Source of the DNA: Bolinopsis microptera
Lineage: Eukaryota > Ctenophora > Tentaculata > Lobata > Bolinopsidae
DNA length: 64,000 nucleotides
Assembly: GCF_026151205.1 (NCBI RefSeq)
Contig: NC_087072.1
Location: 20,178,103 to 20,242,102 of the forward strand
Reading direction: 5' to 3'
Part shown: positions 1 to 64,000 of the stretch, in pieces
Numbering within the stretch: the first letter of the stretch is position 1
Layout of the letters: every line of letters begins with the position of its first letter
Notes under the pieces: model-generated
The model's database searches: none
The model's input: only the letters and a program-made list of their open reading frames with translations
What the model was told of the DNA's origin: nothing
Translations under genes and position numbers: made by a program

Positions 1-87
1 TCAGTGGAGAAGCTACAACGGTACTAGAGCTAGATCACCTCACTCCAGACAATCATCGCCTCCCTCCAGAAAAACATGCTATACGGG
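1..87 (+). CDS. Candidate alternative 5' exon, truncated by window edge
   Basis: Open frame ending in phase 2 (last codon split after GG) at a GTGAGC donor. The visible part is Arg/Ser/Pro-rich (TRARSPHSRQSSPPSRK). Its ATG would lie left of the window. A second open frame ending in phase 1 also exists, so the frame is inferred from the phase shared with the exons downstream. It suggests the first-exon array extends beyond this window. Confidence 0.35.
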
Positions 88-298
88 GTGAGCTATAATT
101 TGTGTATCTTGACTATAGTTAACTCCTTAGCGTGTATATCATAGACCTTATTCTTTGAACTGGCATCCGGACTTGAAGTCTGCTAATATAGGAGGAAATA
201 TATTAGTGTAGGTATAATATGGTAGAATTGTACAGGTTGATCTTCGGGGCCGACTGTTTAAAATAACATAAACCCGCCACGCAAAGGGTTTATATAAC

Positions 299-404
299 AG
301 ATCATCCCGCGCTAGCGGGATGATCTGATAAACACATACGAGTGCGCGCAGCGCACGAGTTTTGTGTTAATATGTAATCCCGAAGCGCCAGCTGAGGGAT
401 TACA
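299..404. repeat. Three adjacent hairpins
   Basis: 299-326 is a perfect 12-bp stem (AGATCATCCCGC) with a GCTA loop. Next is a GTGCGC/GCGCAC stem flanked by AACACA/TGTGTT. Then 373-404 is a 9-bp stem TGTAATCCC/GGGATTACA. Probably the end of a small mobile element. Confidence 0.6.
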
Positions 405-470
405 TTCATTTAGCCCTGAGCGTGAAGTGTTTATGGATTATAATTATCTCCGGCGATTTCGACAAGGGAT

Positions 471-758
471 TTATACTTTAGAAGAGAGTGATAAAATAGT
501 TTTTATTTCGGAATACGGGTCTGATTTTAGTAATATCTTCATCTTCAAGTCAAATCCAACAGAAACAAGAAAGCACTCTAAAATGTAGTTGAGTCGTTGA
601 ACAGGAATTTGGTCAAAGTCATTGAAGTCACGAGCAAATCTGGATGACTGAAGCCAAGAATTAAATTTGTTTAGAGCCCAGTTGTTGACTCTAACTGTAC
701 TGTCCGGAACACGATTGGAAAGCAGTTCATCAATCTGAATGTCAAACCGATCTGTCAT
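471..758 (-). pseudogene. Possible Crypton-type tyrosine recombinase fragment
   Basis: A 95-aa minus-strand frame with VPDSTVRVNNWALNKFNSWL, like the N-terminal core-binding region of Crypton/DUF3504 recombinases (a 'T..a...aL..F..WL' pattern followed by a helical NYILECFLVSVG). The catalytic domain is absent. Downstream lie three hairpins (299-404). Recognition is by pattern only. Confidence 0.3.
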
Positions 759-965
759 AGTGGAGCAATAGCTTGAACGTTAGCAGGAACAAGAGCTGGA
801 AGGAGAGCAAGCAAAACAATACTATTTTTAGGGCACGGACAAGGGTAGCTGGCTAGTCGCCAACTTCTCACGCCACGCGTTGGAGAAATTCCAAGAATTA
901 GCTGCTTTGGCAACGTTCCCAGGAATTTGCGTGTAAAAGAAGTGGACGGTTACGATGTTTCATAT

Positions 966-1049
966 CACGTGGTGCGCTTTCGTGTCACGTGGTATAGACT
1001 CGGCGTATGCTATTGGTGGCACGTGGTACGCACGTGACGCGCCCACGTG
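966..1049. promoter_or_regulatory. Cluster of five CACGTG E-boxes
   Basis: CACGTG at 966, 986, 1020, 1031 and 1044, with another at 2462. CACGTG is the palindromic core bound by bHLH-zip factors (Myc/Max, USF, MITF/TFEB) and bHLH-PAS factors. It could be a promoter for the first exon at 2119, about 1.1 kb downstream. Confidence 0.45.
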
Positions 1050-1152
1050 ATCGCGCGTCTAACTGTTCTACTATTATCGAGTTCTAATCAGCAGTATCAT
1101 TGATTATTTTAAGTCGGAGAATTGAATGATAAACATCAGTTACGACTAAAAA

Positions 1153-1272
1153 GCGGGCCGGGTTTATACAAATTTCCGGGGCGGGATGATATCACCTTGA
1201 GATGTTTATCTAACAGCGGGCCGGGCTGAGTGATAATATGATCCCGCGTCGAAATCCCGGAGATATTTATAT
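1153..1272. repeat. GC-rich inverted repeat
   Basis: GCGGGATGATATCAC on one arm pairs imperfectly with GTGATAATATGATCCCGC on the other. GCGGGCCGGG occurs twice. It shares the GCGGGATGAT word with the hairpin at 315, so both may be remnants of one MITE family. Confidence 0.45.
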
Positions 1273-2118
1273 CTAAATCAGTGGATCTAATCCACATTAA
1301 GAGATTAAGAGACGGGTAATCTGCGAAGAATCGTTTAAAAATAGATATGATAATCTACTAAAATTATCAGAACGACCTAGAGTACGAAGATCATCTCTAC
1401 TTCATTTAGAATACTGTCGTAAATTAAGTCTGAATAAACGAAGCCCATATTAAAACCGTCGAGTACAATTAATCAACACTAGTCCTACAAATACAGTTCA
1501 TCTCATTTGATAAGAGCTGTTTGTTATACTTTTAGAGGGTCTTATACGAGGGTCTTGTTATATGTTCCAGTACTTCAGTACGAGTTGCAGAAACAATCCT
1601 GCTTTTGTTGCAGTTGTGTTTTGTTGGATCGACCATTCGTGCTCTTAGTTTAGTTTTAATTACGTTTAGTTTATTTTAGGGTATATATCGGATTTCTTAC
1701 GTTTGGAAATTATTCACCACTAATCGGCGCAGTTTCCTAATTTCTGAAGCTCTCTCAATGACCTTTCTTAGTCTTATGCATTATTAAGCGGATAATGTAT
1801 CTAGACAACGTTCAACTAGTAGGCTATTTGCATATCAACGTCCTTCCATTAATAATTTCGAAACGTCGGTTCAAGTATATTGTTTTGTTGCAGTATACAT
1901 ACGTTCAAATAATCGCCATTCTTTTATACCTATACCTGATTTTGTATATAGTCTGCGTTATTGTAATACCTTAAATCAACCTCAGGTTGATTTTTGTAAA
2001 AAATTTCCGTACAAACCATGTTGATGGGTACACAGAGCAATCTTTTGACACAAATATTACACATTTCTGATTATTGAAACTTACAAAGAGCAATAGTAAC
2101 GAATACGCCCCAGTCATC

Positions 2119-2243
2119 ATGCTGCTAAGTACCACAGCCGCCACCACCTCCACAAACGCCTACAACAGCCGACGCAGAGCCGCCATGAACATATACGACG
2201 AACAGACCCTAAAGACGGCCTCCAGGTCCTACAAGAAGTTCGG
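2119..2243 (+). CDS. Candidate alternative first exon, N-terminus MLLSTTAATT
   Basis: A GC-rich island in AT-rich surroundings. ATG at 2119, 41 full codons, then a split codon (GG) at a GTGGGT donor, phase 2, so it reads into the channel exon at 38331. The N-terminus is MLLSTTAATTSTNAYNSRRR: a Ser/Thr/Ala stretch, then three arginines, then a mixed tail rich in K and R. It resembles an inactivation-ball layout. A donor four bases further on is possible. Confidence 0.45.
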
Positions 2244-4807
2244 GTGGGTACATCATGTTATCCTCAGTGGGTACTGTGAGCGTTATAATAACCACTTAGG
2301 TCAATATACGTACTTCTTAGGTAGGAACTGAGTTCTGACCACTGTGCATGTCTACAGTGCGTTTTATAGCATTGACGGCTATACAGCACGAGGCATGCGG
2401 ATTTCATTTGGTCTGATACCTAGTTTGACTATTGTCGTGTACGTGATGCCGCTTTGTTTTGGCACGTGACCATGGTATTTGAGATATAAGCTGATGGTCT
2501 ATCTTAAATTTGCATAACCCCCAGCGCGAGCATTAGTCAAGCATATTATTAAATACGATAATATGCGAAGACCTACAAAGTTTTTTACAAATATTTTCAT
2601 AACCATATGATAAAACTTATGAAAAAATGTTGGGTTAGTTAGTATTGGGTTTATCATTAATGGCGATAACGTGTTGTTGCCAAATCCCATAAGGAAAATT
2701 AGAGATACTGTGGACTAAAGTTTAGAATAGGACAGGGTGACTTGGAAATACTGATTCTGAAGAGCTTTCTCGTGAAGTTAGTTCCTGATGACGATGAAGA
2801 AGACATATATTATTAATCCACTGGTTGGACATTTTATAGAAGCCAATAGTATATTTGTAATTGTTTAAATTCTTGAGGAGGAGTTTCGATAATGAGCGTT
2901 GAAAACTAGCGCTTTGGCGAACGGAGAGACTTCTCTTTTAAAGTTTGATATTTAAGGTCGTTTAGATGTTCATATAAACGTTGTAACTTTAATTAAGTGG
3001 ATTTGGTTCATTAAACTGTTATCTTTGATAATCAATATGATCCAAAATTAGCAGATAATTGCATCTTACATGATACTATACTCATAAGTTTTCATATTTT
3101 GCATCCTGTCGTAATAGAAGCCATTGTTACATACAAATATTTAAAGTCACAAACTTTTTTCAGTTTTATCTATTTTGCTTTTTTGAACGGACTTTACTAT
3201 GATGACTTTTGAATATTTGACAAATCTGCTGACATGATTTGATGGTTTAGACATTCAAAACCGTGAACAGTGTTTCTTGTTTGAGTATTTGTATCTAACT
3301 ATGTAGCAATCTGAATCCATCGGCCGGTGTTCGGGTGTTTAGTGTTTTTGTTTTTGAGATTGATGTACATTATATGCAGATTGTTTCGTAGTTCGTACTT
3401 TTGACTTTTGTACATCGGTTCATTTGGGGAAATGAAGGTGACTCTGTATCAGAGAGGAACTTGAGGGCTCTGAAATGCCTACCAAGTACCATTGGATCCC
3501 TACAGAGTCTGATCATCTTTAAAAACATCTAGCTCAAGCAGAGGAATTATGATATTTCATCAAATCCCACTATCTTTTATTGGTGGAAGGAGAGAAGGGA
3601 TGTTGATTAATAATTCTACGCTTGTTATCTTGAAACCAAGTTTAATACGTTCTTTATTTAAGTATTTAACGGACAATCGATTACTCTGACCCTATACTCT
3701 GACAGAGACCTTAACACAAACGAGAAATGTAACCTGCTTCCTAAGGAATGTCACCGTGATCACAACAGTTTTCATCGATAACTCGTCAGGGGAAAGAAGG
3801 AATTGTAACGCTATGTCATGTAACTAGAGGTAGGCGCTTTTTTAGAAAATCTTTCCGTTTGAATTATAAAGTGATGAGGTATAAACCATGTTTGTATTTG
3901 TAACTCTTTCCTAAGATAAACGTAAAGAAAGGCCCGGTAACACTGTTAATTTCGTTCTAAGTATCTAACCAATGTATCAATAGCGAATAGCGACACTAAT
4001 TAATGAACAATTGTCAATTTGCAAGTTGATGAGATCTCAAAGCGCAATAAAAACAGCGTTCGCCGTTCACATCAATTATAATCTAATCACGAACTTTCAC
4101 ATAAAAATGCTTAGGACATGCCAATGGCAATTAATAATACTATAGAAAGTATAGAAACTTTGACAACGCACACAGCTGTACGATAGAAGTCTTAATTGGG
4201 AGGTAAAAGAACAGAATGACACATGGCGCCACGTGAATTATTCTGAATTTGATCTACAATAAGCTGACCCGCCAGCCGGCGCCCGACCGGAGCCCGACCG
4301 GCGCCAGTATCCGCTCGAAATCTATAAGTGAAATATTTTAGTTATATCTTCATTTCTTTTCGAACGTTATTATAACATACTGTCCAAACTCAGGATGCAT
4401 AACACGAAGAATTTGTTGTAACTTTGTATAAAAAGCATTATAAATACTGTGTAATGAATCGAGAACAGTGGCATAGCGGGTCTAAAACGGAAGCTAATCA
4501 ACAACATTGCATTGTAATAGTGGCTTGTCGTTAATTTTAGTAGCACTGGCATTGTTTACTCTGTACATAACAGTTCTTAGTAACAATTTTAAAATTCTGC
4601 TTGATTGATCTTAATTAATGCAACCAAAAATGTTAACATTGAGAGTTGCTGCTTTGATAACCAAAATCTATTTTCAAAGATTTGAAATTCTTTAAAATTG
4701 CCCAAACGCAGCCATAATGAATTAATGAGGCCGTCCACAGTTTGGTCCGCATCTAAATAGACTAGTTATGAATTGTTGAAGGGTTGCAAGGTTGTGAAGG
4801 GTTGCAG
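2244..4807. other. No feature seen
   Basis: AT-rich and intron-like. No convincing exon, RNA gene or repeat. Confidence 0.5.
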
Positions 4808-4947
4808 ATGAGGGTAGACTTGACAGGACCGTCTGATCCTGCAACCTCCCCTGAGCGAGGCTACTCAGTTGCTCCAGCACATCAAGATAGCAGGTGGAAT
4901 GTGCCCCGAAATGGTGGATTGTCATGGTGGGATACAGCATTAACTTG
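4808..4947 (+). CDS. Candidate alternative first exon, N-terminus MRVDLTGPSD
   Basis: Starts with an ATG directly after a CAG, so it could be a first exon or follow a phase-0 exon. 46 codons, phase 2, donor GTGAGC. The peptide (MRVDLTGPSDPATSPERGYS at its start) is Trp- and Pro-containing and only weakly basic, so it is the least ball-like of the long islands. Another frame after an internal CAG is also partly open, which lowers confidence. Confidence 0.4.
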
Positions 4948-7429
4948 GTGAGCTTAAATATTATAATTCTTGTATCAAAATATAAGAAAATTTGATTATT
5001 TGTATGTGAATAAATATTTCGAGAAATGTAGCGAAAAATTGTTATTTTTCCTGAGTAAATATCCATTTATCAACACCACTGCTAATCCAATATGGACCAC
5101 CTTCGCCAAACAAACTAGCCGAAGCCTAATAATACTGTGAACTAGGACAGTTTAATATAAACCTCGATGGCAGCCGAATAGACCTTCAAAAATAACTAAG
5201 CAATTCATTTACAAAAACTTGTTTGAACTTTGCCACGCTTCAATTTTATTTTTAGAGTTGGTACCTCGCTACAGGTATAATAGTATGTACGAGAGTGCAC
5301 TATATCTGTCGAAAATTACCAGCTTAAAGAACCCTGAGTGCTTCAATAAATTCTCAAGGATCACGACCCACTCAAAACGTTAATCATGGCCCTAACTCAC
5401 ATTCTTTAACCATGCTGTCTCGAAATAAAGTTTCACCAAGTTAGCCACATTCAGCATCTACCCTGATTTACCTATAATAATACAATGTTTCTCTTCTAGG
5501 TTTAAAGATGATGTTCCCAGTTCCTTTAAATCAACTAGTAAAGTTAATTGACTATTGAGTTAGTTGATTCGTAGTCTACCGTCTATCATGAAGCATAATC
5601 CCAGAGTTTAGAGCCAAGACTAGTGGCCAGTAAATATGGTCTGGTAATGTCCACCTCGCTTTTCTTACTTTCACTGATTAGATAGGTATTAAGGTATTGC
5701 AGTATTGAACCCGCGGTAAGCTCTTTGGTTCAAATAATACCTAATGGGCTTACGCTAGCTTAGGTGAAGTTATCAGTATCCATTCGGAATAAGTAACTAT
5801 CTTGCAAGGAAATAACAAAGGCCTTTCAAAACTATTTGAAAGCCTTTGAAAAATACAACCTGTAGTATCAATTATATGTTTTCCGAACCTCCATTACATC
5901 CAGTATTACGATTCCTCCTGTCTTAGCTTTCATGATTTCGAAAAGTTTAAGACAGGTCTTCTGTGGTTGACTTGAAGCAGTTTTAGAGTAAAGAGTTAAA
6001 CTAGACAACATGATTGTAGGGCGTAGGCAATTAAAATTCGGAGATACTATAGTTACAGACTAGATCAGACTAGTTACAGAGTAGATCAGGTTCAACTACA
6101 AGTCTTTGTCTTGTAGTAGGCTACAACTGGATCATATCTCAGAGATACAGGTCAGGAAACAGCTAGTCAAAACTAACAAAATGTCTGACGGCGGCGACCA
6201 ATCATGAGTCTAGAAAGACGAATGAGTTTTTGTTGTCCGGAGTCGGCTGTTAGTTAGGGGTCCGGTTCAGGGTGTCGGAGATAGGTGCTAACAGAAACTA
6301 GGCAGACTCACCCTGGGCGTGCTAAGTCTGTGCTAGCTTACTAATAAGGGTTAACTCTAGGAATGTAGCAATGATTTATATTAATTCTTGCAGTTTTATG
6401 ATAGGTTATATATAGGATGCCATATTCCTGTATGGCATCCATTTCTAAAAGCAAATCAAATTATAGATTTATAATTGGTTATCTAAATTGACTCATATTT
6501 CTGTTAAGTATGCCAAAAATGTCCTCTTATTAAAGAGCTGAAAGAAGTTGTAACTATGCTGATTGCTGCCCCTAGAGTCGAAAGCCTTAATACAGAAGTT
6601 GAAAGCCTGACTGATTCTATGAGATGAACTTTATTTCGAGAGTCAATTTTCCTGGCCAGGGTTAAACATTGAGTCTAACCTAAGGTTTTGAATCCATAAT
6701 AAATATTCAAGTTCTAGACGATTATATATTTTTTAATCAACTAACTTAGATAATTCAACTCGGTTTCAGTATGGATAACCCTTAACGGTTAACACCTTCT
6801 GTTACTGGTTTTCAGCTGTTTATGCTATGTCTCTAGTAACTACTCTAATTCTAAAAGTAATAATCGCACATAATTATGGAAACTATGTGAGCCTTAAAAA
6901 TAACCATTTTCTTAACTAAAGTAGTATTTGATTTCTCCCAGATATTTCTAGATTTATGAATGACTTGGTTTTCCAGGACAATTTTCAGATTAATGTTAAG
7001 CTGTAAAGATTGTAAACAAATTGCCCCGCTGATGTATGTCTAGAAGCCGTCTGTTGTTAGCTGCTATCTAGTGCTTCAGTTATCAGTAATACTACTACCA
7101 TTAGATAGAGGAGTATAAGTGATCTTGTGCTGCTTTATTTAAATAAACATGATACAATATATAAATACCGCCTAGTGACAATGCTCATGCGAAAGCGAAT
7201 ATTTATCACCAATAGTTACATAAATTATTGAGTTTATAACTAATCACACAAGCTATAGATACTTAGATACTTGCACTTGCGGTGCTATCACCAATTATGT
7301 ATGGTATTATCGATTGTCATCGGTGTCTCTTCTGCCGTACTTTTAAAAGCAAGTTGAAGGAGTAATATAAATAATATCTCCGACAAGATATGCTGGAAGG
7401 AAACTTCCTTCTGTTCTCTGTTTTTGCGT

Positions 7430-8450
7430 TGAACATCGTGTTTTATACTTATAGTTTGGGTAATGGAAATTCAATTTTAATTACTTTAGTTCAACAGCTA
7501 AATTTTAGTGGTGTTTGGTATTACACTTATAGTACAATCTATGTTTATGGGCAATTGGATTTATAGAATCACGGAAATCAAGATTACGGCTATTACTACT
7601 ACTATACAGAATTACTGTACTTACTGTACTTAAAATTAGAGGGATCGAACTATTTAACCAATTAAATTATCATTTGAGGAAGCATACATATAATTGCACG
7701 GTTAGCGTAATTATATCTTTACGGGAGTTCAGAACAATCGTGACTCATGATGGATGTTATTGGAATCCCCAATCGTATGGTACCTTAGTTATAGGATGTG
7801 GCTCACTGTATTTCGGTGAATATTATACTTAAATATTATGATAGTTGGGGTATTTTAAACTTAATTGCTTTAGTTCGATAGATATATATATATATATACA
7901 CCACTAATATATATATATATATATTAGTGGTGTTTGGTACTAAAGTTATGGTATTGTCTATTTTTATTGGGAATTACATTCAAAGTTTCGTGAAATTCAA
8001 TATTACTGCTAGACATTTCATTAAGATAAGAAAGAGTTAAACGAATTTACTTAAAATTAAATTTTAAGCTACTAAATTTGTATGAGGGAACATCGACTTG
8101 TGAGTTGTGTGGTCACCGCAATAATACGGCAATAATACGGGTTCGAAAATAGACTACTGGCGTCTGGGACGATTGTGACCAATGATGAATGTTACTGGGA
8201 CCCATTTATATTATATAATGACTTAAGTCTACCTTGAGATCTTATAAATATAAGGTATACTCATGGTTCACACTCACGTGGGTATTTTAAGAGGTTATAC
8301 ACACCTTACACCAATGCTATTATTGTACATTTAATTTGATGAAAGTTTCGAATCAAATCAAAGCCGCATTTATCAAAATACGTCAAGTTCATCCGAAATT
8401 ACTTTAGTTCATTGACTATTTCCAGCTGACTTTCACTGGTAGTTGTTAGT
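7430..8450. repeat. Diverged tandem copies, period about 400 bp
   Basis: The block 'ttactttagttca ... tagtggtgtttggta ... cgtgactcatgatggatgtta' recurs at about 7480, 7870 and partly 8400. The copies are strongly diverged. Confidence 0.5.
7898..7933. repeat. Perfect 36-bp palindrome with (TA)n core
   Basis: ACACCACTAATAT and its complement flank a TA run, with a further TA run just upstream. It is probably cruciform-forming and lies inside one of the 400-bp copies. Confidence 0.7.
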
Positions 8451-9581
8451 TGAAGACGGATAAACAATGTTATTTGAAAAGTTCTGAAACTCACAACATA
8501 TCATATCACTTGTGTGTTCCAGAACCCCAGTGGAAGTTAATAGTTAGGATTTGTTAAATTTTATCCTGCAAAAACAGTTGCGTGTATAGACTACAGGCCC
8601 TATTTAAAAAACTTTCTATGACCGATGACGTTTGAATGTGTCTTGCTGATTACATCTAATCGTTCAAATGTATGGGCCTAGTGACCGGATCACTTACAGA
8701 CCGAGAATTAGATTTTAGCTAGACCAGTGTACGGCATCTCGATTAGTCACATACGTTTTATTTTATTAAGTTTAAACTTCAATGCTTTTTTATTATTGCT
8801 GATTTGATATAACCAAGTCTAGACGGATAGATTGCAACATGGTAAAAGTGAGAATATTTGAAAATCGTAATTATCTAAAAATAACTTTAAATCAAAAATG
8901 GATCGAATGGTTGAGACATAAGAGGCATGAACTATTTAGACAGTGAACGTGGCATTCAATTCCTAATTAATTTACCTACGTATTTCCAACAATCCCACAT
9001 TTAACCAGCCAGCGACCAATTACAAGAAGCTGAAGGATGTTTTACTTACCACGATGGTTAAGGTAGTTTGTACCTGACTGTCTTCAGCTGAGGCTCCGCT
9101 TCACGAGTTGAGCTCCTAACTCAAGGTTACATTTGGATGAGTAGACCGTGGAGTCCGTAGATCGGCTCAAGAATTGTTGGTTTAAGGCAAGGCTCGGACC
9201 CCTAACTTTAATACCACCATCCGATTGCTGCCACAACACTGGCTTTTACAAGAGGACTGACATCTTCTATACAGATGACCTGCAGGTCTGCCTGTAAGAT
9301 GATCGTTACGGGCAGTAAGGGGCTGTCATGTATTGAGCTCACATTTATCGGCCTTTTTCAAATCTTATGATTTACCTCCTTGGATGCAACCAGTCCCTTT
9401 TAAATCATTTTAGGTAAGGTACACTAAAAGGAGAAAACTTTTGAAAATCAAAACAATAGCATGATGTTTTGAGTTATAGAAATAAAAATGGCTAAAATTG
9501 ATCTTGTAGCAACTGTCCATAAATAAACCTGTTAATAACTAATGGCTGTTGAGTTTCAAATTAGGAATCTATTCCGCTGGA

Positions 9582-9603
9582 GGGGGGGGGGGGGGGGGGG
9601 GGG
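9582..9603 (+). repeat. Run of 22 G
   Basis: An uninterrupted (G)22 followed by CGCC. The length may be an assembly estimate. Confidence 0.8.
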
Positions 9604-10138
9604 CGCCTAGCAAAGGGGGATTGTGTTCACAAAACTACTCAGTATTGTTTCAAACTTTTCACAGCTTTTTACTGCAATAAGTTGCGGTAAAGAACAACAC
9701 TCAGCAGGAGTGTAATTATTGGATGGGGCAGTAAGGCAGCTTAACCTCTTAACCTTACTTTAAGGCCGTTCTAGAATCTTCTTTTAGTAGCATTATATTA
9801 TGTACATGAAATTGAGCAATTATGACTGTTCATGAAATTGAGCAATTTACCTTGATGAATAGATATGTAATTGGTGTCTTTAAGGCCTCGCTAAGTGAAC
9901 TGACGTTAGACACTTTTAATTAAAGTGTCTAGAGTTTGTGACTGAATTTTCGTTTTAATCTTGTCTTTATGCACATTCCTTTCATTCCTACCGTAACCGT
10001 ATTCCAACCGGGCTGTAGTTTCACAAGCTGCATGACTTTGATTTGTGGTGACCATAATTTAAATTAATCGTCGGACAAATGTATTCCGATGTCTTCCACC
10101 GAGGGACTCATTATCGTTTTAACTGTATGCTATCGGTT

Positions 10139-10190
10139 ATTCTAATTGATTCTAATTTATTCTAATCTATTCTAATTTATTATAATTCGT
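10139..10190. repeat. 10-bp tandem repeat (ATTCTAATTT)n
   Basis: About five imperfect copies. Confidence 0.6.
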
Positions 10191-11712
10191 AATTTTCAAA
10201 TTGCTACAGCGTAGCAATAACAAATCAATACGGTGTCAATCATATCTGTCTTATTGAGAGCTAAAGTCTAATCGAATTATGGTTATTCCATAAAATGAAT
10301 ATAGATCTAATAAGCTAATAAGATACAAAATAAATACGAACTTTATAATATAATGGGAATAAACGGATGATTATAAGTCTGTGATACGTCTGACCAAGTA
10401 ATTTAGTTCACCGAGATGAGACTCAAAGACCCAGCGACTTTACAATATACCCAAATCACAGACAATAATGAAATAAGTTAAATTTCATTTGTGTAATTCA
10501 CTGATAAATGGGAATTAAATATATGCTTCTGTTAAGAATTTGTATGCCCAAGATTATTTCCATTGAGTTAATTTTGTTTTCCTTGACCACTCAATGCATT
10601 GTAAATATTTACATAGGTCTTCTGGTAAGTTTTTAACAAGCTAAAATCATCTAGCATGTCAGAAATTATTTGGCCCTGTCTCAAATTTTAGTTATAATGA
10701 AAACCTACCCCAACACCCGCCACAACTTAGCTCCTAATCAATATTCGTTTGTCAAAATGTTTTGAAAAGTTAGTACGGTTTAATCATGCTCGGTCTTTCG
10801 AGTAACTAAGGGCTCACTCGTTGCTTGCTGTGTGAAGACTAAGGTTTTCAATTGAGCTCGATCATAACCTTTGTTCGCGTTGTTGTGCTGGACCGAATTT
10901 TTCAGTGAAAGGGATTCGGCAGAATTTGAACATTTACGCTTTATATCACATCTTTACTTTTTAACGTTTTAGCACAACAAATTTTAAATCAAATTTTATC
11001 AGCCCTTCATTGTGATCCTGCTCTATATCGCCAGTTAAAAATATGATCGTTAGTAAAGGCAATAATTGTATCTTGAAAAGATACCTATATTCTTTCTTGA
11101 TAAGTCTCATAACCTTACAAAAAACCTTTTGCCTGAGGTCCCTCGACTGCACGTCATGATTAGACTTGGTTTTTCCCAATTATTTGTTGAGTAGTAAAAT
11201 CAAAAACTGTTTGACTTATTGTTACAACTGCATGGTTATCCGAATTATTTACCAGTGAAAATCGAGTCCAACCATATATCTGATTTTACATAATATGGCT
11301 GATACAATTACAGCCTAGTTTATACTAACCGGTAACATTTCACAGCGGCTACATCATAGGGAGTCGATTTGCTTGCAGATTATAGTGCATATATAGAACA
11401 TTGTGTGTTAATGGTACAGTGACAGTACTCAGTAGGTACATATCGTTAATATGGTTCTCCATCTTATATACATTGTTACAAGTACAGATTTAGGTGTAGA
11501 CCAGTTACTAACAACAACTGGTCATCTAGTAGTATCGTCTTTATTAATGTACTAGGTAATAAATTAATTCAATGTGAGTTAGCTAACATTTTCGTACTAA
11601 TATGATAATAATTTAATAGATAGAGACCAGTTAAGAAACATTTTAATAATCCTGTCTTAAACTAGACATATCTAACTTAAACCTGTACGTGATTTTGATT
11701 TTCTAAGCTACA

Positions 11713-11783
11713 ATGCTACATAGTTTCCGAGAATTTATCTTCCAGTCGTTGTTTCCTCCAATTGGCATCTGGACAGAGACTGT
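11713..11783 (+). CDS. Possible alternative first exon, N-terminus MLHSFREFIF
   Basis: ATG at 11713, 23 codons, phase 2, consensus donor GTGAGT. The peptide is hydrophobic with few charges. The island is not GC-enriched and was found by looking for the phase rule, so it is weak evidence on its own. Confidence 0.25.
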
Positions 11784-14700
11784 GTGAGTGATGGCATAGA
11801 TTATAGACTGTTTTATCTAGCATTAAGCTAATCAGGTCGTCTATGTTCTTTTCCAAACTTTCGCAATACTTAGTTACTCGACTTTATTAAGGCCTTTGTA
11901 CGTCAGGGTTGGGCATTGCTGATTTGGTTTAAGCAAGAAACTTCGTCTAGGTCCAGCATATATATTTTAAATCGCTTCATAATAAAAATACGTTTTAAGA
12001 GATAAAGGAACAATAAGACTATTTGACTATGAGGCCTGAAAAGATACACAATCAATGTGAGTCGTGTCGTGAGACTTACTTTGAGCCTACTATAGCAGTA
12101 ATTGTTACTGCCAGTAACTTCCCTGTTTCGCTAAATCCCACTACAATGCGTATCTGGTTTATACGCATCAACTTTTAACGTTTAGCCATCACTCGAAATT
12201 CGTGGAGCTCTCCACTTACCAGAGACTTCTTCTATTTAGACACGGCATCGCATTTTGGAAGGACATGTCACGATTTTGGACATGTGCTAATTCTGTCTTG
12301 TTAAATTGATCGCGTTGTGAGACTGAGCTCAACATAAATTTGACAACTACTTATTTACCACCTCAGCCATTGCTTAACTTTCTCCGAACTCACCTTCTGA
12401 ATTTTAATCGTACGGTTATTGAAGTGATCAGAGAGCCCCGTGCTATTAGATATTGGTTGATTTTCCTCGAATTCTGACGGAATTCATTCGATAAATTGCA
12501 TTATAATGTCGAATCTTGGAACACTGTTTAAAGATATATAATTTGTCATTCGACCTTTATCGTGAAGAATCTGCCAGTGACAAGGATTGGACTTCATGAA
12601 ATTTGTCGTCTAGGATGAGCAAGATGTGCCCAAAATAATGTTGAATTAAACGTATGAACATAGCATGAATTTCTGCACGTGCACTAACGTGAAACTTCAA
12701 ATCACGTCAATAATCAAATCTGGACATTCCGTCACGTAGAGTTTCAAACCGTACCGAGGCAGCGAACGACTCTGAATCCAGCTCATTTGCCAAGTATTAC
12801 GAGCAATTATAAGCTGTTGGCTCCTCTGTCTGGCTGGTATATTTGGACTGAGACGTCAATGGGTTGGTTTAGTGCTCACAACAGCCTACCTTAGTGCAGA
12901 TCACAGGTACTCCATACTTCAAACGCACGTTCTTAAAATGCATGCGATTCAATTAGTAATTAAGTAGTTATATACATATAAATCACAATTTCGCAACGAC
13001 ATAAACGTACTAGACGGCTGCAATTCCCTACTGCATTGAACTGAAATGGAATGTATTGTATATAGACTATATAGATGCACCGATCACAACGATTTTCAGG
13101 TAATTTTCTTATTACATACTTCATTTGCAATAGAATGATCAAACTCAAAGCGCCGTTCAACAACTAGGCACAAAGGAACAATGGACCTGTTTACAAAGTA
13201 GACATGATCAGCACTCCGGCTAAATTTTGAGACCTTTGCAGGTACTCGATAACCCATTTATTTACTTACTGACAGCATAATCGTTTAAACTTTAATGCCC
13301 ATTGAACTCATTTCACTGATATAACTTTCCTGAAAGTTGTGATTTCTGTTGCACGGCTTGACGCTCTTAAAGTCGCTATTATCACTCAGACGATAGGTGC
13401 AGGTTATACGTTTTAACTGAAAGCATTTTGGTGGTGTGAAGATCTGTGATTAATAGTTATCTGATATATCTAATAAGGAGCAAACCCAGACTCTCGCATA
13501 ACCTGAGACATGCCGGCATCAAATTATTCCAATTGATCACACCACAGAGAATGGTTATATAGTTTAATAAGGAACGCGATGATTTACTATCTCGACTAGA
13601 TATGACGACTAGATAATCAATTCTGTGTTAACAGATCGCCATGATCCTGAGAAATTTCGTTCGAAGACAAGATTATAATTTAAGAAGCGAGAAATTCGGT
13701 TACAAATTCGCGTATCTAAATCTAAATCTTAATACGAATTTTCCTGACGAACGTCTACCCAAGCTATATACCAATTAGAAACGTAAAGCTTTTGTCTCGT
13801 GTTATTTCATTGGTCGAGATTGTGGCCAACGCATAACGCGCAGGAGAATATCGTGCCTTTAAATTTAAAAGGATAACACCTCAGAACTATTGTACCAATG
13901 TCTCAGTAAAATCAAATCCACCTCCCTTTCATACTAACCCCTGTATTCCTCAATTCTTTTAAATTATTTTATTCTGTATCTAAACAGTGCTGAAGTTTGT
14001 AGCGTATATGCAAAGCGTAATTTTAAAATCAATTTTGCGATGTAAGCATTTTTGGTTGCAGAGCAAATAGCCCTGTTTTAGACATGAATTTTAAAAACGC
14101 CTTTTAAAAATTTTTACGAGGAACTTAAAATTTGTTTTAAAATCCTGTTTTAGTATATTCCCCGATGTTAAAAACAGTGCGTTCTGACTATACTGTTCAA
14201 TCAAAGTCTAAATCTACTAACTGTGAATAAACTCAAGGCGATAAACCCTTAAGTAGGTGTAGACGTTAGGCTTTACTTATACAACACCTAGACTAAATCA
14301 ATATCGTGTATAGAGGTTCCTGGATTTTAGGGTACAGTGCCAATAACACAGTTTATCATAAAGATCTGGCTTTAAGAATGCTTTTGTTGGAATCTTAGTT
14401 CTATAATATTGTCCTTGTTAATATATATATATAATAATATATTGTTAATATTCGAGTATTTATTTGAAGACAAGAGCGATATGAGGACCAACATTTTGCC
14501 CATAACATAGCGGCCACAGCTCAGTTAATAATAATACCACAAGTTACATCATATTCTGAACAGATACGACACCATGGTTGTTATTGTGAGACTTGTTTTG
14601 TCCAGGACAATACAAACGCTATTATACCTTATCATACTCTCGTCACTCTCGTGTTAGGACAATGTTATAATTGTTAAACCGTTACAAAGTATAAAAATTC

Positions 14701-16469
14701 TTGTTTAATATTGGACAAAATTCTTGTTCAATTTTAATACTCGGGTTAAAATATACAATTGCTTCATGGGGGAGTGTTGTCACATTGGCGCGTAATTTCT
14801 GAGCAATATAATGCTACAACAAAAGCGTGAAAACACAATCTGCCATACTTTTCATCGGTATTTGATTTTAAAATGATGTTTAACCTAATCAGTAATCAAT
14901 TGCATCAGTCGACAGTTTTCAAAATGCCGACTTTCAATTAAGAATCTAAAAGCTCATACATCCAACCGTAACACGTGGGCCAGGCTTGCTCTTTGTTGGA
15001 GACTAATTTACTACGAGTGGGTATAAAGCCGCCTAAAGTCAGACTGATTGTCACTGCCATATAATTACTCATTGCTGTGAACCTGTTTGTCTTCTTACTA
15101 TTTCATAATACGGGGTGGATCCGAACTAACGCAATATTTAACAAATTAAACTACTGGTAGAATTACATCGTAAATAAATCTTTCATTGCGTCTGCTCTGG
15201 CTTAGCCTCCATTTTCACAACTATCGTTTGAAATTCATAGCTTTCCTCGGTCACGGACTAAAGCTAAATTCTAATCTCGGCTCGACTGTATTTCAAGGGT
15301 CATTAATCTACGTTTCATTATCTTAACATAAAGAGTGGATTAAACCTGATCAGATTGAAATCAGCCGATAGACATGAATAATCCAACTATACACCTGTGG
15401 TATTGTTTATGATTCTAAAACAATCATGGTTGTGTTATTCTTACTACTTTACGCAAATTACTATTATCATAGTTACTGAGTACTTCAGTAAATGTTTTCA
15501 TTTGGTACGATGATCTTCTTAATGAACAATTTACGTGAACATCCTACTGTAATTTGAACATCTATTATAGTGTACGTAACTGAATTGATTACCAATAAAC
15601 TACCATCTCAAAAGTCAAAACTGTCTGATTTTTAGTTAAAATAGGTTCGAGGCCTCCTGTATGCTGAACGATTGCAGAACGGTTTCACAACTTTTTTCTT
15701 ATGTTAGTCGATTTGCTAGACAGTTAAATAAGCAATATGTTTTAGCATAAAATTAAGTCACATCATTAGGATGTGCAAATACAAGTTGGTTTACCTATGC
15801 TCCTAAGTATCCAGTAGAAACTTATTTTTTGTCCTTCTCATCCATCCATCATATCCACTATCTTCCCCTAAAACCGTCAGGTGGCCTATGTTCTCGATAA
15901 CCTTCCCTAAAACCCCAGCTCACCCCTAAAATAAGGTTTTCCCTGACTTGTTTCCAACAGCTATCTCTCCACACAGACGTCTAAGGATAAAATAGCATGC
16001 AGTCAACAGCGCGTGTTGTCGCTATAACCTGTCACGCGGGAACAATGTTTTGTTTAATAAAACGTCTAACTTTTAAAACCATTCTGTCCGTTTTTCTGGG
16101 TCTAAACAGTTAAACAGTTAAACGTCAGACCTCCGGATATGACTCGGCCTAGACGTCTTTATTTCGTTCTGACGGGTAGTCGAAAATTTGTAACATCTTT
16201 ATTCTTGTAGCTATTTGTGGAGCTGTAAATCCGAACTAAGCCTTCAAAACGCATCACATTAGTCTGGAATTTAGGGGTTGTCAGAATTATTTCTGCGGTA
16301 AAATTCAAGGGGAGCCTCGAAAAGTATATAAGTGCCAGGTAACTGTCCATGTCGGTAATTTGGTCAAGGATTTTGTGAATTCAGCTGATTCGTTAAAGCG
16401 TTGTATTTATTAATTATCGAGTTGAATAACGCTTCCAACATTTAAAATGTCAAAAATTTTGTTTATGAT

Positions 16470-16835
16470 CACACAGTTTTGACTTTGAAGTTTGAGGTAT
16501 TCATCGAGCTCATCATCACTCCTGTTAAACATTCGTGGTTAGATATTTTTAATATTTGTGGACGTCGCTTCCCCACTAAGCAAATCATAAAATTAGGCCT
16601 CAGACGTTTTGGTTATTTTGTAGCAATTTCAAACATTTAAAAAATTTAGAAGTTTGTCAGTTTGTGGTAGTATTCGAGGTAGCATCGAGCTCATCATCAC
16701 TTCTGTTAAAAACCCGAGGTGGGATAATTTTTATATTTGTCGACGTTGCTTTCCCACTAAACAAATCATATAATTATCCCTCGGCCCTCAGACGTTTTGG
16801 TTATTTTGTAGCAATTTCAACATTTAAACATTTCT
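16470..16835. repeat. Tandem duplication, period about 181 bp
   Basis: Two copies sharing 'gcatcgagctcatcatcac', 'ccccactaa.caaatcat' and 'cagacgttttggttatttt'. Confidence 0.75.
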
Positions 16836-17449
16836 AAGATGGCAGCATTGATGGATCTCTTCGCCTATATCGAAAGGTTTATTACAATTTTGTAGAAGTG
16901 AAAAATGTTGCCTTTTAAACTTGAAATCAATCAGAGACTCAGAAGACTTATCCGGTGATTTACGCATTAATCTGGAAAAATGGATGGTTGATACATATAT
17001 TGCATTCCTGCATAACCCTGTATATATAGTAGCCTCATAACCAAGCCATAAATTCCGCCAAATTCAGAAAATCATAAAATCAGGACGAAAATCTAATTCT
17101 ACATAATATTAACATTGCACTAATAATTTCTGAAATTAATTTGGTTTACTTCAAAATGGACACTCGTAGATTTTTCAGGTGAAACCTTCTAAATATAACA
17201 TATAATAAAAACATGTAATAAAACAATAAACGTAATAGATTTGTAGTTTTGAAATAATTCATTTAACTTTTGCCAGCACACAGCAGACGACCGTTTCGTG
17301 ATTTCATTCTAAGCAGTTGTTTAACTTGAAATTATTCGTAATATGTTTAACAATCGGCAACAATTATAGGAGTCTATTTTTCCGTCTAGAACTGCTCTTA
17401 GATTAGATTATCTCATTTATATCAGAACTTGTATCCTGAATGTAGAACA

Positions 17450-17515
17450 ATGGGAATGTGTCAAAACGTGCCACCACATTTTGCGAGTCCCAATATAGTA
17501 ACCTGGCTTGACCAG
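17450..17515 (+). CDS. Possible phase-0 first exon or 5' UTR exon
   Basis: 22 codons from an ATG (MGMCQNVPPHFASPNIVTWL at the start) to a perfect CAG/GTAAGT donor. It ends in phase 0, so it cannot read directly into the exon at 38331, but it could join a phase-0 acceptor, for example the AAG just before the ATG at 19017. It may equally be an untranslated exon with a short upstream ORF. Confidence 0.25.
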
Positions 17516-19016
17516 GTAAGTAAACACATCACGGGACACACGGCGTGACTGGCAGTAAGTGCATTGTCCGAAACTGTCGACAACCCATTAAAGTTTCAAT
17601 TTATTTGGAGGAGAAAAGGCTTTTATTCACAAGTGTAAAATTAAAGTACCTCTATAGTCCGCCTTAGCACAGTTGTATTTAACCACATGACGTGTGCTAG
17701 TTTCACATTTTGCTTATTTTAGCACGTATATAGACTATAGAGTTGCCCATAGGACAGCTCTATAGTCTCGACAGACACTGTGAAGACACGTTGTCCTGGA
17801 TTATACAGACATTTTCCTAGTTCAAGGACGTATCATGAGCAGGTGGTACGTCAGTTCAGTTTGATAATGGAAACACTTATACACTCCAAGATCACGGCTA
17901 TATCAAGATCAGACGGTGTGGTTATAGCGATCAAATATGCTGCTCCCTCGATTTCATAGGAATAGTGCAGGAGACAATGAGACATTTACAACCTTGAAAT
18001 ATGTGGTATCATTCATTGAGTTTTTCATCTTCTTAATGAACACTGGATAACTTGAAAACGAACAATGGATGATGTTAATCCGTGTTATTAGTGCGACATT
18101 ATTATAATCCACGCATCATAATGTGATAATGTTCTATTGGTAGCTAGGTGCTACGTCTTTTCTTTAAAGTCCAATTGTTCACCTGATGTTTTTAGGAATG
18201 TTCTCCTTTTTCGCTCAACGTTTGAGCTTAAAACCAAATTACAGGTTCGGTTGTTTTAGGAAGTGCGTCCCCTCTTTTTGCGACGTTTGATCTTAAAAAT
18301 GAATTGAGGACAACATTCACATTATTATATCTTGACGTGAATATGCTTGGTATTTTACCGCGTGAAGTTTAAGTGTTCGTAGGGCCATTACACTTCATAG
18401 TCATGCAAATCTGATCACAGTACGGTGAAACACAAATAATTGTAAAGGGACAATCACTTCAAAATTATGATATTTTTCGGCATATTAACAAAATTTGTAT
18501 CTAAGTTAGGTTTGGCATTACAAAAGTTGTATCTAAGTTAGGGTTGGCACATGTATTACTATTTAGAGAATTTGACTTCCGTAAAATCCTCTATAAATAC
18601 GAATCTTAATTGTACAGCTTTTGAGGACTAAATTGTTAAATGTTCTAATAAGACAGGTGTTCAACTTTTGTCCATCTTTTAGAGATATTTCCACTGTAAC
18701 TTGCATGCCATATGTAGTTGGACTGCGGAACAGCGGAAGCTCTAGCGCATTTGTTGACATACCGTCATCTTACCGAATTCGCTCACCTAATTAGAAAATA
18801 ACTTCGACAAATTGCATTCTTATTTGTCCTAACGGTTTTAACTTTCGCCTATAAGTGTTGAATTTTTAGTATACTTAGACTAGCCATGTTTTTACCTGTG
18901 TTTGTCGTTAAATTACTACCCTGTAACCCAAATGATTGTTCTAACATAAGTGAATGATTGGGCTGGGTTTTTATCGAACTAAAACTTAGACAGTGAAGCA
19001 GTGATCCGATCCCAAG

Positions 19017-19165
19017 ATGATGAGCCTGGCCCTATCCGCCCAAAATGGGATAGGGCCCAGTACGGGCGGAAGAAGGACGGGGATTCGCAAGAGCCCTTCA
19101 GAGATGGACCTACTCCTGTCAGAGATCGGAGTACCTAGCGTCAGACAGAGTATTTCCACCCGAGC
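19017..19165 (+). CDS. Candidate alternative first exon, N-terminus MMSLALSAQNG
   Basis: GC-rich island with tandem ATGs, 49 codons, phase 2, strong donor GTAAGT. The N-terminus MMSLALSAQNGIGPSTGGRR is hydrophobic, then Gly/Ser-rich, then basic (GIRKS follows), close to a classical ball peptide. A stop lies in frame just upstream, so the first ATG is the natural start. A second frame is open for most of the island but stops before the donor. Confidence 0.5.
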
Positions 19166-21050
19166 GTAAGTAATAAAACCGGATTTTTAACAATTTAATG
19201 TTGTAACTGATGCTATTTATAACTTTTTGGGATTAATCTGTGCCAGTAATAGCCGCGCAAATTATTTAATCGATTCCCTTAAACTTTTTGCCTTGAATGT
19301 TAAGAATTTTAGAAGAAAAGTTGCTTAATAATTTGTTGCCCTCGTGAACCTTTTGACCTAAAATCTGTACAATTTTGCTTGATTTGCGGAGCCAGCAATC
19401 ATTTTTCGTCAATAACTTGAGAAGTAAGCTTTTCAGGGAACATGTCATTTTATACATTGAACATAATTTCCGGATTTATCAAACATATTAATCAAAAATT
19501 CAATCAAATGGTCATATTATTAACTGTATCATACCGGTAAAAGAAGTCATGCCGGTAAAAGAAGTCTAACTAATGAATTCCTTTGATGGGTAACCGTTGT
19601 GGATTCGATTGATCATTGATGTTTTTAGTAGTAACTTGTTTTAGACAATTTGCTTGTCAATAAACATAGTTTATCAACGACCTCTAAATACTTTTAAATA
19701 CCTATAACCCTACTATATACTCGCAATTCTACGACGTTGTGGTAAATTTCGCCAGGGGTACAACAGGAAATACACTACTTTCTGTTAAGCGATGATATAA
19801 TAATTGGCAAAGTCGAAGCTTTCAGCTTGGCGAATATTGTACCCAGTGCCAAGACATCTATAATTGCAGTGCGAAATACTAAAAATTGCCGTACCACCAT
19901 ATTCAATAAATTTGTCCAAAGCATTGTTTCAAAGAATTGGACTAAATGTCGGCTTTTCAGTTATTTATAGAAAATGGTCCTAAGTACAAAATCATCTCGT
20001 AGAGCTTACGAATTACGAACAAGAACTTGTATTTAGAGTCTCCCTAATCAGACATAAGTACCATCCTCTACATCCAATGTCTGGATTTAAGAGTGCTTGC
20101 TGGATGAACGGAATAACTGAGGATTTACTCATGAATCATGGTTCGTAGGTACTCAAGTAGGACATGGCCATTACTTTTAGTAATGATGGCTGTAAGTATA
20201 ATCCTTTGATACCAACTGATCCCCTGCTTCCCCGGCCTCCGGAGACTCGCGGACTATCGCTCGAGTCACGTGCAGTATCGTTCCGGACTAACAAACAGTT
20301 AACTAATTAAATGACTATCATGTATATCGTAGGAACCCGGGTTATAGACTCCGGGTAGACCCAGCAGCTACTGATTACGGTACGTTACAAAAGCGGAATA
20401 TATAGTTTCGGATTGATCATCTTATATCGGACGATATATAAGTTCCTCTTGATTAAGAAGCTTTATTAGTTAGGTCACCGGTGTAGTGTGTATACGCAGC
20501 AAGAGGCTAGTAATATTCTGTAGTACTAGTTCTGTTATTTGAGATACAGCATAGGTAGGCTGACATTAATATCATGGGGCCCAACTCTCGCCCTTCCTAC
20601 AGATTTACCTGTGAAGTGTGAACAATGTTCTATATTACTATAGTAAGATGGTAGATTCGTTGGAGCCAGAATTTTGCCTGTAACTCTCAAATTCTGGTGA
20701 CCGTCAGAAAATCATGAATTTATAGGTTTTCAAATTTTGTTGTAAGGTTACAATCGTCAAGCTTGTTATTACAGTATCTGCTATCTCATGGTGTTAATGT
20801 CTGAATGCGCCTTGCTGTTACAAGCCTGAGATCCCTTTATTCAGATTCGATAGACTTGTTCAACTTTTTTAAATATTGCTGCTGCTCACACCATATATTT
20901 ACTTGGAGACAGCTGAAATAAAAACTTTTTCAACTCGACCCAACTTTTCCTCGATTAAAATGACCACTGTATTTTGTTCTTTCTACCTTTTATCAAGTTT
21001 AATTTGGCTAACTTGCTCTCAACTCTGAAAAAGAAGAAGTACGCCCAGGC
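19166..21050. other. Intron-like; one GC-rich island unresolved
   Basis: 20161-20310 is GC-rich and open (PLIPTDPLLPRPPETRGLSL) but ends in a stop without a phase-2 donor. It may be a decayed first exon or promoter. Confidence 0.4.
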
Positions 21051-21178
21051 ATGATCAATGCAGGGTTACTCGGAAGAAAGCGAGAACAGGTCAGCTCTCG
21101 GAGAGTCGGAATAGACTACTCTGCTCCAACCATCAAGCCTCCTCATCTTCTAAAGCGACAACCTCGACTATCTTTCAT
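21051..21178 (+). CDS. Candidate alternative first exon, N-terminus MINAGLLGRKRE
   Basis: ATG at 21051, 42 codons, phase 2, donor GTGAGA. MINAGLLGRKREQVSSRRVG is the clearest ball-like N-terminus in the array: seven small or hydrophobic residues followed by RKR and later RR. It is the first of at least five islands packed into about 1.8 kb. A second, phase-0 frame is also open in this stretch. Confidence 0.5.
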
Positions 21179-21614
21179 GTGAGATATAATGCTAATCTGT
21201 TCACGTATATAATATTATATTATTAATATAATAAGTGGTAGATTATAAAATGTGTTTTCTGTTGTACTTATTTTCCTTCTTTCCATAGAAAAGTTTGATG
21301 AATGGGTTGAGGAGAAATTCATTGTGTACATTGTTCCCGATCTAATGAGTAATGATCTGCTGCTTAGGATCATGCTCAGACATGCTGGCGTTGGCAACGT
21401 ACTCAATCTTAATTAATCCATTAAGTTTCACTGCGCAACTTTCCCTAGATAATGGCAGCATTTTATGTTCAGTACACGTTCACCGTAGCTAATAGGCTCG
21501 CTATCATAAGGAGACGTTTAGGCTGCATGTTTTAATCTAAGGTCAAACAGATTCAAATAAGACAATTACCCAAGATGCAAACCACCATTATCAACGCGAC
21601 AGAACAATATCAGT

Positions 21615-21685
21615 ATGCGGCACGTGAAAATATTAATAATAGAGCCCAACAATTATCATCGTCCAGCGTCACGTTCATCGTATTG
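21615..21685 (+). CDS. Possible alternative first exon, N-terminus MRHVKILIIEP
   Basis: 23 codons, phase 2, donor GTAAAT; peptide MRHVKILIIEPNNYHRPASR at the start. An earlier ATG at 21575 opens a different frame to the same donor in phase 0, so the usable frame is uncertain. Confidence 0.25.
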
Positions 21686-21749
21686 GTAAATGTCCATTCT
21701 TCAAGATCTGGCGACGCCTTTCATTTTGGTTTACTAGTTTACTGTAGCT

Positions 21750-21865
21750 ATGGCGATGGGTGCGTTATACATCAAGATGCCGGTCAAACTCCGGCGGCTG
21801 ACCCGGTACATACCTGGGACGGGGGTACGAGCCATACCTCAACCTGGGAAGGAGTCAGTTGATGA
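21750..21865 (+). CDS. Candidate alternative first exon, N-terminus MAMGALYIKMP
   Basis: ATG three bases after a TAG that could also be an acceptor; 38 codons, phase 2, donor GTGAGT. MAMGALYIKMPVKLRRLTRY has the hydrophobic-then-basic order expected of a ball, followed by a Gly/Pro-rich linker. A second open frame stops just before the donor. Confidence 0.5.
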
Positions 21866-22404
21866 GTGAGTAAAAATGTCCGGGGGAAAGGTGGTTTTGT
21901 ACGGAGTGACTCGTCGTCATCATCACACTGTTCATATTTGTCCGAAGATTTATGCCTTTTGGGATTTGAGGAATTATTCGATTCGTCAATTTTTAATTCA
22001 AAATCAATCGAGTCCTGGAATAGATCGAGGCAAGCATTTTTTCATTCGGGTCAACAGTTGAATTCCACCAGGATAATGATCCCTAAGTTCTGTTATAGTT
22101 CAAATTATCCAAACACTAAATGACTGGTATCAATGGAACGTTGCACTGGCATTGTCAATTGTTTGAACATTTTATTCCTTTATATTCTAAATAGTTCTAA
22201 ATAGTGTTGGCTGTATCCTAAATTTGGCTGACGCCTGACTGTCACAATATCCGCCTTATATAAGATGTTTCATTAAGATGAATCAGGGTATTTGATATAG
22301 AGTTTGTTGTTTGATATACGTGTTTATGGTTTTCTCGTTGATAAGATAGTATAAATTGAGTTTTTGCAGCCCTCTCAACCACACCTCCCAGTACCCGCAT
22401 AGGC

Positions 22405-22538
22405 ATGATAGCAGCTGTATCAGCTATAAAACAGCGTAGAAACTCGCAGAGAAGGTACTTCGGTTACATGAAACCATGGAGTGGCACCGGGAACACAGGT
22501 TCTTCAGGATCAGCCTTCGCATCTTTGGTTTTAGCTGG
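22405..22538 (+). CDS. Candidate alternative first exon, N-terminus MIAAVSAIKQRR
   Basis: Preceded by a good acceptor (TTTTTGCAG at about 22369-22377), so an untranslated leader exon may exist. From ATG 22405: 44 codons to a GTAATA donor, or 16 codons to a GTACTT donor at 22455. Both end in phase 2. MIAAVSAIKQRRNSQRRYFG is strongly ball-like. Confidence 0.5.
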
Positions 22539-22814
22539 GTAATAATTGATTGTCGAAAGCCAATTTAGGGTTGTTTATAGAATATACTATATAGATATTA
22601 CATTAGATATTCTGGGAAGAGGAAATTTTCATCAATCGGCTATACAGTAATTATAAGATGTTAACTAAAAATTGTGGAGTGTGGACAAAGATGTGCGTAA
22701 ATGATGAAATCCGCCTAAATTTAATCGATATTTATATCTTTAAATTGTTTGATCATACGAAAACCATATCGCATGTAATCATCATGATCGTATCCGATTA
22801 AATCTGGCTCAACA

Positions 22815-22843
22815 ATGACGCGCAAGAATTGGCATTATGCCAG
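22815..22843 (+). CDS. Possible short alternative first exon, MTRKNWHYA
   Basis: Nine codons and a split AG at CAG/GTAGAC, phase 2. Very short, but the basic N-terminus and location inside the dense cluster make it worth listing. Confidence 0.22.
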
Positions 22844-22984
22844 GTAGACAGGTAGTTATCACATCAACAGCATGTTTGTCGCTCGCTGCGTGAGTCATGA
22901 TAATAAGACCACTTCAGTAACGTTTCTCGGGCGCGGCTGAACCTGCAGCATGTAATAATGATGAGATGTTGATCTGAGAGACCT

Positions 22985-23031
22985 ATGAAGCTGGTTCGAG
23001 AGCTGAACTGCCAACCCCTAGACCACGTGGG
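22985..23031 (+). CDS. Possible short alternative first exon, MKLVRELNCQPL
   Basis: 15 codons, phase 2, weak donor GTGGTA. The same stretch has a longer open frame (22981-23106) ending in phase 0 at GTAATC, with no ATG, which could instead be an internal exon. Confidence 0.2.
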
Positions 23032-23450
23032 GTGGTAGTGACCTGCGCAGTTTACAGGACAGTATTACAAGGCATTTACCCAATTAACCCGCAGCTATTA
23101 TACAGGGTAATCAGCGGACAGCTCATAGCACTGCTAATTTCCGAGAGGGAAGAGAATCTTATGACTTATCTCATGCTTATGTACACGATTTATGTATCTT
23201 GCAGGCTACTCTCATCCTGACCTGTTAAACCATTTCAGAGCTGGTTTTGTAACCACAAAAACCTCGACCAGCCAAGTCTTAGCTAATAGAGCTGTAGTGG
23301 ACACATTAGTGATTACTGCCTTTCCGGGCTGATATCATTTGTATTGGTAATAGTTTTGGTTTGTTGAGCTTTTGTTCTTGTTCATCATCATCATCATGGC
23401 GTTCTATGTCCTCGGAACTAACAACACTCATAATACTCCCCGAGTGAGGC

Positions 23451-23762
23451 ATGATCAGGAGTACAGCAGGTAAGAAAGCTAAATAGTACAGAGAGTGAGA
23501 CATGATCAGGAGTACAGCAGGTAAGAAAGCTAAATGGTACAGAGAGTGAGACATGATCAGGAGTACAGCAGGTAAGAAAGCTAAATAGTACAGAGAGTGA
23601 GACATGATCAGGATTACAGCAGGTAAGAAAGCTAAATAGTACAGAGAGTGAGACATGATCAGGATTACAGCAGGTAAGAAAGCTAAATAGTACAGAGAGT
23701 GAGACATGATCAGGAGTACAGCAGGTAAGAAAGCTAAATGGTACAGAGAGCGAGACATGATC
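23451..23762. repeat. 51-bp minisatellite, six copies
   Basis: The unit starts ATGATCAGGAGTACAGCAG then GTAAGAAAG. Copies begin at 23451, 23502, 23553, 23604, 23655 and 23706. Because 51 is a multiple of 3, the minus strand reads as a 17-residue protein repeat (unit MSHSLYYLAFLPAVLLI), probably by chance. Each + strand unit holds an ATG and a consensus 5' splice site. Confidence 0.9.
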
Positions 23763-25334
23763 AAACCATTACTATGGGGATCACAATTAACACAATTTCT
23801 CTTATGTAGTTGACTGGCATCCATTCTGAAGTTAAATTACTAATTGATCTCTAAAATTTTTAAAGTAATACAAGGCTTAACGAACGTGTGTACAGCGGGA
23901 ACCAAAAATTACGGCTAAAGACAGTACAGATAAACTTTCCAAAAAGGGTGGCAGATCTCATCATGATATTATCATTTCCAATTTCCATGGACACTATGGA
24001 AGAACACGGCCCATGATAAAATTAGTATTGCAAATTAAAATTACACGTTTTGATTTTAAATTTTGCTCATAGGCGTCAATATATTTTAAATTAGTATCAG
24101 TCAACTTATTACAATATCTTTAACCGATAAAAGTTGATGACATTCAACAACTCAACTACTTATGATTTGACAAAAGTTGTTAACTATGTTCAGTTTCACA
24201 ACTACAATTAAATAAATTTGCTGAATATTATGATGGAAGCGTTTTAACCAGTTGTAGCCAGTCCACACCCTGGCTACATAATATGAATAATTTGTTTTAA
24301 TTCTAGATAAAAAGCTCGGATAAAAACACGTGGAAAGAAAATGTTTCAGAGCATCAGAAAATGTTTAATCTTTGATATTATTATCAAAAGGTTTGACATC
24401 CCGTATGTTTTGCCAGCAAATTTACAAGTAATTGAACATCAAAATAACAATCATGAATGATAAATTATACGCTCATTTATGCGGATCAAATAGATTGACG
24501 CTTATAAGCTAAATTAGAAGTTCAATTATGTAATTGTACAGTTGGTATTTTGAAGTAAGTATATTGATTGGTACGTCGCGTCTCTGGTTCAGCCTTAGCC
24601 ATAGTGTTCACTATAACGCGAGTTTCTCTTTCGCATGATCCACCGTACTGCTCACCTTTTAGAAAAATTTCCATCGTAGTGATCTGAACCACCGTACCGC
24701 CACTGGAATGTAATAAAGCCTATTATTTTTTGAACCCTATTGACCTATCGTCTTATACCTTCTTTTGACTTATCGGCAAGTATAACAATATGGTACAGAA
24801 TATAGTAGCCTTTGATTAGGAGATGAAAAAATTTAGATAGAGGGGGGAATAAAGGTCATTGTAAATTTCTAAACACTAAAGCTTATTGTAATTATTTCCT
24901 GACAATCTGAGCTCTATTTAAATCAAGAAAATTCGGATGGTCTATATGATGAAACATAATACTGCATCTCCCAGGTTTTATTAAGTCAGTGCTCAGTCTG
25001 ATAAACAGTTTCTTTGTTTACAATTATCCAAAACCACCTCGTGCTATTTTTAAAAATCTTACATTGTTGATCTATTAACTGGTTCACTTATATTGGCAGT
25101 GGGATTACTCAGGCAAATACCGTGACCGTTCCTTTTCTGTTGCAATTGGCTGAATACTCTTACAAAAAGTTCGAAACACTAGCCTAGGTTCAGGGCGACA
25201 CATGCCATTGGTTCATCTTTGCCGAAAGTGCCTTCTCATAAGTCTCAGTCTGTGAATTGTCTCATTTTGCATGAACTAATTGATCATATGTCCATCTGTT
25301 CTTTTGTCATTCGTAATCAAATTTGGCCTTAACA
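23763..25334. other. No feature seen
   Basis: AT-rich intron-like sequence between the minisatellite and the 25.3-kb exon pair. Confidence 0.5.
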
Positions 25335-25361
25335 ATGGGCATATCAGTAACCTCATACAGG
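25335..25361 (+). CDS. Candidate phase-0 first exon, MGISVTSYR
   Basis: Nine codons ending in phase 0 at a strong GTAAGT donor. The acceptor GGGCAG at 25566 opens exactly in phase 0, giving MGISVTSYR followed by NQGRRRRPGAQ, then the phase-2 donor at 25685. The peptide recalls the Kv3.4 N-terminus in character (Ser/Val/Tyr then Arg). Confidence 0.4.
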
Positions 25362-25539
25362 GTAAGTACAACCAAATAACCGATGGTGAAAGGAGACCAA
25401 TGGATAAAGGATGTATTACAAAACCAAGCATATATGACCATGCTAGTCCGAATCTATTGTCACATTTGACTTTTTCGTGTGATTTTGTTCAACGCCAAGT
25501 GCAGTTTATAGCCAAATAGTCCGAGTAGATTGTGCTAAT

Positions 25540-25685
25540 ATGTACGGTATTTTGACGGCTGGGCAGAACCAGGGGAGACGACGCAGACCTGGTGCCCAGT
25601 TTTCTGGGTCCAGCTCGGACGTGAATAAGCCACCATGCATGCTTCAGAGGAGGAAAGCAAGAGCTTCCATCAGCATCATTGACAT
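25540..25685 (+). CDS. Candidate alternative first exon, N-terminus MYGILTAGQNQ
   Basis: ATG at 25540, 48 codons, phase 2, donor GTAAGA. MYGILTAGQNQGRRRRPGAQ has a hydrophobic tip then four arginines. The internal GGGCAG at 25566 lets the 3' part (25567-25685) also serve as an internal exon after 25335-25361. The other two frames are closed here, so the frame is secure. Confidence 0.5.
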
Positions 25686-26783
25686 GTAAGATAATCTTGA
25701 TAATATAGTTCGGTTGTCCATAATAATGAAACGTTGTCAGTTCCTGTTTTCATACGAACCGATTAACACAAGGAAAATAAATGGCAACTCGCAACTTTTT
25801 TTAGATAACTGAATATGATGGAAATGCTTTGCCAATGTTCGGACGGCTGTATCACAACCGATGGCCTATCAATTTGGCTTCCTCTAATTTCGTGAAACAG
25901 TATCTCTCAAATTCTTATTGAGTAGGGACTTAGTTAAACAGAAAGCGGTACACACGAAAGGAAAAAGTTATTTTACCGTGAAAATTGAGTCAAAATTGTG
26001 TTGATTTGTCATCGGACACATGAGTGGGCATTGGGCAACTCAAACCAAATATCATTGGGCAGATAGACTTAAATCGTCATTAAAAAGAAGCCTTTTTCAT
26101 CCCACAGCTAAAGATTTAAAAGTCTCACTCACTCACTCCATATGTTAACATGTTAAATGCAGACGACTCTCAAATGCCGATCTTATCCCTCTATCGACGT
26201 GGTTACAGTCGCTACTCTAGTACTCTATGGTACGGTATGATCATCATTAAGACATTATCGGCGGACTCTACGGCCACGCTACAACTCCGTTGAGTCACTA
26301 TATTCGCGTACGTTGCCTACTAAGTGAGCTCTAGTCGCCTGAATTGTTCATTGATAGTGTGAGTCAAGGATCTAGACCAGATCATCGTTTTGTTTGAAAG
26401 TTGCACGGCAAACTAGCGCTTTGAAGCTCACATCAGATACTGTGGCAGCCTCACAACTGCTTTGATCATAATCAAGTTATTTATTTCGCTCTACAATTTC
26501 CCTTTTTGTCTTTTGAATGGAACATTGCAGTCAAGAACTGAGAACATAGTTCTGGTGAATTGTTATACTGTCAACAGCGCACAAAGTGTACGAAAATAAC
26601 AGCGTCTGCGACTTCTTAGATCAGGTAAACGCCTTTAGATATCTAGTACAATTTATTTTTTGCTTCTTGTTTAGAAATAGCTTCGTCAAAGCGTTAGTGC
26701 CATCCATCTTCGTCGTTACGATTTTTTCTCGTTTTTGCTCTGTCTTCCTAAGACACTAAGACACGTTTTGTCTCTTCTAAGAG

Positions 26784-26926
26784 ATGATGATTGCCGCGTC
26801 GAGGTGGGCCAAAGTCCGGAATGAAGCGAGGAGAGTGGAGGAGGCTTCTACATCTAGACAGGCGCATCTGGATGACATTGTTCAAGAACTTGTTAAGAAG
26901 AACCAGCAGTCGGAGGAAGACACAAG
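26784..26926 (+). CDS. Candidate alternative first exon, N-terminus MMIAASRWAKV
   Basis: Tandem ATGs after a possible TTCTAAG acceptor, 47 codons, phase 2, donor GTAACC. MMIAASRWAKVRNEARRVEE runs from hydrophobic into basic; the rest is a charged, helix-prone tail (DDIVQELVKKNQQSEED). A short downstream segment at 27287-27347 is also phase-compatible and would end in a stop. Confidence 0.5.
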
Positions 26927-27730
26927 GTAACCCTATGACTTTTCAAGTTGTGACATTCTCGAGAAACATCGAAATATCCAATTTTATATGCATGTTATAG
27001 AACCCTCATCGAAAGTCGATGACAGGAAAATTTCCCGAAAAGTCCGAAATGTATGCTAAAAGTCTATGATTGTAACCTACCGTTACTTGACTGACACGTC
27101 GACCCTGTGTCTGACTCCAATTTTAAGTGCCATTTAAAAAGTTGTTAGCTTTCGATTCTCAAATTTTACCGCATGACAAACACCTTCAACTATTTGGCTG
27201 TGGTATTTTGTGAGGTGGTCTTTCTAGAAGGGTTTATTTAATACAAAACCATAGTTACTGAGCAGCATGTTCTCTCCTGGCTCCAGGTATCAACAGGTCT
27301 TACATACTCCAATCCAAGCAATGCCGCAGGAATTTAGAATTTCCTAACACCAGATCTTAATGAGCTTTGTTCCGTGGTACGTTCTGACGTTCTGTTCGTA
27401 TTACGATTGTGTCCCTTTTGGGAACCATTTCTTATTGTTGCTGACACACATTTCTATTCAATTCTTTTTTGTAGAATTTGGCTTACGTTCTATTAATAAA
27501 CATTGAACAGCAATTTAGAAATTGTTTAAAAATTAAGAGAAAGTTAAGGTTGATAAACGAAAACCTCCGTATTATCCAGAACTTCTAATTAACCTGGTGG
27601 CGCACGATACTTTGCTAGTGCCGACATTTAGCTTAGCCAGTTTAAGTCAACTACTTTCTAATGCGTTGCTTGCGTTTATAGAGTATCGTTATATCGTTTA
27701 GTTGGAAGAGATAAACTCAGGCCGACAACC

Positions 27731-27882
27731 ATGTCGGTCACAACCTCTACCTCCACCCTCAACGCCCGGCGGTCGTCGTTCGCACCGCCAGACATGTCCA
27801 ATGTACAGTTCCAGCACCGCCAGTCGGTTAATCAGCACTATGCCAGAGCCTTCAGCTTACCTAATGGTACCCTACCAAGCTC
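27731..27882 (+). CDS. Candidate alternative first exon, N-terminus MSVTTSTSTLN
   Basis: ATG with A at -3, 50 codons, phase 2, consensus donor GTAAGT. MSVTTSTSTLNARRSSFAPP resembles the islands at 2119 (Ser/Thr run then Asn-Ala and Arg) and 34465 (MSVITS start), hinting that these exons arose by duplication. Confidence 0.5.
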
Positions 27883-28319
27883 GTAAGTACTTATACCGTG
27901 GTTGCCTGGGTTTAAACAGATATATATATAAGCATTGAACGGCACAATCTGCATGCACATTGCACAACACATACAAAAGCAAGTTTTTGATAATAAGATT
28001 AATGGGATTTATAATTGTAGAAGCCTTATTTGTAAGTAAATTGTCAGAACCGCATCCTGAGGTAAATAAAATAAACATATGTTTTCCAAGAAGCATTTCT
28101 CCAATTAGCTCGTTCCGTTGGTTTAAGTCCGGCAGGCATGTCTTCAGTACGAATTAATTGTCCTTGCTCAAAGACCGACATATTAGCTTACAGTATCTGC
28201 TTGGTGTACGGAGTTTGTATCATCACCGTCGGAGTTTACCTTTCTTTGGTGTCACTTCAAGCTTCCAAGAACAATGAAACAGTACATGCTCATCCTTAAC
28301 AAATAACCTATTTGACACC

Positions 28320-28560
28320 TTCCTTTCCGATCGAAACTTAAGACAAAAAATCCTAGTGAGTTGGAGATAAATTACCTGTACTTCAGGACAATATAAAATC
28401 CGCAGAACTAAGAGTTATTTTTTGCTATATTTTTGTCATTAAAAGAGAACCTACCTGGCACCATCCTCTCCGAAGCTTTGGACAAAATCCTAATGAGTTG
28501 GAAATAAATTTGCTTGAACTTCAAGATAATATAAACTCAGCAGAGCTAATAAATTTATTG
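28320..28560. repeat. Duplicated segment, period about 138 bp
   Basis: 'acaaaaaatcctagtgagt' at about 28343 matches 'acaaaatcctaatgagttgg' at about 28481, with similar flanks. The second copy is the candidate exon 28446-28626; the first has stops. Confidence 0.55.
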
Positions 28561-28626
28561 TCTGAATTAGACAGATGTCTAGACAACTTCACCTTTGATA
28601 GTACCTACCCTGAACTACCCTACGTT
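28446..28626 (+). CDS. Candidate internal exon, leucine/acidic helix
   Basis: An open stretch from an AAAAG acceptor to a GTAAGA donor. It starts by accepting phase 2, so it can follow 27882, and ends in phase 0. It encodes an amphipathic segment (NELEINLLELQ, then ELINLLSELDRCLDNF). A decayed copy with stops lies about 138 bp upstream. It cannot lead directly into 38331 in frame. Confidence 0.25.
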
Positions 28627-29828
28627 GTAAGAATCTACCATAGTCCCTGGAATTTTCCTTTGTTCTTACTTCTTACGGCCAGAGCAGACTGCAATTGACC
28701 GAATTCCTACGTTAGCCAGCTCGCAGTTGAAATCTGGTCAACTATTTTAGTCTACGCTAAAAAGCAGTAACAGAGCCGGCAAGGTTGTTCCGTTCCAAAG
28801 CAGAAAAGTCATGAAATTAAATCTGTTCAACATCAATATGGGGAGTTTTCGTAAATTTGTTTCTTCTTGTTATTCCTTGTCATGAATTTGGGACGATTTC
28901 AACAATGGTGTTTGACGGACGATCTGATAACGTGACGATATGTATCCTTTACATATTGACCAACCTGTTAGGATTGGTCCTGTATGAGTCACTGTATTTA
29001 GTGGAGATAATTAATTCATCCGAGAGATGGAAGTCCAACGCCACAGACGAATATCTCGACAATGGTAGAAATTAGCTGACCTCTGTGGATATGTTGCTGT
29101 ATCAGAACTATTATATAATGCCATGGACAGGTACGAAACTTCAAAGGATAGGCGCAGGTATCTGGATTATCAAGTGTTTGTCTATGATATGATTTGTAAC
29201 ATCTTTCACTATCGAAAAAACGCATCTCCTATATAATTCGAATAAACATCATTCCCACGGACGAACAATGACCAGCTAATTTACATTTTATTGACCAAGA
29301 TTTTCACAATTCCCTACTAATCGTGCATCACAAATCCAAATCAAATAATTCCATGGAATGAATGGGGATCATTTGAAGACATTGTATTATTATATTGGTC
29401 ATGTTGTCATTCAGACTTTCTGTCCTTCCTGAGCTTGCCTTATCATTCATGTCTCAATTTATGGATAAATCAAAAATACAGCACACTAATGATCTCTTCC
29501 ACGTGCGCATGCCATTTTAAAAAATCTCTCCATTTTTACAGGAGGTAAACAATCAGACTCATTCTGTATAATTATTAGAAATGCTTCAGAAACAATGGCC
29601 CAAAAATTTTTCCCCGTTCGCATCAGCCCATGTGTTGAGGTCATTAAATATTTGGGATCATTACCCATTATATACTTCCTGGATTTCAAAAACCGCTCGC
29701 ATGTCAGGTATCATGTGGATTGTGGATCAGGTGGTGAAAGAAGCTTCGTGCGCGTGTAGTTGACATTTCGACGACTGTCCGGTACTAATTCTAAAACAAT
29801 GTGTATAGGAAAATATTAAACAATAAAG

Positions 29829-30011
29829 ATGGGTGAGATAGTCGTTTACAATCCGTGTACAATAATACAGCGCTCAAATACAGCGCAGCGTTTTTCATTT
29901 TGTCGACTGGTCGTGTATTGTGGAGGTAGTAGTGATGGTTTAGTTTTGTGTGGAGAGTTTGTTCAAGCAAAAGTTGTGGAATATGTACGGAGTTCTCGCC
30001 CAGGTTACGAA
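29829..30011 (+). CDS. Possible phase-0 first exon, MGEIVVYNPCT
   Basis: 61 codons from ATG to a GTGAGT donor, phase 0. The acceptor AAG at 31038, inside the 31015 island, opens in phase 0, so the pair 29829-30011 plus 31039-31208 mirrors the pair at 25335/25567. Confidence 0.25.
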
Positions 30012-31014
30012 GTGAGTGGATTGTTATATTTAATATTATGTAAGCTAGTTAAGCTGGTCTACTTGTTACCTCTAAAGGTATGTCGGCATGTTTCAAGTAT
30101 ATTTTGTTAATGAAAAATTTAAGAAATAGTCTTTTTATTTTGAGGTCGTAAACGTGATTTCGTTCAATAGTTTCAACATTGTGCTCACACCTGATATGAA
30201 TAGTCATTAGTCATACTAGGAAATGTCAAGGTCATGCTCATATGGGTATAAATATTATAGTGGACTAAATTATGGCCAATTTAAACACACATGCTTACCT
30301 CAACGGAAGGACTTGGCAGTTGACGTTTGAGATAACTCCTTGTGTCAAGAAACCAAAGGTTGAACCTTCTTTACGCACATCTAAGGTTTAACATGCCTTA
30401 TGGTGTTGAAATGAAACATTCTATCGCCAACAAGGAACTCAGATCTACACATCAGTATCATTAAACCAAAAATATTATATCATCACTCTCATTCACATTG
30501 TACCATCGGGCAACATGATCAGAGTGTCTGAGGAAAGCAACATTATCAGACTTTCAAGATTTCACGTGCAATAACGAAAGTGCTGACAACTGTACAATCT
30601 TTCTACTCTTATCTGTGTCTATGCTGAATACTAATAGGTATTGTTGGCTAGTCACCAACTGGAATCTGATTCTTTTCAATAGATCAATGTAAAATTTACC
30701 TGCTACTAATTAAATTTCCAACAATCTAGTTATCCGTCTATCACGGTGTAACAGGAAGAGGCAATGGTCCGATCTCCTTGCTCTACACCGGGCACATGAT
30801 AACCGTTAAATTGCAGTTTAATTAATAGTTAATTACAGCGGTACTGAATCCGAACGGTCTATGAAGTTACATCACTTCAAGCAATCTTCTGATGGTACAT
30901 GCTCACTTCTGATTATCATAATTCGACTATTACTTCTGCCAGACGTACCGTCAATTTACCGCAATCAAAAATACAATTTTGTTGATTTGTTTCTGATGCT
31001 CAACCACCACCACC

Positions 31015-31208
31015 ATGTACTTCTCAATCTCTGCAAAGAACCATCCCTCCGATCTACAATCCCCCCTCCCGAGGGACCGGAGAACAAGTAGTAGTTGGAA
31101 ACAGCGCCCACCCCCTCCCAGCTCCCAACTGAGTGCAGTGCTGGTGACAGACTCCCACGGAGAGAAGGGAGACGGCTGGGCCGCAAGGAAGTGGCATGAG
31201 AGCGGACT
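31015..31208 (+). CDS. Candidate alternative first exon, N-terminus MYFSISAKNHP
   Basis: ATG in a CACC context, the longest island (64 codons), phase 2, donor GTTAGT; a GTGGCA donor at 31191 is also in phase 2. MYFSISAKNHPSDLQSPLPR is followed by DRRTSSSWKQR and a proline run. Several frames are open in this GC-rich stretch, so the frame rests on the ATG and phase. Confidence 0.42.
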
Positions 31209-31270
31209 GTTAGTTGTTCTCATATTCAATTGTTCTTTTTAATGCTATTGTATTTTTCCACTTTGCAGCC

Positions 31271-31326
31271 ATGGAGTTTCGTCGACATAGCACCAATTAT
31301 AACAAATACGTCCGGCGATTTATTAG
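31271..31326 (+). CDS. Candidate alternative first exon, N-terminus MEFRRHSTNY
   Basis: Directly downstream of a textbook acceptor (pyrimidine run then CAG at 31268), with the context GCAGCCATGG. 18 codons, phase 2, at a weak GTGGTC donor; a better donor at 31371 (CAG/GTATAT) would be phase 1. The peptide MEFRRHSTNYNKYVRRFI is highly basic. Confidence 0.35.
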
Positions 31327-31540
31327 GTGGTCATCTTTAGCATCTAGATGGCCACATAAACCAGGCTCAGGTATATATTATCTAACAAAAGGTCGTATAA
31401 ACTATATAAAGGTCGTTGGTATCCAGATAAGGTCATGCCGCCGCTCCTGTTCACACGTTGACCTCAACTCAGCTACTACCAGCTTCCTTCAGCCCAGGTG
31501 CGAACAACCTTATTGCAAATAACATAGCTAAAAAGTGACA

Positions 31541-31605
31541 ATGACTCTGTTGGAGCTCAAAAGATACATTATGCTGAGTCCGGAGGCCCAGCCATCATCG
31601 AGCCA
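31541..31605 (+). CDS. Candidate alternative first exon, N-terminus MTLLELKRYIM
   Basis: 21 codons, phase 2, donor GTAACT. MTLLELKRYIMLSPEAQPSS starts hydrophobic with KR at 7-8. A second frame runs through the same DNA to a stop at about 31691. Confidence 0.33.
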
Positions 31606-32356
31606 GTAACTTTTCCACTTGTCCAGCTTCATCAGACCTCCGAAAGCAACTTCAGGCCTCCCCGCAGATCCGTGACATTTTCCTGGCTTTAGTCACGTGT
31701 ATCCAATTTCCCAACGGCTTTATAATTAGCATTTGGTTAGTCAAGCGGGGTTATCACTGAGTCACACATACATTGTTAAATTGTCAACGTCCTTTTAACC
31801 CTCCTTTTAACAGGGGTTAGTCAGGTTCCGCAGTTTTAGATAAAATGCTAGCGTGACCACTTTATATCAATTCGTGTCTGTTCCGTCGCCAGAATTTATT
31901 GTGCTACCTTTTAATTGGTTGTGAATTTATCTCAGACACGGTCAAAAATTTGGTGCAATCACGACAGACGCGAATTGATTACTACTGATAAGCTTCACGC
32001 CAGTATTATTAACTTGTCATTAATTAGATATTCAATTAAATTTTGATAATAACAAAAATTATATACAACTTAAAGTTAAAGGCTATTTAATAGCTATTTA
32101 ACTCGGTAAGATTCGTGATCCTCTACCCTACCAAGCACAGGATCCCATAAGACTAGCAGCTAGTAGCTTAGGTTGTCTGCTACAGTGTCCCGCCATTTTT
32201 AATCTCTTGCTTTGAATTAACTACTCCAGAACCCACTCTCCAGACTTGCTATGTATCTTGTTTGATAGCCTTGATATGCTAGACAATACAATGTATACTC
32301 TTCAGTAATAGATTTGCAGTGTTGAGATCATAAATCTAACCGATACTAAGGAAATC

Positions 32357-32397
32357 ATGGCTTTGGCGGCCATAATGGCGAACAATTCGGTTCATTG
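32357..32397 (+). CDS. Candidate alternative first exon, MALAAIMANNSVH
   Basis: 13 codons, phase 2, strong donor GTAAGT. The tip is hydrophobic and Ala-rich with no basic cluster of its own. A mariner-like MITE begins 30 bp after the donor. Confidence 0.4.
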
Positions 32398-32427
32398 GTA
32401 AGTTAATTGTATCTATAATCTATATGC

Positions 32428-32892
32428 TATAGGGCTGGGTGACCCATGAGTCAGTTTGCAAACGTTTGGGCTTATAACATTGTTCATGTTTGATACTCAC
32501 AACTTTACAGATGACAATATATACTGTTACTACCTACTCTTTCGAGGAATCCATTGCCAAAATTTTAAAATTCAATTAGAAAATGATCTGAACAAATTAT
32601 GCGAAACGGACTCAACATGACGAAGTGATCAAGCATTTTTTCGGGTGATCAGGAAAAGTGTAATTTGAATGGCCAAACACAATACATTACAATTTGGTTC
32701 GATCTAATCATTTAAAAAATCTTAAAAATGAACTTTTCTGAGAAAAAATGATCATCGTTTTAATTTTATTCGACGGATTCCTCGAATTAGTAATGATTGC
32801 AAGTCATACCAGAAAGAATTATTTTAATTGGGCACACAGGGACTGAGCAATAAGTTCAAACGTTTGCACATTAACTTATGGGCCACCCTGTA
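32428..32892. mobile_element. Mariner-like MITE with about 40-bp terminal inverted repeats
   Basis: The left end TATAGGGCTGGGTGACCC pairs with the right end, read inverted as TACAGGGTGGCCCATAAG. Both arms share TGCAAACGTTTG and the interior continues as an imperfect palindrome (TCGAGGAATC). No ORF of transposase size. Confidence 0.7.
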
Positions 32893-34464
32893 TAATCTGC
32901 ATGTCTCCTTATTAATACCAAGTGCTCGCAACTTCTTTCGTTTCCTGGCAAAATTTCAAAGATTGAAAAGTTTCTCAACAATTCTTAAGCTGAAATTCCT
33001 AGAAATATAGAGGTCAGATATCAATAAGTTGAATAAATTACTTTGTTTATTTTTCTGATCTTTAACAAATTAGCTCAAGAAAACTTTAGGGACAAAAATG
33101 CAGCGGTACATTCTTCGGATGGTATCACATGACCAAACATGCCATATGGTCCATATTGTTTTATTAAGTCTACCAGAAAATTTGTTCGTTTCACAGCGCT
33201 TTTGAAGTTTTCAATTTCTCATCACACCAATACGTCGATAATTCTTGAGAATACGTCTCGTAGAAGCTTTCTGTAGGTAATACCTAATTATTGCAGTCAT
33301 TAAAGAGGAGCAGCCCAACTGTTTTAGAGCATCACTAATGCATCATACAACTTAACTTACTACTTTATCTAAATCATGAAGTACAACACAGTGCTAGTTT
33401 TCAAACTTACAACAATCTTATTAACTGATTTTATAATAAGAATAATCAGCAAACTCCATAGTTAACAATAGCCTCCAATCATATCATAACTTTCAGCCAA
33501 TTAATATGGTCCACCATAGAAAACGAGACAATGAACTTGATACCATACCGAAGAAACATTAATACGTTGAAATAGACACAGCTACAATAAATCTGAGCTC
33601 AGGAGTGAATATTTCTTAAAAACTAAGAAAACTTTATTCAGTCAAAGTGGCCAACAAAATCTGCCTGGGCTCCTCTAATCTGTCTTGGCATGCTTGCATG
33701 TTTTCGTAGTTAAAAGATATCAACCTAGAAATTATTCTAATTTAACTATATTTGTAAAATATTCCTATATCTATGGTAAAATTAGAAAAATTTTGATTTA
33801 GAATACATACAAGTTCTCCGCAGTCAGCACCATAACCATGGGTTGGGTGGCGTGCACGACCAAAATTACCAAAATTACCCAACTTATACTATCTGTCTAC
33901 GCCAATAACACGATTTAATTCAAAATTTCTTCATGACATTTTACGACATACATTTTCGTTAATATTTCACGTAATCACTTTAAACAGTTAAAGTTTGTTT
34001 CGCATCAGCAACTAAAATAGAATTGACTTCGTTCCGAATGGAGTTTCACACTATCATGATTCCAACCCGTTTCACTTGAAATATAAAGTTTATTCTAATA
34101 AGTGCATTTGGTATGACACACCTTGTCACCACATATACAAGCCTGGAATAAGCAGACCAAGATAGAACAGTTGCCGGGCAAAAAGTAGGCAATCAGTTGT
34201 TTGCCCGGCTAAATCAATTTGATCAGCTACATATTGTCACCGCTCCACCGCGTAAAAATACCGTTCAAATTAAAAATTACAAACTATCGACTCTATTTAA
34301 ATTCCATTAACCGGTCCTATTTAAATTCCATTATCGCTGTTCTTCCTCTCCGTCTGTCATTGTATCACAGTGCCATATGCCATATGGTTGTGATTCCTTG
34401 ATTTTATTTTCCAAATTTGTCATTGTTTTCTGAAAGATGTCGGCTTGTTTTGCTTGAAGCTTTG
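32893..34464. other. No feature seen
   Basis: AT-rich intron-like sequence. Confidence 0.5.
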
Positions 34465-34553
34465 ATGTCGGTCATAACAAGTGTGGCTCATAAACGCTCG
34501 GCCAAGGATCCGCACGAGCAGACTTCCTGGGTGCCATCAGAACACAACCATGG
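34465..34553 (+). CDS. Candidate alternative first exon, N-terminus MSVITSVAHKR
   Basis: 29 codons, phase 2, donor GTAAGG. MSVITSVAHKRSAKDPHEQT parallels MSVTTSTS at 27731. This island was recognised only after the phase-2 rule had been noticed and fits it exactly. Confidence 0.5.
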
Positions 34554-36145
34554 GTAAGGGAACCAGGGTAAACTCAACCCTGATGAAATAAGATCATTAA
34601 CTTAACGAACACATCCCTCAGCGGGGGATGTTAATTACCGCACATTACCGCACAGATTACCGCCGCGCGAACATCTGTTTCAAGTATCTGTAATTTAGTA
34701 AACAACCGGTCGGCTCTCCAGAAGTACTACACCTGTAAAGTGTAAACCTGTAAAAGGTAAAAACTATGCTCTGGTAAAACTTTATGGGTGCCTTACCTCT
34801 GGGTTGGCATAACTAGCAAGCTTTAATATGGCTAAACGCCTACCAATATTTTCGCAGTTCGTTTGTTATCAAATTACCGAATTTTTGTTACAATACCTGG
34901 AAATAAAACTGTTTACAGCCGTTACCGGGTCAAATGTTCAAAAGGTACATATTTGACGGTAATTCAAATTGTTTAATTGTGTTTTATAGACGTTTTTGCT
35001 GATTGGATTAAACGTTATCGCACCATTGAGTGAACCTAAATAAATGGTAATGAGTTTAATGTCTCAAAGTAATTAAGATTTATAATTGAATAATCATAAG
35101 ATAAGCCCAATCGTGAGTCGATACACTATCTTTACACTACTTAAAAGCTTATACTTAAAATCGTTATACCTTAAGCTATAGTTTAATCTACCAACATCGA
35201 AATTGTATGATTCGATTATTCAGTATTTCATTATATATATATGTACGCTGCAGTCTACCTTCAACGGAACGACTCCGAAAGGTACATTTTAAATTTGAGG
35301 ATCAATCTGATATTGGCAGCCTTTTTATCTGAGTATCTGTGATGATCGGATTATTTTTGAAGGACAACGATTCATCAAGCATTGAACGAATGATGATCAT
35401 AAACGTTGACACCGTGACCCCAATTTCCCTCAAACTTCGAACTTAAATCAAAGCTCATGGTTAAAATTGGTAAGGGTCGCCTCATTATTCGGGACGTTAT
35501 TCTATTTATGTATCTGTAAGAAAAGTAGGTATTGTTATAAATTTTTGCCGTAAACTTTGCGAATAATTCATAAGTTCGTATATAGCTTCGTCTTGGATTT
35601 TAGGGATTCGTAGGCGAAAGCAAGCATGGACATTGGATAATATCGTTTGAGTGATTCGATGGAAAATGTAACCTGATTGGACATTTGAGATTTCCCTTTG
35701 AATGAAGCAGACGTGAGACATGCATCAATGTAATTGAGTATCCGGAAGAACCTTAGCTCAAATTTACGGTGAAAATCAAATCCTTGGTTACGGCTGGACC
35801 GCAATTATAGAGAAATAGGATACGGTCCGGGGCCAGCGAGACGGCGGTGTCTGGATTACTTGCTTGACATCAGCAAGTCAAACACCAGCTAATGTATACC
35901 TAAAGCCTGTCCACTTTTCAGTCTGCTTGTCAGCGACGTTTTAGTGTTGACAACGCTGCCGCACTTCAGTCCTTGGAACTTTTTCAGTACCCACCGGTCT
36001 TGATAACGTGCCATTACACGCCTGTATACTTCTGAACTCGATAAACGAATATAAACTTCTGATTGCCCGGTGGGAACATTATTTGCCTCTACCTTGCTGG
36101 CTGCTGTAGTTGTCTGACAACCCGCTAGTGTCGTCGAGAGAGAGG
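34554..36145. other. No gene seen
   Basis: AT-rich. A GC-richer patch at 35820-35900 has no supported frame. Confidence 0.45.
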
Positions 36146-36240
36146 ATGAAAAGTCAGTACTTTAACGCCGCGTGCTCTACACACTCCCCGCCTTCAACGA
36201 ATCCCTACGCGAAATTGACAGCTAAGAACGAACCTCGCTG
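36146..36240 (+). CDS. Candidate alternative first exon, N-terminus MKSQYFNAACS
   Basis: 31 codons, phase 2, donor GTAATG. The frame stays open upstream to a good acceptor (TGCTGTAG at 36109), so a longer product or a 5' leader exon is possible. MKSQYFNAACSTHSPPSTNP is polar, followed by a basic KLTAKNEPR tail. Confidence 0.45.
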
Positions 36241-37822
36241 GTAATGAACTAGACGCGCTCTAGATAGTTTAAGTTAACAATTTCTGACATTTCTTTGTTT
36301 ATACTCTGTGCAATTAGTTCAGGTCTTAATAATAATATATAGTTCACCAGTCCAGTCAGCTGTGTGCCGACTTTTTAAACTTTTGATATCGACACATTTT
36401 TCTCGGTTCAGCGTTTACTTATCAACTTATCAAGGCACAAATACCAGGAGTTTAGCAGTGACTCCACAATATACTGAGCAGTTATATTTAGCTGTAGATG
36501 TCCGTGCCAACTGATGATCCGGGGTAGGGAGTACCGGTCAATTCAGGGTCGCGTGTGAGGCTCTGGCCACGGCACGAGCCGTACATCCGTCAGCTCAAAT
36601 CAGGTTTATACAAGAATAATATGATACTTGTTACGGCTCATCTAAGAAGATACTTGATATGCTAACACAGCAACACAATGACTTTAAGCCACCTTAGTGC
36701 CACAGTCTTTTTGGCGGTGTGGTCCACAAAAGTAACTCCAGTTTTAGAATTTCGGTAGGCTTGTTCTACTCCAGTGAATTTTTGTGAAAAAGTCTTAAAT
36801 ATCGTAATCTACACCATCGTAGCCCCATAAACAGTCCCAAAACCCCGATCATGACTCCAGCGCTGTCACAGGACATCATTCAATTAAATTAATTTGCGCA
36901 TGTATTCTATCTCCGCGGCGGGTGCCACTTAAATTTCTCCTTTTTGAAGGTACATTAGGTAGTGCCGTAATGGGTATCCTTCGAGATGATTATATACAAT
37001 ATTATTAGTTTTGCGTTTTGTAGCGTTTCGACTCTGTATTAGGGACGTTAGATTCATCACCGTATTCGAATTTTGGTCGTACGATTCAAGGACAGAAATA
37101 AAACAGTTCTCTCGGCTTCTTTTCAGTGGACCCGATCCTTTTAGCAACACGATCGCCAGTAGATAACATGACAAGCAATTGCATTTATTACAGGTAGATA
37201 ATAAAACATTGAAGTAGTGGACAAAAGTCACCTATTTGCTCGTTAAATCTTTATCATTGACTTCTTGAAATAGGTACTAATACCATTTTATCTATGTGCA
37301 GTACATGATGAAGCGATAGTGTATCATCGTAGTACTAAAACTGTTTGTTCTCAGTTTCATTTACAATAGTATAGTATTCTTAGGCATATATCAATATAGA
37401 CCAAGGAAAACTTTCCTGTTTTAAGTAAGTACTAAATACGTATGTGAGTTCTAGCAATGATCATTTGCCAGTGATTTATTCCAGTGCTAATTTCATAACG
37501 GCTTGAGAAAAGGGATAGGCTAGCCCGTAATAGAGAATTGTGGTAAATTTGAAACGCTACATGACTTATTAAAGACAGGCCATAGCCCACTAGTGGTTCG
37601 CTTTAAGAAGTCCAGTTACACGATAACTAGAGGAACAGCTGGCCGCAAAAACCGCTTAAAGTCACTGACCGTATAACGACTGGGAATGCAACTTGTACGT
37701 TTTTTCCGGGTCGCAGAACTGCATTTTAAAGGTTGCATTTTGCTTAACCTGTACATTGTTCATGTTGTTTCGGAGTGTGCGTGTGGCCCTAAATTTACTG
37801 AGTTTTTTCTCTCGATGCTCCG
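36241..37822. other. No feature seen
   Basis: Intron-like sequence between the last two candidate first exons. Confidence 0.45.
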
Positions 37823-37956
37823 ATGCAGGTAGCTGCCGCAGCACACAGATGGAGGGAGAAAAACCGGCAGTTGTCTGTGGTTCAATCGGATTATGCGACA
37901 GGAAACAAGACCACCGACAGCCAGGGTTCTTATTCAAGAGTCCGGGAAAGAGCAAG
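37823..37956 (+). CDS. Candidate alternative first exon nearest the channel core, MQVAAAAHRWRE
   Basis: 44 codons, phase 2, weak donor GTTATT, only 374 bp before the 38331 acceptor. MQVAAAAHRWREKNRQLSVV combines an alanine/valine tip with H-R-W-R-E-K-N-R, strongly reminiscent of known ball peptides of Shaker and Kv-beta type. A CAG right after the ATG at the end of a pyrimidine run could also serve as an acceptor. Confidence 0.48.
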
Positions 37957-38334
37957 GTTATTACTGGTCGTTAAATGTGTCTACTGCAGACTGCAAAATC
38001 TAGACCCATTTATTAAGTTCACATCGTATTACAAACTGCTTATTAACAGTATGATGTCTAAAGGAAAAATTGTTAAGACGCAGCTGGCGTAATAATTGTC
38101 ATCACGGTTTTCGCGGCAGTAACACCGTATAAATCGGTCATTCTCTAAAACACTTTACCATTAAAGTCTTGTATTCATGTAGTAATTTATATTGTATCTA
38201 ACAGAGAGAATCAGGTTTAAATAGTACCCTCAAAGCAGTCTCTATAATAAGTGTAGTGGTAATTCTAACCCGATGTTACTTATCAGAGACATGGTGTATT
38301 TATCATGATGGTAACATGTTTTATTTTCAGCTCG

Positions 38335-41300
38335 ATGGCGGCGGCGCCGGGTTTGCTTGCACCACGAGCACCGACACCCACTGCCGAGGAGAATGAGGGC
38401 AAGACTGTCGCTAACGGGCTTACGGATCAGAAAGTTATAAAGATTAACGTCTCAGGTAACTGTTTGTAAACTTTTATCAACTATTACCATACCTTAACTG
38501 TATACTGCAATTCTTTACTTTTTGGTTAAAGAATTTGAAATATTGTCCACTGCATAGTATTCCTATTTAATTTGTTAACAACGCAACACTTATTCTTGCT
38601 ACTGTGTTCATTCGTTAACTTTCGGCTACAACGTTTGACTTCAGTTATACTTTTTAGTTAAACAACATAAAATAATATCTGCTTCCAAGTATTGTTACAA
38701 TTAGATACATTTAATTTGTTAGAAGCAACTCTTAATTTTGTGAGTCAAGTATGTTCACTTACAACTCAAAAGCAGGTGCACCCATTGTCCAAGGCATCAC
38801 CACTTCTCTAGCATGTCAAATGTCTAAAATGGTCAAAGTTCGCCGTTTGTAATGGTCTATATTCTCACGGATAGACAGTATCTCAATCTGCCTGATTCGG
38901 GTTCCCGCCATCTTTTACTGCGGCTGGCTTTACCAAATTGTTAGGGAAATTTCCAGCCACATTGCATGTGATACCCTGCTGGAAGGCTTCAACCCGGGGC
39001 GACACTCAGCCCTGTCAGTAGCCTAAATAGGTTACCTACTCAACTGTCGTGATACTCTCTAATATGAAAATAATATCCTAGCCGCTTCACAATCCAGAAT
39101 CCTGTGTCTAGGATCTAGGGTAATTTCCTGGTCTGTAAGAAGCCCCGTGCTAGGGTGTAGCAGTAAAGAATCGACTAAAACGGTTCAGACTTCAGACAAT
39201 AATATAATAATTAAAAGAGGGTTAATATAGTTTGGGAAGTCTGTACTGGGATTTTATCAAGTCTGATAAAATTGTAGCCCAGGGAGGAATATTAGAATAG
39301 TCTGAGTCATAACTTTTCGAGTCCACGCAAGGCTTTACATCAGCTCTTTTTACACTGCCTTATTATTTCCTTGACGTAAAGAAAGTTTACCGACTGTACA
39401 GGGCCTTATTTCCAGTAAGTAGTTTCAACCGATTATATGTCCACTGAGAAGCATTAGCAATTTACCTGTAGCTTCAATCCTAATATCAGAATTAATATCT
39501 GAGAATTGTCTGGAATATTTTCAGACTCTACCGTATTTTTACAGCTAAGTGAATAACTTCTTTTGTAATGGCTATGTAACGGTAAGTGGTGTGTAACTGT
39601 AACCATTTTAGAAAAATGGATAGCCATAACTGAAAATGGATCGTAAATGCCATGAATCCATAAATATAGCCTACGTGGGCAGACTCTATACTATAAGTAT
39701 AACAGTGCTTGAGAATTTATAATGGCTAAGGCTTTGAAAATTGGCGAAGAGATGGCTCAAATCCATTTGGATGCGTGACAGCAATTAATAAACGACTTGC
39801 AACCAAATACTCAAATTTCTGACGTCTGCCATAACAGCTCACGTCATCCCCTTTTGTACCTGGTACCAGGCTGCAATTCAACTGAATTAGGTTGGGTTAC
39901 TTTGCTTCTGGGCATCTTAAACCGTAATAAACCAGAAATATAGATGTTCTGTTGAAGTTTCACCCCGGAAACCATATCTCGATTATAGATCGTTTATAAT
40001 TATAATAGGTAGGATTTCAAGTGATCACTCTATAATACCGGTATGTTAACGAGTATAAGTAGAACCTGCCTATTTAACGGGTGTATTGGCAATTGAGAAA
40101 ATTCCGTTTATTAAGCAGATAAGGTGTGTGACCCAAATCAGTATAATTAAGATGATTTCACACCATCAAACTTACCTAATATCAAATATGATTATTGATC
40201 AATAATTAATCATTGTTATTGATCGTAGATCTAGATTATCGAGCGAGGAGGTAGCTATAATTCATCTTACCCAGTGGAAATCGGGGTTAAAATCGTGGTT
40301 ATTTTGCAATTAAGTGAAAGCTAACGACTGTGACTTGTAACAGTCAACTTTTCTAGGCAGTTTCTAGGCATCCTAAAGACAGGAATAAGCTCTTATCAGC
40401 TCTACCCATTTTCTATGAATTGGCAACAATCCATTTTTTCAGGTTACAAGTTTTACACATATCTGTCGACATTGACAAACTATCCAGATACCCTACTTGG
40501 AAGCACTGATAGGGAATGTCATTTCAACAAGGATATTAACTGCTACTTTTTCGACAGGTTTTTGGAAGTTTTTTTTTTCCAATTTTGACTGTAATTGATG
40601 TTAAATATCTCTTCCCAATTATGTTTTAATTCCATGCAATTAAATATACAAAAATATATTTGCTAATACCTTTTAGTACATAAAAGTAGAACTGACCTGA
40701 AAATTGTGTTTCAGAAACAGAAAAGCTTTTGAAGCGATCCTCAACTTTTACAGAACCGGCCATCTTCAGTGTCCAAACTCTGTGGAAATAAAAGATGTAA
40801 GTTAACTGCTTTCATAAGATTGAGCTCCAATCACTTGATGTGATTTTTCGAGTCATCTGAACGAGCTAACGATCATTTTGATTTTGTTTATATTTTGACT
40901 AGTAATCTGAAATTTCAACATGCACATCATTATTATAAAATTTAAATATTGTGCATTTAAAAATGTCATCAAACAACTTTTTGTTAAAAATTCCACATTT
41001 TTGATGGTAGTTGATTATAAACCAGGCCACAGAACGACTGAATACAAATGTTCTGTTGAACTTGGAACATATTTTCACAAGAAAATAATCTCTCCTGATT
41101 CAGTTTGAAAATGAGCTCGAGTTTTTTCGGATCACAGCCAGAAACAACGAAGAGAACGCGCCCGCCAAGCGGAAACCACCACGACACAAGGGCTGGCCCC
41201 GATGGCAGCGGAAAATATATTATGTGGTAGCAGAGCCCGGCGAAGACATCAGATCCCGAATCTGGGCTTTCGTGGACACATTTTTCATATTATGTTCAAT

Positions 41301-44300
41301 CATTCTGTTTATTGCGGAAACCGAACCCTATTTCAAAGAAAGGATTGCCGAGAAGAACTCAACATGGTATTACGTGTTCTTCTGGGGGGATGCCGGATGT
41401 GTCTTGTTCTTCTCCGCGGACTTTTTAATCCGATTGGTAGTGTGGCCCGGTAAACTCGGTTTCGTAAAGTCAGTGTTGAACTGGTTAGACTTTTTAGCGA
41501 TCCTTCCATTCTTTATCATGATCATAACAGAATATATGATCAGTGGAGACCCAAATAACCCTGACGCAGCGGATGGAAGTAAAGGCCAATTTGTGGCTTT
41601 GAAGGTAAGAAATGTGATCGAACATAATTAAATTGGTTAAGAGGTCTAATATTTCGATTCCTCGACATTCTCAAATATACCAATAAATATATTAGGGCAA
41701 ATTATAATCTAAATGCTTGAATCTTACCTCTGCACACTATATCAAGTCGGCTGGAAGAGCACTCGAAATTTCGTTAGCTATGAATTCTCCGATGATAAAC
41801 TGCAACTGCTTCATTCTATTTATATGGACCATTATGTGAAACCTAGGAAATGTTTGATACATTTAAACGCGATAATTGAACTGTCCACATGTTTTGTCAG
41901 GTATGACATATTTTACAAGAGCTCTAAATAAGCCACAACAGCATTTACAATTGCATAAATGCATTAAATCCGTCACTTCTGTGTATATTTCTTCCTGGTT
42001 GCCGTGTAGTCTGTAGTCATGCATACTGCATAGCCACGGCGCTCGACTTGAAGGAAATATGCATATCCTACCTACCTATTGAACCATATTTTATTTCGGA
42101 ATAAATAAGCAACAAAATACAATTAGATATCGGCTTGGTGGTCTAGGGGTATGATTCTCGCTTAGGGTGCGAGAGGTCCCGGGTTCAATTCCCGGCCAAG
42201 CCCATCTTTTGACAAATCTTCTAAATTGTAAATGCTCCAGTATGAGTAATTATATAATCATCCAGGTGCTAAGATTAATGAGGGTAATCAGATTACTGAA
42301 ACTCGCAAGGCACAGTGACCAGCTGATGATCATTGTCAATGTTCTCAAGAAAAGGTTTGCTTTTTTCATAGCTAAATTTCGTGTTCAATTTTCTGCAATT
42401 TTATTATTTAGAATCGAAATTTATGTTTTAATCAAATTGACAAATTTGACCGGCCTTCCTCCTAAATCATGTCAGTTTACATTTCGTCATATCACCAATA
42501 AACACTAATAAAACCACGATCCCAACCTCAGTTTGAACGAGTTAAGCATACTGGTCCTGTTATGGATGATTGGTATAGTGACGTTCGGCTCGATAATCTA
42601 CTACGCGGATAATAACGAGGAAGTTAGTGAAGAAGATGGCGAGGTAGTGAGTACAATGTGTATAAACATAAAGCATGACAGCAGCTCTACTTGACAGCCT
42701 GCTCTACTGTGACAGCCTGCAGTGAGCAGTGATGATATGTTGCACCCCACCGTATCCGAGTGCCCTTGCATACATGTTGAAGTTGCAACCAGCGCCATTT
42801 GTATATATTGGCATGGCAACTACTGTCAATTTAATGCATATATATTGGAGAGTTGGCATAGCAGCCATAGCCAGCTTGCATATATATATATTGGCACAGT
42901 AAATATTGCCAATCAGCAATATTTATCGCCAAATAATTATCCCTCGTCAATGTCGCGCTGTCCCTCCTTTTTGCTTTTTAAGCAACTTGTGATCATAAGA
43001 ATGTCAACAAGCTTGACAGATATGTTTGAGTTTAGAAGCCATGTTTCCTGACCGTGTGTTTTACGCCCCCTCCATGTAGATGTGCCAATGTGTCACGTGT
43101 TAACCAACTCGGAATATATTGTGTGTAATAATGTATGAAATGTTGCACGATTGTGTGTGAATATATTCGTAGCTGCTCGTGAACAATGTTTCTAATTATA
43201 TCACCGATGACTCGACCGAACTGAATCTAAATCTGATACAATCTGGGAAAGTATAACATCTGTACTAACTTGGGATTAAAATGACTTTGGGTTCTCTTCG
43301 CCAAGTATGACTAATTGATTAAGTGATTATGATGAAATCCCTACTTTTCTGATCTTTAAGCGAATCACTTACAGTGGGATACCCTCTATTCTCACATTCT
43401 GAACAATTTCGGAATTGATAGTGAAAAATTGTCAATAATTTGGAAGCTCTTTAAAATGCATGTATAATCAACTGTGCTTATATTAATTAGTTTAACTGCT
43501 ATTCATGTGCAATGTGCATTGCTTTTGCTTTTCATCTTGAGACCAATCACCAACAAAAGTTTTTTATAAATTTCATTGATTATTCCTGAATATCCTGATT
43601 AGCATGATTGAATTGGACCCGGAATGGCGGTTTCAAAGAAGAGATCCTCAGAAAAGTTGTATTTTAAGGCACTTTTTTGGGGCAGGCTGCCTCAACAATG
43701 TGATTGAATAATGAATAGTAATATATGTATTATGTATGCTGTTGCTTCTGGAGTTTCAAAAGTATAAATAAGTTTGATGCTTTTAATGCTTAATGCACCA
43801 TTTTTCGTTGCCATGAATTAGCTAGATTACTCAATACTCATTTAGATTTTTGACAATTTATCACTATAAATCCCGATAAATTTATCAGGGACTTTGTTAG
43901 GAGTTGTTAAAGTTATCAATAAATACTGCAGTATGAAAGGGGACTCACGTGGTCATCATAAAATTCGCATTTTAAACTACAATTAGTTTGAAGGTAAACA
44001 TTGATTTCATAAATGTGAAATTTTAAGACACGACAGAAAAAAGGTAGAGAAGTTTGTACCACTACCTCCTTATTACCCGAAATACAATCTACCAAACAGA
44101 CGGTAGGAATTTGCACTGGCGGTCAAAATACGCCAACTATACATAGAAAGCTTCACAAAGCTTCATTGGAAGGGCTCCGGATCATGCTGTTTATACTATT
44201 GTATTCAATACCTCTTCTCATTTTGAGATGAGAAATATCTCTTCTCATTTTGAGATGTGAAATGATTTTCAAAATATTCGTGCTGCTTTGTTTTGCAATA

Positions 44301-45166
44301 ACGCTTTTTTACACGCTTTTCAAAATCCACAATTTTCCTAATATGCTGTAATTGTTGTATGCTTATGGTCGCTTATTAACCAATTAATTAAATTTTGAAT
44401 TATGCAATAAGTACAATTGACAAATTTTGGGAAAACTTACTATGAGTTATCTTGCAAAACTTAAAGGCCGCTCGTCAAATTCCATGCATTCGAAAGCTTT
44501 TTGTAAATGGCAGTTTGCTAAAAATAGGTTGTCGAATGCACACCACGGATACATTGAAAGTTGTTGACATCTAATTGGGATTACCACTCGACATGCTCAT
44601 TAGGCGCCGCTCACTATAAACACTGCCCAAGCATAACGAATTTCCTTTGCACTGGCACGAACCTTCTCGAACTTATTCGCACATTAGTTGAAAGAAATTA
44701 CGAGAACCCCCGATACGTTGGTATGCTCAAAAAGACGTGTATTTGGGCAAACATTCTAGCAGTGGGAAAATATTGTAGCAAAATAGGGCCTTAACCAGGA
44801 CAAACTCCAGGACAAACTCCAAATTTTGTATCATTAGCACATCACAATATCACTGTTGTTCAAAACAAACATTTTCAGCAATCAGAACTGAAATCTATTA
44901 TGATGGGCTGCTGGTGGGCGGTTGTAACAATGTCAACAGTTGGTTACGGCGATATAGTTCCAAAGACTGGTGCCGGTAAAGTTCTCGGCTCTGTCGTCGT
45001 GTTCCTGTCCATGATATTCCTCGCCTTGCCAATGACAATTATCGTGAGCAAGTTCAGTTCCTGCTACGACGATCTCAAGTACCAGGACGAGGACGATCGT
45101 TACTACGAGTCGTCCGATGAGGAGGACGAGGAAGATCCAGCAGAGTTCCCCAATCACAAGGCCTGA
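38335..45166 (+). CDS. Voltage-gated K+ channel alpha subunit (Shaker superfamily), common core
   Basis: Seven coding exons with matching phases: 38335-38455, 40443-40557, 40715-40796, 41104-41604, 42266-42354, 42532-42643, 44879-45166 (1308 nt, 435 aa). The exon containing the ATG has an acceptor at 38330, so 5' exons exist. T1 tetramerisation domain about residues 33-116 (motifs [24 protein letters not shown]). S1 about 159-177; S1-S2 loop with sequon NST at 191; S2 with F209 and D212 (charge-transfer site); S3 with D235. S4 carries K273, R276, R279, R282, K285, R288. S5 about 305-327, pore helix and filter TVGYGD at 360-365, S6 about 375-396. The protein should form a tetrameric K+ pore in the plasma membrane. 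Oddities: S6 reads P391-M-T where most Kv have PVP; T1 lacks the Zn-binding Cys pair of Shab/Shal/Shaw; the C-tail is only about 38 residues, acidic, with no PDZ ligand. Family is certain; subfamily is not. Confidence 0.95.
38456..40442 (+). other. First intron of the channel core
   Basis: 1987 bp separating the T1 start (INVSG) from the rest of T1. Phase 1. No embedded gene seen. Confidence 0.85.
42132..42203 (+). tRNA. tRNA-Pro(AGG)
   Basis: 72 nt cloverleaf: 7-bp acceptor stem GGCTTGG/CCAAGCC, A-box TGGTCTAGGGG, anticodon loop TTAGGGT (anticodon AGG) on stem CTCGC/GCGAG, B-box GGTTCAATTCC, discriminator C, and a T4 Pol III terminator at 42207. It lies in sense orientation inside the channel intron 41605-42265. 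Confidence 0.95.
42644..44878 (+). other. Intron between S5 and the pore exon
   Basis: 2235 bp, phase 0. Contains TA-rich patches at 42780-42900 and no gene. Confidence 0.85.
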
Positions 45167-45616
45167 GGCAAAGGACAACCAACCACCGGTTTGATCTCAA
45201 AGCTAATATTTGGTCTGCCTGCGTTATATGCAAAGGGCCTTGCAGATGGGTATTGATAGGTCAGTTGACTCACTGTTTCAGTGTAAGAAGGCAGAACATG
45301 ACAGCAGATTTTACCGAGGGAACGTTTAATGGTAAGATTGATGCTAAGACCGAAAAAAAGACGCAGACATGTCTGATAAGTTATTGATAAACCCTTTGTA
45401 TTTTGAAATACGGGGCTGATTTTATCGTCAACAGAAAAATTGTAACTTAATAGCACAAGGTTCAGTTCCTTTTACGAATTTTACGATAGTTTTGTGCATG
45501 TGTATTACTTCACGCAGCGTGAGAGCTGAGATGTTTTGAAATTTTTTATACAAAAAGCGCAGAGATTGCGATGTAAATAGTTTGTGTACAAAGCGTGTGT
45601 ATTTCTTGCGAGTTTC

Positions 45617-45622
45617 AATAAA
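45617..45622 (+). terminator. Putative poly(A) signal of the channel gene
   Basis: AATAAA about 450 bp after the channel stop codon. Others may be used; no cleavage site can be seen. Confidence 0.4.
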
Positions 45623-46155
45623 TGATATCAAAAATGGTAAGTAACGTCAAATAAATCAGAAAATGTTTTCCTAGAGAAAGATAGATCGAGACAGTCAAAA
45701 TCTTAAATAAATAACCAATATTATCAGTAACAAAGATACATATGCACTAAGCAGAAAATCAACAAATCGAACTGAACATAATATGATATTACCAATATAT
45801 GATTAAGAATTAGAAATAAATGTTGCGGGTAAAGAGAATCGGATGTAAAAAGCTATTGATAATTTCACGAATTGTCCCGCAAGGTGGCACAACAGTTCTC
45901 TATACTTTATACTCGTCCGGCTGGAGTTTTCAAGTCGTCAATCAGTTATGTCAGTATTAATACTTCATTTCTTCGAAGGTAGAATATAGTGATCATCATT
46001 TCTTTTTGTTGTAAAATAAGGTCATCGGGGCTTCCTGAGAAGAACCTATGAAGTTTGACAGACAGGAGCAGGGAAAAACAACAGTAACTAACAGTCAAAA
46101 ATCCGATTAACCGATTCGTTGAAAATCGGGAATTAAGGCAAACCACTATTCAGAA

Positions 46156-46351
46156 ATGTGCATTTTCAAAATGGGAAAGTAAATATAAGGATTGACTGTT
46201 TGTACATATAATTAATGTGGAAGTGGGGCATATTTTTTGACACGTGACAGCAATTATCCAATCATCATCCACTATTGACCAATCAAACACCATACTCAAA
46301 GCCACGTGTCAAAAAATATACTTTATCTCCCACCTGCCACCAAAATGCACA
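46156..46351. repeat. Nested inverted repeat with CACGTG at the inner arm
   Basis: Outer arms ATGTGCATTTT (46156) and AAAATGCACAT (about 46343); inner arms TATTTTTTGACACGTG (46231) and CACGTGTCAAAAAATA (about 46303). The loop is about 56 bp. It looks like a small palindromic transposon. Confidence 0.6.
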
Positions 46352-47460
46352 TACATATAATACACTCTAATTCAAGTACTCAAAACAGATGCATCCAGCT
46401 TTAAAGGATAAAGGTACAAACCTTGCGTTTCCATGTTTCCAGCCAAACATTCTCCAATGTAACATCATTAGCGAGCGTCTTCTTGTTACAAGTCAACTCT
46501 ATTTCGTCCTGATAAACAATATCTATTATTCACACAAACAAAGATATCATTGTTTGTTAAAACAATAACTTCAAATGGACCCATCTTTAATTTATCAAGT
46601 TATTGGTCGAGTTAAACACGTCTCATTACCCGAGGAGAATTTAAAGTCATTATCAAGCACGACACCCCGTGATATGATTATTAGGTCCGTTTATCTGCAC
46701 CACGACTATTACACCTATCACTCGCGTGTTTAACCATTTTCGTTTAACCTAACCTATTGACCTATTGAGGTCAATAGACAAAGTAAGAGTAGTAGGTCAA
46801 ATTTAAGAATTTGAATCGGTAATAAACCTTTTTATCTTTGCTTGATCTTCCGCGTAATTGAAACAAGTGGGGATCCAGACTCTACGGCGTAAGACTCTAC
46901 GGCGGCGCCGTAAAAAAACAAGATTCTAGGGGGGCGTGAAAATCTCTAAAGCGTGAAAAAGCAGGACTCTACGGCGTGAAATATTATTTTCTCTATTTTC
47001 GATCAAAATAGATATAATTTTATTTTTAATTAGGATGTCCGTCGTCACAGGGAGTGTTCTTTCAAAGTCAGTTTTTACTCGTTAAAGTCCCGGACCCAAA
47101 CAAGTGATGTTACATCCTTTTCTAAACTCAATTGTATGCTCATGTCATATCTGTAATTCAATTACTTCATGTTTGAAATTCCTCACCTGTATCTTTCTTT
47201 ATCGTATTTCTATGAAATTGTACGGCCAATGGCCAATGCTAAGTAGTAGAGTTTCTCTTTATCGAGTTAGACGAGCGCCCGCTCTAAATAATCAGTTCAA
47301 CATATTAATATTAAGTGCGCGCGCGATCTGATCTAGCTTAGCTTAGCTATATAGCTTAGCTAGTATATATAGTGCGCGTACATATATTTGCGCAGAGCAT
47401 TCTATAATTTTACTGATGCGATTTCCAGATACATGTTTTCAGTAGATGAATCCATAAATT

Positions 47461-48300
47461 TGGAACATGGGCACATCGCAGTATTTGCCGTATTTGAATG
47501 CTAGGAAGGCTCAGTTCGGTTTTCTAAGATGGATATAGCCGTAAGCTAGGCCTAGGAGCCATCAAAAGTCGTATAAAATTACCCATGGAATGACCAGAAA
47601 TGAACGAAAATGAACATTATTCTCAAAGTGCTCAGAATGGTTTAAAATGGGTCGGAAAGTGTTTACATTGGTCCTAGGACCACTCAAACCAAGTTTGGGA
47701 ATCACTGTATGTCTAGAACCGATGTGAAGGTGGTTCCAATTTTGATTTTTGTAACCATTTTGGGAACATGGGGACATCGAAGTATTGGCTGTATTTAAGT
47801 GCTGGGAAGCCTCAATTCGGTTTTCTAAGATGGATATAGGTAAAAACTAGGCCTAAGAGCCATCAAAACTCAAATAACATTACCCAGGTTCATGGAATGA
47901 ACGAAAATGAACAAAAATTAATATTGTCCTAAAAATGCTCAGAACGGTTTAAAATTGGTCGGAAAATGTTTATATTAGTCCTAGGACCACTCAAACCAAG
48001 TTTGCGAATCACTGCATGTCTAGAACCGATGTTACCAATGTTCCAAAATGTTCCAATTTTGGCACAATAATCCTCCTGAGAATCCAGATTTTTGGAACAT
48101 GGGCACATCGAAGTATTGGTTGTATTTAAGTGCTGGGAAGCCTCAATTCGGTTTTCTAAGATGGATATAGGTAAAAACTAGGTCTAAGAGCCATCAAAAG
48201 TCAAATAACATTACCCAGGTTCATGGAATGAACGAAATCGTGTAAATCGTGTAAATGAACAAAAATGAAAATTTTCCTTAAAGCGCTCAGAATGGTAAGA
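47461..48300 (+). repeat. Left half of inverted satellite, three units of 300-332 bp
   Basis: Units start with TGGAACATGGGCACATCG at 47461, 47761 and 48093. They include TTTAAAATTGGTCGGAAA and a GGTCCTAGGACC palindrome. Orientation is opposite to the array at 49721-51750. Confidence 0.85.
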
Positions 48301-48489
48301 AAATGGTGGCAAAGAGTCAATATTTTCGTCCAACAGAGTCTTAAAGTTGCATTCAGAATTATGTACAATTAGCACACGTACCTCCAAGAGAAGGCAGAAA
48401 TTATTTTATTGGGCAACTATTTTGGTTTTAATAATCCCCCAATATATTGATATAAATTTTTGACATCATTAGCTGTATTTGTTCGTTGA

Positions 48490-48660
48490 GGGATGAAGGT
48501 TGCAGGTGAAAGGGTTGGTTGAGCGGCGCGAGGTAGGTTGCTGGTGAAGGGGTTGGTTGCGTTAGGTAGGCTGGTGGTGAATGAGTTGGTTGAGGGATGA
48601 AGGTTGCTGGTGAAGGGGTTGGTTGAGTGAGGTGGACTGCTGGTGCTTCTTTGAACTGGT
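48490..48660 (-). repeat. 33-bp imperfect minisatellite
   Basis: About five copies of a GGTTGCTGGTGAAGGGGTTGG-like unit. On the minus strand they read as an 11-residue repeat (NPFTSNLPxxT). Probably non-coding; it sits in the spacer of the inverted satellite. Confidence 0.6.
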
Positions 48661-48915
48661 AGATAAAGAGGTAGGCTCATCAATTTAGTGAAGGGATTCA
48701 TTGTCGTTGTAGTTGTTGTGGTTAACAGAGAGGGAAAATGATTTGTATAACTTAATTATCTATTTATTCTCTTCTTATTCATTAACAAGCTTGCTAAGTT
48801 AATCCTATTGTTGATGACCTGATCTGATCTTACGCCTCTACATCCGATCACACCAAATAAGATCGGATAACCTTGCTACGCTCGGATCACCTTATTTTTT
48901 TTCTACCAGTTAGAT

Positions 48916-49422
48916 TTTTTTCTACCAGTTAGATTTAGAATAGATTTTAAGATTGCCCTACTTGCCTACAAGTGTTTAAATAATATAGCTCCTCCTTACT
49001 TAAAAGAGTTGATATCTCCTAGGCAGCAAAGTTTAAAAAATGTACGTCTTGATAATGATTATTTTTACCTTAGTTTTCCGCCCTCTCCTAACTATGTAAA
49101 CACAGAGAAAGCTTTTAGTCACTGTGCAGTTAAAGTATTTAATTCCTTGCCATACGACATAAGATCATCTGAGTCAGTTACATCTTTCAAGACCAAACTT
49201 GAAACATACTTCTTTTCTCTAGCATTTGATTGATTTTGCATTTACATAGGCAAAATGAACTTGTCATGTCTTATTTTCAATTAAACTAAGCTCAGTTAAT
49301 GTAAGAGCCGCTTTAGAAAGCACTGGAGTTTATCTCCAGGATTAAATTATATCGAGTTATATGATTTAGCTATAACTCTATAAGGCGGTTTATAAATGTT
49401 GTATTTATTATTATTATTATTC
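48916..49422 (+). mobile_element. 5'-truncated CR1/L2-type LINE (RT C-terminus and 3' tail)
   Basis: The frame up to the TGA at 49233 shows the standard non-LTR C-terminus: LPVRFRIDFKIALLAYKCLN, then YLKEL, then FNSLPYDIRSSESVTSFKTK. A 190-bp 3' UTR follows, ending in a TTA microsatellite typical of CR1/L2 tails. The catalytic RT core and endonuclease are absent. The element splits the inverted satellite arrays. Confidence 0.85.
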
Positions 49423-49544
49423 AGATCACATCTTTATTTGCTTCCACACATCTATTACACGAAGTGATGTGATACAAATGAAACTGATGTGATATAAATA
49501 TAGGGTGTACATTGTGTGACTGTCTGACTGTTTAGTGTTTATGG

Positions 49545-51750
49545 AATCACTGCATGCCCAGAACCGATACGAGGGGTGCAGAATACCGAACCATCTTAAC
49601 AGTACAGTAAATGAATAGTCTGTTGATTGGCCTTATGACTCTTTCGTAAACTCTTTGGAATTGCTCAGAGCGGTTTAAAATTGGTCGGAAAGTGTTTGTA
49701 TTGGTCCTAAGACCACTCGAATTGGAACATTTTGGAACATTGGTAACATCGGTTCTAGACATGCAGTCATTCCCAAACTTGGTTTGAGTGGTCCTAGGAC
49801 CAATATAAACACTTACCGACCAATTTTAAACCGTTCTGAGAATTTTAAGGACATATATCCATTTTTGTTCATTTTCGTTCATTCCATGAACCTGGGTAAT
49901 ATTATTTGACTTTTGATGGCTCTTAGGCCTAGTTTTTACCTATATTCATCTTAGAAAAACGAATTGAGGCTTCCCAGCACTTAAATACAGCCAATACTTC
50001 GATGTGCCCATGTTCCAAAAATCTGGATTCTCAGGAGAATTATTGTGACAAAATTGGAACATTTTGGGACATTGGTAACATCGGTTCTAGACATGCAGTG
50101 ATTCCCAAACTTGGTTTGAGTGGTCCTAGGCCCAATATAAACACTTTCCGACCAATTTTAAACCATTCTGAGCACTTTGAGAAGAATGTTCATTTTCGTT
50201 CATTTCTGGTCATTTCATGGGTAATTTTATACGACTTTGATGGCTCCTAGGCCTAGCTTACGGATATATCCATCTTAGAAAACCGAATTGAGGCTTCCCA
50301 GCACTTAAATACAGCCAATACTTCGATGTGCCCATGTTCCAAAAATCTGGATTCTCAGGAGAATTATTGTGACAAAATTGGAACATTTTGGAACATTGGT
50401 AACATCGGTTCTAGACATGCAGTGATTCCCAAACTTGGTTTGAGTGGTCCTAGGACTAATATAAACACTTTCCGACCAATTTTAAACCGTTCTGAGTATT
50501 TTTAGGACAATATTCATTTTTGTTCATTTTCGTTCATTCCATGAACCTGGGTAATGTTATTTGAGTTTTGATGGCTCTTAGGCCTAGTTTTTACCGATAT
50601 CCATCTTAGAAAACCGAATTGAGGCTTCCCCGCACTTAAATACAGCCAATACTTCGACGTGCCCATGTTCCAAAAATCTGGATTCTCAGGAGGATTATTG
50701 TGCCAAAATTGGAACATTTTGGAACATTGGTAACATCGGTTCTAGACATGCAGTGATTCCCAAACTTGGTTTGAGTGGTCCTAGGACTAATATTAACACT
50801 TTCCGACCAATTTTAAACCGTTCTGAGCATTTTTAGGACAATATTCATTTTTGTTCATTTTCGTTCATTCCATGAACCTGGGTAATGTTATTTGAGTTTT
50901 GATGGTTCTTAGGCCTAGTTTTTACCTATATCCATCTTAAAAAACCGAATTGAGGCTTCCCAGCACTTAAATACAGCCAATACTTCGGTGTGCCCATGTT
51001 CCAAAAATCTGGATTCTCAGGAGGATTATTGTGACAAAATTGGAACATTTTGGAACATTTTGGAACATTGGTAACATCGGTTCTAGACATGCAGTGATTC
51101 CCAAACTTGGTTTGAGTGGTCCTAGGACTAATATTAACACTTTCCGACCAATTTTAAACCGTTCTGAGCATTTTTAGGACAATATTCATTTTTGTTCATT
51201 TTCGTTCATTCCATGAACCTGGGTAATGTTATTTGAGTTTTGATGGTTCTTAGGCCTAGTTTTTACCTTTATCCATCTTAAAAAACCGAATTGAGGCTTC
51301 CCAGCACTTAAATACAGCCAATACTTCGATGTGCCCATGTTCCAAAAATCTGGATTCTCAGGAGGATTATTGTGACAAAATTGGAACATTTTGGAACATT
51401 TTGGAACATTGGTAACATCGGTTCTAGACATGCAGTGATTCCCAAACTTGGTTTGAGTGGTCCTAGGACTAATATAAACACTTTCCGACCAATTTTAAAC
51501 CGTTCTGAGCATTTTTAGGACAATATTCATTTTTGTTCATTTTCGTTCATTCCATGAACCTGGGTAATGTTATGCTACTTTCGATGGCCCCTAGACCTAG
51601 CTTGCAAATATATCCATCATTTACAATTATTTTTGGCACTATTTAGAGCTCATTAGGGCAAATAAATGCATGGCACACTTTTGGCACAATTTTGGCACAT
51701 GTTCCAAAAATGTTCCAAAAATGTTCCAAAAATCTGGATTCATCAACTCC
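49545..51750 (-). repeat. Right half of inverted satellite, about six units of 324-341 bp
   Basis: TCCCAAACTTGGTTTGAG occurs at 49771, 50103, 50427, 50758, 51099 and 51440. The first about 175 bp (49545-49720) are still in the + orientation, so the switch point is near 49720. Each unit carries a 60-80 codon minus-strand frame that is only repeat-borne. Confidence 0.9.
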
Positions 51751-51853
51751 ATGTTTTAAGAAGACCCTTTGCAGAGGGTCTATTCTCGGTTTTTGTGGCA
51801 CTGCCCCATCTTGTAATTATTATCCTATTATAGAGCTATTGCCTACATTACTA

Positions 51854-51859
51854 TTTATT
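51854..51859 (-). terminator. Putative poly(A) signal
   Basis: AATAAA on the minus strand about 350 bp after the stop of the RING fusion gene. Confidence 0.25.
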
Positions 51860-52205
51860 CTACCTTATTCTCTATCTTATATTATTTGTTTACCTTTATA
51901 GGAACTACTCACTACAGACTAAACAACTCTGAAATGTCTGAGGGAAAGTGGGCCACAAAAGGGTCCAAGCTGCGCCAAAATTTTAGTTAAACCCTATAAC
52001 GTTTTAAGATGGTTTACTCTCAGATTTAATATTATTGGTTTACCTTCACAGCAATTACTGTAATAATTATATTCCAAACACATGCCACAAATAGGGGCAA
52101 GTAATGGGGTCGTGCCACAAAGAAGACTAAGTGACATATTGTGGTGAGCGGTGATTGGAGATACTCCTCAATAACTGATAGACTGATGTGATGACCACAC
52201 CTTTT

Positions 52206-54659
52206 TCAAGTAGCCATTGTGTCTATATCCCTAATCAGTAAACTGAGTGTAAAGGCCTTTGTTTCAGAGCACACGTAAAACCAGTCAGGTTTCGGTGAAA
52301 GTGGCTACCTTAATACAAGTGACAAACTTTGCGTCTGCTCTGAGACTAATTGAAATGACGTGTAAAAACTAACTGAAATTAGAGTCTTTTGTTTGATGTA
52401 CTTCGTGAGATGCTCCACTTTGAGTTTCATGGAACAGCGGATGAATTTCATGGGCATCTGCGGAATTGATAGTTCCTTCCTGTGGATAGATTAATGTTTA
52501 AAAATTGGATAATATAAGTATCATTTTTAATTATTATTATAATTAAAATTTGATAATATAATTACTTCTTTTTATTATGATATAATTATTGAATATACAG
52601 ACTATTTTGATGACTCACTTAACGGGCTCTATACAGAGAGACATTTTCAAATCGTTTGTATGGAACCACGTTCTACCATCATCCGGGGGAAACTTGGCTG
52701 GTTCTGAGTCTACAAATTGGGAGTGTTAATAAACATAAAGTCATTTTAGCACCTTTGAAATTTAGTAGTTAAACTCAGTGCTGCATTTACGAAACATAAT
52801 GATTTAATCCATATTATAACATTGTTACACTAGGAACTTAATTAAAAGAGCTGAAAATTACTCAAGATAAATCACAAATCTCGAAAGGTTCGAAATCCCT
52901 CAACTATTTCGGATAACAATTTGTAAGCAAAAAAGTGTCGGTCAGAAAGGAAAAATATTCGAAGACTGGTACTAGGAAGTCTTGGTATTATTTACCTTGG
53001 GTATTAGGAGTTATGGGACGGGAGCTGTTACCATTGAGAGGCACTGACAATCCTCTGTTAGCGTAGAAATCATTCCGCCTCTTTATCTCACTCTCCATCA
53101 GCCCAGGTACCAGCTTGTTTATTACGTCTTGTAGTTTTGTGTCAGTCCTGAAACCACAAGTGGCTTGATGTTGTGATGTTAACACGTCATAACATTCAAT
53201 TTAACAAAACTATAACACAAACATCAATAACATTGTGATTCATAATCTATAAATAAGATTATGTGTATTTGGAAGTCACAATTAACACCGTTCCCAAACT
53301 TGCGATCCTTCACTCCAGTCTAAAAACGTATTCTTAAAGGCAAGAGGAATTACCCGATATACTGCATGGGAGCTGTTTCGTGGATCAGGATTTTACACTG
53401 GGGACAGGTTTGTCTTGTCTGCAGGTGTTTTACTAAACACGATTTACAAACTGAAGAAAACAGGATTTTATATTATCATGTCTGTAAAAGGTGCCGCCTG
53501 TTTTTTTCAAGCGATACTAATTAAATTAATACTAATTGATCATGATAGATATAATATGAAAGACAGTCAAAAATGTAAATTTCTATAACGTGACTCACAA
53601 GAGTGCAGGCATTCTGTGACAGTGGTAGCATCCACAATGTAGCCGCTACATATACTGCAAACTATGTGCTCGTTCAACTCTTTCAACTTCATTGCAGCCT
53701 GAAATGTTTAAAATGTAAATAATCGACATACCAGGAATCTACCAGAATGCCACTCTGGCTTCATTCTCAAATATAATATCGATTATAGGTAAAAATACCA
53801 ATCTATCAAGAGTTTGCATATGAAAAGGTTTGAAGTGTTAGAAAAATTCATCCTCAGAATCAATGGAATACTGCAGTGTTACCTCTTTTTTCACAACAGT
53901 AATCTTGATTTCAGATTTGCGGCGTTTAGGTGCAGGTTTTTCAGGAACAGCAAAAGATTCAGGACGAACAACCGCCTTAATGTCGCAAACCAAGCAATCA
54001 TCGTCATCATCGTGTCCTTTCCATTCGACTGGTATTATTTCTGCAAGATATTGGATAAACTATATCATTTTATATACAACAAGAGATAGCTGTAATGTTG
54101 ATTGTATAGTATAAATAGTAAATACAGCAATGTAATCAATAAAACAGTAACTTAAATGTGCCAATTTATGACTTGATAAGCTCTGTAGTGATCCCAGTTA
54201 TAAGACAGATAATAAAACCAACCTTTTACTTTGTTGCTTGGTTCTGATATCTGGGACTGACAGTTGAAACATAAGTACCTGAGGGGTAGTCGTATTCACA
54301 ATCTATTTATATTTTATCAATCTTCGGCGATGTCAGCTTAAAATAAATCCGCAAAGCCAGCACTCACTAGACTAATGCTCGATTATATTTTCAACATAGC
54401 CAGTATTCAGTAAGTTGGTAATTATTTAAATTAAACGAATTTAACAAGTTCATGTGTATCTACGCTCAATGAACTTGTTTTCTTACTTTGGATGAACATC
54501 AGTCCTGTCGTCCGAAATGTCAACACCGAACACCTCCTTAATCTGTGTCTCAAAGGTTTGACTGTGATAGGGCCGTCCTTTGTTGCGACGCTCGCCACAG
54601 ATCCTACACAGTTTCTGAAGATTGTTGTAGTGCTCCGGCTGGTGCGTTGTCATTTTCAT
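52206..54659 (-). CDS. RAG1-N-like zinc module fused to PCGF3/5-like RING and RAWUL-like tail
   Basis: Nine exons on the minus strand: 54659-54487, 54278-54223, 54040-53883, 53698-53599, 53450-53354, 53147-52996, 52709-52619, 52479-52374, 52304-52206 (1032 nt, 343 aa, stop TGA). Every junction keeps frame at GT-AG sites. Residues 17-95 match the RAG1 N-terminal zinc region in order: LCRICG (C18, C21), VFGVDI, H56-P, C61-x2-C64, VEW and H86, C92-x2-C95; a basic KRRK follows. Residues 143-181 are a perfect C3HC4 RING. It and the next segment ([29 protein letters not shown]) are diagnostic of Polycomb PCGF3/5, partners of RING1 E3 ligases in PRC1 complexes. Residues about 268-343 resemble a shortened RAWUL domain. 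Expected to be a nuclear chromatin or DNA-binding protein. The last exon is the least certain, and more 5' coding sequence is possible. The fusion order is read directly; its function is unknown. Confidence 0.85.
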
Positions 54660-55218
54660 GCCATCAAATCTTTCTTAAGACTGGAGGTGCGTTATAAGAT
54701 TTTATTAGGTTAGAAAGTCTTGAATTGTGTTAATATAGCATAACAATATATGATTATAGTTTAGAATTTGGTTAAGTCCTTAGTTTTTTGACATAAAAAA
54801 TAATTTCAGTTTTCACTAGATCATAGGAATTATGTTATTATATTAGTCAAACACAATCACACAGAAATAAAAGAATAAAAAGAACTATATTCTACATGTT
54901 TCTCTATTAAAATTTAAAATTTAATCATGAATATTCGATTGTTACCATTTTATTAATCTAACTTATTTTCTGATTTAAAAACGAATTGACTGTTAGCAGC
55001 ACTATCCCAACTTTTAAAAATAAAAATGTTTTAAAATTGGTCAAAAACTGACCACATCAAGGTATTAAAAATGAAAAATTAACAATTCTTTTGCAAGGAC
55101 TAGGTATATGCTAATGAAAAAAGCTGCAGATCATATATTGATTAAAACATAGCAGTATAAATTAAAAACCTGGATTTTTGTATCAGAAAGTCTAGGATCC
55201 TTAATATCATTATATTTG
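54660..55218. other. Upstream region of the RING fusion gene
   Basis: AT-rich. An in-frame stop 15 bp before the first ATG and a possible TTAAG acceptor suggest a 5' leader exon. No promoter motif is clear. Confidence 0.4.
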
Positions 55219-55320
55219 TGGACATGCTAAACATTTTTGGACACTGGACATGCTAAACATTTGTGGACACTGGACATGCTAGACATTTGTGGACACTGGG
55301 CATGTTAGACATACTTATAA
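55219..55320. repeat. 26-bp tandem repeat, four copies
   Basis: GGACATGCTAAACATTTGT-like unit at 55220, 55246, 55272 and about 55298. Confidence 0.75.
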
Positions 55321-55440
55321 CAATTTTAGTCACATTTCGTTTTCTACCGATTTTGTCAGAAGCCTGGTAGATTAAAGGGTAGGAAAAAAGGGTGTTCAAT
55401 TTTCATGTCAGGGGGCATAATTTAAAAATCGTAGTGTTTT

Positions 55441-55568
55441 CCTAGAAGCACACAACCCTTCAATAACTAACGTAATTTTCTCTGAAATTGTTAAACAATT
55501 CTGATACGAATTATGTTAGTTATTAAAGGGTTGTGTGTGGGTAGTTACTTCTGGGCCACCCTGTATAA
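55441..55568. mobile_element. Hairpin MITE with one mariner-like end
   Basis: About 30-bp arms (CACACAACCCTTCAATAACT and its complement) around a loop of about 30 nt. The right side ends ACTTCTGGGCCACCCTGTA, the same terminus as the elements at 32892 and 59476. Confidence 0.6.
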
Positions 55569-55611
55569 TAATTAAAAGAATTGCTTAAATAGTATTACAT
55601 TCATTAACGTT

Positions 55612-55617
55612 TTTATT
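55612..55617 (-). terminator. Putative poly(A) signal
   Basis: AATAAA on the minus strand about 50 bp beyond the stop of the 327-aa gene. Confidence 0.45.
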
Positions 55618-55667
55618 CCGCTAATAAATAGCATACTAAGAAAAGGTTACTGTACGTTATTTCTTTT

Positions 55668-56651
55668 CTAAGTACATTTATTTTTGGTAACCAAATAATC
55701 AGCAACATTATACATAACAAACATTTTGTGATAGTAATACTCATTACTGGCAGGTTCAGTAGGAGGATTTCTCTTATAATATAATTTATGAGGATCAAAG
55801 AGTGGGTTAACAAAATCCTTGTAAAGAGGATAAGGCATAGCACAGTCTCCGGGAATATAATTATTTTTGTCTGAGATACGCTCATCAAGACGGTCACATC
55901 GTGAATGTTTAGGACAAAATCTACCCCCGTTATACTGTATGTAGTCCAAACTCAAATTCTCAGGTGAAATGACATCGTGACAGTGTACTCGACTTTTTGA
56001 CGTTTTACGAGACCAAACATCATCCCTGTGAAGTTCCATAACATGAACTTCCTCGCCTGCTGAGTTGAGACAACTTGCCGTTTTTGTGATAAAACCACAT
56101 TTTCCTTTTCTGAAACAGTTAGGGACTCCCGGATGTTGGAAATGGTACATGGTAGCCTCGTCAGTCATCTCACTTACAAACAGGGTTACATTTTCTTCAT
56201 TTGAGGACAAGACATCGCTATGTTTTATCAATTTCAAAAGTTGAATGTATTCTTTGTTATCAGGATGGAAATCATTGTGGTTTGCAAACTTTTGGCATCG
56301 TTTGTATCGCGTCAATTCCCGTCCCCATTCATTAAGACACGAACACTTAGATTTACGATACATACTATACCTCATAGATTCCAAGCCGTTGAGTATTTTT
56401 CTTACATAATCTCTGTGAGCTCTAGTGAAGCCTCGCTTGCAACAAATGTCTTCTATCTGCTCAAGAATGCTACAAGGATCAATCTTAGGCAGCTCCCCAT
56501 CAGCAAACTTTAAAATTATGTACACAATGAAATCAACAACATTATGAACACTTTCAACAAGTTTGTGTTGACTTATGTGGACCACATCTGTTGAATCTAG
56601 AAAAACCCACTCCCTCATCCAATCAAAATTTTTTCCCGATCCATGACTCAA
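55668..56651 (-). CDS. Intronless Cys/His-rich protein, family not recognised
   Basis: A 327-aa uninterrupted frame from ATG (MSHGSGKNFDWMREW) to stop. No family is recognised. The N-terminal third looks helical (VESVHNVVDFIVYIILKF). The central and C-terminal parts hold many Cys and His residues, with possible metal-ligand clusters around residues 104-120 (CSC then C), 180-215, and 245-255 (CPKHSRC). The C-terminus is aromatic-rich (YYYHKMFVMYNVADYL). No signal peptide or clear membrane span. Intronless in a locus where neighbours are spliced, and tail-to-head with another intronless gene, so it may belong to a lineage-specific or retrocopied family. A poly(A) signal lies about 50 bp after the stop. 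Confidence 0.7.
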   Translation of the reverse strand: MSHGSGKNFDWMREWVFLDSTDVVHISQHKLVESVHNVVDFIVYIILKFADGELPKIDPCSILEQIEDICCKRGFTRAHRDYVRKILNGLESMRYSMYRKSKCSCLNEWGRELTRYKRCQKFANHNDFHPDNKEYIQLLKLIKHSDVLSSNEENVTLFVSEMTDEATMYHFQHPGVPNCFRKGKCGFITKTASCLNSAGEEVHVMELHRDDVWSRKTSKSRVHCHDVISPENLSLDYIQYNGGRFCPKHSRCDRLDERISDKNNYIPGDCAMPYPLYKDFVNPLFDPHKLYYKRNPPTEPASNEYYYHKMFVMYNVADYLVTKNKCT

Positions 56652-57019
56652 AGTGCCGAAGACACAAAAGAGTCAAGGACAAGGGTTAGCGATTGAGGTT
56701 TTTTTTTGTATATGGTAGCTTTGCGACCGTGCGTGCGTGCGTGCCCTCGCCCCCAGTCTAGTTATCGCCCACGTGTCTGCCTGCGCAAAGTTATTTTGCG
56801 CGATCATCTGAATTAAACAATTGTTGGCGCGCGGTGCTGAAATGTTCAAGTACATTGTTAATTTTACCATGTACGCATCCCGATAGGGACTAATTGATAG
56901 CATTGTATTATTATTTTGAGTTAGTATTACTATTTTGCACAGATCCGTGTCAGGTTGCATAAACAATAAACATATAGTTACATAGAAATATACACGATTT
57001 TCAAATTCAATATCTAGAA
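56652..57019. promoter_or_regulatory. GC-rich intergenic strip, likely promoter of the 327-aa gene
   Basis: GC peak at 56720-56840 with a GCGTGCGTGCGTGC run, a CACGTG at 56770 and GCGCGC words, directly upstream of the minus-strand start at 56651. Confidence 0.4.
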
Positions 57020-58114
57020 TTATATCAACTGGGCGGCGCTCGGCCTGTCACTTCGCCATATCTGCATGCTTATAAACAGCAAAGACTGGGGTCCCCAGGT
57101 GGTACTGGTATGGAATATGATAGAATACTTCATCCCGGATCGGGAAATTGAGCGGCCATCCACAAAAGAAAAGCGGCCGCATTTCTTGTTGAGATTGTAT
57201 ATTTGTTGTATATCCTGAAACATCGGATATTTAGTGGAATCAGCAACAGTGTGACACACAAACTTCATATCTTCCAGTGACTGAGATCCGAACTTTGTCA
57301 TCAGGATTTCGACAACCTGGTGATACAATTGCGGTTGCCTAATTCTGCAGAGGGATAAGTTTACATTTTCTATCAGGTACCTACATGCAGAGCCATCAGC
57401 CAGCCCAGATTCCTTGTTATCGTTGTCCCCAACAAGTCTGATAACTATTTCCAACAAGATATTCAGCTGAGGATATGGAATGATCCGAAGAAGAACATCA
57501 ATATCTAGACGACTAAAGTTGTTAACCTGAAGCTTAACGAATTCCTTGCCAAATTGTGGACCGTCATCATAAAACATGTTAGCAGCTATTTCCCTATGCT
57601 GATGATTATCAATAAACAAATCAATAAATGACCTGAATCGGTATCCCCATTCTTTATCATCTCCCCATATTCTAATCATGTATTTGCACTCCTCCAAAAG
57701 AAACATAGAGTCACTAAACTCCCATTCCTTCATTTGGAAATCAATTCGACCAGCGCTTTCATTGTAGTCTCTTAGATTACTAATACCATTTATTAACCCT
57801 TTTGACTGAATAAATCTTTTTATGTAGAGATATAGATGACATGCATCTCTCATCCAAGATATGTCAAATACCATGATCAGTTTATGAAGTTCTCTTAAAT
57901 GCTGCTTCTCAATGAAATCAAACCATTTAGTATCTGAATCTAAATATGTCAAAAACAATACGACAGTTTCAGTGCTGAAATCCAGTAGATCTATCTCTGT
58001 TTGGTAGAGCTCATTGATCATTTCATCAAAGACTGGACTGTCTGTGACTAAAATGTCACGGCTGACTGTTAATGGATCTTGACCTTGCACTTTGATTATT
58101 ATCAGATCCTCCAT
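57020..58114 (-). CDS. Intronless BTB/POZ-like protein
   Basis: A 364-aa single-exon frame. The first about 100 residues have the BTB pattern: beta-strand start (LIIIKVQGQDPLTVSRDILV), buried DSPVFDEMI, an acidic strand (IDLLDFSTETVVLFLTYLD), then LHKLIMVFDISWMRDACHLYL as the helical second half. Residues about 100-220 are helical and BACK-like (FLLEECKYMIRIW). No Kelch repeats, MATH or zinc fingers are seen, so the C-terminus (about 220-364) is unassigned. BTB proteins of this sort usually dimerise and often recruit CUL3, which here is inference. Strong as a gene; moderate as a BTB member. Confidence 0.72.
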   Translation of the reverse strand: MEDLIIIKVQGQDPLTVSRDILVTDSPVFDEMINELYQTEIDLLDFSTETVVLFLTYLDSDTKWFDFIEKQHLRELHKLIMVFDISWMRDACHLYLYIKRFIQSKGLINGISNLRDYNESAGRIDFQMKEWEFSDSMFLLEECKYMIRIWGDDKEWGYRFRSFIDLFIDNHQHREIAANMFYDDGPQFGKEFVKLQVNNFSRLDIDVLLRIIPYPQLNILLEIVIRLVGDNDNKESGLADGSACRYLIENVNLSLCRIRQPQLYHQVVEILMTKFGSQSLEDMKFVCHTVADSTKYPMFQDIQQIYNLNKKCGRFSFVDGRSISRSGMKYSIIFHTSTTWGPQSLLFISMQIWRSDRPSAAQLI

Positions 58115-58599
58115 ACTATACCTTGGGAGTGCAGTGGTGATAAAATTAGCATATTATAGATGTTAATAAAATTTATGAAGTTACGGCAGCAGAATAAACA
58201 CTAAAATTCAGTTATGTATCAATTGCAATTCTTCTGAAAATAAGAAATTATTCCCTTTTAATAATAATGGAAAACATTTCAGTTTGATCGACTAAGCTGA
58301 CAGATTATTGATTAATTAAGTCATTCAAGTTAATTACATTTGTTGCACATATACATGTACATAGAGGCCATAGTACGATGAGTACTGTATAAGATTCCGG
58401 TAGGAATAATTTGATATGCGATATCAGGACATGAGGACAGGGCCTACAAGCTTGGTTTTGGATTAAAAGGTGCTAGGACAATTTACAATCTTCTAGCAAG
58501 ACCCCTTTCAATATACAGACTGGCTAGTTTGGATATTCTCGGCTCAAAGTTGTTACAGTTAAACCACTATTTACCGCAGATTTGGGAGAAAGGAAGCAT
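58115..58599. other. Upstream region of the BTB-like gene
   Basis: AT-rich; no gene seen. Confidence 0.4.
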
Positions 58600-59474
58600 C
58601 TGCGAACCGCGGTAAATCAGGTTTTGAACTGTTCAACATTTATGATAGTAGATAAAAGTAGATATTTAGAGGATCAATTAAAATGATCTCAAGCAACAAA
58701 GATCAAGCGCAGTAAAATCGATAATTTTGCATGATTGTAGTCAGCAACTATAGACTAAAATGTAATAAAGACAATGGGAATTAGTATGGATTAGTTGATT
58801 GACGATGTCAACCCTTCAAGATCGTTGCTCTGTGAAGGGATCTACAAAGGGTTCTACAAAGGAATCTACAAAGGGATCTACAAAGGGATCTACGAAGAGA
58901 TCTACAAAGGGACTCACAAAGGGATCCACGAAGAGATCTACAAAGGGATCCACAAAAGGATCTACGAAGAGATCTACAAAGGGACTCACAAAGGGATCCA
59001 CGAAGAGATCTACAAAGGGATCTACAAAGGGATCTACGAAAAGATCTACAAAGGGATCCACAAAGGGATTTACGAAGCAATCTAAGAAGGGATTTAAGAA
59101 GGAATATAAGAATGGATTTACAATGGGATTTGCGAAGGGTCTATGCATCTTCAATGCGAAGCAAGAATGATAGTTTGTGCAGTACGTCGAAGCGGCGAAG
59201 TCCTCCAAATGGATTAGTTGATCAACCTTCCCTGTGAGAACGAGGATAAGATTTGCAATGTTGAAACAACTCTTATTACTCTACGAGGCCAGGGTAACGA
59301 GGAAAGAAGGTGGACACCAAACACAAGATCCATCTATCAGAAGAACACCTGCGAACTGCGGTTAATAAGGGTTTAAACTTTTCAAAATTTCTGATAGTAG
59401 ATAAAAGTAAATATTTAGAGGACTAATGAAAATGATCTCAAGCAACAAAGATCAAGCGCAGTAAAATCGATAAA
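58600..59474. repeat. Pair of about 125-bp direct repeats
   Basis: 58600-58724 and 59349-59474 share 'gatagtagataaaagta', 'atatttagagga' and 'gatctcaagcaacaaagatc'. They bracket the 12-bp minisatellite at a spacing of about 750 bp. Confidence 0.8.
58834..59150. repeat. 12-bp minisatellite, more than 20 copies
   Basis: GAAGGGATCTAC and variants (AAAGGGATCCAC, GAAGAGATCTAC), decaying towards the right end. Since 12 is a multiple of 3, several frames on both strands stay open (GSTK, GIYK and VDPF repeats). There is no independent sign that any is translated. Confidence 0.9.
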
Positions 59475-59475
59475 G

Positions 59476-59650
59476 TACAGGGTGGACCAAAAGTCAGTAC
59501 CCATACGTTGGCCTTAATAGCTCAGTCACTGAGTGCCCAATTGAAATAATTCTTTCTGGTATGACTTACTACCACCACTGGTTCGAGGAATTTGTCAAAT
59601 CGAAAAATATTCGTGTTCATTAAAAAAAATAAAGGTTCATTTTCGCATTT
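59476..59650 (+). mobile_element. Mariner-like MITE end, same family as 32428-32892
   Basis: TACAGGGTGGACCAAAAGTC start, then CCCAATTGAAATAATTCTTT and CTGGTATGACTTA, matching the inverted right arm of the 32.4-kb element. No right terminus is seen. Confidence 0.65.
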
Positions 59651-60491
59651 ATTTGATAGTTTGGATAGTCGGATCAATCCAAATTTTATTGAATTGTGTT
59701 ATTCCACCTGTTGTTGATAGGACTATTGGTGTAAATGTTAGTAAAACAAATTTTTTAGGAAAACAAATTTTTAATACATTAATTTACACTCAAAAATGTA
59801 CAAAATATACACAATTTTTACCTTGCAACACTGGTTCTGCGCGCAGCTGATCGAACAAGTTTGGTTTGCATTTACTAACTACAGTATACAATGTACATGA
59901 AAAGATAACTTACTGAATTGTTTAATACTAAATACATATTAATTCAGATGTTGTTCAATGAGTTAACCACAAAGATGTTCAAATTATGTAGGAAGGTAAA
60001 GGACACAATTGCTAATAATGCTTCTTTGTTCCCGCTGACTACAATTACAATGAACATTTTGCGGAGTTTCTCCAGATGGCTTTTATCGGAGTGCGTGTTA
60101 TTTACTAAGTTATGCACAAGCCAGGCCAACATTTTGTTTTTGTGTCAGCTGCGCTACCAGGTTGCACAGTATGATAAACACTAAAAAATTATACACTATA
60201 TACAAATTTGCTAATACATAATATCAGAGTCCAATCTAGCTGCAAACGTCAGACACCACAGTTCAGCCGCTAAGTACCGTTTAAGTGAACACCGAGACAC
60301 AATTACAGTCACTGCCACCTATAGCGTTATGTCAAGGGTCTGATTAACGGTCTGATTAACGGCCAAGAATAAACGTACATGCGCGCTTTAGAAACCCGCA
60401 CTTTAGAAACCCGCGCAAATGTTGAAGTAGTGAGTAGCTGCAGCGCGCTTATAATATATATTACGTATAGCGTTCCATGTTCTACTAACTA
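59651..60491. other. No supported gene
   Basis: Short frames on both strands around 59918-60184 are not convincing. It may be the interior of the MITE that starts at 59476. Confidence 0.4.
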
Positions 60492-60762
60492 CTTTGACAC
60501 AGTGGCGTAACGAAAGGCCCTGCTGACCCCGCTGTGCAGGGGGGGGCGCCGTCTTAGGGGGGCGCCAAATCGTCGTTTGAATGTGGGACAATTTCGAAAA
60601 CTTAACTAAAGTACTAGCAAAACTGCGCGTTTTGCTCTAGATACACACTTTTTTAGAGATTTTACCGGCGTATTCTTTAAAGGGGGGGGGGTGTCATGTC
60701 CGTCTATGTCCGCCTATGTCCTGTCCTTTTTGGATTCTATGAGACAACGGACGTGTTTTTTG

Positions 60763-60905
60763 GGACATTGGCGGACACGGACGGACATTGGCGGACTCGG
60801 ACGGACATTGGCGGACTCGGACGGACATTGGCGGACCCGGACGGACATTGGCGGACTTGGACGGACATTGGTGGACATTGGCGGACATTGGTGGACATTA
60901 GCGGA
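60763..60905. repeat. 20-bp tandem array inside the hAT element
   Basis: GGACATTGGCGGACTCGGAC unit, about seven copies, degenerating to shorter units on the right. Confidence 0.85.
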
Positions 60906-60949
60906 CAAACATTTTTAGGACTGAAGAGTACTGAAGAGTACTGAAGAGT

Positions 60950-62680
60950 ACTGAGGAAGATGCCTGAGGAGGATGACTGAGAGGGAGGAGAAGGATCTGG
61001 AAGACCCAGGAGGAGGAGGAGGAGGAGGACCCAGAAGGAGGACCTAGGAGGAGGAGGAGAACTGAGGAGGATAACTGAGGAGGAGGAGGACTCAGGAGGA
61101 GGACTGAGGAGGACTGAGAAGGAGGAGGACTGAGGAGGATGGCTGAGGAGGATGGCTGAGGAGGAGGACCCAGGAAAAGGCCCCAGGAGGAAGAGGAGGA
61201 CTGGGGAGGAGGACAACTGTTGAGGACTGATGAGGAGGACTGAGGACGAGGAGGAGGAGTAGGAGGAGGACTGAGGAGGGGAGGAGGAAGAGGACTGGGG
61301 AGGATCAGGAGGACCCAGGAGGAGGAGGAGGAGGAGGAGGACCCAGGAGGAGGAGGAGGACTGAGGAGGACTGAGGAGGACTGAGGAGGAGGACTGACGA
61401 TGACTGAGAAGGAGGAGGACTGAGGAGTACTGAGGAGGATGGCTGAGGAGGATGGCTGGGGAGGATGGCTGAGGAGGATGACTGAGGAGGATGACTGAGA
61501 GGGAGGAGGAGGAGGACTCAGGAGGAGGACTCAGGAGGAAGAGGAGGAGGAGGACTCAGGAGGAGGACTTAGGAGAAATGAGAAGGAGGACTGAGGAGAA
61601 CTGAGAAGGAGGAGGAGGACTGAATAGGAGGAGGAGAAGGAGGGGGACTGGGAGAGGACTGGGGAGGAGGAGGACTGATGAGAAGGATGAGGAGGAGGAC
61701 CCAGGAGGAGGACGACTGAGGACCGAGGAGGATGAAGAGGAAGAGGAGGACCCAGGAGGAGGAGGACTGAGGAGGACTGAGGAGGATGGCTGAGGAGGAT
61801 GACTGAGAGGGAAGAGGAGGAGGAGGAGGAGGACTCAGGAGGAGGAGGAGGAGGACTGAGGAGGACTGAGGAGGACTGAGAAGGAGGAGGAGGACTGAAT
61901 AGGAGGAGGAGGAGGGGGACTGGGGGAGGACTGAGGAGGAGGACTCAGGAGGAAGAGGAGGAGGAGGACTCAGGAGGAGGACTGAGGAGGACTGAGAAGG
62001 AGGAGGACTGAGGAGAATGGCTGAGGAGGATGGCTGAGGAGGAGGACCCAGGAAAAGGCCCCAGGAGGAGGAGGAGGACTGGGGAGGAGGACAACTGTTG
62101 AGGACTGATGAGGAGGACTGAGGACGAGGAAGAGGAGTAGGAGGAGGACTGAGGAGGGGAGGAGGAAGAGGACTGGGGAGGATCAGGAAGACCCAGGAGG
62201 ACCCAGGAGGAGGAGGAGGAGGAGGACCCAGGAGGAGGAGGAGGACTGAGGAGGACTGAGGAGGACTGAGGAGGAGGACTGACGATGACTGAGAAGGAGG
62301 AGGACTGAGGAGTACTGAGGAGGATGGCTGAGGAGGATGGCTGGGGAGGATGGCTGAGGAGGATGACTGAGGAGGATGACTGAGAGGGAGGAGGAGGAGG
62401 ACTCAGGAGGAGGACTCAGGAGGAAGAGGAGGAGGAGGACTCAGGAGGAGGACTTAGGAGAAATGAGAAGGAGGACTGAGGAGAACTGAGAAGGAGGAGG
62501 AGGACTGAATAGGAGGAGGAGAAGGAGGGGGACTGGGAGAGGACTGGGGAGGAGGAGGACTGATGAGAAGGATGAGGAGGAGGACCCAGGAGGAGGAGGA
62601 CTGAGGAGGGGAGGAGGAAGAGGACTGAGGAAGATCAGGAAGACCCAGGAAGAGGAGGAGGAAGAGTAGGAGGAGGAAGC
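60950..62680 (+). repeat. Purine-rich GAGGA/GAGGACTGA satellite with 878-bp higher-order copy
   Basis: Nearly homopurine over 1.7 kb. CAACTGTTGAGGACTGATGA occurs at 61214 and 62092, and the flanking block is repeated. Confidence 0.85.
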
Positions 62681-62829
62681 ATCTAAATGTTATTTCCATT
62701 TTTGTCCGTTTTTGTCCGTTTTTGTCCGCTCTATTTTTTGTCCGTTTTGAAAATATAGGGTACCGAACGGACAAAAAACATGATCCCCCTATAACAGCAA
62801 AAATTGAACATTTTATTTAGCAATTTAGG

Positions 62830-62940
62830 TGTCCATTAATGTCCGCCTATGTCCGCCTATGTCCGTTTATGTCCGCCTATGTCCGCCTATGTCCGCCTAT
62901 GTCCGCCTATGTCCGTCTATGTCCGCCTATGTCCTGTCCT
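62830..62940. repeat. 10-bp array (TATGTCCGCC)n inside the hAT element
   Basis: About eleven copies, followed by GTCCTGTCCTTTTTGGATTC, a block that also occurs at about 60718. A related TTTTTGTCCG array lies at about 62697-62735. Confidence 0.85.
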
Positions 62941-63109
62941 TTTTGGATTCTATGAGACAAGCGGACATAGACGGACGTGACACCCCCCCCCCCCTTTAAA
63001 ATCACCTAATTTGTTCAATTTTAGGGAGGGGCACCAAAAGGGGAGGGGGCGCCAACAGGGGGGCGCTTTTTTCGGCAGGGGGGCGCCAACAGGCAACGTT
63101 ACGCCACTG

Positions 63110-63512
63110 CTTTGACAATCCTTTTGTTGTACATGTTTTTCTTCTGTCTCTCATGGCTAGTGTACATGCTCATTGGAGATCCAAGAGCCTTACTGGAAGG
63201 AGCTTGAGCATGAAATACTTTTACATCTAAAAATGCCCTTTCCAATGGGTTCCATACACTCCTAGCACTAACATCTAACCTAGCTCCATCTGCTTTGTTG
63301 GCCCCTGCAGGAAGTTCTCTCCCATTGACAGGGATAAGGAGAGATTCAGTGGCAACATCTTTACAGCCAGCAGTTTCTAAGAGCTCTGCTAACACATCTC
63401 TCAATGAATTGTGGCGAAGAGATACATACCCACCCCTTTTGCATATTAATGAGTGGTTTATTGAGTTATCACTTCCACATACACATTTTCTTGCAGCATC
63501 TATTATTAACAT
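63110..63512 (-). pseudogene. Retroelement-derived nuclease-like C-terminal domain, cut by the hAT insertion
   Basis: The minus frame has CVCGSDNSINHSLICKRGGY, then LRHNSLRDVLAELLE, then ARLDVSAR and AFLDVKVFHA. This is the Cys/His knuckle plus 'LRHN.iRD' and 'D...FDVxV' pattern found in a PD-(D/E)XK-like domain at the end of some invertebrate retroelement polyproteins. The reading frame runs into the hAT terminal repeat at 63109. On the far side of the element (below 60492) the frame stays open for about 30 codons, but the conserved motif expected there is not seen. Confidence 0.6.
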
Positions 63513-64000
63513 TGATTATTATATCATTGATTATTTATTGGGATTGATTATTACATCATTGATTATTTATTGGGATTCTACAGTCTCCAAAACAAAGTAC
63601 GAAGGTAATTTATTTTTGAGCTTTGATTTGGTGACTGCTTCATCAATGGGCTGGTAGGTATTTGTTTTTTAGCAGTGTTGAAAATTGAAGCAATTATAAA
63701 ATGTATATCTCTATCATATGGACACGTTCAAAAAAAGGTGGCACTAGAGATTGATTTTTTTAAATGCGTTTTAAAAATAGTCATTGCTCTTTGTTGGTTG
63801 ATATATCTATCTATACCTTTAGAAATTCGATTAAATTTCATGATCCTGAAATCACGGAGTCTCTAGTGCTTATATCACAGGAGTTATCGTTATTAGTGTG
63901 CCAATGAGTCAAAAGTCACACAATTAGAAATGCAAGATGAATCAACACTAGATAATCTGAAAAGTAATATTCACAAAGAAGCCAAAATTGATATGGTGAC
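63513..64000. other. No gene seen; 33-bp duplication
   Basis: 'ttgattatttattgggatt' is repeated around 63520-63570. The rest is AT-rich. Confidence 0.4.

Follow-up and report, generated by a model that had tools for sequence, protein, structure and literature searches.

Results

The window, a 64,000-nucleotide stretch of the Bolinopsis microptera genome (contig NC_087072.1), contains one Shaker-type K+ channel gene which, as judged from its sequence, probably has alternative first exons, about 9 to 14 in number, many of them predicted to encode N-type inactivation balls. The seven constant exons (38331-45166, + strand; Table 1) encode a Shaker-type K+ channel: domain search and assembly of the exons revealed a T1/BTB_2 domain (match at 40439-40639), Ion_trans together with Ion_trans_2, the selectivity filter TVGYGD and a charged S4 stretch. 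In a structure search with an intronless paralogue of this channel as the query, the nearest solved structures were Kv1.2 and Shaker. Our scripts made use of a donor matrix, a hydropathy scale and the hallmarks of Kv channels.

The candidate array spans about 57 kb upstream of the phase-2 acceptor at 38331, and several upstream exons with a start codon and a donor of common phase lie before the constant exons, as in arrays of the UGT1 and protocadherin type. An earlier note on this DNA had described the acceptor (TTTTCAG/C TCG ATG), which was found, with its exon open in phase 2 up to the donor at 38456; all 16 of the island coordinates that it gave are ATGs opening a frame. Its figure of about twenty first exons was too high, since eight accepted and four weaker islands were retained in the window and two outside it, -19328 (good) and -14109 (weak), negative coordinates denoting the left flank. 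The array was thus partly confirmed: its outline appears real, but it is smaller than claimed and continues beyond the left end of the window.

Table 1. Candidate first exons and constant exons of the channel gene (window coordinates)
Feature	Position	Strand	Peptide	Donor (bits)	Codon score	Remarks
First exon, accepted	2119..2243	+	MLLSTTAATTSTNAYNSRRRAAMNIYDEQTLKTASRSYKKF	CGG/GTGGGT (5.4)	13.0	donor not at ORF stop
First exon, accepted	19017..19165	+	MMSLALSAQNGIGPSTGGRRTGIRKSPSEMDLLLSEIGVPSVRQSISTR	AGC/GTAAGT (1.5)	6.4	ORF stop inside donor
First exon, accepted	21051..21178	+	MINAGLLGRKREQVSSRRVGIDYSAPTIKPPHLLKRQPRLSF	CAT/GTGAGA (3.3)		matches 25540
First exon, accepted	21750..21865	+	MAMGALYIKMPVKLRRLTRYIPGTGVRAIPQPGKESVD	TGA/GTGAGT (1.2)	5.2	stop inside donor
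First exon, weaker	22405..22454	+	MIAAVSAIKQRRNSQR	22455 AAG/GTACTT (1.4)		
22405 island, longer option	to 22538	+		TGG/GTAATA (-0.7)		
First exon, accepted	25540..25685	+	MYGILTAGQNQGRRRRPGAQFSGSSSDVNKPPCMLQRRKARASISIID	CAT/GTAAGA (3.1)	6.6	matches 21051
First exon, accepted	26784..26926	+	MMIAASRWAKVRNEARRVEEASTSRQAHLDDIVQELVKKNQQSEEDT	AAG/GTAACC (3.1)	4.3	
First exon, accepted	27731..27882	+	MSVTTSTSTLNARRSSFAPPDMSNVQFQHRQSVNQHYARAFSLPNGTLPS	CTC/GTAAGT (1.9)	6.6	stop inside donor
First exon, weaker (short)	32357..32397	+	MALAAIMANNSVH	TTG/GTAAGT (4.5)	-0.6	
First exon, accepted	34465..34553	+	MSVITSVAHKRSAKDPHEQTSWVPSEHNH	TGG/GTAAGG (4.1)	2.2	stop inside donor
First exon, weaker	36146..36240	+	MKSQYFNAACSTHSPPSTNPYAKLTAKNEPR	CTG/GTAATG (1.9)	1.7	
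First exon, weaker	37823..37956	+	MQVAAAAHRWREKNRQLSVVQSDYATGNKTTDSQGSYSRVRERA	AAG/GTTATT (-0.3)		sole donor
Constant exon 1	38331..38455	+				phase-2 acceptor; own ATG just past acceptor
Constant exon 2	40443..40557	+				T1 (BTB_2) domain
Constant exon 3	40715..40796	+				T1
Constant exon 4	41104..41604	+				Ion_trans, first membrane segments
Constant exon 5	42266..42354	+				S4
Constant exon 6	42532..42622	+				S5; end uncertain among neighbouring donors
Constant exon 7	44879..45166	+				pore (TVGYGD), S6, C-terminus including stop

Twelve islands had been described as ending in phase 2. A positive phase-2 donor lies at the ORF stop in 19017, 21051, 21750, 25540, 26784, 27731 and 36146, and 2119 has one 28 codons ahead of its stop; 22405 has a weak one and 37823 has GTTATT as its sole donor. 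Two were rejected as first exons: 31015, with no phase-2 donor above -1.9, and 4808, which has a donor of 3.7 but starts with an acidic stretch and scores -5.9 on codons. Among the four further islands proposed, 34465 stands and 32357 is short with a good donor, and two were discarded: 31271, whose codon score is -6.5 despite a donor of 4.9, and 31541, whose 22 codons score 4.4 but whose donor reaches only -0.4. Donors are weak in several islands (19017, 1.5; 21750, 1.2; 22405, at most 1.4 bits).

Splice-site and codon statistics

ORFs taken from their first ATG, with at least 25 codons and reaching a donor of at least 1 bit, were counted in 1-38331. We found 17 in + phase 2, against 8 and 9 in + phases 0 and 1 and 6, 5 and 6 on the - strand. 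When the limits were relaxed to a sum of donor and codon scores of 6 or more and 98 kb were covered, the count was 14 in + phase 2 and 7, 4, 6, 3 and 4 in the other five classes, and the bin at 19.0-28.6 kb held nine + phase-2 ORFs, six with a codon score above 2, compared with 0-4 ORFs in other classes. With a GC cut-off set after the islands had been seen, and in one genome, the stop of GC-rich ORFs between -44 and 38.3 kb falls inside a phase-2 donor in 12/31 cases on the + strand and 0/25 on the - strand (Fisher, 2.5e-4), and in 16/377 low-GC ORFs. The ending GTRAG occurs in 9/31 GC-rich + ORFs and 4/402 others (Fisher, 8.8e-9), and the + strand was ahead in 20/20 combinations of cut-offs (p 0.00063 to 0.057). 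Thirteen further pieces of DNA, twelve of which surround other Kv genes, total 95.5 kb; donor-ending ORFs numbered 2/29 on the gene strand there and 3/34 on the other. Three of the twelve donor-ending ORFs (-36182, -109 and 4808) are without other features and were not accepted, so that either the test admits chance ORFs or true exons have been missed.

The claimed frame is not set apart by its codon scores. It ranks highest of the six frames in three of the eight accepted islands (2119, 21750 and 26784), other frames outscore it at 19017, and when 12 islands are pooled, antisense equals sense on synonymous codons (56.2 and 52.9). Because these scores are uninformative on frame, weight was put on splice-site position and peptide matches. 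Scores above 2 were obtained for 8/17 + phase-2 ORFs and 8/34 control ORFs, and these eight control ORFs all overlap islands or the 31015 locus. It is quite improbable that one to three islands are in use and the others are decayed or chance frames. The weak donors, and a claimed frame that is not codon-favoured in 5/8 islands, speak for this reading. Against it stand the codon scores of the phase-2 class and the number of GC-rich ORFs ending in GTRAG, which is nine (though 4808 and -109 were not accepted) when the rate of 4/402 would give about 0.3.

Start context and upstream sequence

For start context we used 13 hand-picked islands, in which listed and newly found ones were mixed and 37823 was left out. 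A purine stands at -3 in 12/13 (background 0.546), and 10/13 have no ATG within the preceding 60 nt (background 0.38). Island 34465 has no purine at this position. The left-flank candidate -43389, ball-like with a codon score of 2.8 and a donor of 1.4 but without the purine, was dropped, as were -36182, -109 and -14875. As possible signs of the separate promoters proposed in the earlier note, 3878 8-mers were counted against 344 control pieces; AATTTGGC was found within 300 nt upstream of 4/14 islands (nominal p 3.5e-7) and ACTTTTTC of 3/14 (nominal p 1.1e-6), each in few copies.

Acceptor-like sites upstream of the islands (10 in 13 x 120 nt, 7.3 expected) are not clearly enriched, which argues against the islands being exons of an unrelated gene. 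We give almost no credence to that explanation, or to stand-alone small ORFs: every island frame does close with a stop codon, but the stops fall inside splice donors. Furthermore, 98 ORFs of at least 60 codons lie in 1-38331, and none of the 18 ORFs or ORF parts tested passed the Pfam cut-off (best match 7TM_GPCR_Str at 4725-5066 on the - strand, E 0.007, 16.2 bits, cut-off 22.4). No second copy of an island from 18.5-28.5 kb was seen among the 39 of 182 candidates listed, which also speaks against this explanation. Window positions 38-3100 have an allele-like copy in contig C110 (81-92% identity), but its many one-base indels make it uninformative on selection.

Peptide likenesses

Island -19328 matches the N-terminus of the intronless paralogue along its entire length. 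When that N-terminus was compared with 1394 ATG-started peptides from 98 kb, -19328 was the best (score 40, next 30), and the match was reached in 6/20000 shuffles. Islands 21051 and 25540 are reciprocal best matches (5/20000 shuffles) and look like duplicates of each other. In addition, 2119 and 27731 are alike (p 0.01 in a comparison of 153 pairs), and an AxRW stretch after a hydrophobic start is common to 26784, 37823 and -14109, two of which are weak islands; these likenesses are suggestive of shared origin by duplication. Most island pairs cannot be aligned. The claim that alternative first exons feed one acceptor, which we regard as putative, is backed by the splice-site statistics, the start context, the duplicated pair and the paralogue match.

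The ATG in constant exon 1, four bases past the acceptor, suffices for a channel without any island, and 38331 could accept a spliced leader or a non-coding exon, with translation from this ATG and non-coding islands. In the ctenophore Hormiphora, 56% of Iso-Seq reads are reported to carry a trans-spliced leader (PMC8527503). This explanation is very improbable, as it accounts neither for the excess of phase-2 splice sites nor for the match between island and paralogue. With 3 mismatches allowed, the Hormiphora leader end occurred at 22 places in the genome (control, 24), and in the window it likewise showed no excess over control, although this bears little on the leader of a lobate ctenophore. 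A leader or non-coding acceptor at 38331 is compatible with an array alongside.

Ball-like composition

Ball-like peptides were defined by a hydrophobic start, positive charge and few acidic residues, in wording that follows PMC3634772. A first, looser rule did not separate donor-ending ORFs (6/12) from GC-rich ORFs (10/44). A stricter rule, chosen after the looser one had been tried, selected 6/12 donor-ending ORFs and 34/361 others (p 6e-4), or 7/44 when GC-rich ORFs alone were compared (p 0.022; low-GC, 27/317). Charge or hydrophobicity alone gave no significant difference between donor-ending and comparison ORFs, and absence of acid at residues 2-10 did not distinguish them from other GC-rich ORFs (11/12 and 33/44, p 0.20). 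The peptides of 2119, 27731 and 36146 are Ser/Thr/Asn-rich rather than hydrophobic then basic. As for the earlier proposal that the peptides are inactivation balls, the ball-like make-up is indeed enriched, but half of a set chosen blind to peptide fails the rule. An account in which the first exons are real and most serve localisation, assembly, stability or chain length, with few inactivating, would fit that failing half, the non-significant looser rule and the Ser/Thr/Asn-rich peptides; we consider it unlikely in view of the enrichment under the stricter rule and the AxRW stretch shared after a hydrophobic start.

For six other Kv genes we searched the preceding 10 kb on the gene strand in three phases. 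A single candidate combined a codon score above 2 with a ball-like make-up under the first rule (MQSILNFISAVNHQRNRT..., L017 3213-3435, phase 0); eight others were codon-positive without being ball-like, and six of these lie within one tandem repeat.

Discussion

In the model that we favour, each first exon would contribute its own start codon and 13 to 50 residues and end in phase 2; the junction codon (NN+C) is never a stop because the constant exon starts with C. Transcription would begin at or near one island, perhaps by promoter choice, and the donor of that island would be spliced to 38331 with intervening islands skipped. The resulting channel would carry the island N-terminus, then a common linker (about 35 residues), the T1 domain and the pore. 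Many of the N-termini (hydrophobic, with no acid near the start, then basic) are predicted to act as N-type balls of varying strength, and the others may give slow block or none. More tentatively, the locus might be an array in the manner of the protocadherins, with at least a dozen inactivation gates that have their own starts, among which cells choose and which tetramers may mix, setting inactivation speed.

Drosophila Shaker makes a few N-termini by alternative 5' exons, and DPP6a carries N-type block. Alternative 5' exons of Shaker and arrays of variable first exons, as in UGT1 and protocadherin, are already known. In Drosophila, the Shaker 5' exons are described as exchanging the N-terminal ball and chain, altering inactivation (PMC10527868, PMC3519636), and the candidate exons here would likewise exchange the N-terminus of one Shaker channel, although they number 9 to 14, occupy about 57 kb and belong to a non-bilaterian. 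Tandem variable first exons before common constant exons are a likeness to UGT1 (PMC3325998) and protocadherin (PMC1885805). As described, however, each UGT1 variable exon encodes a whole N-terminal domain and has a specific promoter, whereas the peptides here are short and promoter choice is putative; in our case the constant exons encode an ion channel. In DPP6 of Kv4 complexes, alternative mRNA starts are reported to yield N-terminal variants (PMC3366920), but DPP6, of which four variants are named, is an auxiliary subunit, and the present gene encodes a pore subunit. Nematostella, also outside Bilateria, is described as having several Shaker genes, some N-type inactivating; there the diversity comes from gene copies, in contrast to the candidate exon array here, and splice variants of its six intron-containing Shaker genes could not be cloned (PMC3519636). 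Our literature search yielded no array this large on the pore subunit of a K+ channel.

Independent evolution of ctenophore neural signalling has been proposed (PMC4685580). If the array is as we suggest, ctenophores would diversify excitability through an exon array besides gene duplication, exon duplication in one gene doing what other animals do by gene copies or auxiliary subunits. The locus would then offer, for a single constant channel, an extensive natural library of inactivation domains, and annotations with one start per gene would overlook most of such N-terminal diversity.

Open frames that end at splice donors

In a phase-2 donor of the GTAAG or GTGAG type, the frame runs into a stop (NNG TAA or NNG TGA), and an exon of this kind therefore has an open frame that closes right at its donor; the NN+C junction codon is never a stop, because the exon that begins at the common phase-2 acceptor (38331) starts with C. 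This property was used on the islands, the GC-rich candidate first exons named by their ATG positions. All first-ATG open reading frames (ORFs) between -44000 and 38331 with 29 or more codons and a GC content of 0.47 or higher were picked without regard to their donors and scored for a stop inside a donor. Such a stop was found in 12 of 31 GC-rich ORFs on the + strand (GTRAG in 9) and in 0 of 25 on the - strand; among low-GC ORFs (-60000 to 38331) the counts were 5/169 (+) and 11/208 (-). By Fisher's test the excess on the + strand gave p 2.5e-4 against the - strand alone and 2.8e-8 against all 402 controls, and GTRAG-ending + GC-rich ORFs gave p 8.8e-9. Within 18-38 kb alone, the proportions were 8/14 versus 0/12. 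The GC cut-off was set after the islands had been seen, which is offset in part by a grid of length and GC cut-offs, where the + strand was ahead for GTRAG in 20/20 combinations (p 0.00063 to 0.057). Thirteen control pieces of the same genome, 95.5 kb in all, of which twelve surround other Kv genes and one comes from contig C110, held 2/29 donor-ending ORFs on the gene strand and 3/34 on the other. Nine of the 12 donor-ending ORFs are listed as accepted or weaker islands (table); island 2119 lies outside the 12 because its donor comes before its stop. The remaining three (-36182, -109 and 4808) were not accepted as islands. The control contig C110 (26 kb) is itself allele-like to window 38-3100, at 81-92% identity with many one-base indels, and looks like an unpurged haplotig.

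A blind enumeration over 1-38331 took ORFs of 25 codons or more that open at their first ATG and reach a donor scoring 1 bit or more; it returned 17 ORFs in + phase 2, with 8 and 9 in + phases 0 and 1 and 6, 5 and 6 in - phases 0, 1 and 2. They were densest at 19.0-28.6 kb, where six of nine + phase-2 ORFs were codon-positive, that is, above 2 on a synonymous-codon score whose table was built from 3468 Kv-exon codons. Overall, 8/17 + phase-2 ORFs and 8/34 ORFs of the other classes passed this score, and the eight control ORFs either used another frame or donor of one of the islands or belonged to the GC-rich locus 31015. Laxer limits over 98 kb (a length of 10 codons, a donor score of 0, and donor and codon scores summing to 6 or more) gave 14 ORFs in + phase 2 and 7, 4, 6, 3 and 4 in the other classes. 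The codon score reflects GC in good part. By full codon score, the claimed frame was top of six in just 3/8 accepted islands (2119, 21750 and 26784), two other + frames and the antisense outscored it at 19017, and with 12 islands pooled the antisense frame equalled the sense frame (56.2 and 52.9).

The region was also searched for other owners. When 18 ORFs (or parts) of the 98 with at least 60 codons in 1-38331 were compared with Pfam, none reached the cut-off, the best match below it being 7TM_GPCR_Str at 4725-5066 (-) with E 0.007, and a 249-codon + ORF at -36.3 kb had no Pfam match. The top full codon scores in 1-38 kb fell at 26784, at 31015 and, in frames other than the claimed one, at 19017. 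Farther left, at about -45.5 and -47.6 kb, the - strand holds coding-like ORFs that probably belong to another gene.

Start context was measured in 13 islands hand-picked by the analyst. A purine stood at -3 in 12/13 (background 0.546, p 0.0045), and the preceding 60 nt were free of ATG in 10/13 (background 0.38, p 0.005); over 100 nt the count was 3/13, not different from the background of 0.20. The 120-nt stretches upstream of the islands held 10 acceptor-like sites in all, with 7.3 expected, which fits first exons over cassettes without proving it.

The channel gene, its relatives and a matching N-terminus

Homology and splice sites place the constant part of the channel in seven exons, and T1, the membrane segments, TVGYGD and a stop are all present when the exons are assembled and compared with Pfam. 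The 3' end of exon 6 is ambiguous, with several donors close together, and the gene's own second intron starts GTTT, like the donor of the weaker island at -14109. S6 reads ALPMTIIV, at the place where Shaker carries a PVP motif; ALPMT also occurs in several paralogues. Genome-wide (264.65 Mb, 232 contigs), 52 T1-type matches were found at E <=0.01, the channel gene's own exons counted in. The nearest T1 relative is an intronless paralogue (C3:4370497; 63% identity, 537-codon open frame), itself nearest, among solved structures, to Kv1.2 and Shaker.

Coordinates of the channel exons, islands and other features (window positions; negative values lie left of the window start)
Feature	Position	Details
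Constant exon 1	38331-38455	
Constant exon 2	40443-40557	
Constant exon 3	40715-40796	
Constant exon 4	41104-41604	
Constant exon 5	42266-42354	
Constant exon 6	42532-42622	
Constant exon 7	44879-45166	S6
Island, stands out	-19328 to -19231	MAFTAFKAVHRFRQVNQEHRKRQFTAMNTPTV; donor 5.3; donor-ending
Island, weaker	-14109 to -14030	MIALQNATNQKRAANRWRAKSMARHE; donor GAG/GTTTGT, 0.7
Listed island	19017	donor-ending
Listed island	21051	donor-ending
Listed island	21750	donor-ending
Listed island	25540	donor-ending
Listed island	26784	donor-ending
Listed island	27731	donor-ending
Listed island	34465	donor-ending
Listed island	36146	donor-ending
GC-rich locus	30954-31240	coding-like ORFs on both strands (31015 +, 31223 -); + without good phase-2 donor
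331-bp repeat	47462-48237	translated reads resemble those of the 341-bp repeat
Tandem repeat	49720-51573	341-bp unit, 5.6 copies
ORF (-)	57023-58153	377 codons; BTB match below threshold (E 0.0076)
Purine-rich repeat	61008-62677	AGG-type; GC skew extreme at 0.69

The left flank was read as far as -60 kb. The -19328 island first surfaced in the blind enumeration, before the paralogue comparison, and aligns end to end with MVFAAYRAMRLMKDQKDRKFVILTQPTL, the N-terminal sequence of the intronless paralogue (z 5.7; 29% identity over 36 alignment columns; matched in 6/20000 shuffles). When all 1394 peptides that start with an ATG in 98 kb were compared with that N-terminus, the island's came first, scoring 40 with the next at 30. 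Genome-wide searches with either peptide (E <=10) found each itself alone among the matches listed, so the match is significant within this locus alone. An intronless start that matches an island upstream of an intron-bearing relative would be the expected trace of a reverse-transcribed spliced message, and we take the match as the strongest single link between the islands and the channel.

Signs of kinship among some islands were also seen. Islands 21051 and 25540 are reciprocal best matches (42 against 34; 5/20000), with RR.G and KPP..L.R in common, and 2119 and 27731 have TTST...N.RR in common (p 0.01), a likeness that is suggestive only because 153 pairs were tested. The motif A-x-R-W, spotted first and counted afterwards, lies in the first 22 residues of 4/645 + starts (-25805, -14109, 26784 and 37823) and 0/749 - starts.

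Other loci gave observations of their own. One Kv gene (L008 355-912, G000:C2:22711854-22712411) has, as assembled, six in-frame 93-bp copies, 99% alike, of the segment that encodes pore loop and filter (VTITTVGYGD); they are open throughout, appear in Pfam as six Ion_trans_2 stretches, and may be real or an assembly artefact. On the - strand of L002, the first 140 bases hold a phase-2 donor-ending ORF (MAGSGARNMKTRGSGSQ..., TGGTGAGAG); the Kv gene at C8:9863388 has its T1 exon a few kb downstream, and the ORF could be the first exon of that gene. Ionotropic glutamate receptor genes, with long open frames, are clustered at C12:11782391-11809362 and C3:15860547-15936263.

Ball-like character of the N-termini

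In the general picture, an inactivation ball is hydrophobic and positively charged and is disrupted by acidic residues, with exceptions in Kv1 (PMC3634772). A strict rule (residues 2-10 free of acid, residues 1-26 with a net charge of 3 or more, residues 2-9 hydrophobic) selected 6/12 donor-ending ORFs, 7/44 other GC-rich and 27/317 low-GC ORFs (p 6e-4 against both groups pooled, 0.022 against the 44 alone). A looser rule, tried earlier, gave 6/12 versus 10/44; charge and hydrophobicity taken alone did not differ between groups, nor did freedom from acid at 2-10 (11/12 versus 33/44 other GC-rich ORFs, p 0.20). Ball-like starts are thus enriched, not universal, and their function as balls is inferred.

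Elsewhere in the genome, at least one other Kv gene (L003) has a start judged ball-like, MAGVSAIAAASLRSSDNV, and a lone ball-like first-exon candidate (MQSILNFISAVNHQRNRTPAPRV..., phase 0; L017 3213-3435) lies upstream of the Kv gene at C8:8737345.

A probable array of alternative first exons

Variable-first-exon arrays are known at UGT1 (PMC3325998) and the protocadherins (PMC1885805), and Shaker has alternative 5' exons (PMC10527868, PMC3519636). No such array appeared among the titles and abstract starts listed for K+ channel first exons and ctenophore K+ channels, a set mostly outside subscription papers. The earlier note had counted about twenty first exons; the array itself stands as the best reading, with a smaller membership of eight accepted and four weaker islands in the window and two, one of them weak, to the left. 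About half of these alternative N-termini may serve as inactivation gates, a good guess at their putative role.

Follow-up and report, generated by a model that had tools for sequence, protein, structure and literature searches.

In the available portions of the literature (PMC4411706 and PMC8355894 among the sources), the described hosts of the zinc-binding central non-core domain (CND) at the front of RAG1, the recombinase of vertebrate antibody genes, are RAG1 itself, RAG1-like proteins and mobile elements, and in two Chapaev subgroups the domain, termed Chapa, precedes a RING (PMC4411706). PMC3124419 (text available in part) describes the CND of RAG1 as a monomer, found mainly in the nucleus, with two zinc ions needed for folding and DNA binding, and the origin of the RAG1 N-terminal region is unsettled. 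The PCGF proteins form a separate family of Polycomb gene-silencing proteins, which pairs with RING1 in animal PRC1 as a RING-RING heterodimer and is otherwise described, in the accessible text of PMC10638273, as RING plus RAWUL. Here we describe a gene from a ctenophore, a group often seen as the earliest animal branch in a debate outlined in the accessible part of PMC10027918, in which a RAG1-type domain stands on a PCGF protein. This is a new PCGF architecture, and no published description of a CND-PCGF fusion was found among titles and the opening lines of abstracts. The PCGF family thereby gains an unusual architecture beyond RING plus RAWUL, and the CND is encountered without a recombinase, on what looks like an ordinary chromatin protein.

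In the window, that is, the whole 64-kb stretch of DNA that was analysed, the fusion gene spans 8.66 kb of the minus strand (54659-45996) and has 10 exons encoding a product of 352 aa. Exons 1-8 (54659-52374) show AG acceptors, GT donors and phases that agree throughout, and encode 311 aa comprising the RAG1-like zinc region, the RING and the start of the RAWUL. Exon 1 (54487-54659; minus strand, as are all the others) encodes residues 1-58 with the last codon split, carries the start ATG and the H-x7-CRICG and VFGVDI..HP motifs of the CND, and is colinear with the closest relative, P0001, besides giving a match to the Pfam profile PF12560. Exon 2 (54223-54278; residues 58-77, codons split at both ends) contributes the CFNC of the CND and is supported by splice sites, phase and colinearity with P0001; a candidate donor after 54230, seven bases before 54223, introduces a stop, so that exon 2 must end at 54223. 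Exon 3 (53883-54040; residues 77-129) encodes the third CND motif, VEW..H..CLVC, and a linker with PKRRK, and ends in phase 0 at the fusion boundary. The PCGF RING is divided between exon 4 (53599-53698; residues 130-163), which holds its first part with C143, C146, C159 and H161, and exon 5 (53354-53450; residues 163-195), which holds the second, both resting on splice sites, Pfam and P0001. Exon 6 (52996-53147; residues 195-246; splice sites, alignment and P0001) includes a 12-residue PCGF segment, exon 7 (52619-52709; residues 246-276; splice sites and P0001) the region N-terminal to the RAWUL, and exon 8 (52374-52479; residues 276-311; splice sites, Pfam and P0001) the first half of the RAWUL. 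A 5.9-kb intron (intron 8) separates exon 8 from exons 9 and 10, which were found via tblastn of P0001 and two further relatives, P0002 and P0003, with their splice sites checked: exon 9 (46422-46508; residues 312-340) supplies the second half of the RAWUL, and exon 10 (45996-46034) residues 341-352 and the TGA stop. The first-pass annotation had proposed nine exons and 343 aa; its exons 1-8 with their consistent phases stand, but nothing in P0001 corresponds to its last exon (52304-52206). The C-terminal end of P0001 aligns instead with 46508-46422 and 46034-45996, two exons absent from that model. Intron 8 also houses two arrays of one repeat of about 330 bp (47448-48324 and 49664-51600; TRF periods 331 and 341), which for the most part run in opposite directions, with long pieces 83-98% identical.

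Of 400 candidates in the protein search, 212 had an E value of 1e-3 or less, and the best 120 of the 212 were examined. The top three relatives were P0001 (352 aa; 1407-bp contig), 97% identical over 100% of the query; P0002 (1324-bp contig), 76% identical over 99% and with the architecture of the window protein; and P0003 (1124-bp contig), 45% identical over 73%, or 50% in the multiple alignment. The complete window protein is as long as P0001 and departs from it in 11 residues. Each of the nine exon junctions of the window has its peptide in P0001, in two cases with a changed residue next to the junction and in one with a changed residue three places further along. Because the gene extends over 8.66 kb and the open frames of the relatives lie on such short contigs, the contigs should derive from spliced RNA, a deduction from lengths. 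P0003 starts at VEW..H..C.VC and, lacking the first CND motifs, shows only the third motif, the linker, the RING and the RAWUL; its contig is perhaps cut. Four extra residues in its RING, at about the position of intron 4, suggest the use of another splice site.

The fusion is supported by these apparently spliced sequences, from two relatives in full and from a third in part, and they weigh heavily against a reading in which two neighbouring genes, a free CND gene and then a PCGF gene starting at Met132, were merged only in the model. The exon 3 frame does remain open for 15 codons further, to a stop inside intron 3, and an ATG lies at 53692 within exon 4; yet both parts are joined in the P0001 (1407 bp) and P0002 (1324 bp) contigs, contradicting a split, and Met132 is kept in neither, P0001 having Ile and P0002 Val at that position, so that we consider separate genes highly improbable. 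PCGF-only transcripts from Met132 had been named in the first-pass annotation as the opposing outcome; among the relatives, the contigs of P0001 and P0002 both include the upstream module. The CND-PCGF architecture was seen in no annotated protein of Bolinopsis or Mnemiopsis among the best 120 of the 212 matches, though proteins of both species are in the database; the models may be split, differently sized or missing, a record may be hidden in the P0001 cluster, or Mnemiopsis may be without the gene. A search for further CND proteins with residues 1-132 of P0001 (34 candidates, E up to 10) matched only P0001 and P0002, and among viral contigs nine pattern matches yielded no relative.

Residues 10-96 of the fusion protein resemble the RAG1 CND. 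The motif order of the RAG1 zinc region (CRICG, VFGVDI..HP, CxxC, VEW..H, CLVC) is present in the product of exons 1-3, as had been read from the letters in the first pass, and the similarity to RAG1 that profile searches were to look for was found. Against a curated cut-off of 23.3 bits, PF12560 (RAG1 importin binding) scores 31.3 bits on the 311-aa window protein and 34.1 bits on residues 1-98, 30.6 bits on whole P0002 and 26.3 bits on its first 97 residues, a marginal 23.5 bits on P0001, and, on P0003, 22.5 bits for the whole, just below the cut-off, and 23.9 bits for the first 72 residues. Searched alone, the third CND motif and linker of the window gave no Pfam match. The window N-terminus finds RAG1 in the PDB (21wb) at E 0.03, and an N-terminal profile places RAG1 as the best match (E 0.0022, 0.04 and 0.04), followed by an unrelated chain at E 1.1, the best single stretch of the RAG1 match scoring just 13.1 bits. 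This profile was reduced from four rows to three by leaving out P0003, whose VEW motif MAFFT had put at the alignment start. The Smith-Waterman score against the mouse RAG1 CND is 83, which none of 2000 shuffles reached (highest 54). Judged by these sequence comparisons, the RAG1 resemblance of the N-terminal module exceeds chance.

When the window is compared with P0002 in seven regions, conservation is highest in the CND core (residues 10-70), with 53 of 61 residues identical, against 17/28 in the less conserved third motif, 21/33 in the linker, 77/95 in the RING and 54/72 in the RAWUL; this high conservation of the core is taken as constraint, on the basis of identity counts. His56 of the window is Gln in P0001. 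The CND is followed by a basic patch, PKRRK in the window (53930-53916), HKRRK in P0001, PKRRR in P0002 and PKRKR in P0003, which sits about where RAG1 has its basic motif BII (residues 222-225 in the available text of PMC3124419). The structure model of the fusion protein is weak (mean pLDDT 61.7, RING included), with moderate confidence in the CND, and the rows listed in a fold search with this model cover only residues 261-352, being filled by RAWUL, with neither RAG1 nor ZAD among the matches listed.

Part of the module also matches the zf-AD profile (PF07776), from which it might be read as a ZAD-type domain with an added motif, serving self-association of the Polycomb protein and not DNA contact, its RAG1 likeness reflecting a deeper ZAD-CND kinship. 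The match covers residues 17-69, with 23.9 bits in the window and 23.7 bits in P0002, mouse RAG1 CND (PDB 21wb) itself matches zf-AD at 17.6 bits (E 0.0045), in register with the ctenophore domain, and dimerisation is known for some ZADs according to the accessible part of PMC5081699. However, the window score is below the cut-off of 28 bits even on a 63-residue piece (25.4 bits), and PF12560 exceeds zf-AD on the same pieces of the window and P0002 (34.1 and 26.3 bits) as well as on the 63-residue pieces (31.3 versus 25.4 and 27.1 versus 24.9 bits). In addition, no ZAD protein is among the four PDB matches of the N-terminal profile, and the RAG1 CND is reported as monomeric (PMC3124419, in part). 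We regard the ZAD reading as unlikely. The in-register match of the mouse RAG1 CND to zf-AD is nonetheless a hint that CND and ZAD may be related; PMC4999995 names both, with no link between them in the portion of its text available.

The remainder of the protein is of PCGF type. The C3HC4 RING scores above the cut-offs of PF13923 and PF00097, the PDB matches are headed by PCGF chains, and the RAWUL profile PF16207 scores 59.9 bits in P0001 (cut-off 33.5), the same region being encoded by exons 8-10 of the window; an NCBIfam search gave RAD18 far below cut-off. The RAWUL recruits accessory subunits, consistent with the PCGF1/BCOR structures among the fold-search matches. The first-pass annotation had named a PCGF3/5 protein with its RING after the zinc module, of which the PCGF family and the order of domains hold and the subgroup is not established: the closest solved relative is human PCGF1, pairwise scores slightly favour PCGF3, and in a tree with long branches, from which PCGF5 and PCGF6 were absent, the fusion proteins form their own clade (100/99) between PCGF1 and PCGF3.

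That PCGF and the zinc-RING part of RAG1 share a past, as had also been raised, found no support in a comparison of the RINGs. Among the best 60 of 176 matches of the RAG1 RING region, the top non-RAG1 proteins were TRAF6 (40.7 bits), BRCA1 (38.3), TRIM21 (37.3), LNX (35.3) and RNF125 (33.5), while the Polycomb RINGs reached 31.8 bits for a RING2-BMI1 chimera and 25.5 bits for PCGF5. In the reverse direction, no RAG1 chain appeared among the best 60 of 129 PDB matches of P0001 or the best 60 of 131 of P0002. Since the RAG1 RING is closer to TRAF6, BRCA1 and TRIM21 than to PCGF, a shared CND-RING ancestor is not supported, and the presence of two different RINGs after the CND and a basic stretch indicates that this order arose by separate joining or by replacement.

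The fusion gene lies tail to tail with a plus-strand gene (38332-45163) for a Kv (Shaker-like) potassium channel, one exon of which (41104-41607) is identical in 168/168 aa to Bolinopsis microptera and 90% identical to Mnemiopsis leidyi, both Lobata; the window is thus lobate ctenophore DNA, most likely of B. microptera. Distant 5′ pieces of the channel gene, at 25540-25686 and perhaps 2137-2244, match the N-terminal ends of the proteins of Bolinopsis and Mnemiopsis and suggest that first exons are used alternatively. A 377-aa frame (57020-58153), also on the minus strand and upstream of the fusion gene, matches BTB weakly, at 16.8 bits against a cut-off of 20.5, and between the two is a 334-aa minus-strand frame (55668-56672) with no Pfam match at E up to 0.1. 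Two frames, at 48871-49233 and 63099-63515, gave no Pfam match and resemble what we take to be tails of retrotransposon reverse-transcriptase proteins, and long low-complexity repeats at 58799-59280 and 60737-62816 read as STKG-type and Ser/Pro-rich frames.

Taken together, we lean towards the explanation, which we hold to be somewhat probable, that this is an expressed ctenophore PCGF gene with an N-terminal homologue of the RAG1 CND, acting as a chromatin-held PRC1 variant. The first part of it is carried by the structure of the gene, the spliced sequences of its relatives, homology and conservation. Counting against the explanation are the marginal or low PF12560 scores of P0001 and P0003, the 13.1-bit best stretch of the PDB match, the less conserved third motif, the Gln in place of His56 in P0001, the weak structure model, and the lack of an annotated ctenophore protein of this kind among the matches listed. 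As to function, the product is likely to serve in PRC1 as a subunit that brings its own nuclear, DNA-binding module folded around zinc. The phase-0 intron at the boundary before the PCGF part is as exon shuffling would leave it. Following the pattern of other PCGF proteins, the RING would pair with RING1 and the RAWUL would bind an accessory subunit of PRC1, and the CND with its basic patch may form a zinc-folded nuclear, DNA-binding module as in RAG1. The CND could then hold the PRC1 variant on chromatin, where histone H2A gets ubiquitylated.

How the CND came to this gene can be read in two ways, each of which we consider doubtful. One is the domestication of a mobile-element domain, in which a Chapaev or N-RAG type element landed in front of a PCGF gene, which captured the element's CND exons; Polycomb silencing might then be steered by the protein to related elements. 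TransibSU and Chapaev elements are reported to carry CND (Chapa) domains, which in some of them precede a RING, an N-RAG element is reported from Aplysia (PMC4411706 and PMC8355894, in the text available), and Transib-like proteins are reported from ctenophores (PMC9435367, likewise). On the other hand, the module is spread over three exons, and exons 1-3 have no second DNA copy inside the 64-kb window, which for that window alone is weak evidence either way. Such a capture is compatible with the PRC1-variant explanation, and both can hold. The other is that the CND was an early-animal host chromatin module, kept on a ctenophore Polycomb protein, and that the RAG/Transib transposons acquired it from a host protein of this sort and not the other way round, a speculative and rather improbable proposal under which, if true, the RAG1 non-core zinc region would be a borrowed chromatin-targeting device. 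With a host-gene CND on a Polycomb subunit, the role of the domain in the absence of a recombinase and the direction of its transfer can be addressed.

Compared with known systems, the fusion protein shares with ZAD proteins the CxxC..CxxC pattern over residues 17-69, but its module is under the Pfam cut-off and has an extra third motif, and the protein has no C2H2 fingers. With the Chapaev, TransibSU and N-RAG-TP elements it shares a RAG1-type N-terminal zinc domain outside RAG1 (PMC4411706 and PMC8355894, in part), whereas the window domain sits on a multi-exon Polycomb gene without a transposase part, a distinction drawn from descriptions of the elements. PCGF1 and PCGF3, subunits of non-canonical PRC1, have the RING, the LQD..KLVPGL segment and the RAWUL in common with it, while the fusion protein has an additional 129-residue N-terminus with the CND and basic linker, and forms its own clade. 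RAG1 (mouse; PDB 21wb, 6oem) shares H-x7-CRICG, (I/V)F..D(I/V)..HP, CxxC and VEW..H..CxxC in this order, followed by a basic stretch and a RING; unlike RAG1, the window protein has no recombinase core, none of RNase-H type appearing in the Pfam search of P0001-P0003 with E up to 10, and has shorter spacing between the first motifs, and its RING is of PCGF type and is followed by a RAWUL.
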